64,000 nt of DNA from Heterotrichella gracilis (Eukaryota > Sar > Xanthophyceae > Tribonematales > Xanthonemataceae): contig JAULBX010001226.1 in NCBI GenBank assembly GCA_032358255.1, positions 64,943-128,942 of the forward strand, in the 5' to 3' direction. Each line of letters starts with the position of its first letter. Position 1 is the stretch's first letter. The notes below the pieces were generated by a model. It was not told the DNA's origin and did not search any database. It saw only the letters and a program-made list of their open reading frames with translations. This document shows positions 1 through 64,000 of this stretch, piece after piece. The translations under genes were made by a program, and so were the position numbers.

Positions 1-18
1 GCGATTGACACTGCTGAT

Positions 19-95
19 ATGGGACCACCATCCTGGACCAATCAGGGGAGCCTCATTGCCAAACGCACCGAATCTGTCGTGCTGGCCATGCCCTT
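19..95 (+). repeat. Degenerate intronic copy of the following exon's 5' part
   Basis: This stretch aligns by eye with 170-260 of the downstream exon. Shared blocks include ATGGG..ATCACC/ACCATCCTGG, CCAATCAGG, ATTGCCAAACG versus TTTGCCAAGCG, and GCTGGCCATG versus GCTAGCCATG. It has no clear reading frame and looks like a decayed direct duplication of the exon edge, as seen in the other genes of this window. Confidence 0.5.
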
Positions 96-168
96 TTTGC
101 CTGTACCTAAAGCCTAGAATGTTAGTGCATCCCCATTGGATTTATAATCATGCTCATGGTTTCCACAG

Positions 169-868
169 GGACGATCATCATGGGTATCACCATGCTGGCC
201 CAATCAGGCGCACCCATTGACTTTGCCAAGCGTGCAGAATCCGACATGCTAGCCATGTCTCTCTTGCTGCTCACGGCAGTGGCCCTGGGGGTGTGCGCGT
301 TTGCTGCGGCGGGGTTCATCGTGCTAGACAACGAGCCCAGCAGCTACAAGGCCACGCACCTGACTGTGACGATCGCAATCGGAGGTAGATGCAAAATGTG
401 GCTCAAAATTTGGGGAACAAATGTGTAGCATTGCCAGGGCCAAAACTGCTTGACGCCGCAATTGCAGGGGGAGTTGCTCTGGTTGGAATGCATGCATGAT
501 CATCCATTTATAGAACACCCCTTCCACCCCACCTGGGATCCGACCGCGGAAGCGCCGCGGCCGCCGCCGCCGCCGCCTCATTTGCTGTGTCATCGGTGAA
601 ATGTTTGCATCATTTATAGCCTACATCCATTTGACTGAAATTGCTTTGTGTTTCTACAGGTTTTGGGGCGCTATACTTGCTGCTGGTGAACTACTTTGGC
701 AGGGTGGTTGTTCCCCAGCTGCCCGAGTGGGCTGCCCCCCTTGGCTGGCCTGTGCAACTGCTGTGCAAGGGGGACAGATGGATGAAGAAGAAGGTGGGAG
801 AGGGTGCTGAGGCAACGTTTGGCTTCCTGTTGTGCGGCGCAAGGAGGGACCACAAAAAGGCACAGTGA
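169..868 (+). CDS. Membrane protein, C-terminal part (partial)
   Basis: Two exons are supported: 169-384 (acceptor TTCCACAG, donor G/GTAGAT) and 660-868 (acceptor TTTCTACAG), joined in phase 1 and ending at TGA 866-868. The first encodes a soluble stretch, then a strongly hydrophobic helix (LLLLTAVALGVCAFAAAGF). The second opens with another hydrophobic stretch (GALYLLLVNYFG) and ends in a basic tail. It is therefore the C-terminal end of an integral membrane protein with at least two helices. Upstream exons lie left of the window. I do not recognise the family and assign no function. The splice phase match and composition make the exons credible. Confidence 0.6.
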
Positions 869-2169
869 TTATCAAGTGCAGTGTTTGTTTAGCGGACGAA
901 CCTAGGACAAACTGAGGGGACAAGCTGGCACAGAGTTATTGTATTGGTACAGCCAACACATATTTTCTCATTTACCATTGCTCAGGCACAGCTGCCATTT
1001 TTTTTTGCCTAAAATATTTTCCTCGTCAGGATGGACTGAGATGTTGATGCCAGCAGGTGCTTGATGTTAAGGTACTTGTATTTTTGCAGAATGCTGGCGC
1101 CGCTAGCAGCCCCCGGCTCAGAAATATTGGTTGGATTCACACAGTGGTTTTGATGGTAGCAATGCTGTTACCATTTGGGTCTTTGCAAGTGGGCGACTAG
1201 GGTTGACTAGGCTCTAGGGCTTGGTAGTGACTAACAACTACCTCTGGTGGGTAGGATGGCATTGGAGCTTTGCAGCATATTTTGTTGTTGCTGCATTTGA
1301 TACATTTTGTTGGCGGAACAGCATACATACGATATGATGCCAAACACAGGCTAGGTGCTACCTATTGTATAGCGTCTAGCTAAACGTCATGCACATCAAA
1401 AGTATCACATCAGATTTCAAAGGGAAAATGAACTGCATTTATAATTTGTACAAATACAGAAATCGAAAAACACGTCTATTTATTGAGCTCAACCAATGTG
1501 GAAACTGTTGCTCAATAAATACAGGCTTGATTACTTACAAACACGGGCAATGTCTCACAGTCAATGACTCCAACAGTAACTCCAACACCAGACTTGTGGG
1601 CGGGGCTGGCGTGTTGATATAGCAATGGACTAGATAGCATGCCCTTGGGGTCAATAGACATGATGGCTTCGAACACTCCCAGTTCGCACTCAGTGTTGCA
1701 CAGAGCTGCTGGCAGTGAAGCTGTCAGTTTTTAGACAGGACCCTGTGTCCTTGTTTAAAGACACGAGTGATCCTCTGAACGTGAACCTACATTTTCGTTT
1801 GAAAACAAGCTTGGGGAGCAACTGAGCAACACGCATCAGCCATGATGTGTATGTCTGGCAGTGTATCAGCTCAAGCTTGAAACCTGTGTGTTGAATGTGG
1901 AGCGGGCTGCAGGTATGTCTGCTCACCTGAGTTCGAGTGCACGCTTCAAGCAGTCATTCCGTTCCAGCCAGACAACAGGTGTTCGTTCGTCGTGTCTGTT
2001 CACCACACCTGATTGATCCTGCTGTGTCGCTAGCAGAAGCCGTTTTCTGAGCTGATCTGCTCAAAGCCGTGCTGAGATATTTGAGCAACTAGCCGTGCCA
2101 CTGCTCATGCTCCCCCGTGCACCCCATCTGCAGGTCACAAGGGCGTGAGTTGCCCCTGCCCCTCACACC
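869..2169. other. Intergenic spacer, no gene seen
   Basis: This is 1.3 kb between the stop of the membrane-protein gene and the ATG of coiled-coil gene A, both on the + strand. It is AT-richer than the exons. I see no convincing ORF, RNA gene or repeat. It must hold the 3' UTR of the first gene and the promoter and 5' UTR of gene A. Confidence 0.5.
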
Positions 2170-5100
2170 ATGGCAAGCTCACTGTCTGAGCTGGTAAGTC
2201 GATGTGAAGGAGCCAAGAGCTTGGTATAGTGTGCACAGTATCTTGCTTGGGACACAGGAGGGGTGAACACACAAGCATGGTGTGCCAACTGCCAGTGTTG
2301 TTGCCACACCATAGTTGAAGCATGATATGTCTTTTTGCACCCTTGCATCCTCCTCCCCAGATGCAGAAACCCCGCAGCCTCATCTCTTGTTCCTATTTAA
2401 GCCACAGAGCAGCCCTTGCACAGCACCCATTGCTCGCCGATCTATATCCAAACCCAATTGCTTGCAAGGCCAAGCCGTCTCTTGGGGCCGACAGTTTCTG
2501 GTTCCACCACCTGCACTGGTGTACAGAGCTCGTAGTAAACCTCTTTATATCCTTTGATTGCCCTGCATGTGCCCAGCTTTCAGGAGCTACGAACAGTAAA
2601 ATTGCTTGGAGAATTCTGGCACTCCAGACAGTCCCTTTCAAGCCTTTCCTGTGGTCCCAGCCACACTATGGCCTTGCCTGTCTGTGCACAACTCGCTCAC
2701 CACCAGCTTAATTTCACTGCGAAGGAGGCACAGGCAGTCGCCGCTGGCCTGGATGCCCTGAGGCGCCAGGTGGCAGCCCTACAGGGGGCCGCTGCAGGGA
2801 GGGGCGATAGCGCGGCAGAGCAAGCAGCAAGCGAGGTGCAGCGCGCTCTCACCCAGCTGGACTCTGCAGTAAGCCAGGTGTGGCTTACTCCTTGGCTCTA
2901 GGGATATTAGGGCCCAGGATAAGGGTTTAGCCAGGTGGTCTCCGCTGTCAGCCGGGTGTGTCTAGGGTTCAGGTGCAGCTTGTTAGGGTTTAGGTTAAGG
3001 ATTTAGCAATCTGGACTCTGCTGTCATCCAGGCGCAGAGTGTCTGTAGGACAAGTGCTGCAGGCCCTACTAGGGTAATGCACAGCCGCCTGGTTGCCATG
3101 AAGGAAGGTGGCAGTACTGTAGGGTGTAGGGTGTATGCCATCTTACAGCACCCATGGGCACGAGCCGTTGAGGTTGTGGTATTGTGCAACTGCCAGGATT
3201 GTCTCTTCCAGAGAAGAACAAGAAGCAACAAAGATGACTGATTAATAGCTGCGCTGTGGTGGCTTGCAGGTAGTGCAGAAGAATGGGGATCTGTCAAAGG
3301 AGCTGAAGGAGACGCAAAAGGTGGGAAATCCTAAACCCTACTCCTTAAATCCTAAATTCTACACTGTTTTACTGGACGTGGGAAACAGTTGCTTCAAGGT
3401 GAGGTTATCATATTATCAGGGTTTCAGCAATACAGTCAGACTAGCCTTGCACAAACACGGGGCCACGGCAAGCCCTTTGTTTACCCTAGGACATAGCCTC
3501 GGAACCCTAACCCTCCACCTTCGCACAGGAGCTGTACGATGTGCGCAAGCCCAGTGTGTGGGTAGAGAGAGAGCGCAAGTACCGTCTGGTGGAGAAGGAG
3601 TGGGAGGAGGACCGGGGGCGCCTGGCCAAGCAGATCCGGCGGCTCAAGGGGGAGATTGAGGAATTTAGGAGGGAGAATAAAGCGGAGGAGTATGAGGCAA
3701 AGATACAGGTGGGGAGGGTGTAGGTTGGGGAATGAAGTGATGATACGTGGTGTGGTGGTGTTGTATGTGCATGTGGAGGAAACACCTCCACCTGACTTTG
3801 GCATTCTCTGGTGGCAAGCAGGTAGTGGTGGAGGGTGGGGAGGGGGGGAGGGGCGTCCCCCACCCAAACAACATTGCACCTGACATGTACCGCCATCCCC
3901 CACTCCCCTCCGCAACCTCCGCACAACCACCCACCACACACTACCCCTGTGCAGGCCGTGCAAGCGCAGCTGGCCACCAGCGAATCCCAGAAGGCCTCGG
4001 CCCTGCACCAGCTTCATGAGCTGCAGCTCCACCTGCGCCAGTCAGACGGGGAGTTCACCAACGATGGGCGGCGCCTCACAAGGGCTGAGGTCGCTCAGGA
4101 GGCTGCTGAGCGCCAGGGGCAGCCCGGGAGTGTGGAGATGCCAAAGCTGAAGCCGGTGGGGGCTCACCAGGCGGCCAGTCCCACCAGCAGGTGGGTGTGG
4201 TGGCGGTGGCAAACAGCAAAATCGTAGTGAAGGGGTGGGTTTTTGGGTTTGCATATTGGGTGGGTATTATTCACAGTGAAAAATGCATCTGAATGGGCTG
4301 GAAACCGTCTATTCCCCCCACATGCTGACCCTCCCCTACTCCCCTTGCAGCAGCCTGAGTGATGCCCCACGCCCCTTCGTGCGCCCCATGCACCCCCGCC
4401 AGTACTCTGCCACGTCAGCCACCAGCATGACACCTGGGAGCACCACAACAGCCTCATCAAGCCATGTGACCTCCCCAGGTAGGACTGCTTGGCTGATTTA
4501 TCATAAACCCCTGAGCTGTGGGAACATGAATCTGAACTACATATGGATCTGAGTTGGCGTGGGGCTGATGGCTACCATGCCACTTGCTTTGCCCATGCTG
4601 TTAATTCCTCGACTAATGGTGGAGGGGTGGCATGGGCCGTGCGATGAGCTTGATACTGCGCATCACTTTCAGAGCTCTGGATATGGTGCATGACATTGTA
4701 ATGATGTGGCGTGGCCTGTTTGCATGAGGATGTTTGGCATGTGGCTGTCTGTCATGCCGCAGCAATGCTCCTTCCCCCACTCACACCCTTTCCTCCCCTT
4801 TCCCTGCCCCCAGGGGCCTCCACCTCCCTTGCCACCTCCCTGGCCACCGCCACCACCCCTGTGGCCCACACCCCAACCCCACACAACGCAGTCATCGACT
4901 ACAGCAGGCCCTTTGAAGACTTTCAGGGCCACCTGAGCCGACTCAACCAAGAGCTGAGCAGTCAGGTGGGAAAATTTGTTAGTTGTCTGTATTGCATTTC
5001 TTTTGCATAAGTTTGCATGATCTGTCCAGGCGTTTCACGGTTAGTAATCAGCCTGATTCCAGAGTCATTTCGGTGAAAATAGCCGATGTTACTTCGCACT

Positions 5101-8100
5101 TTCAAAGATTACTAGGGACTATTGAGTGGTAATGAGAAATCACTGGTCATGGGAGGAAATGGAATGTGGATGACATCACATTGGACTATAGCACAATTGT
5201 TCTATTTGCTTCGGGCGATTGCGAAGCTTCTCTACTCTCGTTTCGGACCAGTGCTACAAGGGCATGTTAAATTTCAGGCTACCCCTGTAGGTGTCTGAGC
5301 AAGGGGAGAGCGCCACATGGCATGCTGGGGGTGCGCCCCACCACCCTTCGCCCCACCACCCCTCGCCATTGCCGCAGCCTGTGTTCCAGCCGGACGCCTC
5401 AGCGCTTTCCTCCCCTGCATGGTCCATCCTGGGTGTCACTCCCCTTGGGGAGGTGAGCGAGAGTGGGTCCACCGCACATGCGAGGGAGGCGGAGGGTGAC
5501 AGCGCCACGTCAGCGCCGCCATGCGCCACATCCGCGATGTCAAATGCCACGTCAGCAATGCTCAATGCCATGTCAGCGGTGCCAAATGCCACATCAGCGG
5601 GGCCTGATGCCATGTCAGCAGTACCTGGCGGCACATCAGCGGGGCCAGTTGCCACATCAGCGCCCTCGCCCGGGACATCGGCAGCACCAGGTGCCACAAC
5701 AGCTGTGGCAAATGCCACATCAGCGACACAACTCACCACATCAGGGCATGATAGCGCCACATCAGTACCTGCATCCGCTGCACCATCGGAAGCAGGCGCC
5801 ACGCCAGCGCCCTCGCCTGCCACGTCAGCAGCACCAGGCGCACTCAGCCCTGGTCCAGATGCTCACCAGGCGCTTGACAATACTGCTTCCCCATTGCTAC
5901 CGTCTGAACAGCCAGCAGCAAGCTCAGGCGAAACAACGGGGGGAGCGGGATCACGTGGGAATGGAGCAGGGGACGCGGGCCCATCTGGGGATGCGGCATT
6001 TGAATCACCCAGGTAGGGAAAACCATAGATGAAGGGGAGGAGGTGGGAGCGCTGTCCCTTCCCATGCCTTTGCCGCCCGGACCATTCCCCTGCGCATCAG
6101 CATGCGCATGTGCATCACAGTAGGGTCACCACCAACAACAAAAAAGCATTTATTTTCCTGTAGCATCCCCTCCCCCTTGACAGTACAGAGTAATGGTGAA
6201 AAGGCTGTCGCGCCCTGCTCCCCTTCGCATACTCTGTACCTTCCATACAGCATTCCCTCTCCTCTTTCTGACCCTCCTCTAGCTCCCCTAGGCGCCCCAC
6301 CCCTGCCACCATACCCACCCCAATGCTGCTGTTACTGGCGGGGTGCATAGCATGTATAGCATGGACCATGCAGCAACACCCGCAGGGCGACCCAGGCAAC
6401 GCATGCCCGCAGTCAGGCACAGAAGCGTGGGGGGCGTGGGTGAGGTAGGGCGCCCATCACTGACGGCGCCCACCACCTCCCGACGGTACCCAGGGTTTAT
6501 AGCAATTCTCTCCTGTTTATCTTGCAATTTTGTGCTTAGTTCTTTTTAAAGAACAAATAATTATTACTGTACAGCAGTTTGTGCACCACCACACGCAGGT
6601 GCAAACCCTGCGGTGCACATCGAGCAAGGGGATGTCTAATCGGACCTGAGAGAACGATTAACTCATCTTGGACACGCACGCACATCACTGGCGGGTGGCA
6701 AACAACAAGCGGTGCAGCTTGCTGAAAACCCTACAATTAACCCTAGTAACTGTGCCTACTGGCACTCTTAAGCATCAAACTCTCCTCGCTGACCATGGAC
6801 TGTTTTCCTTGCAGGACGCTACCTGGCGACAGTGCAGCAGGTCCAGACCCTACAGGAGGGTTCACCGGGCGAGCAGCATCTCCAGAGCCCGGAACATCAA
6901 AGCCTACAGAAGGGTCTCCTGTATCAACAGCAGGCGCCGAGCAATCGGAGACCCCTGAAATCCTGGAGGAGCATCCCTCAATCCCCAGCAGTCGAGAACA
7001 AACCCCACAAAAACCGCCTCTGTCCCCGGCCAGCGGAATTGCAACCCCGGAGAGCCAGGCGACTCCTCGGGACCCAAATTTGGACGAGATTTCGAGGGGG
7101 GGCGCGTCTGTGATGCGGTACATCAACTCCCCTGGCAGCTCGGGGGGGTATTGGGAGGAGAGCGACGGGGAGGTTGCCAGTGCCCGGTCAATGTTTGAGA
7201 GCACGGTGCTGAAGCGCCAGCTGCAGGTGCGGGCAAGTATAAGGAACCTAACCTGAGCATTGCGGTTGCGAGTGGGTGCCAGTGGGGCGTATCAGCATGT
7301 GTGTTGGATGAATGCTACCTTGACAGGGAAGGGTTTAGTGTTGAAGTACATGAATGGGTGACAGAGGTTTGCAGTGCTCGATCCATGTTTGAGAGCACGG
7401 CGCTGAAGCGCCAGCTGCAGGTGCGGGCAGGGTGGAGGGTTGGGGTTGTAGGTAGGCAGCATGGCATGTGCAGTGGATGGCACGTTGGAAGTGAAGGGTG
7501 TAAAGTCCAGGTCCGGGGCTTTTGATTGCAAGGGAGGGATGGCGGGTGAATGTTGGGGCAGCTGGGTATAGGGTGTGTGAAACCCTTACCTAGAACCTTA
7601 AAACCCTGACGTTCGATTCGCCCCTTGTCCTCAAGAGGGCGATCTGCACCTGCACAACCTGGACGCCTAAAAACCCTAATGCAAACCCTAAACTGCAAAC
7701 CCTGCCCCATTACCCCAGGAGGCCGATCAGCGCCTGCACGACCTGGAGGCCGAGAACGGCAACCTGCGCCTGCGCCTAGAAACCCTAACCCAGACCCTAG
7801 AGGCGCTCCAGAAGCAGCTGGCTGCGGGTGCGGAGGGGGGTGGGAGCGGTGATGACGAGGTATCCCTGCGGGAGGAGAACGAGGGGCTCATGGGGCAGCT
7901 GGTGCGGGCCAAGCTGGAATTGGCGGAGCTGCAGGGTACGTGGCAAAAACCCGAATCCTGATACCCTGCAAAACGCTAAATTTTGCAAAACCCTAAACCA
8001 TGCGAGGGGTAAACGAGGGGCTCATAGGGCAGCTGGTGCTGGCGGAGCTGCAGAGTACGTTTCAAGTCTACATGAAAATTTTCTGCTAAATCCTCAACTC

Positions 8101-8544
8101 TGCAAAGGCCTAATGGTTACCATTAAAGACGACGAGATTCCCTGGGTGAGGAGAACAAGGGGCCAGCTGGTATGATACTTGCTGAGTTGAAGCTAGGGTA
8201 CATGCAAATTCAAAGCCTCATGCAGTGCATGCAGCTAGATGGTACCCCATCTACATACCCTCCCCACCACTGCACGGACGTGCACCCTACCCCCCTCCTC
8301 CCTGCCCCTACCCCCTCTGTCGCTGCCCACATCTACACACCTCCTCAACCCCACCCTCCCACCCATCCCAGGCAACTTCCTTGAGGCGCGCAAGTCGCTG
8401 TTCATGGCGGGGCGGCAGCAGGATTTGCTACAGGCGCAGCTGGACGAGGCACGGCAACAGCTGGCGTACCGGGCACCCACACCCACACACAGCCCCTCAG
8501 TGCACCCTGCGGCAGCGGCGCTCAAGGCTGTGGGCTGGGCTTGA
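2170..8544 (+). CDS. Coiled-coil protein A (paralogue of gene B)
   Basis: The model starts at ATG 2170, an 8-codon first exon ending at GTAAGT. Exons: 2170-2193, about 2710-2877 (5' edge uncertain), 3270-3320, 3529-3708, 3955-4190, 4351-4478, 4814-4965, 5291-6012, 6251-~6341, 6815-7226, 7719-7935, 8372-8544 (TGA). All junction phases agree except between 6341 and 6815, where an exon is probably missing. The product is about 850 residues. It has heptad-rich Glu/Lys/Arg/Leu segments (exon 3529 with RRENKAEEYEAKIQ; exons 7719 and 8372 with REENEGLMGQLVRAKLEL). A Pro/Ser/Thr/Ala-rich linker carries 7-residue repeats. No catalytic motif or membrane segment was seen. It is probably a structural or tethering coiled-coil protein; the family was not recognised. 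Introns hold partial copies of its own exon edges. Confidence 0.75.
2930..3035 (+). repeat. Two decayed copies of an exon 3' edge
   Basis: Blocks at about 2930-2960 and 3007-3035 repeat the end of the exon at 2858-2880 (CTGGACTCTGCNGT..CCAGG). They are followed by AGGTTTAGGG-like intron sequence. The second copy reads CTGGACTCTGCTGTCATCCAGG. Neither has a good GT donor at the matching place. Confidence 0.55.
5500..5840 (+). repeat. 21-bp coding tandem repeat (Asn-Ala-Thr-Ser-Ala heptapeptides)
   Basis: About 16 imperfect 21-bp units of the type AATGCCACATCAGCG plus two variable codons run in frame inside exon 5291-6012. They encode seven-residue units with core NATSA or AMSAV. The core is well kept while the last two codons vary. 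The repeat forms a low-complexity linker between the coiled-coil blocks of protein A. Confidence 0.85.
6160..6190 (+). repeat. Copy of acceptor and exon start
   Basis: CCTGTAGCATCCCCTCCCC mimics the functional-looking acceptor and exon start at about 6245-6275 (ATACAGCATTCCCTCTCC). It lies about 85 bp upstream in the same intron. Confidence 0.45.
7363..7428 (+). repeat. Duplicate exon end with intact acceptor and donor
   Basis: This repeats 7175-7232. Both encode ARSMFEST(V/A)LKRQLQ and end in CTGCAG/GTGCGGGC. The copy is preceded by TTTGCAG and could act as a 57-bp cassette exon. It is nearly identical to the parent, so the duplication is recent. Confidence 0.8.
7634..7668 (+). repeat. Copy of the start of exon 7719
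   Basis: GAGGGCGATCTGCACCTGCA with the following CAACCTGGACGCC mirrors GAGGCCGATCAGCGCCTGCA and CGACCTGGAGGCC at 7719-7752. The copy then runs into CCCTAATGCAAACCCTAAAC telomere-like sequence. Confidence 0.65.
8009..8200 (+). repeat. Two copies of the end of exon 7719-7935
   Basis: 8009-8060 repeats AACGAGGGGCTCATRGGGCAGCTGGTGC and GCGGAGCTGCAG.GTACG with an internal deletion. 8148-8200 is a more decayed copy (GAGGAGAACAAGGGGCCAGC, TTGCTGAGTTGAAGCTAGG). The first keeps a donor-like GTACGT. Confidence 0.7.
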
Positions 8545-9700
8545 GGCAGGAGACGATGACCGTGATTTCCATACTCAGATTCGCATCATCTCGCTTCCAA
8601 CGGCGCTCTAGGCGGCCGCCTTGTAGAGTATGTCTAGGGTGCACTGTAGGGTTTAGCTAGGTTGCCTCGGAGTGTTGCCACAGCCGGTAACGGACGATGG
8701 GAATGATGCGGGTGGGGGGGGAGAGTGGTGGGTGGGGGGTGGTGCTGTTGTGGTTTGTTGTGGTCCTGTCAGACCATGTGTTGACAGTTGAGCACGTCAC
8801 TTTGTAGCATTTGGGGGGTTGAGGGAGAGGGCGATGCTGCGAGCGCCCGAGCTTTACGCAGGAGCATAGTTGTGTCTGTGTGACAACAGACTGGGTGCTA
8901 ATGATCCACCAGTAGGCCGCGGCTGTCTGCAACAGCAGCAGCCTGCGGCAGCCCAGGCATAGTAAACTGCTTCAGACATTCAAACTGAATGCAATTTGCG
9001 ACTCGGTACCATCACGGTGACAACTTATGTGCAAGATGTTGGCGCAGCCATTGGCTTCAATCAACATCTGAGATCTCAGTAAGGGGCATCCTGGAAATGA
9101 TACCGTAGACTAGTACAAGTTTTACACAGCAAGTGGATGTACAGCGAGTGGGCACATAAGGGATGCTGTTGCTGTAAATTACACATTAAATGTTCATCAA
9201 TTGCATCATGCTGATCACCATGATGGTGGCGCCACTTGCGCCACTGGACCAGGTCCTCGGTTGGTATAATACTAACAATTATTAATACCTCCTAGACTAG
9301 GCGTCAATGCCGGATACCGTATCCATGCGGAGGGCGCAGCCTACAGGGTAGTCGCATTGGCCATTGGCAGTGCCTGGCAGGGTAGCCGCATTGGCCATTG
9401 GCAGTGGCCCACTAAACCATTGTTTTCTTGCATAATGATTTAACAACAGGATCCCGAGACAACCAATGGGCCAACCCAGGGTTCAATGATTGTCCCCACA
9501 AAGCCTGCAAGGTGCCAACATTTGTCAAATGGTCAACATGTAAAGCAAGCCCACCTCCCCGCCCGGGTCCGACAAAACCCCTTATTTGTATGGAACAACC
9601 ACATACCAGCCTGGCTGCCAAGCCATTCATGCATTTGGTGTGGTCCCCTCCCCAACCCACACCCTCGGGTTCACCCCTTTTGCCAAAGGGTGCAAAGCCC
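8545..9700. other. Spacer between convergent genes A and B
   Basis: This is 1.1 kb between the TGA of gene A and the last plausible coding sequence of gene B. It contains a short tandem duplication at 9344-9406 and AT-rich sequence near 9260-9300. I see no separate gene. It should hold both 3' UTRs. Confidence 0.45.
9344..9406. repeat. 29-bp tandem duplication
   Basis: Two copies of CAGGGTAG(T/C)CGCATTGGCC followed by ATTGGCAGTG lie at 9344-9372 and 9378-9406. They differ at one base, with a 34-bp period. Confidence 0.85.
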
Positions 9701-12700
9701 TCAGCTCCCCACCCGCCGCCGCACCCCGTCATCCCAACCTCCAACCTCCCCCCCCACCATCTTGTCACCCTCCCCCCCACCCCCCACATTATCCCCCACA
9801 GGCACCACCGGTGAGACCCCCACGCTGGCCAGCGATGCCGGAGGGGTGACACCCCCCCTCCCTCCCCCTCCCCTGCCCACCCACGGGAGTATACTCCACC
9901 TTGCCCCGGAGGAGGCCGCCGCCTCGGACGACCCTATAGGGTTGGGGTTGCGCATCACATGTTCCAGTGCCCGCTCTAGCTGCACGTTGAGGTACCTGGT
10001 GCATAGGGAATGGGGGTGGGGCGTGTGATGCGGGAAGACCTGGTGGTGGGTGGTGGGGCAGCAAACAGCATCTGGGCGCTGCTGGTGGGGGCGCGAGGGA
10101 TGGGGGGTGGCGGGGGTGGTAGGAGTGGTGGGCGGAGGCTGCAGGTTCTCCCCACCACTTTGCCATTTGCTATCGCTCAGAGGCAATGGGCGCTGCATCT
10201 GGCGATCCTATGCGCCTGGGGTGCAGCCAGTGCGGACGCGATATGGTGGGTGATGGGCGGGCAGCACCGGAAGGCTTTGCTTTCGCTGGCGCCCCTTGCA
10301 CCCATACGGTGCTGTCGGTGACTGTGGGACGTGGCTAGCCCCAGTGGTGCACCCGGTGTGGGTGTCCCCAAAACACTCTCTGGTGGCAGGTGTAGGGTCT
10401 AGGGTCTAGGGTCTAGGGTTTGCGCCCTGGTGGTGGTGTCTGGACTGGTGACTCTGCCCTTTGCTGCGGCCCTCCCACTGATGCTGCTGCCGCTGATCAC
10501 GCTGTGGCTAGCCCGAGTGGTTCGCCCAGTGTGGGGTGCCGCCACCCGAGACAGTGGTTGCGGGTGTGGCTGGCGAGGAGCGTGCGCTGTATGGGTTGAA
10601 GAGCACCTTGCCGTTCACTGACAGGGCAGCCTCCAGGTCGGCCTTGTCTTGCCTGTGGGGGGGACGGATGGGGACGGTGTTGGTGGGCGGGTGGTGGTGG
10701 GCGAGAAGTGGGCAATGGAGGGTGGGGGGACAGTGGGCCATGGATGGTGGTGCTTCTGTGGTGTGTGTGCGGGGTAGCAGCTGGCCCAACCTCCTCCATT
10801 CCCCATGCCACCATGGTAGGTGAGCCACCCACCTTGGCCCCACCCCACCAGAGCCCCTCAGACCCCTTGAGGGTCAGCTCACCATTCCCTGCCCTCGCCC
10901 CGTGGTACATACAACAAATACACCCGTGCACAATAAGATCCCTCTCCTACACCCCACCCCACCCCGCCCCACCCCACCCATCGCCCTGCCGCCTCACCCC
11001 TCACCTGGGCTGCTCCACCTGCTCGTTGTACAGTAGTCCACACATACCTGTTAAGGGTTTAGCCCTACACCCTACACCCTAACCCCTAACCCCTAAACCC
11101 TCACCTGAGCTGCTCCACCTGCTCGTTGTAGTCGGCCTGCTTCTCCACCGCGCGTATGAGTGCCCGCTTGGTCTTGAGGTAGTCGCCCTGGGTCTCAGCA
11201 AGGGCGATCTTGGCCTGAACCAGACCCTCGCGCAAAGAGTCGTTCTCGTCCCGCAGCTTCGAGGCCTGGGTGCAGGGGAGGGATGGGTCAGTCAGGTGCA
11301 GCGCAGGTGATAAACCCTAGATGAATGCCCTAAACCCTAGGACAAGCAGGGAGTCGTTCTTGTCCCGCAGCTTAAGAGGTCTGCTCAGGCAACCCACCCA
11401 CCCACCCTCCCACCTCAATCTCCTCCTCCCATAGTCCCGCCACCACATCATCACAAACCCTATATCCTACAGCCCCTCCCATCTTAATCTCCTCCTCTCC
11501 CGGCCCCGCCACCACATCATCAAAAACCCTGCACTTCTTACTCTAACACTAAACCCCACCCCCCCTCCCACCTCGATCTCCTCCTCCCCCAGCCCCGCCA
11601 CCACATCGCCATAAACCCTAAACTTAAGACTCTAAACCCTAAGCCCAAACACCCCCTCCCACCTCGATCTCCTCCTCTCCCAGCCCCGCCACCACATCAT
11701 CATCCACAGACAGCAGGCGCAGGAGTGAGCCGCGCGCATCCTCGGGCAGGGCAGCCGCCACGCCGCTGTCACTCAGCCGGGAACCAACCAGGTGCAAGCG
11801 ATCCTGCGGGGAATGAGGGATGAGGGGTGGGTGGGTGGTGCAGGCAAGTGTGTGCGCGTAGGCTTCACAGCTCAGAGTCTAGGGTTTCTTAGTGCTCCCC
11901 TGTGGCACACCCCGCAGCGGACCCACTGCGCAGCTCCTTCCTCCCCAAAACCCCACCCAATACCACACCCACAAGCCGCCCTATCAGCTACATCCCTCGC
12001 CACAAACCCTAATGCATCCTACCCAACCGCAGCTGCGTGGCCGCCTTGCGGTGCTTGTCCCTGCCCTTCCTTCCTAACCAGATCCCTATCCAAACCCTAC
12101 AAAACTCTACCAAAACCCTACCAAACCCCGACCACCCACCCGCAGCTGCGTGGCCGCCTTGCGGTGCTTGTCCCTGCCCTCCTCAGCAGCCGCCAGGCGC
12201 GCCTCGGCAGCCGCCAGCCGCTGCGCAAGGACGCCCTCACTCACACCCATGCCCATGCTTGCGCCCTTGCCGGCGCCGCCAGCATTGTTGCCGCGCTTGG
12301 ATGTGGGCACTCGGGCTGCGGCAACAGCGCGGGCCAGCTCCTCCTCCAGCTCGGCCTTTTCCTGCAAGCATAGGGAGGTGGGGTTATGGGACAGGTTTTG
12401 GGGCATGATCCAATGTGGCCAGAGCCATTATCCTGCACAGCGCAGGGAGGGTCTGGTAGGGTTTGTGGCAATGTTGCCAGTTTGGATGTGGGGTCAGGAG
12501 CTGCGGCCACTGTTCAAGCCAGCCGATTTCAAATGCAGATTCAGCTGCAGATTCAGATTCAAGTCTGCTAGATCACAACTCACCTGGTCGGCCTGCCCCA
12601 GCGCCACCTGCACTTCCCTATCTGCTCCTCAACAAAGGGCCAATGCAATAAAAATCAAATTCAAATTTCAAATTCCAAGGTAATTTCCAAGATTGCCACC

Positions 12701-15700
12701 CCACCTGGTCCGCCTGCGCCAGCGCCACCTGCATCTTGCCTATCTGCTCCTCTGCCAGGGTCAGGCGCAGGTCAGCGGTGGCCAGGCGGTGCTGCAGGTC
12801 AGAGGGGGCGGTGCGCTGCGGCAAGGGGGGGAGGGAGGGGGAGTGAGAGGGGAGGGGGGAGTGGAGTGAGGCGGTGCTGCAGGTAGGAGGGGGCAGTGCG
12901 CTGCGGGCAAGGGGGGAGAGGGAGGGGACTTAAGAGGGGAGGGGGAGGGGGAGTGATGTAGCAGGTCGAATGGGGCAGTGCGCTGCAAGGGCGGGAAAGG
13001 AGGGGGAGGAGGGAGGAAGTGAGGCAGTGCGGTGGGTGTAAGAAGGTGGCCCGCTACAGTCGGGGAGGGCGTGGAACATGGGTTTAGGGTTTAGGGTTTG
13101 GTGTGGAACATGCCCTGTGGCTGCGGTGCAATAAGAGGGATGGTGGAGCAGGGGTATGTGGAGGGATTATGCCGTCATAACCATTACGGTGTGTACTGTC
13201 TAATGTATCATGCTCTCACATTAACTAGGGTTTTCTCACCTCCATGTGCTGCTCCCATTGCGCCTGCACCTCCCCTTTTTGTGCAGTGATGCCCGCCACC
13301 TGTGCATCCAGCTCTGCATCCAGCAAGCTGCTGGTGGCACTGCGGGAATGGGTTAAGGGGGTCAGGGCGCAACCGTAAAACCCTAAAGCTACAGCAAATG
13401 CTACCTGTTGTTTAGGGTTCAGAGTCTGAGGTCATGCCCAGCCATGCAGCCCCGCCAGCTGTTCTGCCACAGCGGCAGCCGCCATGCTACTTGGCGTTGA
13501 GGGTTAACATGGTGGGATTTTTCAGCCGCTCCCAATCCCACCTGCTGTTCCGCAACCGGTCCATGCAAAGTGGCGTGTAGTATTTAGGGTTCAGGGACTT
13601 GATCTTAGGGTGTTTCACTCCCCCGCAGCCCCACCTGCTGTTCCGCGAAAGGTCCATGCTGGCAGCACCCACCGCCCTCCCCGTCTCCTCGTCAATAGTA
13701 TACTTTCCTGACCCAGAGTCGGTGGCCGGTGAGCCGTCAGCGCCCGCCCCACCCCCCACAGCCCCCACGTAGCCCACCCCGGGTGCCGCCAGGCGCGGCG
13801 CGGGTGTGGCCACCTCCTGACTGACACCTGGCGCATTGCCACGTGGCAGCCCCTGGTCGACCTCCCCTACTGACCCCACCCCTGGCTGCGAGGCTGGCTC
13901 AAGTGACACACTTGCCCCTTCGCTGAAGACTGGCCGCATGGGGTCTAGAGGCTGCTCCCTGTATGCAAGTGCTCCTTCAGCCGATGCGCTGTCCAAGGTT
14001 CGCAGCAGGTACTCCGAAGGCCCTTCCATAAAGACCTTGTCCCCATCCCCATCCCCATCCCCATCCTCAGCGGCAGCCGATGCCGATGCTGGGCTAGGTA
14101 CAGGTTTTCCTTGGGGCCGGGTTGATGCGGCCCGATCCCGGGAAAACCCTTGCTGAGGTTCTTGCCTCGCCTTGGCGTAGGCTGCGCCAGCTGCTGCGTA
14201 TGCATTCAACCCGGAGGGTGATTGGCCCACAGGCAGTGGTGGTGGTGAGGCGCCTGGCTGGTCGAACACCCCAGCTGCTGAAGCATACCCTACACTGCTG
14301 CTGGCGACCTCCCCGTTACCGCCCCCCACCCCTGGCGCTGAGGGTTGCCCTGCCTCCGCACCAGAGGGTACTTGGCCCATGGATCCTGTCCCTGGATGGG
14401 AAAACGCCCCAGCTGCTGAGTCATACCCAACAGCACCGCTGGCGACCTCCCCATTGCCACCACTACTGTGACCGCCACCTGGCGAGGCCTGCTCTGGCAG
14501 GGGTAGCGCACCGCCCCGGCTGAACGCGGCAGATGCAGAAAGAAAATCTGGCGCCTCCCCAGCCACCTCCCCTTGTCCGTCCCCATGCAGATATCCCCCT
14601 TGGACCTCTCCGCCACCTCCGCCCCTGGCCTCTCCCTCCCAGATTTGATGCCCACCACCGCCCTCTTCCCCTCTACCGCCCCGCGCCGCCGCCGCCGCCG
14701 CCGCGCCGGCAAACCCCATCCCCTCATATGCCACCTCCCCATCCCCAGAACCGCCTGCGCCAGTCCCCAGGCCCACCGTCCCCCGCCCAGCCGAATGGGG
14801 ATTTTGCGGCATGGGTGGGGTTTCGCCTGCGCTCGCTGACTCATACCCGACCACAGCAGTGCTGATGTGGATTGAGGATTGTGTGGCTTCGTGTGGGGGT
14901 GAGTCCCCAGGGGGGGATGATGACGAGGCGTCTGCGGGGAGGTTAGGGTTCCCGTGCAGGCTGCGCACGTTGGGGGTAGCCTGTGGGATTGCGCGCTCCT
15001 GCAATAGGGACACAAAAAGTGGGAACAGAGCCTGGGACATCAACATTTGGTGCTGGCTGCCCAGGTCAGGACCCCCTGTGGGGATGCAATCGCGTGCAAC
15101 AGGGATAATAGGAGTGGGGTATGCGCCTCGAAATTTCTGATCCTGTGCTGGCTGCTCGGGGATGACAACCTGTGGAAATGGGGATAACAACCTGTGACAA
15201 TGCCTGGCCCTGACGGCAGACTAGTCAATTGAGATCAACATCGATGCCGCTTTCAAGCGCAATGCTGCATGTCCACACACTGTGCCTGGTAATTTGAAGA
15301 GCAAACATAGCCTTTTAGGGCATACAGCTGAAACACTAACCTAAATGTTTTCATGTTTAAAGAGGTCTGACTTGGGTTGTGAATGTGAATGCACCACGCA
15401 CCGCCATGCCAATGCCCCTGCTCTCAAAGTCGGCCACGGTCTCCCTCAGACCCTCAGCAACCTCAGGGGTGCCGGTGGAGGAGGCTGCGGGGGGGTTCCC
15501 CCACCCCCCACCTCCCACCGACCCGCTGGTGCTTGGTCGGCTGCTGATGCTGTCTGGGCCCACGTGCTTGAGGGTGAACATGTGCGCGCCTGGGGGAGGA
15601 GCGGGGATTAGGGTTTAGAGTTTAAGGTTTGGGGTTCAGGGTTTTGAGCTTGAAGGCTAACATGTGCACACCAACATCCCCTGCACCTCCCTTGCCTCCA

Positions 15701-18700
15701 CCCTCTCAAAGGGTTGCATGCAGAGCACATGCATTTGATCAAGGCCGTGGGGACAACCCCCAAAACTACTGCATGCCAAAGTGAATGCTGGCCTTGTTGC
15801 TCTGCTCCCCACAACAAACTCCCCTCTCCCCCCTCTCACCCGCGTGTGCGTCCGCCCCCTGCACCGCCTGCCCGTTGTTTGAGTACACGCTGGCGCTGTT
15901 CCGCACTGCCAGCTGGAGCGAGTGCAGCTGCGCAGCAACCTCCACACGCGCACGCTGCTCAGCAGCCAGCTGCTCCTCCAAGCCCTGTGGTGGGGGTGGG
16001 TGGGGTTGGGCGGGTGATGGCAAGTGGTGAGGTTGCAGAGCGGTGGTGTTGGTGGGATGTGGTTGAGGATGGCAGTTGGTGGTGGTGGGTGGTGGGTGGT
16101 TCCAAAGTGCTGGTGGTGGGTGGTTTCAAAGTGCCAGGCTGTATGCGACATAGGGGATACAGTGCAAACCGCGTAGAGCGCAAACATGCACCACACATGT
16201 TACTGTTTTGCTTTAGAACCAGCACACAGCCACATTTACCCGTCCCCGCCTGTATCTTTCAGTTTAGGGTTATAAGTTTGGGTAAAACCCTAGGCAGCCA
16301 CCTTCCCAACCTGTATCTTTGCCTCATACTCCTCCGCCTTGTTCTCCCTCCTCAGCCCCTCTATCTCCCCCCTGGCCTGTTCCACCTGGCTCGCCAGCTG
16401 GCGCCGCTCCTCAGCCCACGCCCGCGTGTCAGACTTGTACTTGCGCTCACGCTCAAACCACGCAGAGGGTTTAAGGTTCTCCAGCGCGGTCAGCTCCTGC
16501 GGAAAAGGGAGGCAACCATGCATTAGGGATTGGATTAAGCTGGGCAAACCACACAACAGGTTTTAGGTTCTCCAGCATGGTCAGCTCCTGCGGAAGGGTG
16601 AGACCCTGCGGGGTGCACCTTGGCTTGGCTAGGGTCTTGGTAGGGTGCCCAAGTAAATGTAAGGGTTTCAGATCCTGGGTGCCAACCCCACAGCACCAAT
16701 TCTAACCATCAAACCCTACACCCCCATGCAAGCACACCCCTCCCCTCCTCACCTTTTGTTTTGCCACCACCTGGTTCTGCAGCGCCGCCACCAGCTTGCG
16801 AGCCAGCCCAGCAGCGGCAACCACCTCCCGTTCCCTCCCGTCACCCACACCCTACCACCATTTCATTGGCCATCCCCCCAGTTATGCAGGAAACCCCACC
16901 CCATTCCGCGACAGCACATGCGAGGCACCCCACCCCCCCTTTCCCTCAATCCAATCCCCTCCTCACCTTTTGTTTTGCCACCACCTGGTTCTGCAGCGCC
17001 GCCACCAGCTTGCGCGCCAGCCCTGCCGCAGCGACCACCTCCCGATCGAGGTCGGGGTCGCTGGCCAGGTCAGCTAGGCGAGACAGCACCTCACCCATCT
17101 CACTGTCTGTCATAGACGCATCCTCTGCAGGGGCAGGAGGGTTAGGGATTCAAAAAGCCAAAATCAGTCAAGTATGGCAACATTCTCAAACCGCTCTCCA
17201 TGCTTTGCACACGCCAGGGTTTCAAATTTTGCATAAGGCTTTAAGCAGCCCTTTTCCAAGTTCCCAAAGTGCGTTTTCCCAGCTGAATATCCGGCCATTG
17301 GCTCACATACCGTCCAGCAGCGTGACCACAGCCCCCGCTCCCCGACTGCTGCTGCGCCTCAGCCCCTTCTCTCGCTTCATGTCGCGCTTCAAATCCCGCA
17401 CGCTGGCCGCCAGCACTGCACAAGGGGTGTAGGGTGTAGGGTTGAGGGGAAGGGTATGACGGGGTGACAAGAGGATGGGTAGTGCACAAGGGCAATGGAA
17501 CTGTGCTCGGACCAGTCAGGGCAGAGCTGAGCGCTATATGACACATCCCTAGTGGCCATAAATGGGGTAGAATGAGGAATGAACTCCCATTGGGCTACGA
17601 GTGGGAGGCACCCATGCCTTCATGACAGCAACTGCAGCATCCTTTAGCCGGAAGCTCTTGAGGTAAGCAGCAGCAAATGCCTCCATGCATTCTTACATGA
17701 ACATGCATGCCTTCGTGTGTATACATTACATTGGCACCGCCACGTGCCAGCCTCTCGCATGCGTAGGCACATGTACACATGCATGCGCATTGGCGCATGT
17801 AGTTGCCATGCAGGTAGCCCTCCCCTCTCCATGCCTCACACCTTCATTGTACTCCTCGCTTGACCGCAGCTTCTCCCCTAGCTCCGCCACCTGGCGCCTT
17901 GCCTGTCCCAGTTCCGCGTCCAACTCCTCCCTTTCCAGGGCGGATGCGGCGGCGGCGGTGGCGGCGCCTAGCTCAACTGCTCCCGCCAGCCGCCTGAGTA
18001 AAATCACCAATTCAGGTATGTGCGGCATGCATCTGGAGCACAGGCAGGAGCTGCGTGTGGTAACCCGGAATGACCATGCCGCATAAGTTTCCTCAGAGCA
18101 AAGATGGTACAAAATATGCCAGAACAGGACTGCCTCGAGCCGGCGGTGCTGCGTGTGGTACCCCAGCAAGTGTGAATACAAACCTTTTACCTGTAGTGGG
18201 TTGCACTAAATCCCTGCCGAATGCCTACACACATCCGGCCAGCTCTGGTGGTCTACCAGGGATGTGAACTGCAGAGCATGTGCAGTTCATGCCTAGTACT
18301 TCGATGTGCTGATTCCACTAAGATTCTACCTACAGTACGCTGCACGGGTTTCTAGGGGTCTGCGCAGCTTCAATCGGCAGGAGTTGAGTGGGGTTTTCAA
18401 AACCCTGAAAAGTTGGAAAATGGATCCAGAATGAAGCCCTTGGCATGAAAATTTTATGCATAACACCATTGCGTCATGTACCATACAAAGCAATAAGGAA
18501 TCCGCGCCTGCGCGCACACGCACCCTCCCAGCTCCGCTTCATTCCGCCATGCCTCGGCCTCTCGGGCGCCCTGCAGTAAGCGCTGGTGCTCCTGCACAAG
18601 GGGGAACATGCAGGGTTTAGGGAAACCCTCATTACAACCCTCATGTTTTAGACCCTGATGTATAAGCCACATGCGCTTATGTGTGGATGCAGCTGCAGGC

Positions 18701-19529
18701 CATGGTGCTCCTGCACAAAGAGGGACCATACATCTCGCCACAACTTTACCAAGGGCACCACATGTCACCCGTTAAGGGGGGACGAATCACAGGCAGGCAG
18801 AGCAGATGCGTGGCGGTTGCATCGACCCTATAACCCATCTTCGCAACCTATGCAGGGCAATCCCACCCACCAGGTGCCTTTGTACTGCTGCCGGCACACC
18901 TTGCGCCCACTATCCCCACCTTAATCCCCACCACCACCCCACCACCACCCCAGTCACCACCAGCATTATTGCCAATGCTTCGTATACCACAAAGGGTCGA
19001 TCCCCCCCCCCACCACCGCTATTGCCACCCACCTCTTGCGCCGCCAAGAGCTGCTGCTCTATTGCCACCAACGCTCCTTGGACCCCATCCCCACCACCAC
19101 CGCCGCCGCCACCACCACCCGCCGCTGCCTTCAGGCTTGCCACCGCCTCCGCCAGCCCAGCCAGCGGCGGGGCAGGTGGCTCATCCTGTGGCAAGGGGGC
19201 AATAATAAAACTTGAGGGACATAGCAGGAGGGGGATCGGGACGGTAGCTTGGATAAGACTAGAAGACCGTCCTGTTCTCCTTCTCTGATGGGGCTTAGAG
19301 CGCGCAATGGCCAGCGTGTGCAAGCAGTCGTGCCTCCCACGCGGTGCTAGTGCAAGCAGGGTTTGAGCTGTTGAGGGTTTGGACTGTTTAGGGTTTGGTG
19401 GTTTAGGGTTCAAGGTGAGTACCTGCTGCAGCTGACTCCTGCTGGGTGTGCTTTGGCTGAGTTATTGGTTAGGGTTTTTAGGGTTTGAAGTGCAGTGTGT
19501 AGGGTACATACCTGCTGTGCGGTGTTCAT
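9701..19529 (-). CDS. Coiled-coil protein B (paralogue of gene A)
   Basis: The model starts at ATG 19529, a 6-codon exon (MNTAQQ) before GTATGT. Phase-consistent exons in order: 19529-19512, 19185-19033, 18591-18524, 17993-17842, 17415-17311, 17124-16967, 16496-16311, 15984-15840, 15589-15402, 15169-13635, 13339-13240, 12815-12705, 12361-12140, 11803-11663, 11265-11105, 10652-10546. The last one or two exons (10546-9701) are unresolved; a candidate frame around 10000-9900 contains YLNVQLERALEH. The product is at least 1183 residues. It holds a poly-Gly run, several coiled-coil exons and one 1.5-kb Gly/Ala/Ser/Pro-rich exon. Exon 16496-16311 shares RRENKAEEYEAKIQ and WFERERKY-like sequence with gene A, and exon 11265-11105 matches A's last exons. 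No enzymatic motif was seen. Confidence 0.75.
11000..11035 (-). repeat. Copy of the 3' edge of exon 11265-11105
   Basis: The sequence CTCACCTG(G/A)GCTGCTCCACC, continuing TGCTCGTTGTA, occurs at about 10999-11030 and at the functional site 11101-11132. The copies are separated by CCCTAAACCC-type heptamers. The copy keeps the GTGAGG donor. Confidence 0.8.
11341..11613 (-). repeat. Four exon-edge copies in one intron
   Basis: 11341-11375 copies the 5' edge of the downstream exon (GAGTCGTTCTTGTCCCGCAG versus GAGTCGTTCTCGTCCCGCAG). 11411-11458, 11478-11523 and 11568-11613 copy the 3' edge of exon 11803-11663 (CCTCCCACCTCGATCTCCTC and following bases). Each carries a GTGGGAGG-type donor and is separated from the next by CCCTAAAC-like spacers. 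Confidence 0.85.
12025..12066 (-). repeat. Copy of the 3' edge of exon 12361-12140
   Basis: AACCGCAGCTGCGTGGCCGC and the following 22 bases are repeated almost exactly at 12136-12180. About 70 bp of heptamer-rich sequence (AAACCCTAC repeats) lies between the copies. Confidence 0.85.
12583..13040 (-). repeat. Copies of both edges of exon 12815-12705
   Basis: 12583-12630 repeats the exon 3' edge (CACCTGGTCGGCCTGCCCCA versus CACCTGGTCCGCCTGCGCCA). 12860-12910, 12955-13000 and probably 13018-13045 repeat the 5' edge with its acceptor region (GCGGTGCTGCAGGT and GCAGTGCGCTGCGG), embedded in G-rich GGGAGGGGGAG sequence. The exon is flanked by partial copies on both sides. Confidence 0.75.
13535..13600 (-). 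repeat. Copy of the 3' edge of the large exon of gene B
   Basis: In the coding sense both copies read ATGGACC followed by GCGGAACAGCAG/GTGGG (functional at 13635, copy at about 13550). Both continue similarly into the intron (MDLSRNSRWG versus MDRLRNSRWD). The similarity therefore covers exon, donor and intron start. Confidence 0.8.
14250..14900 (-). repeat. Coding repeats of GEVAS..VGY..AAG type
   Basis: The large exon of gene B contains irregular repeats of about 20-35 residues. Each contains GEVAS or a variant, then VGY(D/A/E)SA(A/S)G and a Gly/Pro-rich tail, with at least four recognisable units. They form a low-complexity segment in the middle of the protein. The corresponding exon of gene A has a different repeat (NATSA heptapeptides). 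Confidence 0.6.
16557..16600 (-). repeat. Copy of the 5' edge of exon 16496-16311
   Basis: TTTTAGGTTCTCCAGCATGG plus TCAGCTCCTGCGGAAGGG matches TTTAAGGTTCTCCAGCGCGG plus TCAGCTCCTGCGGAAAAG at 16470-16506. Both include the acceptor (CCGCAG). A shorter copy of the opposite exon edge lies at about 16243-16265. Confidence 0.75.
16741..16830 (-). repeat. Copy of the 3' half of exon 17124-16967
   Basis: About 85 bases, encoding EVVAAAGLARKLVAALQNQV and the donor AAAG/GTGAGG, are repeated from 16960-17045 with only a few synonymous-looking differences. The copy is open and has an intact donor. It could serve as an alternative terminal part of the exon if an upstream acceptor is used. Confidence 0.85.
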
Positions 19530-21910
19530 TGGTGCTTCCTCAGTGCATCAGCAGCGATGCCAGTGGTTGCCGCTGTGCAGCACATGACGCGGGTTGGACC
19601 CAGGTGGGGTCGAGCAGGTGATCGTGGTGGCCGCACGGTGCATGTGTGGGCTGTATGGCGCCCTGCTTCCCGGGCGCCAGGGCCAGTATTCAAGGCTGGA
19701 AGGGTCAAGGTAGTGGTGCCTGGCGCAGTGGGTGAGTCAGGGCGTGGTTGCGCATACACACACAGGTGAAGACGGGCCTACTGCATACGTGCTTTTTATG
19801 TGCGCGGTGTGGGGAAGTGGCTTGAGTGTGCACGACAATGACAAAATACATCGACTCCAGTGGGTGTGATGTCCCTTACGCCCTTGGCACATTGGTTAGG
19901 GAATTGTGGTACAAAAAAGCCAAGGTGCAACAACAGCACTCTGCTTGCTCTGCTAGACTGCCAGCAACACTTGGTGACAGCTGGACCTAAGACAGGAACA
20001 AGGGTGGCCAGGTACAGCAGGGATACTGTGGCAGAAAAAGAATTATCACCGCTGACTTTGCGGGTTGTCCCGTGTTTCGTTTATAAGCTGCACTGAACGT
20101 CACTGGGCATCGCCAAGGTAACATTGTGTCAGGCAAGTAGTTTAGAGCCATGACACAACTTGCCAACTAGGTGCTTGGTGTGCCAAATGTTGTTGCTGAC
20201 GTGCAGTGCACTATGGATAGGTGTTCGAAAATAAAACTTCATACAACTACGATATAGGACCACCGCAGTCCAAGGGCCGAGGCCGAGGAGTGAACAGGCA
20301 CCATGCGCACAGAGTGACATGCATGCATATTGACCACATACCTTGTACAGCGCTGTGGGCTTTCAAGCGAAGTATCTGCGCCTTTTTTATCGTATGTAGC
20401 CACGGCAGCTATGGCATGGTATGCAATCCATCCATGAAAAGCACCAGCTGTCGCTGTGTCACGTTTCTAGAGTCACCTTGTAGGTTAAACTCTTGTGCCT
20501 AAGCTCTCCGTGGGCTGCTGGGCATCGGCTCACAAAACGTCTCTTGCAGCTGCAGGAGTATGCAGCCGACACATTCTTGGCAGCAGCGACTCAACAGAAT
20601 ACCAGTCGTGCCAAAGTTCCTCCAAGCTTGGCAGCTGTGTTTGCTGTTTGAAAACGTGCCTAGGCGGGAAACTTTGGCGGGAACTTGCAACCGACCCAAA
20701 CTTGCAACAACAAGGTTCAGTGAAGCCGTGGTAGCATCAATAGATAATCAACCTCTTTGTTCACTTGATAGGCATCATCTCTTGGGACTGGCGTTGACAT
20801 CGTGGGCGGTTTACACATACTTATTTAATTCATATTGATATTTGGCCAAAATCCACTTCGTGCAACTGAATGTGGTCCCACTGCAACGAAGCTTGACCCG
20901 TCCCAGACAGAGAGAAGTTGTGGAGTGCTCAAAGCTAAAATATAGGGACACCCTTGCATGTCATTGTTTTAACAAGAGAAAAATCAACCGTTGCAACCCT
21001 GTAGGCAAAACCCAAAACCCTACTGAATTTACCCTACATGGGAACCAATGGTTCCAATGGGAACTTCAAAAGCCACTTCTGAGCATGTGTGTATGTGCTG
21101 GTTGTAAAAATCGCCCTGAATTTGGGATCAAGACTCTGCGCAGCTGCGATCAAAACTCAGCTGAGTTTGCAATGGACTGTCCAAGTTCATGCCAAAAGCG
21201 TGCCCATTTTAAAAGTGTTCAAATTGCTTGTACCATGGCACTGCCTCTCAGGGCCCTTGTTGCTAATGCCATTCTAGGGCCTGCCCATTTTGGGTCCATT
21301 TCAATAAACCTGATGCTGGGCCAGGCACTGCATTGGGAGGCTGCTAACATAAGCAATCATGCATTGCTTTGTTGGCGCCAGGTGTTCCTGAGTCTGACCA
21401 TCCGCAAAGATTGGCATTGCTACAATGCTTGCAACACAGTCTGCTGATGCTGGACAAATCTGGTTCATCAGTATTTGGCGCACAACATTATACTTCATTT
21501 ATCACAAATGCAGAGCAAGATTTGCATACCACCTTGCAACCATTTTGAAAGCATTGCCAGGCCAAAACGAGCGAGCTTCATCAATTCGTGCACACTAACC
21601 TGTGCCACATTGGACTGTCAATCCAGCAGTATGTTATAAGGTTCTCTTACTGAGCCCCAAAAAAGAAGAGGAAAGGAGAGAAAATACATCACGACGATGC
21701 CTAAAAGCGAGCGTAGAGCATTTGAACTACCTTCTCAGTCCAGGCCTTTCCCTCTGGGAAAACGACGCTGATCAGAAATTGAACCAAATTTTAGAGCATT
21801 TGCAGGCTTTTCCTTTTGAAAAGTGTCAGTGTCTTATTCACTAATCGCAATAAGGTTACGCTTATTGCGTAACGAAGCATAACCAATCCTTGCGCCGCTG
21901 ATGATTAAGA
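19530..21910. other. Spacer between gene B start and the synthetase stop
   Basis: This is 2.4 kb of AT-richer sequence with several medium ORFs on the + strand (for example 20842-21447). They lack exon-like composition, recognisable motifs or flanking splice structure. I see no supported gene. It holds the promoter of gene B and the 3' UTR of the synthetase gene. Confidence 0.45.
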
Positions 21911-24900
21911 TTAGAAGCGATCATACAGCACCTGCACCTGCTCCTCCAGGCTTTTCCCTCTGAAGAAATTTGCCTCAGCCCGTCGCACAGCCAGCCCCGT
22001 GTGCACCAGCGGGGCACCAAATACCTCAGAGAGCAAGCCCTGGAACACTGCGCACACCAGTGTCCTTGTTAGTTAGTTAGTTAGTTAGTTACATGCATAC
22101 ACCAGTGTCCTTGTGAGAGGGAGGTATGGGTTGATGGGAGAATAAATCATGGGTATCTGAAAAGGGAGATCCATGCATTTGTTAGGGGTAAAATCCGCCT
22201 CAGCCGCCCAACGCACAGCCAGCCATGAATGCACCAGTGGAGCGCCAAACACTTCAGACAGCAAGCCCTGGAACACTGCGCACACCACATGCACTTGCAG
22301 TCAGGAGGTATACATTTCCCATGTGGCAAATGCACTTGTATGGGTAGACAGGGAAGACCACATGCACCTGTATGGGTGCTTGCGGGTACTTAAAAGGGCA
22401 ATCGGGATGCAGTTGTGAGGGGAAACTACGTGTGCATACAAACAACTCCCATGAAAATAACGTAATAGAGTACATTAAAATAATAGTAATTTTTTTATTA
22501 TCAGATCTCAGAACCACCCGCACTTGCAAGGGTACATTGGAACTCAGCACCTGCGCTCCCTTGACCATGCCGCTACCTTTGCACCCCTCCCGCCTGTATC
22601 CCCTACAAATACAGCTATTGTAGGTTCCCACCCCCACCTGTGTCGCCTTCAAATGCCAGTATTGCAGCATCTAAGCTGTCTGGCAGGCGTTCGAGTCCAG
22701 CCTCTGCCAGCTGGCAGGCGCTGAGGGCACCAGGGTCGAACTGTGTGAAGAGGGTTAGGAATAAGGGTTTAGGGTCAGGGTTCATGCGCTAGAGTCCGGT
22801 TTCTGCCAGCTGGCAGGCACAGAGGGCACCTGGGTTGAATTGCATGCAACTTTCAAGCATTTGACAAGTAATGGCTTTGCTGCACTGGACAATAGTGGCG
22901 CATATGAAGTTCTAGGCTTAGAGTTTAGGTTTTTGAGCGCCTCGCCTGCAGTGCACTGGGGGTGGTAGCTGCCTGTGGTGCATGTTGCCGTTTATCCCAG
23001 CCATAAGGGTCTTACTGCCACAGGTTTGGGGTTTTAGGGTTCAGAGTCATCACCTGCACTGGGGGCGGCAGCTGCCTGTGGTGGATGATGCCGTTCATTC
23101 CCGCCATGATGCAGGGTTTTTGTCCCAGTTTTAGGATTTTATGGTTTCCAGGCGCCTCACCTGCACTGAGGGTGGTAGCTGCCTGTGGTTAATAATGCCG
23201 CACATCCCCGCCATGATGAGGGCCGCCAGTGCCATGTGGGGGTTGGCGGTAGCATCAGCAGCCTGCATGGGGGAGATGAAAAAGGAGGTGAAGGGGAGTG
23301 GAAGCGGGGAGCAGATGCACAGCAGGACCACGGAATTATTAGCCAACAAATTACATGCCCTCCCCATTCCCCGCCTCCCCTGCTCTCTTCCCTATTTTTA
23401 TGGGTTGCCAGTAACAAACCCTAAACCCTAGACCCTCACCTAGGGCTCCACATTGGTGAAGGTTGGGTCTCCCCCCCTTTGTGCACAACCGCACCAGCAC
23501 CTCCCTGTTTGTTCACCCCCCACACCTTGAAGGCCCCACTCCAGGTAGAGGGGGCTATCCTGCGGAAGGTGCTTGCCCAGAGCAAACCCTAAAGTTTAGG
23601 GCATAAAACCTTAGCCTCATAAAACCCTGGGCCCTCACCTTGAGCTCCACATTGGTGAAGCTGGGGTCCCCTCCCCTCGTGCATAACCGCACCGGCGCCT
23701 CCCTGTTATTCACCCCCCACATCTTGAAGGCCCCGCTCCACGTAGAGGGGGCTAGCCTGTGGAAGCTGTTTGCGCAGGGGGTGGTAAAGAGCAGGAGGGA
23801 GGGGAGGTGGTGGAGCACTCCTGCTGTGAAGTGCTCGGCTGTGTGGGTCATGCCATGGGGCCCGGGGCCAGAGGCAAAGAGAGATTGGCCGTCCTGTGGG
23901 GTTTGCGGTACGGTTTTAGCTAGGGTATCAGGGTGGTTGAATGTACGCCATTTGGGTGTTTGCGCAGGGGGTAGTAACAGATCAAGGGGTTCAGGGTTTT
24001 GGCTGTTGAGTTTGAACGGATGTCGAGCTTTGGGGTTTGCTCACCCGTCAGGCGTTGAAGAGTAGTATCAAGTTTGCACACCTGCCAGATGCTGAAGTGT
24101 ATGTGCGCCCCGCTCCCCGCCTGCTGTGGCAACACCTTGGGAAGGAAGCAGGCTGTGTAACCTTCCCGTTGCGCCACACACCGTATCATCTCCCTTGTGA
24201 TCGACACATTATCTGCAGCCTGCACCCCACCTGTGAGCAGTAGGCATGTTAGTTGATCATTATTAGTGTCAATGAAAACAAAAGGACACAAGAGTGCACA
24301 CTTTGTGCAGTCTATATTTATCCATCCATTTTTTATATGCATCGCCTCACTTGTCATGGGGACGCCATTGGCACTGAGCAGCTCTGCTGTGAGGAATATC
24401 GTAGCCAAGCAACAGGTAAAATGATGATATTCAACGCCAACAGGGAGCAGATTACTACAATATTATACTATAATACTACTATTCAAGTAGTTGTACTTGA
24501 TACAACACAAGTAAGTTTGCAAGAAGAGGAGGTGCGTTTCAAGTTACTGTAGTACCTGCATGTCCAGTGACAATCTCAAACTGGCCCGGTGCTGACTCCC
24601 CGTGAAATTGTTCCACCTGGATGCCCATGGCGTGTAGGGCGTGCACCATCTGATCAAGCACTGCGCATGGGTGGGGGAAAAGGTGTGGATGGTGGGGTCG
24701 GGGAGTGGGGTGGGTGGCTGTGGGCATGCACCATCAGTCAAAGACAGCACACTGGTGAGAGGCAAGGAATGGAAGGAATTGCATAGGTAGCGGGGAGGCA
24801 TGGATGCGATCGGTGCAAAGCAGGACGCACAAAGCATTGATCGCCATGCTGTTCGGTGAAAAGGCACCTTAAAGGTGTAGGGTTCGGGATTTTGGATTTG

Positions 24901-26417
24901 GAAGCAAACAGCATCATCCCAGCGCTGCCATCAAAATGCCGGTGATTGGCAGTACAGACACATTTATACCTAACCACGCGCGCCAGTCAACAAGATTGGA
25001 AAGGCTGGTCCTCTCTCATCACCATAAACTCCAATTAACCCCCGTATATTGTGGAAGGTTTGGTGCCAAGGGTTAGGGTTTTGTCTGGGGGTTTTGTGGC
25101 CGGGTCAAGGTTCAGAAAGCGTACATTCAGCTCTGCCATCAAATGCCGACGACTGGCAATACACAGAAGCATCCGCGCACGCCGGTTGGCTGGAGTGGAA
25201 ATGCTGGTCCCTTTTCAGCAGAATGAATTCCGATTCAAATCCAAATTTGAACTCCAGGCCGTGCCCAACGTGTGCGTATTCCAAAACCCTTGTTAGGGTT
25301 GCTCGGGGGCACTGATCCCACAGGGTGCCTGCGGAAGGGGGGCGAAGGGGGAAAACGTATACTTATTTTGTGGTTTTGGGGGCAACCAACTGATGGTGGT
25401 CATGTCAAAATGCAAGCGCATCGCCCCGGCGAGGCTCGCCAGGCGGTGCAGTGCACACAAAACTACCAGAGACAAATTTCTTTTGGGAAAATAGAAAAGG
25501 ATTTCTACCCACCTGGCACAGGAGAGTGCATGCCTGCAATGGCCAGCGCATGCGTGGGGTACCAGGGCAGGCGCCTGAGTGTGGCCACATCTGGAATAAT
25601 GCGCACTTCACTGGTGGGATCAAAACGCTGTTTGGTGTGCACACAATTACCCGGGACAAAGAATGAAATTTTCTGTTCCTGCTGCATGTCTAGAAATTTG
25701 TTTCTACCAACCTGGCTCTGGCGAGTGCATGGCCACCATGGCCAGCGCATGCGTGGGGTACCAGGGCAGGCGCCTGAGTGTGGCCATGTCTGGAATGATG
25801 CGCACTTCACCAGTGGGGGTCAGCCCGCTCCCCGGTGCACACACGTCGCCCCAGCACTGGAGCGCCATGCTGCACTCGATGAGCCCCAGGCCCCATTGCT
25901 GTGCGGCTTCAAGCCTGGCTACGGGGATGACCCTGCAAGGTAGTTAGTTAGTAAGTTAGTTACATGCATTCCAGCAATACAGCCAGACTAGAAGTCAGTC
26001 TTGCACATGCGGCGCCACGCAGCTCTTTCCTGGCACTGTTTGAACCACTTATTGAACCCACGCGACTTGAGGTCCTGCTGCAAGGTAGAATGCGCCTTTT
26101 GCCTTTTCAAACCAGGGTTCCTCCTCCAGAAGATTTACGAGACTGCAGCCTGCCTGGTTGAGATGGTTTGCATACCATGCAGCGTGTGCAATGAGAGGGA
26201 GTGGTGTTGCAATGGCAGTGGTGACGCTTTTTAGGGTTTAGGGTTGGCACATGGGCGTATGTCGGGGGTCGAGTGCGTGTGTGCGTGCGCCTATAGGTCG
26301 TGCGCGGGGGGGAGGAGAAGCGTGGGGGAGGAGAAGCGGGGGAGGGTCCGTGTGCTTGCCTGCATCGCCTGACTCCCGCAGCATCAACCCACATGAGCCG
26401 CACAAACTCCACGCCCT
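21911..26417 (-). CDS. Glutamine synthetase-type protein (FluG-like C-terminal domain)
   Basis: Exons: 26417-26360, 25932-25712, 25328-25125, 24660-24556, 24230-24082, 23893-23639, 23262-23161, 22740-22638, 22047-21911 (TAA). All internal phases match; about 445 residues. In order it shows VEFVRLMWVD, then GLTPTGEVRIIPD with LRRLPWYPTHA, the metal-site FESEF and HGESAPGQFEI. It continues with GSGAHIHFSIW, STWSGAFKMWG, NREAPVRL and AADATANPHMALAA. These are hallmark positions of class-I-type glutamine synthetases as found in FluG and related eukaryotic proteins; the acidic metal ligands and the HxH motif are kept. Ligase activity on glutamate-like substrates is likely, but the exact substrate is unknown. 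The first coding exon is not identified: exon 26417 starts with an acceptor. Only about 1 kb separates it from the divergent neighbour, so no upstream amidohydrolase domain as in fungal FluG fits here. Its first intron begins GCAAGC. Confidence 0.88.
22065..22095. repeat. (TTAG)n tract followed by TTACATGCAT
   Basis: TTAGTTAGTTAGTTAGTTAG followed by TTACATGCAT. A similar tract (TAGTTAGTTAGTAAGTTAGTTACATGCAT) lies at 25940-25968 in another intron of the same synthetase gene. Confidence 0.85.
22200..22290 (-). repeat. Copy of the 5' half of the last synthetase exon
   Basis: The coding sense reads VFQGLLSEVFGAPLVH followed by diverged codons, matching exon 22047-21911. The acceptor is kept, and the frame later differs from the parent. 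Confidence 0.8.
22790..22850 (-). repeat. Copy of exon 22740-22638, 5' part
   Basis: In the coding sense it reads TTCAACCCAGGTGCCCTCTG and on through CTGCCAGCTGGCAG, like the real exon start. It then reaches an in-frame TAG, so it cannot replace the functional exon. Confidence 0.7.
22940..23110 (-). repeat. Two copies of the 3' edge of exon 23262-23161
   Basis: TCACCTGCACTGGGGGCGGC and the following AGCTGCCTGTGGTG at 23050-23090, and a second copy at about 22945-22985, repeat the functional edge at 23158-23195. The functional site and the first copy keep the GTGA donor; all are separated by TTTAGGG-like sequence. Confidence 0.8.
23432..23600 (-). repeat. Long frameshifted copy of exon 23893-23639, 3' half
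   Basis: About 150 bp copy the functional sequence at 23636-23790 (coding APSTWSGAFK..WGVN). The copy carries insertions that break the frame and changes the last codons to CCCTAG before GTGAGG. It is a decayed pseudo-exon next to the intact one. Confidence 0.85.
24895..24975 (-). repeat. Copy of the 3' edge of exon 25328-25125
   Basis: The coding sense GTNTRYTGCCAATCACCGGC, then ATTTTGATGGCAGCGCTG, mirrors TATTGCCAGTCGTCGGCATT and TGATGGCAGAGCTG at the end of the functional exon. It is frameshifted by one extra T. Confidence 0.7.
25430..25680 (-). repeat. Copy of exon 25932-25712 3' part plus intron
   Basis: Bases 25500-25640 repeat the functional 25710-25850, coding EVRIIPD(V/M)ATLRRLPWY and PTHALA, with donor CCAG/GTGGG. 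The similarity continues into the intron (GACAAA..TTTCT..AGAAA), so exon edge plus intron was duplicated as one block. A third partial intron copy begins near 25440. The upstream copy (25712-25932) fits the family better, since it alone retains GSGLTPTG. Confidence 0.85.
25966..26040. repeat. Dispersed repeat, CCAGCAATACAGCCAGACTAG type
   Basis: CATTCCAGCAATACAGCCAG..ACTAGAAGTCAG..GCGGCGCCACGCA here is matched by CTTTCCAGCAATACTGCCAA..TAGTAGTCAGCCATGCGGCGCCAAGCA at 45672-45735. Shorter matches lie at 3423-3480 and 62760-62785. It may be a remnant of a transposable element. Confidence 0.6.
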
Positions 26418-27398
26418 CTGCGCACCCACACCCACACATAATCAGCACCCTCTCCTGAAACCCTAAACCCTAATCACACACTCGACCACCACTCTCATCA
26501 TGGTGGGAATCCCATCAACCCCACACAAGCACCCCCACTTTTCTTCGTCTTCCCCTGCCACCCACCCACCATATCTTACAAAGACACTCGCCGCCCATGA
26601 CCACACCACCACCACTACCACACACACGTACACAACTGCCTCCCTATGCCCTATCGCACCCATATACTCGCTCCTCCATTAACCCGCCACCCCAACATGA
26701 GTTGAACACCTCCTGCAACAAGTAATACGCGTGCATATGTATGGGGGCGTTCTATTATTTCTCCTTTCCTCTCACACGCATGCATGCATGCATTGTGTGT
26801 CATCCCAAAACGGGCTGCCAGCCCGTCCGTTTAAGAGGGTTAAAAGGTGCTTGTCAGCGTTACCTAGCTCAGGGTTTGATTTTGCGCCACGTTTCTTCCG
26901 CGCGTGACCCACAGCGCCTGTCATGGTGCACGGTCACTGGTTAGGGTAATACCACCATCCGCCCAGCAAGTTGGCAACCCAAGAATCACACGGAACAGGC
27001 AACCTTTTGCTGTTGTAGCCACGACGGAATTCAAATAGGCAAGGTACGTTCTGAGGGCGTGAAGTAAACCGAGGAAGAGTGTCCGAGCTAGGGGCTGAAT
27101 AACAGAATAACAGAATAATGATGAAAAAGCCCGCCGCAGTCCGCAGTCCGCAGTCCGCAGCTAGGGGCTGGAGTACCTGGGGCAGCGACCCAACGGGTGT
27201 GTTTTTATTTACCCCTTGAATGCTTGACAGCGCAACCAAAACGCACTTTCTCCTTCTTATTGCAATTGCAACGCACGAACAGTCACTTTTGGCTCCAGGC
27301 ATTCACAGGACCCTCCGTTGTGCTTTGACCTTCACCACTTGTACACTTGGGTAGTGGGTCCATCTGTTTTCCAAACCCCGCCAAAGTTACCACCCACC
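26418..27398. other. Spacer between divergent synthetase and membrane-protein genes
   Basis: This is about 1 kb between head-to-head genes. It probably holds both promoters and an unrecognised first exon of the synthetase gene. Low-complexity ACACAC/CCACCAC tracts lie at 26580-26640, a four-unit GCAGTCC repeat at 27138-27160, and CCCTAAACCCTAA at 26460. No further gene is seen. Confidence 0.45.
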
Positions 27399-29740
27399 AT
27401 GGCTGGTGGAGGGGTGGCGGAGCCCCTTCTGGGGGCGGAGGTGGAGGAGGGTTGCGAAGGGGGCGTCTGATCCAGGCCGCCGCGTGTAGCGGCGGTACCA
27501 GCGGCTGCGGAGCACGGGGAAGATGAGGTGGAGGATGGGGCACCAGACCTCCATGGCATCCTCGCTTCGGTGTTCACGCTGTTGGTGTCGCTACCCGCGC
27601 TGGGTAAGGAGTAAAGAAACGTCTTCCTGGGAAAGTTGTGGTGGTTTTGGTAGACTTGGACTGTGGTGGTTTTGTTTTAATGAAATTGCAGGTGTGCATT
27701 GTGCTGGGCACGTTCATGTGCCATAAGGTGCATGTTATAAGGTTGTTGTGGGGTGTTGATATAGAACGGGGGTTGGTGCAATAGGTGCATTGGTTCCAAG
27801 GCCCCTTGGCAGTGTTTAGCTGCCCTTCCTATTAAGTGTGTGCCCTTCCTCTATGTGCACTTCCCCCCTTGCTTGTGCCTCTCCCTTGTGTGTACGCCTC
27901 CCCGATGTGTGATGGCCCCCCTTCCAAGACCCCTTGGATATCAACTGACCGCCGCCACCTCCACCCACCCACCTTGTGTGCCCCTGCAGTTGGCTCCTGA
28001 TGCTGGCCGCTCCTGCTGGCAGGTGAGACACAGGCAGGGTTTAGGGCACCTTTAGGGTTTACCAGAGTCATGAGGCAGCCAAGCTTGTTGGACCCTAAAC
28101 CCTACCGCAGTGGTCGTTGTCTCAGGTTTCAGTGTTGCAAGGAACTTGACTCTCTTTAGCCCAAATGAACTTATTACAGAATGCACACCTTGTTTTGCAA
28201 TTCGTGTTACCATCACCTCATCGATAGAACCCCGACTGTTTACCACCATGCTTATTAAATGCTGCACGTGCACACCCTTGTAGGGTTTCGCTGGAAGTCC
28301 TCGTGCGACTGCTATCATGGTCGCGAGCGGCACCAGGCGTGAAATTTCCTGGCAAACCCTAGCAGGGCTTTGATGTGAGATTGTGTGTGCACCCTTGCAG
28401 GGTTCGCTGGAATCACTGCAACGGCAGGGGCAAAAGCATTCGCACACGACATCAGCTGGGGGATTGACCTGGCAGCGCTGACCAATGTTGCCCAATACAC
28501 GTGGTGGAAGGTGGCCGAGCGCAAGTGAGTCCCTGAGTGCATCCACTATTGTTGCTCTTGCATGCAATCTGGCAATCCCAGTTGATTACAGTAAAGAAAG
28601 TATCAAGGGGGAACTCAACGTATGTGACTTTTTCTTCTCCTTATCTGGTGCTGGCATGGATTGTGACCCTAACCCTAAACCCTAAACCGTAAACACCTTT
28701 TGTGCACATGGGGAGTCACCTCCAGCGTTACCTCCCCTTGTACCTGGTGCTGGCATCCATTGTGAGGCCAATCCTAAACCCTAAACCCTGAATCCTACAC
28801 CCTAAACCCCTTGCTTGTGTGCGCAGGGGGAGTCACTTTCAGCGCTACCTCCCCTTGTGCCTGGTGCTGGCATCCATCCCCCTCATCATGGCAGACCCAA
28901 CACGACATGTGTTGCAAGGTGAGACGCAGGCCCTGGGGTTTAGGGTTTTAGGGTTAAATGTTTGACGTGCTGCAAGGTCAGCAGGAGGCCCCAGGGTTTA
29001 GGGAGGGGGCTCTGCGCCTGGTGTTGTGTATATGACCGTTTAGAGTTCGGATTGTCTGCAGGTTTGTTATGTGTATAAGAATATACATGGTGTGCTTGCA
29101 TAATACATGAGGCTTTGTGCATGTATTTGTTGCTATTCCCGCCTTCAGGTGGTTGTCGTGCAAATGTGAAAACCAGCCACATCGCCACATGCAGCCTTCG
29201 TTGTCTTCTGCTCTCTTCTTTCAGACGCAGAATCTTCCCCCTACTGCTGCAGATTCCGACATCTGGCCTGCCCCCTCCTCCAGCATGTACATTGGGGGTG
29301 ATTGTGATCCCCAGGGCCTGAAGGGCTTCCTGTGCCTCACCTTGGTGGGGTGGCTGTTCACCATTGTGTTCACCTACACAGGGTTTGGCCTGCTGCTGAC
29401 AGGTGCGACACCCTAGCTGGAAAAACGATAATAGAAACCCCTTGCTAAACATCAATGCCCCAAACAGTCATGCTCTCTCTCAAGCCTGGGATTTGAACTA
29501 CCACCTTGCATCTTGCAAAATGATCACTGGCCAAAATTTTCCTTGGGCATGGAAATGAATCTCAAGTCCACCGAAATCTTACAATCATGCAAGCCGGATT
29601 CTGCCCTCAATCGGTGTATGATTCTGAGCTCAATGTCGGTCGCAGGTGTGGTGATTGGTGCGGGTGTGCCTGGCAAGGTGCGCAAGGCCTGGAGGGACCT
29701 GCGTCGCGCTCGCCGCCGCAGCCCACCATCCGCTGTGTAG
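27399..29740 (+). CDS. Small multi-pass membrane protein, conserved but uncharacterised type
   Basis: Exons: 27399-27603, 28401-28524, 28827-28918, 29253-29402, 29646-29740 (TAG). All phases fit and give 222 codons. The first exon has a Kozak-like ATG (ACCATGG) and EPLLGAEVEEG, but an in-frame TGA at 27468-27470 interrupts it before the same frame continues into GEDEVEDGAPDLHG. Hydrophobic segments are ASVFTLLVSLPALGFAGI, LPLCLVLASIPLIMA, and a long one ending FTIVFTYTGFGLLLTGVVIG. Between them lie a WWKVAER-type linker, DPTRHVLQD and a loop with CDPQGLKGF. The C-terminus is a basic Arg-rich tail. I recall similar proteins in algae and other protists (motifs PTRHVLQD and TIVFTYTGF) without a known function. 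The TGA may be a sequencing error, a mutation, or a sign that the real first exon lies upstream. Confidence 0.7.
28276..28765 (+). repeat. Copies of the 5' edges of exons 28401 and 28827
   Basis: 28276-28300 (CCCTTGTAGGGTTTCGCTGG) mirrors the acceptor and start of exon 28401 (CCCTTGCAGGGTTCGCTGGA). 28695-28765 repeats the acceptor, GGGGAGTCAC and the RYLPLxLVLAS codons of exon 28827, and ends in a divergent tail. About 28636-28660 is a shorter third copy (CTGGTGCTGGCATGGATTG). CCCTAAACCC tracts separate them. Confidence 0.75.
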
Positions 29741-31181
29741 CCAAGGGGTACAAGAGTACAGCTTGGAAATGTCACGCGGAGGGCAGATCTGTCTGGGATC
29801 AGCAGGCCATGTCTGACATTCGCAAGCACAATTCCAGATGGATACATCTTCTGTACCCTTGGGTGAACGTGGACCAGGGTGATATGAAGGGGAGGGGAGG
29901 GACCCACATGGGAGGGTTTCAGCGGGCAGCCGGTGCACCAGCCCTTGTCGAGGCATGCGCGTGCACATGACGCGAAGGCGCCAAATCCAGGCTCCCCTGG
30001 CAGCGCCTCTGCTGATCCGCCACGCAGCATGCTCTCGATCATCGACTGGTGCATGCGGTCTGCCGGGAAACCGCCCAACTTTTTGTACCATAGCATGTAG
30101 CAAGTATGCGTGTTTGAAAATCGTCAAGTCATAGAGTCTGCAATCTAATGCAAGTTTGTAGGTTTGTGTGCATTGGCCACCTTATGGAGGCTTGTTGCAG
30201 TTGCTGACATTCTGTGTCTGTGTGTAGATTGTGGCACCCTTTCTGGGTGAATTATGGCTGCGCCTTATCAATTACAACGCCTTGTGAATCATTCACGTTA
30301 ATGTGCACACTTGCCAGGTGGCTCATATGAAATTATGGAGCAACCAAGATTATTCACCCGCCTAGACCTGTACTTTATTAATTAATCCGTGAAGTTGGGG
30401 ATCAGGCATGCAATGCCTTGCGCAATTAATGAAAAGGTTAGACTCAGTGTTTGTAAGCACTGTCAGTATTATGGCATTGTTGAAGTCTCGCTAGTTACTA
30501 GTTGGGCTTCCATTGTAAGGCCTTTTGCAACCTTTATGGATACTTCCTCTGAGGTGGATCGAAGCAGCTAAGCCGTCCCAATTGTACTAGAAGTCTCCAG
30601 CTCCGATGGGCATTTTGCAGACAATATATTTGGTGACTCACATGGGTGAAAGAAGAAGAAAGAAAGAAAGGGAACGCAGAGGCGTAGTTAGGGGGCCACT
30701 GGGTGCGAGACCCATGTGGTCCCGCATAACCCTCAGTACCCCGCCGCTTTGAAAGGCTTTGGTCAATGCAATGTACCACTGCAAAACTGGCCCATCCGAA
30801 TGCTGTGGTTGAAACCACAGCAACCAAGCATGCCAGTGCCATAAAAGAGCCAATTGGATACAAGTATAATCTCAACGGGAGGTGTAATCTCGACGGGCCC
30901 TGGGATCCAACAAGGCAGTTGTGGGGAGGCCTTCATGTAACATGTTGTGAAATTTTAGGGTTTATTAAAGAGACCTATCCATACACATTCTGCCAAAGCT
31001 ATGCTGCTTTCAGTGGAACCCATGCCAATCATCCAGCCTCCTTGCATGGGCGGCAGCACAAGCGGTACCTTTGGGGCCCCTTGCACCGTACAAACCCTAA
31101 ACACAAGCTTGCTACTTCTCCATCTCAATCATCTGTTGCTGCCCTCGAATCTCACACCACCACGCTTCCAAACCTCCAACG
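29741..31181. other. Spacer between convergent membrane-protein and PRP18 genes
   Basis: This is 1.4 kb between two stop codons facing each other. It contains a purine run (GAAAGAAGAAGAAAGAAAGAAA at about 30648) followed by GGCGTAGTTAGGGGGCCACT, which recurs in diverged form near 45350 and 45900. No gene is supported. Confidence 0.45.
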
Positions 31182-34100
31182 CTATTGCCCCCCCGCCTTT
31201 GGAGTTTTCTTCTCCCCTTGCAGGGTCGGCTGCGTGGGCGGCGTGATCGGCCTCCCCTTGCCACCCTTCTCCGCCTTCTCCGCCTTCTCAACCCCCTGGA
31301 ACACCTCGCTGTGCATCAAAATGTTCTCCCATTTGTCCGGCACCTTCACCGAGCCATCTGTCTCCAGGTAGTGGGGCGCAGCCGGCAACCCTAGGGTTCT
31401 CCACGTCGACCCCGCACGCTCAGCTTCCAGTAGCGCCTACAGGCAAGCCAGCAGGACCCTTAGCAAACCGTACATTATGAAAATGTGACTCGTAGAATTT
31501 TACACAATGCCTACGAGCGCTCAGCTACAAGTAACTTCTGTAGAGAGTCCATGCAACGCCAAGGTGAGGGTGACATGGATTCCCCAATACAGGCAGATCA
31601 GCATGCCTTCACTATCCACATGCCTTGCATAAGCCAGCCCAGCTTGTCCCCCTCCTTTGCGCGAGCTATGTGGCAACTATGCACTGATAATTGATAAGCT
31701 ATGTTAGGAGTTGCATCACTACTTCATCATTACAGTGAGGCGCACCCCAGCACATGCAATGACACCCGTCCAGACTGGAATTGCGGACATCCTCATTCTT
31801 GCTTTCAAATATAAGACCAAGTGCATTCTTCTACTCACCGCCTTGTCGCTGCCTGCCCCAGATGCTCCCTTGCTAGGGTCAGGGGCAGCGCTGAAATCGA
31901 CTGAACGGGAGGGGTCCGTTGGGTACAGCCGCTGGCAGGTGGTCATCAGCCGCTTGATGGCCTGTACACACAGGGAAGAGCTTGGAGTTCACAATAAATA
32001 ATGTCGTTAGAATTCCATGAGTTCCAGCTACTGGCAGTATTAAATTGGATATGCACACTGGGAGTTAAGTGCAGGTCCAACAACAACAACCGTCCAGACA
32101 TGGTGATAGGTGGACATACTGATGGGCAGATGGATTAGAAAGGCAGGTAAGTGGGTCCTGTTCACTGTCCATGAAACCTCGTACCCTCCACCGTCCATCC
32201 ACAAGACCCTCCCCCAGCCTCACCTGCAGGTACTTCCGTGTTGCCTCATCTGTCATGATGTGTGATGTGCCCTTCACATTCATCGAGTGACTGATCTTCT
32301 CACGCGCCGAGCGGTCGTGGATGCCGATGGAGGTCACGCCGATGGGCCAGGGGGCGGTGCCTGCAGGTGGGTGGTACATGCAGCATTGACAAGAGTGCAA
32401 GGGGTGAAATGAGGGGATTTATGCCAATGGAAGCAACTTCCATGGGCCAGGAGAAGGTGCCTCTGGTTGGGAGTGACCGGCATTGATAAGTAGACAAGGG
32501 GCATGATGCAACCTCATTTAATTGGAATGGAATTTTAAATTTAAATAAAGAAACACTTTTATTGATAGTTTGTTAAAAGGACAACTGGTGTACTATTGCC
32601 CTCACCGATGCTCATCTTCATGTACACATCCGATGCCTGCAGGTAGTTCCTGTCCCTGATGGCCCCCACCATCAGCCACAGACCAGCCTTCACCTCGTCG
32701 CTCAGCGCGCGCTGCTGCAGCATGCGGAATAGCGGCTGGAAGAACGTCATGGTCTGCTCAAACAGCAGCTTGGCTTGCTGACCTGCGCAAGAGAGCCAGT
32801 GAGTTATGCACAAATCCTGTTAACCTGGGAGGCGCGCTGCACATCTGCCAGGAAATTATGGTGGTCCTAAAAGCTAAACCCTTGCTAGCTTGCGCTGCTG
32901 CAGCATGCCGAAAGCCTGTCCCAAACCCCACCTATGATTATCACCTGGCCCCAAGGCCGCCTGGCCCCCAGCTGTCGTGCCTCCAGATGTTGGCGCCTGA
33001 GGACTCACACCACATGCAGAAGGTAACTACTAACCCCAATCCAAACGCAAGCCTAAGAGCTTGCAGGTTCTGATTATGGTTATGGTCATACCTGGCCCCG
33101 AGGCGGCTATCTCCGGCTGTCGCGCGTCCAGATCGTGCCGCCAGTCCTCGCACCATGTGCGCAGGTACATGAGGATGCGCTCCACAACTAACACACATTG
33201 TTCACCAGCACCCCTGGTCTGCAGGGAACACCACATCCCAACGGAGTTTCAAGGGGTTTCAATCGTTCCCACCTGGCCCCGAGGCGGCTATCTCCGGCTG
33301 TCGCGCGTCCAGGTCGTGCCGCCAGTCCTCGCACCAGGTGCGCAGGTACATGAGGATGCGCTCCTCCACAGGCAGGTCCTGCATGCCCTGGCGCAGCTTC
33401 ACGGCATCCGCGGCGCGCTGGAAGGTGGCCATCAGGTCCTGCATGCATTAAGGGTTTGGTTTAGGGTTTTGGAACTAGGGTGCTGGCCCAGCTTCACGGC
33501 ATCAGCGGCGCGCTGGAAGGTGGCCATCAGGTCCTGCATCCGGGCAGGGTTTGGTTTAGGGACGAAGTTAGGTGGTCACGAACCCCGCATGCAATGTACA
33601 TTAGGGTTTCAGGGCAGCACGGTGAGTTGCACCGGCTCATTATAGGAATATTTTGTATGCAACCCCACCCCACCCCACACCTGGTGCTTGTACCTAATTA
33701 AACTATGCCCCCATGTACATAACTACATAAGACCCCACCTGGTGTGCTAGGTCCTCGGCAGCCTCTACGCGGTATAGATTAGGGTTTGCAAAAGGGTACA
33801 GGTATGCTGTTGGGTTAGGGTTTTGGGTTAAGGTTTCTGGTTTGTGTAGGGCTGTTGTCCCCACCACCACACACTTGGTGCGCTTGGTCCTCAGCAGCCT
33901 CCTCGCTTTTTGGCTGCTCCTTCACCACCGCGGGCGAGGGAGGCGCCTTGGCCCGCGCGCGCTGCTCCTTCTGGATGGCCAGCAGCGTGTTGTCCTGCTG
34001 GCCCCCACCCGCGCTGTCATCAGCCAGCGTGAGGGCGGCGGACGCAGTGCGTAGCCTCATGACCCGGGCGGCGTCATCCTGCGTGGGGCGGGTGGGTAAG

Positions 34101-35485
34101 TGCTTTGGGTGTGTGGGTGTCGTGCCGAGACGCATGTGTGCGTGCTGTGGTCTCGTGTAAAGGCGATGATTAATTAGGGTATTAATAAGAATGTTAACAA
34201 GGAAAGGAATGCACCCAGGCATGGCAGCGATGACATGGGGGGTATTTATGATAACTTGCGTATTGTCTCGTGGTCTAGGGTGTATGGTTGCATGAAGCTT
34301 TGCGGTGCACTACTGCTGGTTTAGGGTCAGCGGCAGGGTTTTCCACGCACCTCCCCAAACAGCGTCGCTGGCTGCTGCAGCAGCCTCAGCCGCCGGATGA
34401 CCTCCTCTCGCGATAGGCTGTCACGGGGGGATTCAGGTACCTGCAGGTAGGGACAGCATTTCATTCAAGAACCACTTCTCTAGGGGAGGGAACAGAATGT
34501 GCACACAACCCCTAAACCAGCGTGGTGACCTGCGAGTGGATATACGTAAACACACCGTGATCAGCAATTTCTATACCCTTTGTGCTTACTCATAATTTGC
34601 GGTGTAGGTAACATGTGCGCCTAGGTGGCATGCATCCGCCAACAGTGGCCACATGCCCGTGCAGTCCTGTCTCTCATTTCGCTGGCAAGCGCCAGACCAC
34701 CATACAAACCCTAAGGGTGAGTTACCTGCTGCTCGTCCTCCCCCTTTCGCCTCCTTGCTGAGGCATCCTGGTCGGTCACGACCTTCCGCCGCAGCTCCTG
34801 TGGAGGGTGCGCACACGGCGTCAGGGTGCACATAGGTTTTAGTGTAGGGTTTGTGCTGTGGTTCAGGTGTTGGGTTTTTCGCCTGGCCTTAGGCATCGTA
34901 CGTATGGTTTGTGCTTGGTAGGGCGCATATGGAGGGCAACTTGCTCATCTGGCTGTCCTGTTGATATTCATAGTTGCAAAACTACGCAACTTGCACCGAT
35001 GCTTGTGCTCCTGCTCTGACAAATACTCCACCCTCGAGCCCACCTCGCCCGACCTTTGAAGTATGTGTAAGGTCTGAGAGCGGGTCCGAGATCAGAGATC
35101 AATTGAGGTGTCCCCTACAAGACCCCTACTGTCTCGCCAACAAGCATACCTTTAACAGTGCTTCCTATATGCATGCATATGCGCCTTTAAACAGTTCTGC
35201 CTCCTCCTCCCCTCTCAAATGCTCAAGCATTTCAAAACGCGGTTTCTCAGATGACCACTGTCCTGTCACACGCATGCCTACGAACCAACTTGTTTCCTCT
35301 GTGCATGCCCACTGTTTCCTATACGCGTGCATATGCACCTTTTGCTTATTCTCCTCCTCCTCCTCCTCACGCAGCTTCTTGAGTCTCGAGTCGACGATCT
35401 CGGAGCGCTTGACGTACTTCTTGCCGCCAAACTCCTCCGCTGCTGTCTTGCGTTTCTTCTCAAGCAACGCCTTCAAGCCATCCAT
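31182..35485 (-). CDS. PRP18: Pre-mRNA-splicing factor PRP18
   Basis: Nine exons with consistent phase give 456 residues: 35485-35339, 34797-34726, 34440-34351, 34078-33875, 33438-33273, 32782-32606, 32360-32224, 31961-31839, 31436-31182 (TAG). I chose ATG 35485 because the product then begins MDGLKALLEKKRK like other PRP18 proteins; an in-frame ATG at 35512 is possible. Landmarks: N-terminal basic segment with KKYVKRSE; the PRP4/PRP18-type SREEVIRRLRLLQQPATLFG (about 84-103). The conserved helical domain includes RTWCEDWRHDL. Next come ASDVYMKMSIG and the conserved loop GTAPWPIGVTSIGIHDRS (about 286-303), then ATRKYLQ and LMTTCQRLYPTDPS. Known role: U5 snRNP-linked factor in the second step of splicing, in the nucleus. 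An 84-residue charged last exon extends the C-terminus beyond animal PRP18 (human about 342 residues). Introns carry several exon-edge copies. Confidence 0.95.
32420..32475 (-). repeat. Copy of the 5' part of PRP18 exon 32360-32224
   Basis: The coding sense GGCACCTTCTCCTGGCCCAT, then GGAAGTTGCTTCCATTGGCAT, copies GGCACCGCCCCCTGGCCCAT and the bases after it. It encodes GTFSWPMEVASIGI where the functional exon has GTAPWPIGVTSIGI. No known acceptor use. Confidence 0.75.
32940..33190 (-). repeat. Two copies of the 3' edge of PRP18 exon 33438-33273
   Basis: 33090-33190 is a near-exact copy of about 100 bases, coding ERILMYLRTWCEDWRHDLDA and onward, ending GGGGCCAG/GTATG. 32943-33000 is a more diverged copy ending GGGGCCAG/GTGAT. 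Both retain donors. The first could extend or replace the exon end. Confidence 0.85.
33470..33545 (-). repeat. Copy of the 5' part of PRP18 exon 33438-33273
   Basis: About 60 bases repeat 33380-33441. The copy encodes DLMATFQRAADAVKLGQ after an AGGACCTG start; its acceptor region reads GGATGCAG. Confidence 0.85.
33660..33770 (-). repeat. Two copies of the 3' edge of PRP18 exon 34078-33875
   Basis: CCACCTGGTGTGCTAGGTCC followed by TCGGCAGCCTC at 33736-33766 matches CACTTGGTGCGCTTGGTCCT followed by CAGCAGCCTC at 33873-33903. A shorter CACACCTGGTGCTTG lies at 33675-33692. Heptamer-like TTAGGG repeats lie between. Confidence 0.7.
35160..35195 (-). repeat. Copy of the donor region of PRP18 exon 1
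   Basis: TTCCTATATGCATGCATATGCGCCTTTAA resembles TTCCTATACGCGTGCATATGCACCTTTTG at 35315-35344, which spans the exon 1 donor on the minus strand. Confidence 0.5.
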
Positions 35486-36815
35486 CCCGGGCTTGCAACG
35501 GGTCGTGCCCACTATCGTACACTGAATAGAGTGAATAGATCCTAGTTGTGGCGGGCGGTTTCAGGGGCGGTGTGTGGTTTGGTGGGTGTTGTTAACCACA
35601 CACCTGACGAGTACACGGCATACAAGGTGCCAGCAAAGCAGATGCAACCAATTGCAGCGACCACAGCCGTTTGCCTGCCCAAGTGCTTTCCTCCCGGTTG
35701 GAATATGAGCGGCATTACGAACAGAAGTGCGTAGGTAACACGTCAAAGCAGACGGCTGGCTGTTGCGCAGCAAAGAATGGGTGGCGAGGCTAGGAACTGC
35801 AGTCTTGTATTGGGACCACCACCCCTCGCCCACATGTTAAGTTTCCAAGACATGGGTTATATCCTCACATACACCTCGCCCTACTGCACTGATAGATTGT
35901 CGTCGCAGGCTTAGTACAGGAGCAAAACCAACCACCGCATAGAAGAACATCTGGCGTGGAGTCTGCCACACAGGTACGTGGAAAGAGGGAAAGACGGCAT
36001 GGCTGTGGCCGAATATTCGACCGTGCGCACTCCTATCTCTTGGACAGTAAGGCTGCACGTAGCCTCGTTGATTGCAGCGCCTAATCCAACCGCTTCTCGA
36101 GTCAGCTTTCACTTGCTGGAGCTGCCAGTTTGCTCGTGGTGCTTTGGTGCTTATGCATGCGTCATATGCATGCATAGTGGGACCAGAAATCTGCAGATGG
36201 GCAGCCTCCAGACTTGACCACCAGCTTTGACCACCGTTGTCAACTGGAAACGGCTTAAAATGTTGCAAAGCAGTCTCCACTTGATACTCCCCCCGTAGTT
36301 CAACTGCTGATGCTGAACAAGTATCAAAGGTTGTTCAAAGGTGGCGAAGCCAAGTCACAGTGATGCACTGAACTCACGGGAGAAGTGGTGCTGGCTAACT
36401 CTTAAGCTAACGCAACGTGGTTATCATCCAGGTTGTATCTGCAAGTCATGAACCATTTAGTTGCACTGGTCTGTGCAGGGCTGACCACAGAGAGATCGCG
36501 CCACGCCTCAGCCGCAGCCTACAAGTAGCCCACAGCAGCAGCAGCATCCACCTAACACAGCACACAGCAGCTGCAGTTACGTTACACAGCAAAACAGCAT
36601 CCACCACCCAGAGCGCATACAGCAACAAGGCATCCAGGACACAGCACGAAGCGCCTTGCGGGGTCCCCACAGCCATCAAAACCCTACACACCTCTCCACC
36701 GACCCACCCACATGCCAGCCAAACCACCCAACTCCCCAGCAACATAAGCCCCACACTACGCTCAGGATCCTGCACCAGCCGTCAAACCACTGCCCTGCGC
36801 AGGCCTGCAGCCTCG
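35486..36815. other. Head-to-head promoter region, PRP18 and RCC1-type gene
   Basis: This is 1.3 kb between divergent start codons. It is expected to hold both promoters and 5' UTRs. A CAGCAGC/ACACAGCA-rich stretch (about 36530-36640) lies upstream of the RCC1-type gene. No promoter element is clear enough to call. Confidence 0.45.
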
Positions 36816-39800
36816 ATGACACGCGCACAGACACACTCGGAGTCGGTGCGGTCTGTGGCATCAAGCGTGGGGGCGCTGTGCGATGGCCTGCCTCGCTACG
36901 CCACCGAACCGCCCGTGGAGGCGGTGGTGTTTGCATGGGGGGTTGGGGACGACGGCCAGCTGGTGAGTGGTTGGGATGGTGATTTTGGGCAGGGTTTATG
37001 TTGGACTTTAGGGGTCACTGGCAGGTTTTTGCCTGGGGCGTGGGGCAAGGCTAGTTGGTTGTGGGTCTGGGCAGGGTGTAGGTGTTTGCTTGGTGTGTTT
37101 GCAGGGCCGTGCCCTTAAGGTTGGATACCTACGTGACGCCACCACCAGTTCCCATGTACACCCTCTTGCAGGGTTTGGATGTGGATGCCTACGTGACGCT
37201 ACCGGGCATTCGCATTATATCCCCCAACCCTAAACTGCAAACGATAAACCCTAAACCCTCCTGCAGGGTTTGGATATTGATGACTACGTGACCGCACCCA
37301 AGGTGGTGGAGGCCCTACTGGGCATCCGCATGCGTGGGAAGGAGTTTAGGAGCGAGCCCCTGGTAGGGTTTTGCAACGCTGGACCCTAAACCCTAACTAC
37401 CAAATGCGCTAGAGGGTCATGCAAGGGAAGGTTTTCAGGAGCGAAACCCTGGTAGGGTTTTCAAACGCCAAACGGTCATCCCAAGCCCCCATTGAGGGTT
37501 CCTGGGTGGTGACGCCGGTGTCCTGGTCCATGTACTTGAATACAATGAATTTGTTCTACTGATAGTTCATTCATCATCATCACCACAATTAGGGTTCTTG
37601 CATGGTGCAGCAGGACGCATATACACAAGGGCAATAAGACAATACCATGTCCTATCTTTTCCTTATTACCTTTGGTTTACCTTGCAGTGTTGACGACGCC
37701 TGTGCTGCGATGCATCCCCTTTTGTATCCCTTTCCCTTGCCACTCCCTGATAACACACCCTACTGTGTGGCCGCCCATCATCATGAACCCCAAATAATAA
37801 ACCCTAAAATACCTGCTACCTAACACTATCATCCCGTCCCTGCTCCACCTCTTGCAGGTGGCAGGCAGCCGCAACACCCTGGCGATAGATGCAGATGGAC
37901 AGGTGGGATGCCCTAAACCCTTAACCTCAAACCTTGAAACCCAAAGCCCATTTATGTCTGAGCACAACTGATCCAGCTCTTATTCCAGCCTGCTCGCTGT
38001 GAATTCCACCCTTCAGTCTTTGGTCTGCTGGGTGGGGTCTTGATGTTACTGATCTTGATATTACTGATCACGGCTGATTGCAGGATCGCATGCATGACTG
38101 ATGTAGCTCCCATCCCCCATTTCAGCCTGATCACTTGGAATTTCTTCCGTGCAGTTGTGGTCCTGGGGATGGAATGCGCGCGGGACTTTGGGACACGGTC
38201 ACAGGTGGGGATATTGTTGTTGAAAATTTGAAAAGTAATTGTTGCTTTGCAGATGGGGTTACCCTGTATTTCATTCACAGTGAAGGAGGATTCTACCCCT
38301 CATGCTTCGACGGATCTGGGTCCCTTTCACTTGGATGAAACAAGTTCACCCATCCAGGAAATCCAAAACCCCAAAGCTGACCCTGAAAACCCTCGTCATG
38401 CAGGTCCACCGAGCGCAAACCCCGCAGGGTGGCCTCCCTTAAGGGGGTGAGGATAGTGCAGTGCGCGCTGGGGGGGTGGCACTCGCTGGCAGTCAGCGAC
38501 AGGGGGCAGGCATACGCCTGGGGGGGAAATGAGTATGGGCAGTGCGGGGTCAAATTTGACCAGCGCGACATCACATTGCCCACCCCCATCCTGCCGGGGC
38601 TAAAAGTGCTGCAGGTGGCCACAGGGGGGATGCACTCGCTGGCGCTCATTGAAACTGGGGAGGTAAGGCCTTGCAGCACAAGTGCTCAGTCTGGGGGTGC
38701 AAAATAACATAGGAAAACGCGAAGTTGGGACTGGAAAGGCAAAGGAAATGAAAAGGAAATTCGTGACAGGATATATTGGTTTCGAGGGGTAGAAACCATT
38801 GGGCAAGCCATGGGGCAATTCCAGCACGACCATTGAGCTGCGCCTAGCAGTGCTTGCCACTGATAGTAGTATTCACCTTGCAAAAAAGTACTGCAGTACT
38901 TTGAATGGCCAGATTCTCCTCCCTTCAGGTGTGTCAATGGGGCCAGCATGACTATTGAGCAGCGGCCCCGCAATCATGGTATCAATACCATGATATGTAG
39001 TGCTGATAAATATAAGAAGACGGATTTAAGTGAAATGCTTATGTTGTTTCCCGCCCTCCTCACAGGTATGGCAGTGGGGGGAGCCCTGGGGCGACTTCAG
39101 CATGACCATTGAGCAGCGGCCCCGCAAGGTGCAGGGGGCTAACGACATCGCAAAGATAACCTGCGGGGCGTTCCACAATCTGGCACTCAACTGGTGCGTG
39201 GCAAGGCAAAACCCTGCTTTAAACCTCAGCCCTAGGCTGGTGCTTGTCAGGTGGAATCGTGTGCACACCCTACTTTAAGGTTACATCGCCAAGATAACCT
39301 GCGGGGCGTCCCACAACCTGGCACTGGTGAGTGGCAGGACAACAGTGCTGCCCTAATTGCTAAACCATACACTGGCGTATGGTAGCCCAAACCCTGTGCA
39401 CACTCTACTTCATGTTGCCATCGCCAAGATAAGCTGCTTTGCAAACATGAACCATGCACCTCAATTGGAGAAAAACCCTAGCCCTAACATCTGAATCCTT
39501 ACGGCGTTGAACTGAACTGGTGCTTGGCGGGGCATAGTTGTGTACACCTGGACAAGGGAACTAACAATCTGTTTAGGGTTTAGGGTTTAGGGTTAGTTGT
39601 GTACACCTGGACAAGGGAGCTAACAATCAAGGTTGTTGGTAGTTTAGGGCGGTGTTTGCACGCTAAGAAGCAAGAATCCAATTTTAATGGAAACTACGTC
39701 CCCCTGTTTCACAATCAAATATAACATGTATTTTATCTGTCAGGGAGGGCCAGGTGTTTGCCTCGGGCATCTACGACTTTGGCCAGCTAAGTAGCGGCAC

Positions 39801-42800
39801 CACAAGAATGAGAGTTGTATAAAAAAAATCCATTTTCTTTGCCTGCTAATTAGCATTTTATTCCCATTTCCAGGGAGGGCCAGGTGTTTGCCGGGGGCAT
39901 CATCAACTTAATCCAGCTGGGCAGCGGCACCACAACAATAAAGAAATATGACGAAAAATGGCCTGCTAATCAACTATTAATTCCCATTCCCAGGGAGGGC
40001 CAGGTGTTTGCCTGGGGCATCAACGACTTTGGCCAGCTGGGCAGCGGCACCACCTGCTACTCCACACAACCGAACCCCGTGGTAGGGTTTGAGGATGTGG
40101 CCATCGCTGACGTGTCGGCAGGGGGGTGGCACTCGATCGCCCTCACAGTGAATGGAGGTGCGGGCTGGTTTAGGGTACTGCATGGGGTTGGATATGGCAT
40201 TTCTGTGGGATATGCATTGGAATGGCTTGGGGCTCACCCTGTGGTAGGGTTTGTGGATGTGGGCATCGCTGGTGTGTTGATTAGAAAACTCCACCACATT
40301 GGTGTGTTCCCAAGACAGCCCTAAATACCTCTGTTTGTGACTCACGTCAAAATTTTCATCTGTAATCCTCCCGAATTTTCTCTCACCAGAGGTGTATGTG
40401 TGTGTATGGGGGTGAGTATGGGCGCCTGGGTTTGGGCGACAAGGGGGGCGCCAGCAGGCTCAAACCCTACCAAAGACCTTTCAACTCTAATCCAAACCTA
40501 CCTAGAATGGTACCAAAAAGGCTGCCGTACCCAACCAACCTAACCAAAAGCCCCCATATCTGCAGAGGTGTATGTGTGGGGGCGGGGCGAGTATGGGCGC
40601 CTCGGTCTGGGCGACAAGGGGGGCACAAGCAGGCTCAAACCCCAAATAACGTTGCCAAACCCTGCAAAACCCTATCAACCCATTTCAAAACCCGCTTTTC
40701 GCAGAGGTGTATGTGGTGGGGCGGGGGGAGGACGGACGCCTGGGCCTGGGCGACAAGGGGGGCGCCAGTAGGCTCAAACCCTTCCAAGCATGACCCTAAA
40801 ATGGACAAAATGCTACCTTGACACTCTACCAAAAGGGCTGTTGTACCCAACTACTCACTTTAAACCCCCACACTTCTGCAGAGGTGTATGTGTGGGGGAG
40901 GGGCGAATATGGGCGCCTGGGCCTAGGCGACAAGGGAGGCACGAGCAGGCTCAAACCAACACATGTGCATCTCCCCGAGGAGGGGTGTGTGGTGGCAGCA
41001 TCGGCAGGGGGGACGCACTCCATGGTGGTGACTGAGGAGGGGAGGCTGTACGTGTGGGGCAGGGGGTCCTTTGGGCGGCTGGGGAATGGCGCCATCCAGG
41101 AGTGCTACTCGCCGGTGGAAATCACGCTGCCAGGTGAGTCGATGTTGTTTGAAAGGGGGGAAAGTAGTAAATTAGTAATGCCATGGGTGTAGAGGTGGAA
41201 GCAACTGTGACGGGGTGTGGTTGTTTATTGGGGTTTCTTAGGGTTTGGGCGGCTGGGCAATGGCGGCATCCAGGAGTGCTACTCTCCCGTGGAAATCACG
41301 CTGCCAGGTAAGGGGATGCTGTGGTTTTCGAGCGTAAAGTAGGGTTTAGGGTTTAGGGTTTTCAAGCGTAAAGTAGGGTTTAGGGTTTTCAAACGTAAAG
41401 TAGAGTTTAGGGTTTTCAAGCGTAAAGTAGGGTTTAGGGTTTTTAAGCGGAAAGTAGGGTTTAGCGTTTAGGGTTTTCAAGCGGAAAGTAGGAATGGAGT
41501 GGCTGACTTGCCATGGAGGTGGAGTGGTTTGGAAGGGCCTGTGACGGGGTGTAGCTGTTTGGTAGGTTTTGGCAGGGTTCGGGAGGCTGCGGAATGGTCT
41601 TATTGTAATCCGACTGGGAACATCACTTGTCTACTGGCTTCAGTGTATTTTTGACCCCTCTTCCCCTCTTTTTCCAGGTGGGCTGGAGCGGTGGCGGGTG
41701 GTGAGCATATCCTGCGGGGGGCGCCACTCCATGGTCCTGGCGGTACCCTTCAATGCAGAGGCCTCGCAGGTATGCTTAGGGTACTAACCTAAACCCTAAA
41801 CCCCAATCCCTTATCCCTAAGCCACTCCATGGCGCTGGCGGTGCCCTTTAACGCAGGAGCCTCGCAGGTGCAGACCAAATCCTAGACATCAAAACCTGAA
41901 AACTTAACTTGTGCGGTGGGTGCTAGTCAATGGTGCTGACAGTGCCTTTCAACGCAGAGGCCTCACAGGTGCGCGTAGGGTATTCGTTTAACCCTAACCT
42001 CCAAGCCACTCAATGGTCCTGGCAGTGCCTGTCAGGGCAGACGCGCTCAGGTGTGGTTAAGGTCTTAAGTATAAAGTATTGAACCGTAATCCTGCGGATG
42101 GTGGTGTTGTCGGCGCCATTCAAACCCGCGGCGATGCAGGTGCATCCCAAACCCTCTACTTGAATCCCTGAACCCTGCACATAACCCTACACCGTTGAAT
42201 GAAAGGGGAAAGTGAGTACGGTAATGAGAAAATATGCCATTTCTGGGCAGACTGGTTGTAAATGAATGAAGCAAGTCCGAATGTGTGCCAGTTGGAACCA
42301 CACCAGGTAATAAGCAGATGACGGCTGGCAATGCTTTTTTTTGTTTATGGTCAGTCTGAATCCTTGTCCCTGTAATGCGTAGGCGCCCACTCCCCGCCGC
42401 CTGTCGGGTCGCCAGCTGGCGGTGACCACAGGCAGCGATGCAGACATCGAGTTCTCAGAAGCTGAGTTGGACCAGGAGGGGGACTATGATATTGGGGAAG
42501 AAGAGGAAATGGAGATGCCAGCAGGTAGGAAAATATTTTATGCAAATGAAGGGCAAAGACTGGAATCATGCAAAGTATTTTAGTGGCAAATATTGGTAGT
42601 TATGGTGGCTGAGGTGGAATGGGAGGGGGGTTATAGTATTTAGGAGGAGGACGTGCCAGCAGGGAAAGCGGGGGTGGTCAAGTTGCTGAACTATCAAAAA
42701 TGGGCAAAATGTGATGAGGCCTTATGTTTGCAAAATTCAATGCAGAGCAGGCAAAAGCCAAGCCTACATGGCTGTGCATTGCGTCATACCAACCATCCAT

Positions 42801-44113
42801 GGACAAGCAGGAGACCCATGCCTGGATCGACCATATACTGTGTCACATTTGCCGCATGTATCACTTATCTCACATACCCCTTGCAGGGGAGGCTGGAGCT
42901 ACCCCAAGGGGTGGCGCAGGGGCTAGGGTTTCTGGGGAGGGCTACCAGGCAGGCACTGTGGCCTCCCCGCATCACGACAGCGCTCTACTCCCCCCTGTGC
43001 TGGAAGGTGCGCTACTACTCCATCAACAAGACTATACCATTTGCAATCCCCTTCTCCTGTCATGGTGTTTTACTCCCTGGGCTGGAAGGAGCTATGTCAT
43101 TGTGGATTCATACGGGGATGGGATGTCATGACAGTGTCCCATAGTTGCTATGCTGTACAACTATTGCCGGTGCCGCTGTGTACACAAAGTACGTGGTCGC
43201 CACCTGTTTTTGCATTCCTGGGCCAATCCATATCCCCATCGAACAGCAGCCATGGTCTTGGGGACAATGGGGGGGAGAGGAGGCAGGGGGCAGGATTTAT
43301 GAATTTGGGCTAAATGCAGGGCTTCTGGTTTTGGTACTGGGTCACGGCATGTCAAAAAACCCTGTGAAACCCCTCAGCATCTCCCCTGTCCAGGTGCGGC
43401 CTCTGATGAGGTGTCCCTGGGTCAGCCCGAATCCCCACCCGGCAGCAGCCACGGTCTCGGGGATGGGGTAGCAGGGCCTGGGCAGGGAGAAAATGAGGAG
43501 GAGGGGGAGTATGGCACCAATGGCGTGGAGGAGGGAGGGGGGGAAAGCCCCGATGGGGACTCGGATGGCGCTGCCAGGCTGACAGAGGAGTTTTACCGGC
43601 CACCCCAGGTGGGAAACCCTGATGCAAACCCTAATACCCCACGACCCTGCTACCGTGGAAGAAAATCCTCCCCAATCCCTGCATTGTGAAGAAGCATGGT
43701 GAGGGGCGGTGGCATGGCGCTGGAGGAGTATTGCCTTTGGCGGGGAGCCCTGAAAACCCTGAAACCCTTCAGTGCTGGTAGGAGAACCTGCAGTAAATAG
43801 TGTATCTTGTCCCAAGCCAAACAGGATTTTCTTGACTTTTTACCCCCACCCTTGACCCCAGGTCAACGAATAATAGGACGTCACATCTGGTATTTTGTCA
43901 GCCTCCAATCTTGACAGCTATCTAAAAAATAGAGGTCATGTCCTAAATTCAGGTTTTTCTGATACGATATCCCCCACCCTTGGCCCTCAGGTTGACGACG
44001 ACTATGGTGCCACATCTGGCGCTGAGTCAGCCACCGACCTTGCCGAACAGCAGATGCGGCACTCCCAACAAACCGGGGAGATGGCGGCGCGCATGATGCA
44101 CACGATACTGTGA
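36816..44113 (+). CDS. RCC1-repeat protein with acidic C-terminal tail
   Basis: Twelve phase-consistent exons give 570 residues: 36816-36962, 37267-37362, 37858-37902, 38155-38204, 38404-38662, 39066-39193, 39994-40157, 40882-41133, 41678-41769, 42383-42524, 43394-43608, 43991-44113 (TGA). The frame is open upstream of the chosen ATG, so the N-terminus could be longer. RCC1-type blades follow each other: VFAWGVGDDGQL, LWSWGWNARGTLGHGH, GGWHSLAVSDRGQAYAWGG, VFAWGINDFGQLGSGT, GGWHSIALTV, VYVWGRGEYGRLGLGD, LYVWGRGSFGRLGNG and GGRHSMVL. Together they fill about residues 35-410, as expected for one seven-bladed propeller. Residues about 412-570 are acidic and low-complexity (EEEEMEM, ENEEEGEYG). 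RCC1 propellers act as guanine-exchange or protein-binding modules; which applies here is unknown. Its introns carry the densest exon-edge duplications in the window. Confidence 0.9.
37105..37460 (+). repeat. Three copies of edges of exon 37267-37362
   Basis: 37105-37140 and 37170-37215 copy the 5' edge (TTGCAGGG..TTGGATNTNGATGCCTACGTGACG). 37410-37460 copies the 3' edge (GGGAAGGTTTTCAGGAGCGA, then AACCCTGGTAGGG). The parent exon is flanked on both sides. Confidence 0.8.
39289..39450 (+). repeat. Two copies of the 3' edge of exon 39066-39193
   Basis: 39289-39335 repeats CATCGCCAAGATAACCTGCG, then GGGCGTCCCACAACCTGGCACTG, with donor GTGAGT. 39417-39450 is a decayed copy. Both follow the functional exon in its intron. 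Confidence 0.8.
39740..39965 (+). repeat. Two upstream copies of exon 39994-40157, 5' part
   Basis: 39743-39800 and 39872-39925 repeat GGGAGGGCCAGGTGTTTGCC and the following codons of the functional exon. Each is preceded by a CAG acceptor (GTCAG, TTCCAG). The first reads VFASGIYDFGQLSSGT and the second VFAGGIINLIQLGSGT, versus the functional VFAWGINDFGQLGSGT. The WG of the RCC1 motif is lost in both. Confidence 0.9.
40385..40790 (+). repeat. Three upstream copies of the start of exon 40882-41133
   Basis: Copies at 40388-40470, 40566-40640 and 40705-40785 all begin with a pyrimidine-rich acceptor and CAG/AGGTGTATGTG. They continue through GGGCGACAAGGGGGGC and AGCAGGCTCAAACC. Copy 1 has an in-frame TGA. 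Copies 2 and 3 stay open across the duplicated block (VYVWGRGEYGRLGLGDKGG in copy 2). The period is about 140-180 bp. Confidence 0.92.
41240..41312 (+). repeat. Copy of the 3' edge of exon 40882-41133
   Basis: GGGTTTGGGCGGCTGGGCAA and the next 50 bases repeat 41070-41136, including CTGCCAG/GTAAG. A TTAG acceptor directly precedes it, so it could be a cassette exon of about 65 bp. Confidence 0.85.
41338..41495 (+). repeat. Telomere-like minisatellite inside an intron
   Basis: About six units of (C/G)AAAGTAGGGTTTAGGGTTTT plus a short AAGCG(T/G) linker run with a period of about 27-34 bp. Each holds one or two TTTAGGG heptamers. It is an interstitial telomere-type array in the RCC1-type gene. 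Confidence 0.85.
41819..42140 (+). repeat. Four downstream copies of the 3' edge of exon 41678-41769
   Basis: Copies at 41819-41870, 41924-41970, 42003-42056 and 42090-42140 repeat CACTCCATGGTCCTGGCGGT with about 25 further bases and a CAG/GT donor each. They are separated by CTAAACCC- and AACCTAAACCC-like tracts. Divergence increases with distance from the parent exon. Confidence 0.9.
43228..43275 (+). repeat. Copy of part of exon 43394-43608
   Basis: CCAATCCATATCCCCATCGA, then ACAGCAGCCATGGTCTTGGGGA, resembles CAGCCCGAATCCCCACCCGG and CAGCAGCCACGGTCTCGGGGA in the exon. Confidence 0.6.
43845..43925 (+). repeat. Copy of acceptor and start of the last RCC1-gene exon
   Basis: CCCTTGACCCCAGGTCAACG, with CACATCTGG and GTCAGCC at matching spacing, mirrors CCCTTGGCCCTCAGGTTGAC at 43976 and the bases after it. 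The copy hits stop codons after a few residues. Confidence 0.75.
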
Positions 44114-46738
44114 AAAGGCCCAAACGAGGAGAGGATTGCACCCGGCACTGTGCCTTTCAAAAAAGAGCAAAAGGGGAGATTGCGCGCAGCATGAGTGTAG
44201 TGCATTGCCTGGATTTGTTCCAGGGTGTGGTTAGGGATTAGGGTGTGTGCACCAGGACCATCTTAGCAGACAGTGTGGAGGTGCCCCCCCCAAGAGTTGC
44301 TTGTTGCGCGCCTAGTCCACACAGTATACTTGGTGCTGTCGTATGATGAACACTCTCAACTGTTCAACTTCGAACCCTAAGGAGTGGTGTTTACGGGGCG
44401 CTTTAGCTCAGCGGTGCCCTATTTAAGGACAAATCTGTGAATTGTGTGCACTTTGGGTTGCATTGATTTTACTAATTTCTTTTGCTCCTTCTGAATGGGC
44501 CAACCGGGGTGTTTTTTCCTGGGAACCCTATACGCACATCCACAACGTGAAGCCTTCGGTTATGTGTGCACTTTCTGGATGGATTACTATGACACGATAT
44601 GGTGCAGTATGAGAGTGGGGTTTTCTAATCGCTATTTAATGTATTGTAGCAAATTCGTAAATATGTGGAAAAAGCCGTACTCTGCGGCTAGCTAATAGGT
44701 CGTATCACTAGGGCCTATTGAGCTGTTACAATGAAGTACCTTTGCAAAGCACAATTTGGTATGCGCAAACATGACTGGCTCAACTTGAAAGGATTAAATC
44801 AAGTTGGCATGCACTACTTTAGTATAATGAATAAAAAAAAAGGTAAAGCCCTACGCGAGACGCGTGATTTTGGGGACGAACCCGAGGAGGCATCAGCCGC
44901 GAAACTGTGCACCCTTTAGCTAAGCGACCCATCCAGAAAGTGACCCTAAGTCATTCCCAGGTGAGCAGTCGAGCGGGTACTAATCCTACCGACTATACCT
45001 GAAGGGCCAATTAAATGGGCCTTTGTGCTCGTGAACTCGAGCTACGAAGCTCGCTAATTAATTAAGGGCCGTCAGAGTGGATCCAATTTTGCACTGTGAG
45101 TGAAGGCCCCTAGATCCAGTTAAACCTCAGGTGTACAGGTGTGGCCGTAAGAGGGTTAACTTCCGTGCACGATGTGGCGTAGTGTCTGAAGGGCCCGCCC
45201 GGCGTCATTGACATGTATCTTTAACAAATGTGTGCACTGCCGGCTGAATGCTGCATAGACTCAGCGCTACAGTAGTGCAAGTCGCAACATGCAAAGACTT
45301 AGTCTTTATTACAGTAACTGTTCATGTAAATAAATTTAGTCTTAAGACTATGAAAGAAGAAGAAGAAAGAAAGAAACAGAACGCCCCCACACACGGCGGC
45401 AAACCACAACCAGCAATGTTGAAAAACACAGACAAGCCGGGCAGCAACCAGTGGAACATGGCGTGGGTAACAAGGGCATAGCACCTAAGCATAGCCCCGA
45501 TTAATGTCTGTCAGTGTACGAGTCACGGGGAGCAAAGTACGAGCTGGCGGAGCAAAGTACGAGCTGGCTGAATTACATACAATACAAGATATTGAATACC
45601 TTCGCAAAACATGTTACAACCCCCAGCCTGTACAGCCCTGAGGGCCTATTAGTTACTCACAGTACACATGCTTTCCAGCAATACTGCCAAATTAGTAGTC
45701 AAACTAGTAGTCAGCCATGCGGCGCCAAGCATTTCTTGTGACACAGTGGCCGTGTATTAATATTATACCAATTACTGACCCACCCCACTTTAGGTCCTGA
45801 TGGGGAATCCGATATATGATAACTTATCCTTAAAGGACGACACATGCGGCTTACTAATAGTTGAAAAAAAAAGAAAAAGGGGACGCACATACTGTGGCGT
45901 ACTTAAGGGGCCGCTGGCTCGCACCAGGGCACCAACCATGGAGCTGCAGCCAGGACGGCTGAGTAAGACATACCCCTTCGCCCCATTTGAGACTCTCCTA
46001 CCAACGTCATCATGGCATGCACTTGGGAACACAAGCATCCGGACGATAAACGTCCTTAACCAGGCGAGTCTCATGTTGACAGTTACCACTGCTTTCGTCT
46101 GTCATGCTCTGTTGGCCATGTCTGCTAAGAAAATCCGCAAAGGATTTATTTAAATTATGGGGACCTGGTGTGCACCAACCTAGAAACCCTACAGCTAAGA
46201 AGATCCACACAACCCTTATTTATGTAACAACGTAAGATTTACTAAATCACCCTGTACTAAACGTTGACTGAACGTGGTGAGCTTATTAGTAGCTTATTAC
46301 TAAGGTGACGAGCTCTCTAGTAGTGTGTTGAACTGATCTCTTGAACTTTATTTATATAATCCGCTCTCATTGGTACAAAGTACCTTCTTGACTGTGCGCT
46401 CGACAACAAAACCTTGTGACTGGCCTTGTATTGAAACAAACTCCATGTTTGCACTGTGTACTCAAGGTTAGAAAAATTTGGAGCACATTTTAGAGATAAG
46501 CACCACACCAAGACAACCCCGTGCACCCAAACTCTGATTTGTTTTAGTAAACCAATCCCTAAATAGTTCCCGTACGCTGACCAGTCAACAGTCTAACACA
46601 AAACATGTGAATAGCCCATCTACTTGCCAACAACTACAAGCCTTGGCTGATTAAGTCCCATCATTGCACTCTGACAAGCCTACGTGCTGCATTATGCACA
46701 CCTGTAAGCCAATGTGCTACAAAAGCACCTCACAAAAC
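44114..46738. other. Spacer between convergent RCC1-type and kinase genes
   Basis: This is 2.6 kb, AT-richer, between two convergent stops. It holds a purine tract (45349-45375), a small perfect hairpin CGAGCT-ACGA-AGCTCG at about 45038-45053, a dispersed repeat around 45672-45740 and short internal duplications (46122-46150 versus 46193-46222). Several ORFs exist, but none has family motifs or splice support. Confidence 0.4.
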
Positions 46739-49700
46739 TCATGCCCCCGCCTGCTTTGCGTCTCCTTTCGCCCCAGATGCTGACTGAGCCATTGCAAGCT
46801 CTGGGGTCCACTCATCAAACGTCGGCTCCCGATCCAGTGCACCCTGGTCAACACTCCCGCTCGGGTAATGCTCACGTGATGCACCAACCGCAACAGCTCG
46901 GGGGGTGGGCGATGCTGAATCCCCCTCCTTGGTCTTCCGCTCTATGTCCGCAGATTGGGAGCCAACGGCTGCATGGCCTGCGCCTTCGGCTACTGGAGGT
47001 GGCGGCCCGTCGTCCATGATCTGCACTGCCATCTGGCGCATGTGAGCCGCGTACGTCGCGCCGTTCATCCCACCCCGCAGAAATTCCTTCAAGGTGGCCT
47101 CGCTGCTGTCCGCGCGCCCCAGAAGCGGGCGATCCTCCCCACCGCCACTGCTTTGATGGAACAGAGGGTTGTGGCCACGGCTGCGCAACGCATTGAATGC
47201 ATCGCCAAAGGCGGCGTCCTGCCAAAAGTCGGGAAGCACATCCAGAGGCGGCGTAGGCATACACGCGCTGATGCACTCCTGCAGAGTGGTCGTGGCTGGC
47301 CCCGGTTGCGTCTCCTCCTGGCCTTGGCTGAGCTCCGACAGAGCGGCAAGCGGGGCATTCCTGGACAGAAACGCGTATGATTCCGCTGGCCGGGGGCTGA
47401 ACGCAAACGAGACCTTGCGACTAACGTCCGCTCCCGCAACATCCTGACTGGCGGCATGGGATGCATGTGCATCACTTGGCTGGGAGGCAGCGGTCAGCAG
47501 TATCGCTGCAGCGTTTGCAGCATTCCTTTGCAGACATGTTGCCAACTGCTGCTGCTCGTCAGGGGAGAGGCACGACGGGGTTGCCTTGGGCCCCGCGGTG
47601 GATGCAGCGGCTGTGCCAGGCGCCTGCTTGGCATTGGCCGCATGAGTCCACAGATCCAGGCTTGCTGCATCAACCCGGTGCCCACTGGCCAACGCCTTGG
47701 GAGCAACCCCTTCCCCGGTTGCCTCTGGAACAACCGGGGCGGCAGCGCGCTGGACCGCCATGGAGAGCGGTGCGCTCGACAGCTCCTTCCTCTGAGCGAA
47801 GCTCAAACCCCCACCACTGGACAGGGCATCGCCACCGGTTGGCGCTGGGGTGTCTGCAGCGACCGTGCCGCACAGCTTTGCCGCTGCTGCAAGCAGGGCG
47901 CTGGGGTGGGAATCCGATGATGGCGAGTGGCACGGGGAGGCCGCTGGACCGCTCTGACTCAGAAAATGGCCAGGTGGTAGCAGTTCGCCTAGCCGTATCC
48001 CGGCGGACGAGCCAGGGGCGCTGCTGGTGGGCGACCCCGGCGCACTGGGCGTGGGGGTCGACAGGAGGCTGGCTGTGGGCGAGGCAGGCTTGCTGGGGGC
48101 CGGTGAGAAGGGGGACACGCGCCTCTTGATTGGCTGCCGGGAGGCAGCAGGCATGTGCACACATGCGTCGCTGGCCACGCCAACCGCCTTGGCGGCGCAG
48201 GGCGGCCCCTGACTGAGCGCAAGCGCGTGCACGGCGGCGTCGCCGGTCGCCCCGCGCATGCTGCCATCGCCTGCTGCGCTCAAGGGCGCGACGCCCTGGG
48301 TGGGCATCGACAGCGGGCGCTGCACTTGCAGCTCCCTTCTGCTGCGGTGCGAGCGCACCACCGCCTGGTGGTGGCTGCGCGTGAAGGCCTCGGTGGAGCG
48401 GATGGAGGCAATGACTGCGGCCATGTCGGGGCGGAGCTTTGGGTCCGCCAGCAGGCAGCGGTCGATGAGGTCGGAGATCTCGGAGGGGCACTCATCAGGC
48501 GTTCTGTGCGCACAAACGAAATAGAAAAAAAATTAAAAAAATAGAAAAAAAATGATGCATTAAATAAGTTATTATTGATTGATTGAATGATAATTCATTT
48601 AAGGATAATAATGATATAAGGTAGAGAAGGAAAGAGGGGAGCTACGCAGCCTGTCTTTAAACAAGCGCGCTGCCGTAGTATCCACTGAAAACACAACAAA
48701 TAACTTCCTATGGCTAGTACCATACAATGATGACCGTCTTTGGAGCTGGTGGGCAGTGGCCCATTCCCTTGGCTAAGGGCACACTCCCCACCTGGCCACC
48801 ATTGGATGTGGACATTAACAATCATGTTTTAGGGTGCACACAGAGGCAGCTTCACCCTAGCCTTGGGTTGACTCATCCCAGGCAAGGTGGTCCCCACGCA
48901 CCTCCCTGGGTGCTCGACGGCACACAAGCATGTCAACAGATACTTATGCGGCATCCACCTCAAGACCACCCTTTCCCTTGCAAGGCAGGGCCCCTCAGCA
49001 CCTCCCACAACCCTCACCCACGCCAACCCCAGACTAGGAATCACCGCGCCTTACAAGGGTGGTGCACCTAAATCCTCCACCCTACAACGGTAGTGCACCC
49101 AAATCCCCAGGCAAGGCCCCCCCACTTCACCCCCCCCCCCCCCAAAAAAAAACCTAACCTAGGGTCCACCCACCTCAGCTCACGCAGCTTCCCCCGCACA
49201 GGCAGCTCCCCCGCGCAGATCTCCCACAGGACCACGCCAAAGCTGTACACGTCGGCGGCTGTGGTCACCACACGCGCATCCATCATCTCGGGAGCCATCC
49301 AGGACCATGTGCCCGACAGCGCCTGCGCGCTCATGGTGAACTTCTCGTGCATGATGTGCGCAAGGCCCACGTCCGCGATCTGCACAGCGTGTGTGAAAGG
49401 GTGGTTGAAAAGAGCGTGGGGATAGGCCCAGGTAGTAGGGTTCAGAGCTCATGTGTTAGGGTTTAGGGTCACTTTGCGTGCGCCGTCCATGGACACGTGC
49501 CGAACAGCGCCTGGGCATTCATGGTGGAGTTCTCTTGCATGATGTGTGCCAGGCCCACGTCCGCGATCTGCAAGCGTGTATGCATCTAAGGGGTTAGACG
49601 CAGCAGGGACACTGGGTTGTTGCTAGTGAGGGGCTTGGCCCAGGTTGTAGGGTTCAGAGCTCATGGGTTAGGGTTTAGGGTCACTTCACGCAACCCATGT

Positions 49701-52700
49701 GCCAAACAGCGCCTGGGCATTCATGGTGGAGTTCCCTTGCATGATGCGCGCCAACTCCCAATGAAGGACATCTGCAAGGGAGTTCAGAGCGCCCAACGCC
49801 AGCCGGTGTTGGACGCAGCAGGTCCAGTGTCGACAGGAGCCAACGTAGATATGACTACGTACGCTGCAGCTGCTTGAATACCGTAGTAATCACCTAAAGG
49901 TGACCCTAAAGGTGACCCTAACAGGTACCTGGGGTACATGGTGGCTATTGCAAAGCGCCTGCAAATGCTGGGCAAGGAATCACACATTCACACTCACTTG
50001 GCATAGTACTCGAAAACAGACAAACAGAGGCACCGCCGTAACCTTCACGCTGCCCACATCACCCGACACCACAAGTTGCTACACTGCTGCGTTGCATTGT
50101 GTTTGCATTGCAAGGCACTGGCAATGTTGCAAGTGCAGGGATCCACACCTTGGCCAGGCCGTCCCTGTTGAGCAGTATGTTTAGGGTTTAGGGTTAGGAT
50201 TTAAGGTCCACACCTTGGCCAGGCCGTCCCTGTTGGGCAGTATGTTTGCGCTCTTGATGTCCAGGTGCAGCACGTTCTGTTGGTGCAAGTAGTGCAGGCC
50301 CAGCGCAGCGTCCAGCGCAGTGCGGTGGCCCCTGCAGCGAAGGGAGGGGAGAACACACCGGTCAGGTCCGGACAAATATGGGTATGGTAATCCCACTAAA
50401 TCTGCAAAATCCCATTCAATTTGTTGACGACAATGGTCACGATAAATTTCAGATACGATCACAAGTATGGTTACTGTAGGTAGTGCAGGCCAAGCGCAGC
50501 GTACAGCGCGGTGCGGTAACCCCTGCATTAGGGAGACAGACAGGGTTAGGGGGTTGAGGTATTTACTGATTAAAAGAATGAGATTGGGATCTACAGCGAT
50601 ACCGATTGCGAGTTGTGATTTCCGGCATGTGCAGGTGGCGCAAGCCCAGCGTACTGCGTCGGCTCTTGCAAGGAGACATTGCAAGCATAATAAAAAAGGA
50701 AAATGAAAAGGAAAATGAAAAAGGAAAATGAGAATGATGTTGCTCTGAGTAACCGCTGCAGCCCAGCAGTTGCCCGGGGCTCACTTTAAACCGCAAACCC
50801 ATAACCCTGCATGCATCCACCTAAGCCCCGGACACCTCACCTGTTGTACCAGCTGTACTGCTGGCTCCTGGGCCCGCCATTGGTGCTGCGCAGCGCAGTG
50901 TACAGGTCCCCACCAGCCATCAGCTCCTACATACAAAAATATTAAGTAAAAAAATATTGAAAAGAAAGCAACTAATGAAAAATGAAGCGCATAGAAATAT
51001 TGACAATTATCATTGGAGATTACTCGATTATTTGACAGTCACATTCAAGGCGCCAACTCAGGAATACAAGGATAAATTTAATCATATATTTCGTTTTCAT
51101 GGTTGTTTATTATTGATTTACCATCATGATTGCCGTGCGGTCCTTGTCAAAGGCGGCCCCCAGGAACTGCACGATGTGCGGGTTGTGGCAGGCGCGCAGT
51201 ATGTTGACCTCCTTGACCACCTCCTTGATGTCCTTGTCGGTCATATTGATGGGGTTGAGCACCTTGAGGGCCACATGCAGCGCGCCCTTCCACTCCGCCT
51301 GGTACACCTGCACGGGGTGTTGGCAGGGACTTGGTGGAGTTTCATTAGGGTTTTCGGTAGAGATGGGGTTGAGCACCTTGAGGGCACGTGCAGTGCGCCC
51401 TTCCATTCCGCCTGGTACCCCGGCCATCTGATACCAACTCTTCCCATCCCAATATGACGCTTGCCATCCCAACATCAGCCCTTGCCAGCCCGAAATTGCC
51501 CTTGCCAAGCACCATCTCCGACCCATCCTCGTTGCGACAAATCTGCACATCCTCAGGCGCGATGTGCATTCTAGGACCCCAACCAAAAAACCCTACTCAA
51601 GAACCCTCGCCCAGGATCAAGTCTGATCCGTCAAACAACTCCCTTCCCATCCCAAAACCACGCTTGCCATCCCAACATCCGCCCTTACCAGCCCGAAGTT
51701 GCCCTTGCCAAGCACCATCTCCGACCCGTCCTCGTTGCGGCAGATCTGCACATCCTCGGGCGCAAAGTGCCAGTCAAAGGCGGCAAAGTCAAACAGGCCC
51801 CCGGGGTTCCGCAGCAGCTCCTTGCTGCCGCTGTTGGCCGAGTCGGAGCGCATGGGTGGCGGCGAGCTTGCCCGCGAGCCCGAGCGGCGCTCGGTGGGGT
51901 GCGTGGCCGAGGAGGGGGGGGATGGAGGGGGTGCTTCTGTGTGCTCAAGGCTTGGCCTGCAGGTGAGCGAGGCAGGGCGTCAGCTGGCGGCATGCGTTTT
52001 AGGTGTTGGAGCAGCAAACCCTGTTGCTTTTCCATCACATATTGCTCCATCACATCTTGCATGTGAACTGCTTCTAGAGCAGGGAATCTGGCATTTACGC
52101 TGAAAAGGCACATACTTACTTCCTGCTGTAACATGCCACTGCATCAGGGGCATACCAAGTATTATTTCAGCGGTTGTATCATGGCATATTAAGTACGCCC
52201 CCGACTGGCTGCATGCTATGGACCTCACCTTGCGGGTACCCTGTGCGGAGCCAGGAAGTGCAGCGCCTCCCTCCGCACAATGACCAGCAACGAGACCCCG
52301 GTGGCGTGGATGCCCACATAGTCTACCAGCACAGTCAGCAGCGACAGGACAGCCAGGGTGAAGGCCAAGGCGCGGGCCTTGCACACTGCGGCAGACCATG
52401 CTCGCCTGGCGACCTTAACTGCCTTGGTAGCAAGACTATCCACGGGTGGCAAGCCAGGGAGGACACCGACCACTGCAAGAAAACACGTTTAGGGTTAGGG
52501 GTACAAGGTTCAACCCCAGGGAGTCCCTCAGTGACGAATGCAAGGGTACACGCACAAGGGTTTAGGGTTTGTGGTTCATCCCAGGGAGTATGCGCTCCAC
52601 TGCAAAGGTATGTTCAGGGTTAGGCAGCAATCCGAAAAGCAATGATTCCCCGCCCAGCCATTATTGGAAGCGACTTGAGAGGTCAAGTCCTAAACCGACA

Positions 52701-55700
52701 CCCTCAACAGCCAACGCTCCCCGCACCTCGGTTCAGGCTGCCCTTGATGGAGTAGCGCACGGTCTTGGAGCCATGCAGCAGCGCCATGGTGTCCCTCCCC
52801 TCCAGCACCAGCATGCACGAGCCGCTCCCCACACTGCACTCCACCTCGCCCGTGGCGAACGAGAAGGACGCCAGGGGCCTGCCCAGCACCCGCTGGCTGA
52901 ACCTCAACCGCCTGATGCTCTGCCACGTGTCGGCATACAGGTCTAACACCGTGTCTGCGACGGCCTCCCTGCAGCGGTCGATGTTGTGGCACTGGCAGGT
53001 GAGCGCGGCAGCCTGCATGTCGCCCAGCCTGACTGAGCTCCGCCCGGCCGCCTGCAGGCGCACAAGAAATAGTTTAGGAAAACGAATCTTATATACATTG
53101 ATTGTTTACATATAGGAGTTTACTTGATGTTTACTTTGAGTAAGGAGAGCCTGCAAAGCTCCTGCCAACCGCCTGCAATGCGTAGAATACATAAATAATT
53201 AGGAAACATGCTCACAATAAACAGAAATGTTGCGTAATATGCGTTGGATGGCAATCTGGTCGAGCTTATCCTCACAAACTGCAATGTACGAAACAGACAA
53301 CTTTGGATTTTCCGGAAGCGCAAGCACCTGCGGCCATATGCCGCCATAGCGGAATTAAGTCAACCTGGTGTCACAGGCATGTCATGCCACACTGATAAGA
53401 TGCCTTGTCGCACAAGCATTTTTGCAGCTTGTGCCTTAATTTGTATTCATATCATTCACCCACCAGCGCCAGCTGTGTGTACACTTCCACGGGAGGCATC
53501 CCACTCTGCCACGTGCTCTGGTCCACAGGCAGGCAATCCAGCGCCTGGGTGGCAGACAGGTTGCGCACACTGGCATGCGAGCACAGCAGCAAGCCGCACT
53601 TGACAAATGGCTCTGCATGGACAGATTTAAGAATTAAAGGCTATGCAGCACATAATTGAGCATTAATGGCTCTGCTGGCAGGTGATTCAGCATTACAGGA
53701 GTTTTACATATAATTTGAGACAGTCAACAGGGGGCATCAATGGCTCTGCAGGCAAAGAATTTTAGCATGAATGGCTCTGCTGGCATAATATTTGCTCATC
53801 ATGCGTGTCACTACACCCGCAAAGTGAAGACAAGATGGGAGCTATGAGACAGGGTAGCTGCAGGTGGGGATGAAGATGGGGATGGAGATGGGGATGCTTG
53901 TGCATTTATTGTAGCCACCACAGGGTCCTACACCCGCACCCGATAGGATACATAACTAGGGCAAGCAACCACATGAACCAACCCGCCGGTGCAGGGGACA
54001 GGCTGCGACTTGTTTCATCCTTACAGCATGCATTCATTGTGACTTAATGAATTTGGTGTGCCGCACCTGTGACGGCTGGGACAAACAGGTGGTCAAAGGA
54101 GCCGCCCTTGAAGCGGGTGAGCTGCGCAGTTTCCTCGGGGTTGCGCGGGTCATAGGTGATCCACGGCACAGCGCCATACAGTACTGAGAAATTTTTGTAG
54201 GAGCCAGAATCGCTCCCTGGCCCCGGGACACGGAACTGGGCTGGTGCAAATAAGCGCTGAGCCACTTGCACCTCGTTCCTCTTGGAGCTGAAACGGCCCT
54301 GCAGTGCGGATTTAGGGTTTAGGGCTTAGTAGAGGAGCGTTGTGGCATTTGCACCTCATTCCTTTTGGACATGAAACGGCCCTGCAGTGCGATTTTAGGG
54401 TTTATGATTTAGTGATGGAGCCTTGAGGCACCTGCACCTCGCTCCTCTTGGTACTGAAGCAGCCCTGCAGACCAAAAAAATCCCACTAGTAATCGGACTG
54501 CCATATGGGTCCAAGTTGTAACAAAAGACGTGCACCAAAGTGGGTGGCTTCTAGTCTTTGCCAGGCACTCTTTTAATCTGCAGTGCACATATACTGCTAT
54601 ATAAGCGCTCCAGTTATGCACTGTTGCATGCAGCCTCGCAGCACAGGCAACATGCATTGTTGAAGGGTTTGGGGTTAAGCAAAAACCCTCCTTGGTTGCT
54701 TCACAGGTTCTAAAACAGCTTTGCAGCCAGCCTGGATGATAGACGGACTCAATTGCTGTGCATGGGTGGCAGTGTGATGCCCTGCGTGTCTGTTCAGCCT
54801 GCTGCTTCTGCTTCTACTTGCCTTGAGGTGGTATATGCCAATTTGGGAAACAGGGTTCAAACTTGGCACTGCACTTTGCAAAGGTGGAATCCTTGCTACT
54901 TGAACTCTGCACCACCATGGCGCGTAATTATGCACCACAGATTGCTGCTTCACAGGATCAGAACCACCCCGCAGCCGTATGGAGCGTGAGCCAATGCCAA
55001 TGTCACAATCCCACACCCACCGGGAGGTAGCTGTACGCCTGCTTGGCAAACAGCTGGGCGCACGTGGCCTCGTCCGCCTTGCAGTGGAAGGTGTGCTTGG
55101 ACCCCACCACCTCCTTCCACTGGCTTCCACTGCCTTCGTCGATCCTGGTGATTGCCGGGCGCAGGGGCAGCGACACGCTTTCATTGCTCTGCGTGACCAC
55201 CCTGCCCCGGGCATCGAAGATGTCCAGGGCCCACCAAGCCAAGGAGTGGGACTCTGGAACCACACGCAACAAGAAGTCACAGCATGCGATGGCAACATGT
55301 GCATTGGCATGCGTGCACCCTAAATGTTAACCCTAATCAACCACAAAACCCTAAGCAGTGTGTGCGCATACAATGGCATCGAAGATGTCCAGGGCCCACC
55401 AAGCCAAGGAGTGGGACACTGAAAGCACAGGCACAGCGGGATGACAAAGTGCATCAAGGGGCCACACAGACGACATCGGCGCAGCATGCATGTCACGTTG
55501 CACAAGCACCCTGCATGCATGAAAGACCACACTAGCCACAAGCGCCCTCCACCAACCAACAGCTATCCTCAAGAGCCGATGCCAGCGGCGCGAGCTGTCA
55601 GCCAACAACCCTACTGAATTGATAGTAGGGTTGATCACCAGGGTTTTTGGCTACGTACCGGCGCAGTAGTCCCAGTCAGACCCAGCAGGTGCCCCAGCCC

Positions 55701-57446
55701 CCCTTGGACAGCTGTCTGTGTCAACAGGGCACCATGGGCGGTCCCCTTTGTCTGACGTGAGCACGCACGCTGAGCCAAACACCGACTTTGAGATGTTGTG
55801 CGTGGCATCCAGCACCGAGAACCGAGTTTTGCAGCTGCACCCAGCAGCTGTCTTAGGTGCAGCGTAGTCTGCACCCAGGGCACACACAGTGTCGGCACTG
55901 CAAGGAACCTTCGATTTCCCCCAAAAAAACAAGGGAAACAATCGTTACAGAGGTACCTCTGCAGCAATGCTGTGTATAGTTTTGAATTTTTTGCTCCCAG
56001 GGCACATGGCTTCATATACCGCTACTGGCGCGAGCCTGCTTGCTAGGTTTTGTGGTGAGCCACGGCCACAAGGGGGTACAATTTACTGGAGTTTGTATGG
56101 GGCTGGCACTTGGCAGAGGTTTGTAAAGGCCATATGTGCATGGGCGGGTGGCCACTATATGTGTGCAAACACTCCCACCAGGAGGGTATTTAGGGTTTAG
56201 GGTTTTCTTACCTGTGAAGCAGTAGTCAAAGTACACTCCTGCGCTCAGCTGCCGGGGCGTGTACAGCGTGCAGGTAGACGGGTTCACAATACATATTGGA
56301 ACTGGGACGCCCGGCCCGAAAATGTCTGGGGTTGGAGTAAAACAGTGGCTGCAAACAAAGGTGGTGGTTGGTCAATTGCCCACAGATCGGGTGTAACGTG
56401 GGCAAGCGACATAAGCACTATACAAGCGAAGGCTGAAGCAGCACGTAAGTACCTGTGAGGCGAGCGTAAGTGCTGTCCCGCTGTGCCTACTAGGGAGTAA
56501 GGCTCCGAGCTGCATGTGCAACCGCCACCAGTGTGGCCTGGGGAGGTGATTACCAGCCCTTTGAAGATAAGGAAATGGAAAATGAGAAATGAGAAATTAA
56601 AAATTAGAAATCTGCAAATGCACAGTGTGGCTCTCCAAAGATGAAAAAGAAACAAATCAGAGCACAAATCTGGCATGGCGAGGTTACGACTAGCCATGCA
56701 AGAGGCAAGGCCGGTGGGTTTGCATCAATGCAGCTGGTACCCAGTGCAGGAACGACACCAATAGCTGGCTTGAGTGCTATGCTCTTGGGGCCCACGTATC
56801 AGGGCAACACTGTGTGCGCAACCTCGAGCTGAGGGCATTGTTGTGGGGCATTGTGGTGGCTGAATACCGGGAACCAATCCTGGCCATTGTCAATAAAGAG
56901 CGCACCAGACTGGGTTCACCTGAGCTTCCCCTCACCCTAAGCCCTACATACCTGCTGCCTCTGGGCTCCCCCGTTGTGCCTTGTTATCCTGCACAGGTTA
57001 GGGTTATGGTTTAGGGTCTTGAGCCGAGGCTGTGGCCTCCTGCACAGTTGCGAAACACGTCGACGCAACAAGGGAAGCTGCAGTATGCTTGCACTTTGGA
57101 GGGTACAGTGTGGGCTGTGCCACCTAGCAAGGGGCACCCACCTAAAAGGGTGTTGTGAGGCACATTCTGCTTCAGGCAACTGGGAGGAATGTACTATACA
57201 GGTGCACTCTGCACACTGGTGGGTGTGGAGTTGCGGAGCGCACCTACATAGTACATCCCTACAAGCACAGATACCCTGCAGGATATTCTGTAGGACACCT
57301 GTAGGATACCTGTAGGTATGGTCTGTGGGTCAGTTGCCATCGACCATCCACACCACGCTCACCTCACCGGCCGCCCAGGTGTCACCAAGCAGCAACACCA
57401 ACACCACACCCACGTAGGAGACCCTGGCCCATAGCTGGAGGGACAT
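46739..57446 (-). CDS. Receptor-like serine/threonine (TKL-type) protein kinase
   Basis: Fourteen exons: 57446-57368, 56325-56212, 55908-55659, 55253-55021, 54298-54067, 53612-53464, 53051-52727, 52472-52229, 51956-51689, 51307-51122, 50926-50841, 50331-50214, 49379-49174, 48503-46739 (TGA). All phases agree except 56212 to 55908, where a small exon is probably missing. About 1418 residues. Exon 1 encodes a signal peptide (WARVSYVGVVLVLLLGDTWA). A Cys-containing ectodomain of about 440 residues follows. The membrane helix (ALAFTLAVLSLLTVLV) is near residue 510. Kinase: glycine loop GKGNFGLVYQ, lysine in VALKVL, C-helix EVVKEVNIL, catalytic loop HLDIKSANIL, DVG, GTWSWMAPEM and DVYSFGVVLWEI. 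The last exon finishes the kinase and adds a disordered Ala/Ser/Pro-rich tail of about 540 residues. HRD reads HLD and DFG reads DVG; the catalytic Asp, Lys and Asn are kept. It is likely a plasma-membrane receptor kinase; the ligand is unknown. Confidence 0.9.
49485..49775 (-). repeat. Two copies of the kinase activation-loop exon's 5' part
   Basis: 49485-49571 and 49684-49775 repeat 49295-49389 (start of exon 49379-49174, coding IADVGLAHIMHE). The functional copy and the nearer copy keep GCCCACGTCCGCGATCTGCA with the acceptor; the farther copy is decayed. GGGTTAGGGTTTAGGGTCAC precedes both copies, so the repeat unit includes heptamer sequence. Confidence 0.88.
50145..50685 (-). repeat. Copies of both edges of the catalytic-loop exon
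   Basis: 50148-50182 copies the 3' edge of exon 50331-50214 (CCACACCTTGGCCAGGCCGT and CCCTGTTG). 50470-50525 and 50628-50675 copy the 5' part (GTAGTGCAGGCCAAGCGCAG..TACAGCGCGGTGCGG). The catalytic HLD motif is not included in the 5' copies. Confidence 0.8.
51340..51600 (-). repeat. Composite copy: exon end + intron + next exon start (kinase)
   Basis: 51480-51572 copies the end of exon 51956-51689 (DVQICRNEDGSEMVLGKGNF) with the donor changed to GCAAGG. The following intron sequence (GATGTTGGGATGGCAAGCGT) is also copied. 51345-51425 then copies the start of the next exon (YQAEWKG..LH). A whole exon-intron-exon junction was therefore duplicated in the intron between the two functional exons. 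Confidence 0.88.
54335..54470 (-). repeat. Two copies of the 5' edge of exon 54298-54067
   Basis: 54340-54385 and 54428-54470 repeat TTGCACCTCGTTCCTCTTGG and on through AGCTGAAACGGCCCTGCAGTGCGG. Both include the acceptor CACTGCAG-like sequence (the second CTGCAG). TTTAGGGTTTAGGG tracts separate them. Confidence 0.85.
55370..55425 (-). repeat. Copy of the 5' edge of exon 55253-55021
   Basis: GGCATCGAAGATGTCCAGGG and the following CCCACCAAGCCAAGGAGTGGGAC is repeated almost exactly from 55210-55255. The copy includes the acceptor side. Confidence 0.88.
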
Positions 57447-59997
57447 GGCTGAATCGTTGAGCCCCTTTCTTGCCAGCAGTTCTGAGCTTTGTCGCAACCT
57501 TGCGGACGCTCAAACCATACATGTATGCCCTTTAGGGACACACGGGGTCGTTCCAAGGTCCAGAGCTAGCCTGCAGTGCGAAACCATCGGGTCATTCACC
57601 AAAGTGGGCTCATAGGCTGCCTCGTGTGTCGCAGCGCAAGCTGCCATGATGTGCCGGTGAGCAACTCGCCAGTGGGTCCCAACACCAATGCTATGGGCCA
57701 GTCCAGTCCTGATGCAGCGCTTGATACAGTGACCCAACTGCACTTTTTCCAGAGTGACCCGCTGATGCTTTCGTATGCCTTTGCGTGGCACTACGTAGTA
57801 CTTGCAGCACTGATGGTGACGCACCTCCTCGTCCCGTCCTCAATGCTTGTTCTACAACATCGCGCTAGGAGCCATACATGCCATCAGGCCGGGACACCCC
57901 GAATGAACCCAGCGCTGTCTGCGATCGGCATGCAGCTTCCGCCAGGTCTGTACACGGGTGTGTTCTGCTCCAATTGGCCCCAACCTACCAGCAAACACCA
58001 TGCCGTGGGTTTCCCGTTTGAAGGCACAGCCTGGTACTAGTGACAACAGGTCAACACCCAACCGATCAACGTAGCCTTGCAAACACAGCGTTATGTTGGA
58101 AATATTTCATGTAAGGTACACCATGGGAGGTGCGCCACCTTCCAAACCTCCGCTGGCACTGTCTGGCGTCTAAGTGTCTATAAACCTGTGGCCATTTTGG
58201 CGTGCTGTGGACGAGTGTGGCAGCCGGATCAGCGATCAGAGATCATCCTATTCACTGTAATTATACCAGTGACCAAAATTCTGCGTAATTGCAATGGTAT
58301 AATTCTATCACATGGTGTCACCATCAATTGAGCTTTGGAACTCATTAATACTGACATTCTCGAATCTCCTTCTTAGCCGCTCTACCCACGCTCGACGGAC
58401 ATGCAAAGCACCTGTTACTGTTGCATGCACGGTGAGCTGCAAAGGTGTTTTGCCCGCCGAGCACCTAGGTGAAACTCTCAGAGCGACGGCATGCCAGCAC
58501 CAGCCAACGGCACCAGCCAACGGTACTTGTGAATCACGATCCTGTAGTCAAGGTGCCGTCCTTGGACAGGACGGCAAGATAGGCTTGAGCTTTCGAAAGC
58601 CGTGATCGCGGAGCCGTTTTGCTGACTGGATCCAGCTGAATCGGTTGGAATGGGTTCCAGCTTTTAATTGCAGCACGCAGCTTACGTCATATGAGGAGGA
58701 CGTCGAGGCTGCAGAGGCGAAGCGACCTTCCTCGTCGCTTTGGGCCCATCATGGCATGAGGGGGCCACTGTGCTGCCCCGTCTAGGTAGGCCGTGTTCAG
58801 GTTCAAAACCCTAAACCATACCCTAACTCACGCCTCCACCCTGTATGGGCTCGATTGGCTGCCCGCCAGAAGATGGTGGCGCCGCCTGCCAGGAAGACCA
58901 AAGATAGGGTTTATGGGTTCTGATGTTAGGGTTTTGCCCCGCGTTCGGGGTGGAATGGCCCCTACACAAAGTCTCTTCTGGGGCGAGTGCGTATGGGGGG
59001 GATGTTTTTCCCCTGCACTGGATGCAGTACACACACTGACTGCATTTTGTCTCTCACTGCTGAGTGTTACAACATGGGGCATAGGAAGCTTGCAGGAGCA
59101 CACTGTCAACTTATCAAAGTCAAAACCTCAGAAGTGGGTGCTAGTTTACACCGACAGTGCTACAAAAGCACGGCAAACTGCCATTACTGGCAAGTACACC
59201 GATAACTCTCGGAGTGGCCAGCACTACTCGGCCAGCACTACTCGGCAAGACCCAATTGCACAAAAACCGGTGGAATCTATTATAGGCACATGTGTATAAA
59301 CTTGTGCTCTTGCCCGCCTGCGCAGCGCATTTCCAATAGCATCACTGGGTGGCGCTAAACATGGTCCACTAGGACTTTGTACAATGCGCCAGTGAGTGGC
59401 ACTTCGCTGTAGACATTTGGAGGTTGCACAACACAACACAGTTTTAACTACGAAACGTGGGTGCTAGTACACCCAGATGCTTCTGCAAAGTTGTGTAAAT
59501 AACTCTGAAAAAAGTAAGCCAGGAAAGCAGATGACAGGCAGCAGGAAAATGGCAGTGCGCACACAGTACTGAATGTCCCTAATTGGGTGGTGCACAAAGT
59601 GAACCTGTAAACCTTAAACCCTAAACCCTCCCTGTATTAAGCACGTGCATCGGGGCGTACACATGCTCCACTAGCCTTATAACGTATATATCAAGATGTT
59701 TTACAGAGAAAATACTTGGTCGGTGTTTGGGGGACAAAGAAATATCTGGAAGACCATGCGTTCTGATAATAATAACAATCCATCAGTATAAGTATTCACA
59801 CTGCGCACTCCATGATATGTTGCAAAATTGCAATTAGAATAACAGTCCCCTACACCCCATACTAATGACATCCTGCACTGAGTAGCAACAGCCTACTCTG
59901 TGCTCAATTATTTCCCCATTGTTCCACAATCAGCGCGCCTATTCAGCGACAGGCTGCGTACTTATTAAGTTACTCATTTATTTAATCATTCCGTCTC
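57447..59997. other. Region without a supported gene
   Basis: This is 2.5 kb upstream of the kinase start, with ORFs on both strands (for example 57576-58040 and 58793-59299). They show no recognisable motif and no clear splice logic. A short inverted pair GTAATTATACCA / TGGTATAATTC sits at about 58256-58304. The kinase promoter should lie just above 57446. Confidence 0.4.
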
Positions 59998-60657
59998 CTA
60001 CTTGACCTCAGCAGGCGATCCAGTCCCCCCCCGCACCCCCTCCCCTTCCAGCAGATGAGAACACACCTCTCTGGCAAAGGCGCCATCCTCCGACAACCTC
60101 CTTGCAAAGGGAGATGCGTGCCGGCTGCTCCCCGTTGAGCCTGACCCCAGGGACACAATCCTGGGGTAATCCTCAGCGTGGTACTCAAAGTCGACGTCAG
60201 GCTCCGCCCCGCCAACATCACCCGCATCGATACTTGCCTCCGCCCTCCCTACCCTGTCACCGGCATCCACCATTGCCATAGGCAAGGATATTGAAGGGGC
60301 CCCCTTGTGGCCGCGCATGGCCCTGCCGCCGCCTATGCTGTGGCTTTTGAAAGCCTTGCTGGCGGCGCGGCGTACGCGGCGGGTGGAGAGCGGCGCTTCA
60401 ATGGCTGCTGAGCGGCGCGGGTGGGCGTCATCCGCGCTGGCGACGCCAGCTGGGATGGGCTCAGTGGGGACCAGGGATTTCACGGGAACCCCATCTGGCT
60501 GCCCTGCTGGGGACCCCGGGAGCATGTGGGAGGGTGCGGTGGCGGTGAGCGTCGGTGTCTTAGCTGAGCTGGCAAGGGCCGCATCCAGATGCACTGCTAT
60601 CAATCTCTGTCGTGCGCCATTAACTATAGCTGCGCAGTTACGTACATGCCGCAGCAT
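59998..60657 (-). CDS. Hypothetical protein or terminal exon
   Basis: An uninterrupted GC-rich frame of 219 residues from ATG 60657 to TGA/TAG-side stop at 59998. The composition (Ala, Gly, Ser, Arg, Pro, with acidic FEYHAEDYPRIVSLGSGSTG) resembles the low-complexity terminal exons of other genes here. It contrasts with the AT-rich flanks. It may be a small gene or the last exon of a gene whose upstream exons are to the right. No domain is recognised. Confidence 0.4.
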   Translation of the reverse strand: MLRHVRNCAAIVNGARQRLIAVHLDAALASSAKTPTLTATAPSHMLPGSPAGQPDGVPVKSLVPTEPIPAGVASADDAHPRRSAAIEAPLSTRRVRRAASKAFKSHSIGGGRAMRGHKGAPSISLPMAMVDAGDRVGRAEASIDAGDVGGAEPDVDFEYHAEDYPRIVSLGSGSTGSSRHASPFARRLSEDGAFAREVCSHLLEGEGVRGGTGSPAEVK

Positions 60658-60789
60658 GCCACCAAACCAATGTCAAACCCAAATGCTACTGGGCATACCA
60701 TAGAGAAGCTGAGAGATTGATAGTTACAGCTGGGTACTGTAGTAATATATCAAGATGGGGTGCCTGATGGCAATGTTGGATAGATTGGA

Positions 60790-60987
60790 GCGCCTGATGG
60801 CGAGACTGACTGAAACAGGTAAGCGCCTGCTGGCGAGACTGGGTTGGAACATGTGAGCGCCTGCTGGCGAGACTGGGTTGGAACATGTGAGCGCCTGCTG
60901 GCGAGACTGGGTTGGAACATGTGAGCGCCTGATGGCGAGACTGGGTTGGAACAAGTGAGCGCCTGATGGCGAGACTGGGTTGGAAGC
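60790..60987. repeat. 34-bp tandem repeat, six units
   Basis: Units of GCGCCTG(A/C)TGGCGAGACTGG plus GTTGGAACATGTGA start at 60790, 60823, 60857, 60891, 60925 and 60959, differing at a few positions. It lies outside any supported gene. Confidence 0.95.
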
Positions 60988-61140
60988 CTGGGGAAAGCCT
61001 ACACGCGAGGGTCCCAGGGGCAACACAGCCGGAATACCTAGGGACGAGATATGATGGACAGCCTAGAGGAACAGGTCGGAAAGCTGGGGAAAGCCTACAC
61101 ACGAGGGGCCCAGGGCGACACTGCCGGAGTATCTAGGACA
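60982..61140. repeat. About 64-bp direct duplication next to the minisatellite
   Basis: GGGGAAAGCCTACACGCGAG..CCGGAATACCTAGG (60982-61046) recurs as GGGGAAAGCCTACACACGAG..CCGGAGTATCTAGG (61078-61140). The last 34-bp unit merges into the first copy. Confidence 0.85.
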
Positions 61141-63169
61141 AAGCATCATGAGGCCACCATGGGCAATCAAGGAACGAGGCCACAATGGGCAAACATGGGT
61201 AGGGCACAGTTATACTCCACCGTTTGTGGAGGATAAAAAGGCAGCGTGAGCATGCACTGCATCCAACATATAGCCATCAAAGTGGTTCCCAGAAAGTATC
61301 TCAAGGGGGAAAACACCTTTAACATCACCAGAGGGGCACTGTATGTAAATGGGCAGCAACAACTGTATGAGCGTGGCATCTCAGCGTGCTACCTAGGCTA
61401 TACGGTAGCAGGTTTTGAAAGTAGGACAAAATCGGTGATTTCAACATCATATGGGTTCAACATAGTTGATTCGGGTTAGTGCACCGCTTGTGTACAGATG
61501 TGGGTAATTGTGGCTCTGTATCGGTGTCCTTGCCTATGCCCTATCACAATCTGCAGAGCAGCGCACCTCACACTGTTGCTACTTTGTTTGCCCGATGGGC
61601 AGTATGATACACTACTAAATCAAGGTGTTGCTTGTACGCTTACTCTAATTTGCAAAGCATAACAGCGTGAATGTGAGGCATTTTGTATTAACAGGGCATA
61701 CATGGGTTCAGTGGGGAGCCAAGAAACCGGGATGGCCGCACCCTAGCTGGAGGGTTTACGGAGTCTCCAGGGTTAAATTAGGGTTCAGGGTCTAGGGTGA
61801 GCCTCAGTGATCACCCTTATGAGGCCCTAAAGTCGCATGCGCACATATGCATTGCTCTCATGGGCATAGGAACAGGCTACCACGCTTACTCCCTGCTCAT
61901 ATTGCATCTCAAGGGTTGCTGGTTCATCAAGCCAGAAGCCGCCACACCTACGCTTCAACTTTATGTATCAACTCCGGGTCACGCCATCTGGGAACCTACG
62001 CGGTACCTGAGTAAAAAGCAGTTGCCCATGGGAGGTTGTGGTGTATTTTTGACCGCAGGGTGTTTTAACCTCTCATTCCAACAAGTTCAACAACCCAGTG
62101 AACCGTCCAACAAGCCCGCTGCCTCCTGCAGCTAATATTGTGGGTGGTTTTGACTACCTAAAACTAGGTACAGCTTGTGTTCTTTATCACCTGTCAACAG
62201 GTGAATCGTTGTAGTTCGGCGTTGCTGCACTCTTCTGAGCTTGTTTCGATACATCGTCCTTGAGTGCCGAGGCTTCAACGGCCTGCCCTTCAGCTGATTG
62301 GGTTGCAGTGCTGGACGACCAGCTGCAATGGGCCACAACTGCTGAAATGTACATAAACGTGCCAGTCAACCTCTCCAGCCTTGGTAAAACCGTGTTTTTG
62401 CCATGAAGTGGTTCACGAAGCTCGCCAAGTCGATGGCGAGGACTCCTGACCCAAGGTGGGTGCACAGCATTTTGACAGTGCACAGCAGCAATTTGGCAGT
62501 GGCCAACTTGTCCGTCGAAGGCCTGGCACTTATGTCATCGCTGGTATGCTTTAAAGCAGCCTGTAGTATAGGTTTGAGCCTGATGATTGGACTAGTGGAG
62601 CGTCATGGGTGGCCAAGGCGTTCACTGCTCATGTGTTAGGGGTAGTGGAAGCAGGGTTGTTGACCTTCAGCAGATATCCAGGTAGCCCTGTACGATCGGT
62701 GGCCAAGGACGTCACTCTTGAGGATAGTAGTTGTAGTTTCAGTTTTGACTGCTTTGTGTTCCAGCAATACAGCGGCCAGCCCTATCTGCCTTGCCCTATA
62801 GCAATAGCTAGCCAGCCGTGTGTCCTGCACTGTTGTTCTAATACCTGCAACCCCCTCTCCCACACCACCAACTGGCGGTGGACGTGCAGCGTGGTCAGCA
62901 AAGCAATGCACTAGATATAGGGTAGGGAGATTTATGGGGTATTGTCAATTTTCTAAGATTACCCTATGCTCAGTGGCCTCCCCCCTGCCCCCCTTGCGCC
63001 GCTCCCACACACTTCCAGCAGGGGCCTAGGCCCTTCGCTGCAACAAACCCCACTCTAGGGTCCAAGGTCAAACCAACGTGTCCTCACAAATACCTTTTGC
63101 TTGCAGCACGATGCTCTGCTCCCTGCACCTCACCCCACACCACCACCAACTACCCCTGTTGCTGTGCAG
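61141..63169. other. Region without a supported gene
   Basis: This is about 2 kb of mixed composition. Open frames such as 61797-62135 and 62609-62914 have no recognisable features. It may contain upstream exons of the repeat-protein gene that begins to be visible at 63170. Confidence 0.4.
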
Positions 63170-64000
63170 GTCAGGAGGCCAACCTCTTCTACCTCACGAG
63201 GCCACAGACCCTACCCAAGGGCTGTCAAGGGCAGACCCCGGCCAAAGGTTGACAGCGGCAGACCCTACCCAAGAGATGAAAACTAGTGACCCAGTGGCAG
63301 ACCCTACTCAGGGGTTGACAGCGGCAGGCGCAACCCAAACGTTGGCAGTGTCAGACCTTAATCAAGGGGCGGCGACTGCGCGCTCCACTGATGGGTTGTC
63401 AGCGGCAGACCCTGTAGACCCTACGCAAGAAATGACAGCGACAGACACTACGCAAAAAGTGACAGTGGCAGACCCTTCGCAAGGGTTGGCAGCACTCTAC
63501 ATTACTGAAGGGTTGACAGCGGCAGACCCTACTCAAGGGTTGACAGCGCCAGGTCCTACCCAGGGTTTAACAGCACTATACCCTACCCAAGGGTTGGCAA
63601 CGGCAAACCCCACACAAGGGTTGGCGACAGCAGATCCTGCCCATGGGGTGACAACCACAGACCCTACCCAAGGGCTGAAGGAGGCACCAGCTCCTAGGGA
63701 GAAGCGTGCAGAAGGTATGTGCTTGAAGCGCCTACACAGGTGTGCATGCAACTCCTAACATGGCAAGCTGTGCGGAAAAACACCACGTGTGCCACATGCT
63801 AGTATGGTAGTGAGCAGCCGTTGCCTGTTTGCTGCATCATTGGGCTTGAGACCAGCTGTGTCACATGTAAACAGTATGCATGTAGGGATATTAAACACAT
63901 ACAAACAGGTGAATGGTGCCTCGTCTGGCAATAGGCCTCTCACCCCTGTGTGCATCGCCGCAGGCACCCCCCAACCATGTGCACTGTCGGCGTCCCCACC
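63170..64000 (+). CDS. Tandem-repeat protein, internal exons (partial)
   Basis: Two exons are supported: 63170-63715 (acceptor GCTGTGCAG, donor GAAG/GTATGT) and 63964 to beyond the window (acceptor GCCGCAG). They join in phase 1 (E-G-TPQPC). The first exon consists mostly of imperfect 9-10-residue repeats with core ADPTQGLT. They are rich in Thr, Ala, Asp and Pro and contain almost no large hydrophobics, so they probably form an extended or disordered segment. The exon ends in a charged stretch (EAPAPREKRAEG). The true start and function are not visible; upstream exons are unresolved. Confidence 0.55.
63190..63690 (+). repeat. 27-30-bp coding tandem repeats (DPTQGLTA)
   Basis: At least 14 units of GACCCTACCCAAGGGTTGAC plus AGCGGCA, in frame, with frequent substitutions and some length variation. 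Confidence 0.9.

Follow-up and report, generated by a model that had tools for sequence, protein, structure and literature searches.

Recurrent direct copies of exon edges in the introns of Heterotrichella gracilis

Results

Exon-edge copies in the window

The window, i.e., the whole stretch of 64,000 nucleotides analyzed here, holds a glutamine-synthetase-like gene, a Prp18-domain gene, an RCC1-repeat gene, a kinase gene and an unnamed gene. Gene models, here and below, are predictions of a gene finder trained on the same genome. At an affected exon edge, two directly oriented versions exist of a piece that typically comprises 30-100 bp of exon and some intron, the intron part often being very short (Table 1). 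One version lies in the adjacent intron, in most cases separated from its parent by other DNA that is often telomere-like, and the two differ by 2-33%. Comparison of the window with itself at a threshold of E ≤ 1e-3 yielded 65 direct repeats less than 500 bp apart, 54 of them plain and 11 telomere-rich, and no inverted repeats within 5 kb. In-exon or simple tandem repeats, which stand outside the copy class, lie at 5504-5841, 14253-14461, 60775-60985 and 63205-63679.

Table 1. Duplicated exon edges, arrays and joints in the window. Percentages are identities.
Feature	Position	Strand	Details
Parent exon 3′ edge with donor, unnamed gene (exons from 2725)	7170-7235	+	91% to 7364-7429; offset 194; exon 57 bp, intron 9 bp
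Intronic copy of 7170-7235	7364-7429	+	
Intronic copy of exon edge 11084-11130	10984-11030	-	87%; offset 100; gap with G-strand then C-strand tracts (+ strand)
Filler, telomere-like tracts in both orientations	11031-11083	.	
Array of exon-edge copies, parent edge at right end (exon 11663-11803)	11405-11698	-	period ~89 bp
Intronic copy of edge 12134-12180	12021-12067	-	98%; exon 41 bp, intron 6 bp; offset 113
Telomere-like filler between this copy and its parent	12068-12133	.	strand-asymmetric
Parent exon edge (exon 12140-12361)	12134-12180	-	
Duplicated exon edge, 16713-16833 / 16927-17047	16713-17047	-	86%; offset 214
Tandem copies, glutamine-synthetase-like gene	22952-23222	-	2.6 units; period ~107 bp; telomere-like joints
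Duplicated exon edge, 23423-23580 / 23622-23777	23423-23777	-	85%; offset 199
Duplicated exon edge, 25502-25618 / 25701-25817	25502-25817	-	89%; offset 199
Intronic copy of 33271-33364, Prp18-domain gene	33090-33183	-	98%; exon 92 bp, intron 2 bp; offset 181
Parent exon edge with donor, Prp18-domain gene	33271-33364	-	
Duplicated exon edge	33388-33561	-	91%; offset 95; telomere-like joint
Acceptor-edge copy 37157-37197 and parent 37252-37292, RCC1-repeat gene	37157-37292	+	88%; C-strand heptamers in gap
Acceptor-edge array, copies at 39741 and 39871, parent edge at 39991	39741-40053	+	
Four-member array, three copies and parent edge 40879-40957	40387-40957	+	spacings 176, 139, 177; third copy called exon by gene finder
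Donor-edge array, parent 41723-41771, copies near 41821, 41927, 42005	41723-42063	+	
Parent exon edge and two intronic copies, kinase gene	49294-49753	-	similar in L038
Intronic copy of donor edge 50207-50247	50142-50182	-	98%; offset 65; joint starts AGGGTTTAGGGTTAGG on + strand; similar in L038
Parent exon edge with donor, kinase	50207-50247	-	
Parent acceptor edge 50289-50336 and intronic copy 50480-50527	50289-50527	-	similar in L038
Parent acceptor edge 51248-51311 and copy 51362-51424	51248-51424	-	similar in L038
Intronic copy of 51636-51770	51435-51567	-	89.6%
Parent edge 55210-55268 and copy 55375-55433	55210-55433	-	93%; offset 165; C-strand heptamers in gap (+ strand)

Extent beyond the window

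For introns of at least 60 bp with flanking exons of at least 30 bp, a same-strand copy of a neighbouring exon edge was sought in the adjacent intron only. Such a copy was found in 80 of 350 introns, about a quarter, across the window (24/71) and stretches elsewhere in the genome (56/279). With foreign exon edges (969 comparisons per edge type), none of the comparisons scored for the donor edge and 0.4% for the acceptor edge, and reverse-complemented edges gave one donor and one acceptor case in the 350 introns. We confirmed that the exon-edge copies are real and extend beyond the window. The recurrent local duplication proposed in the original prediction is supported; its statement that nearly every gene is affected fits the window and narrows elsewhere to the 16 of 23 sampled stretches with at least one copy-bearing intron.

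Pairs were also collected by blastn at 50 bits or more in the window and 24 readable 10-kb stretches elsewhere, telomere-rich or low-complexity matches being left out. Within 1 kb, 133 direct pairs were obtained versus 11 inverted ones, 10 of which lay within 100 bp and were thus hairpin-like. Across whole stretches, direct pairs became rare with distance: three lay at 500-1000 bp, a single pair at 2-5 kb and another single pair further away. Hence, the copies share the orientation of their parent and lie close to it, as had been claimed. Arrays also occur: at 14 edges, at least two copies were seen, and never more than four. An increase of divergence with distance from the parent could not be established, the nearest copy being the more similar one in 8 arrays and the less similar one in 5, with one tie.

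Breakpoints and spacing of the copies

Local duplications numbered 96, and 77 of them cross a predicted exon edge where 42 were expected. Our sample holds 84 exon-related duplications versus 9 intron-only ones. In the 13 most similar edge pairs (at least 90% identity), the copied stretch has a median of 48 bp of exon and 7 bp of intron, so that the proposed bracketing of splice sites is real, and the 30 bp past the end of the match are at chance-level similarity. In pairs of 85-90% identity, the intron side past the match is slightly above chance (gapped score 0.158 vs 0.087, sd 0.051), and the bracketing is therefore partly due to decay in that range. A deep reach of 53 bp into the intron was seen in one of the 13 pairs (stretch L023), and likewise in the 89.6% pair 51435/51636.

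The distance between copy and parent is constrained. Indeed, 88 of 91 offsets are at most 225 bp, versus 48.2 ± 4.2 under random placement in the same introns, and the offsets cluster whereas the copied lengths spread broadly. The distribution shows both an upper limit near 220 bp and a narrow class centred on 198 ± 9 bp, which are new in the present analysis. A two-component fit of the offsets brought a BIC gain of 32.8, simulated uniform offsets giving at most 27.4 in 100 draws and normal data no gain at all; the 30 offsets of the window alone do not support two classes. The 105-bp class is less firmly established than the upper limit. Within 5 of 23 pairs of the 200-bp class, a middle copy was detected at p < 0.05, so that a few of these offsets may represent two steps of 100 bp. 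With regard to nucleosomes, the autocorrelations of CG, TG/CA, WW and GC content had no clear peak near 195 bp; those of TG/CA had faint bumps near 110 and 180, possibly due to the duplications themselves. A weak peak at 170-195 bp in the intron-length periodogram (0.126 vs noise of about 0.052) was left out of the evidence.

Telomere-like heptamers at the joints

The telomere repeats of this genome are of the plant type, TTTAGGG. Such heptamers are internal and far more frequent in introns (1557 in 175 kb) than in exons (45 in 81 kb), as is characteristic of short interstitial telomeric sequences. Their density was 22.1/kb in 118 introns with pairs versus 5.2/kb in 324 introns without, and a heptamer lay between the copies in 32 of 66 joints versus 9.6 ± 2.9 expected near the exon edges of pair-free introns. 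The predicted association between copies and telomere-like heptamers is therefore present, while 24 of the 66 joints lack any telomere hexamer.

The orientation of the tracts was then considered. Among 68 gaps, 15 contained the G-strand only, 16 the C-strand only, 3 the order GC, 1 the order CG and 33 neither. The G-strand ran away from the exon in 28 cases versus 10 (5 mixed, 23 without), a bias that selection on splicing can also produce, given the avoidance of G-strand heptamers in the vicinity of acceptors (7 G-strand vs 138 C-strand within 40 nt). The arrangement predicted for telomerase-extended ends, with the G-strand at the upstream copy and the C-strand at the downstream one, was borne out neither by these orders in the gap nor by nearness, which was 19 vs 19; it was rejected as a demonstrated feature and retained as a possibility. 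Heptamer-type G-strand hexamers spanned the exon-copy joint in 4 of 51 cases and the outer end of the intronic copy, taken as control, in 5 of 51. The original idea that heptamers prime the duplication is not supported by these last two results, and the heptamers may instead merely fill the joint.

The joints had no significant homology to their flanks in 40 of 57 cases, the other 17 reaching p < 0.05 (11 of these p < 0.01) where about 5.6 were expected at 0.05. In a 95%-identical pair (L011, 3735/3840), the joint consists of telomere repeats and a 29-bp inverted local copy, a mark of template switching.

Decay of the copies and comparison between loci

An intact dinucleotide is kept by 17 of 20 donor copies (15 GT, 2 GC) and AG by 11 of 16 acceptor copies. 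The retention of splice sites that had been noted is thus correct, but it does not exceed the neutral predictions of 15.7 and 11.5. Indels are frame-breaking in 75 of 81 cases, and copy-parent differences of 8.1, 8.1 and 17.2% at the three codon positions are close to our expectation for a neutral copy of a constrained exon. In 33 pairs extending at least 25 bp into the intron on both sides, intron-intron identity was 0.840 versus 0.877 between exon and copy. Constraint on frame or splice sites, as in a selected decoy or alternative exon, was not detected in the copies. As a consequence of this neutral, pseudo-exon-like decay, the suggested role as decoy splice sites or raw material for new exons is not supported.

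A diverged kinase paralog at L038 carries several of the same duplications in a similar arrangement. Between the window and L038, columns that group by gene number 4 and columns that group by position number 8. They give no strong sign that exon and copy evolve in concert, and this possibility was set aside. No counterpart of the copy at 51435-51567 was found in L038, so that it is either a later event or one lost there. In the single lineage-specific duplication, the joint resembles old intron and not new filler. A search for a mobile or dispersed family found none in the 294-kb sample (24 sequences, telomere repeats masked), with 12 cross-locus matches in total, the longest of 231 bp; for the filler, the best match to other loci among the matches listed was 34 bp (E 7e-4). 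An introner or introner-like element, i.e., near-identical sequence at many unrelated loci, was rejected for this sample.

Discussion

Origin of the duplications

On balance, the duplications are probably scars of recurrent break repair acting at exon edges. Either a pair of offset nicks or a break leaving long, complementary single strands would open beside a splice site, fill-in of the ends would duplicate the overhang, and telomere-like, sometimes locally templated, DNA would be added before joining. Work by Schiml in 2016 reportedly concerned nicks in plants. Every event would make the intron longer, events entirely within exons would be purged by selection, and the copy itself would be functionless. 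Because the size limit fits the copied piece plus the joint and not the piece by itself, it may be the filled single-strand tail as a whole that is limited to about 100 or about 200 nt. Break repair is suggested by the direct orientation, the short and clustered offsets combined with broad copied lengths, the joints mostly non-homologous to their flanks and the chance-level similarity beyond the match in the pairs of at least 90% identity. The enrichment of heptamers at joints, the templated insert in L011, the neutral decay and the lack of a dispersed family in the sample point the same way, as does the presence in the genome of a telomerase RNA-binding domain and a Ku domain. Precedents are the small tandem duplications that fill-in by CST-Pol alpha-primase generates at breaks (PMC8355091) and the insertion of telomere repeats into breaks (PMC2246262). 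The telomere end machinery, by putative telomerase extension and CST-Pol alpha-primase fill-in, would be the natural candidate. Several observations count against break repair, namely the even strand nearness where telomerase extension predicts the G-strand by the upstream copy, the rarity of joint-spanning hexamers and the joints without any, the above-chance intron side at 85-90% identity, the old-intron-like joint of the lineage-specific case, a G-strand bias also obtainable from splicing selection, and the failure to find CTC1, in a search that would not have proved its absence. Besides, a plain repair scar does not explain the exon-edge excess or the breakpoints about 7 bp into the intron.

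An Okazaki fragment is about 200 nt long. Under replication slippage or template switching, a strand stalled at G-rich intronic tracts would jump back by up to about one such fragment and recopy the exon edge, the tracts being the cause, as originally proposed. This would agree with the direct orientation, the limit near 220 bp with its tight 198-bp class, the telomere tracts at joints and the one inverted templated insert. However, simple backward slippage also duplicates the joint, and neither 40 of the 57 pairs nor those of highest similarity show this. The joints devoid of hexamers fit poorly, and the exon preference is left unexplained; we regard this mechanism as unlikely. Random tandem duplications passing a filter, with exon-internal events purged by selection and intron-internal ones decaying twice as fast, are less likely still and already disfavoured. 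Selection against exon-internal events is expected, and 3 were seen versus 6.6 expected (three or fewer in 88 of 1000 shifts); the lower intron-intron identity also fits, as does simulated detection at 10% divergence per copy (0.76 for intron-only vs 0.95 for edge duplications). Up to 6% divergence per copy, however, intron-only events are detected equally well (0.94-0.97 vs 0.97), and simulated random segments of 40-100 bp give about three intron-only placements per edge placement, against the 9 vs 84 observed and 5 vs 20 among unfiltered pairs of at least 90% identity. In the most similar pairs, the breakpoints moreover hug the splice site.

Breakpoints some 7 bp into the intron and the exon preference would both be accounted for if fragments of unspliced transcripts, protected at splice sites as exon plus a few nucleotides of intron, templated the repair of intron breaks. 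The 220-bp distance limit is no obvious property of RNA, however, and the two deep reaches into introns (L023 and 51435/51636) run against it, which makes such an origin very improbable. Copies acting as selected functional elements, i.e., decoy splice sites or regulated alternative exons, would explain their frequency and the GT or AG retained in many, but dinucleotides kept at the neutral rate, frame-breaking indels and a third-position excess near that of neutral copies render this extremely improbable. Mis-assembly of local tandem repeats can occur; its probability here is practically negligible given the divergence of copies from parents, their presence in most sampled stretches and the 8 columns positionally common to the diverged paralogous locus.

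Returning to break repair, a broader proposal, possible but doubtful, is that introns grow mainly from their edges, the telomere machinery repairing breaks by splice sites and pasting in an edge copy and telomere-like DNA in steps of about 100 or 200 bp (nucleosome or Okazaki-fragment length). If this were true, splice sites would be repair hotspots and intron length would be quantised.

Relation to known systems

No description of such a pattern of exon-edge copies was found among the papers listed in searches of the open PMC literature. The small tandem duplications attributed to CST-Pol alpha-primase are direct, short-range and local, as are those found here, and arise from breaks with complementary single-strand ends through the telomere fill-in machinery (PMC8355091); at the sequence level, ours differ by a joint holding extra, often telomere-like DNA and by breakpoints favouring splice sites. 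Short interstitial telomeric sequences likewise consist of short telomere-repeat tracts at presumed repair joints, with commonly in-register microhomology and with deletions, additions and duplications in the flanks, duplications being a minority (6/130 in rodents, 4/25 in primates; PMC2246262). In contrast to those tracts, the ones described here come together with a duplicated stretch of some 30-170 bp, and joint-spanning telomere hexamers are rare. As in intron gain by tandem duplication (Rogers and Hellsten), the duplications cross the exon-intron boundary, but here mostly existing introns are lengthened and no case of a new intron is shown. Introners, whose link to nucleosome linkers is discussed in PMC9860276, also affect many introns genome-wide; unlike them, the present copies share no common sequence family in the sample and resemble the neighbouring exon.

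To our knowledge, there is no agreed account of how introns grow longer in the absence of transposons. The process seen here is local, can be counted and affects about one in four sampled introns. It favours exon edges and leaves behind a size limit as well as telomere-like joints, and its mechanism is therefore testable through relatives and mutants. The copies also carry a warning for annotators, as a gene finder can call them as exons, e.g., at 33092-33179 and 25513-25590. Most offsets are well below intron length; where they exceed it, the gene finder seemingly called the copy an exon, as in the latter case.

Copies of exon edges in neighbouring introns

Introns were tested one by one for same-strand copies of the adjacent exon edges, and such a copy was found in 80 of the 350 introns with usable flanking exons. 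Scores at copy level were reached in 0 to 0.4% of the 969 trials with foreign exon edges and, per edge type, in 1/350 with reverse-complement edges. The original observation that introns bear copies of neighbouring exon edges was thus borne out, far above both controls. In self-comparisons of the window and of stretches from elsewhere in the genome, direct repeats were concentrated at 60–230 bp, whereas inverted repeats showed no such crowding.

The assembly containing the window has 68.5 Mb in 903 contigs. For comparison, 25 further contigs of this assembly were sampled with one 10-kb stretch each, and one of the stretches reads N; coverage was about 0.3 Mb of the 68.5 Mb, with one fixed position per contig outside the window. 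Self-comparisons were run on the window alone, then on the window and each stretch with one common set of settings. Exons and introns were called by our own two-strand hidden Markov gene finder, trained in six rounds on the window and 23 stretches (294 kb); exon edges are therefore predictions from the DNA sequence. It returned 480 exons (median 135.5 bp) and 442 introns (median 300.5 bp), with the consensus CAG/GTGGGT at donors and GCAG/G at acceptors. The gene models are supported by Pfam matches for four of five submitted translations, from which predicted copy exons had been omitted (Prp18, glutamine synthetase, RCC1, protein kinase). The Prp18-domain splicing-factor gene (33090–33364) itself carries an exon-edge copy that ranks among the most similar (98%). 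One stretch, on an 894-kb contig (L009, G000:C1:20001–30000), has a GC content of 0.357 versus 0.50–0.59 in the other stretches listed, yielded no local duplication pair in its self-comparison, and is possibly another replicon or a contaminant.

Preference for exon edges

A predicted exon edge was straddled by either copy in 77 of 96 non-redundant pairs, against 42.1 ± 4.7 under random shifts, a count that may be inflated because the gene finder calls some copies exons. Pairs wholly outside exons numbered 9 against 39.5 expected, and none of 1000 random shifts attained either value. One copy was exonic and the other outside in 7 pairs (7.9 expected), and 3 lay inside exons (6.6 expected). This pair set overlaps the edge set from the intron test, and the two are not independent.

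Unequal detection could mimic such a preference, and indeed simulated duplications at 10% divergence per copy were recovered at 0.76 in introns versus 0.95 at edges. However, detection in introns was 0.97 at 3% and 0.94 at 6% divergence (edges 0.97), and random segments of 40–100 bp gave about three intron-only placements per edge placement, so that detection alone is insufficient to account for the excess. Unfiltered pairs at least 90% identical comprised 18 at edges, 2 exon versus intron and 5 intron-only (p 0.015 versus the random-shift share). Two of these five (41323, 60775) sit in short-unit tandem arrays, and a third (L017 5887, in another stretch) sits among copies of an already-counted edge. 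Nucleosome borders at exons, transcription-linked breaks and G-rich donor ends are candidate causes of the preference.

Breakpoints, offsets and decay

An exon/intron split was possible for 63 of the 96 pairs, i.e., those with a single predicted exon edge within the parent copy. In the 13 pairs at least 90% identical, the median exon part was 48 bp and the median intron part 7 bp, the latter being shorter in 12 of 13. Over the 30 bp past the match end, similarity in pairs of this identity was at chance level (gapped score 0.109 versus 0.086, sd 0.058), indicating true breakpoints. Hence the bracketing of splice sites by breakpoints, as had been noted, holds true at least for the pairs of highest similarity. 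In the 18 pairs of 85–90% identity the intron side slightly exceeded chance (0.158 versus 0.087), so that decay contributes to the apparent breakpoints there. Thirty-three pairs, aligned over at least 25 bp with intron on both sides, resemble tandem duplications of a whole unit.

The offset from copy to parent was at most 225 bp in 88 of 91 cases (48.2 ± 4.2 under random placement in the same introns), and in 43 of 46 when introns were at least 400 bp long (16.4 expected). Two-component fits separated, in the edge set, a tight class at 198 ± 9 bp (37%) from a broad one at 118 ± 30 bp, and in the pair set placed the classes at 192 and 104 bp. By itself, the window is too short a sample to show two classes. 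Since copied length is broad (tenth to ninetieth percentile, 42–131 bp), the quantity under a size limit seems to be the copied piece and the joint together.

The copies behave as neutral sequence. This is illustrated by the 20 donor copies reaching the exon end, which keep GT in 15 and have GC in 2 (15.7 expected from the divergence of each copy), and by the 16 acceptor copies, which keep AG in 11 (11.5 expected likewise). Copy–exon differences by codon position (8.1, 8.1 and 17.2%) are close to expectation for a free copy and a constrained exon; 75 of 81 indels have lengths not divisible by three, and stops make up 8 of the 1112 codons in the copies.

Joints and other repeats

The 66 pairs with a gap of 8–160 bp contained a telomere hexamer in 42 and a heptamer in 32, against 17.3 and 9.6 expected from matched stretches near exon edges in pair-free introns. 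Heptamer density reached 22.1 per kb in introns with pairs, versus 5.2 in other introns and about 0.6 in exons. Read along the heptamers, the 38 gaps with single-orientation tracts had G+T-rich joints (mean 0.66). In the pair L011 3735/3840, 95% identical, the joint contains heptamers together with a 29-bp inverted copy of the sequence just upstream, as expected for a template-changing polymerase. No dispersed family was found among the joints within the 294 kb, and an 80-bp match of the L032 8488/8666 joint was to its own locus.

At 41323–41492, next to an exon-edge copy, lies a tandem array with a 27-bp unit of two telomere heptamers and 13 further bases; telomere-like tracts therefore also expand by themselves.

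Other repeats of the window
Feature	Position	Remark
Degenerate 21-bp repeat (GCCACATCAGCG...)	5504–5841	Partly within predicted exon; ordinary minisatellite, outside studied class
34-bp and 27-bp minisatellites	60775–60985 and 63205–63679	Beyond reported span
Dispersed repeat matches	44827–45057 and 25940–26080	87% over 231 bp to L011 (inverted); 92% over 141 bp to L022; 88% over 112 bp to L015 (inverted)

Origin of the duplications

The pattern is consistent with repair: a break would leave two ends carrying complementary single-strand tails, filling of both would duplicate the overhang, and the ends would be joined after addition of extra DNA. One study shows that such small duplications in mouse cells require CST and Pol alpha-primase, the telomere-end-filling complex (PMC8355091), and another describes the insertion of telomere repeats at mammalian breaks, in some cases alongside duplications (PMC2246262). 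A telomerase RNA-binding domain and Ku are encoded in the genome. The directional prediction for telomerase failed when tested on the joints, and the joint-register test for telomere repeats came up empty. The G-strand points away from exons in excess (28 versus 10), and avoidance of additional AG sites upstream of acceptors can account for this. On these grounds, repair of tailed breaks is held to be somewhat probable, and its telomerase part is unproven.

Kinase paralog and age of the events

The kinase gene of the window has a diverged paralog on contig C106 (L038), with duplications at the equivalents of 50142/50207, 50289/50480, 51248/51362 and 49294/49482/49695. In 8 columns the differences sort by position and in 4 by gene, suggesting that the shared events predate the paralog split. 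The copy at 51435–51567 had no counterpart in L038, and the stretch of intron separating it from its parent is similar to old intron in that paralog, so that this joint is not new filler; this one case departs from the simplest repair model. By eye, the parent exon at 50207–50247 encodes NILPN, versus NILLN in the intronic copy (50142–50182) and the paralog exon; the older codon may have survived in the copy. Several kinase paralogs, 67–87% identical in matched pieces, are clustered at about 32–58 kb of contig C106 of the genome (G000).
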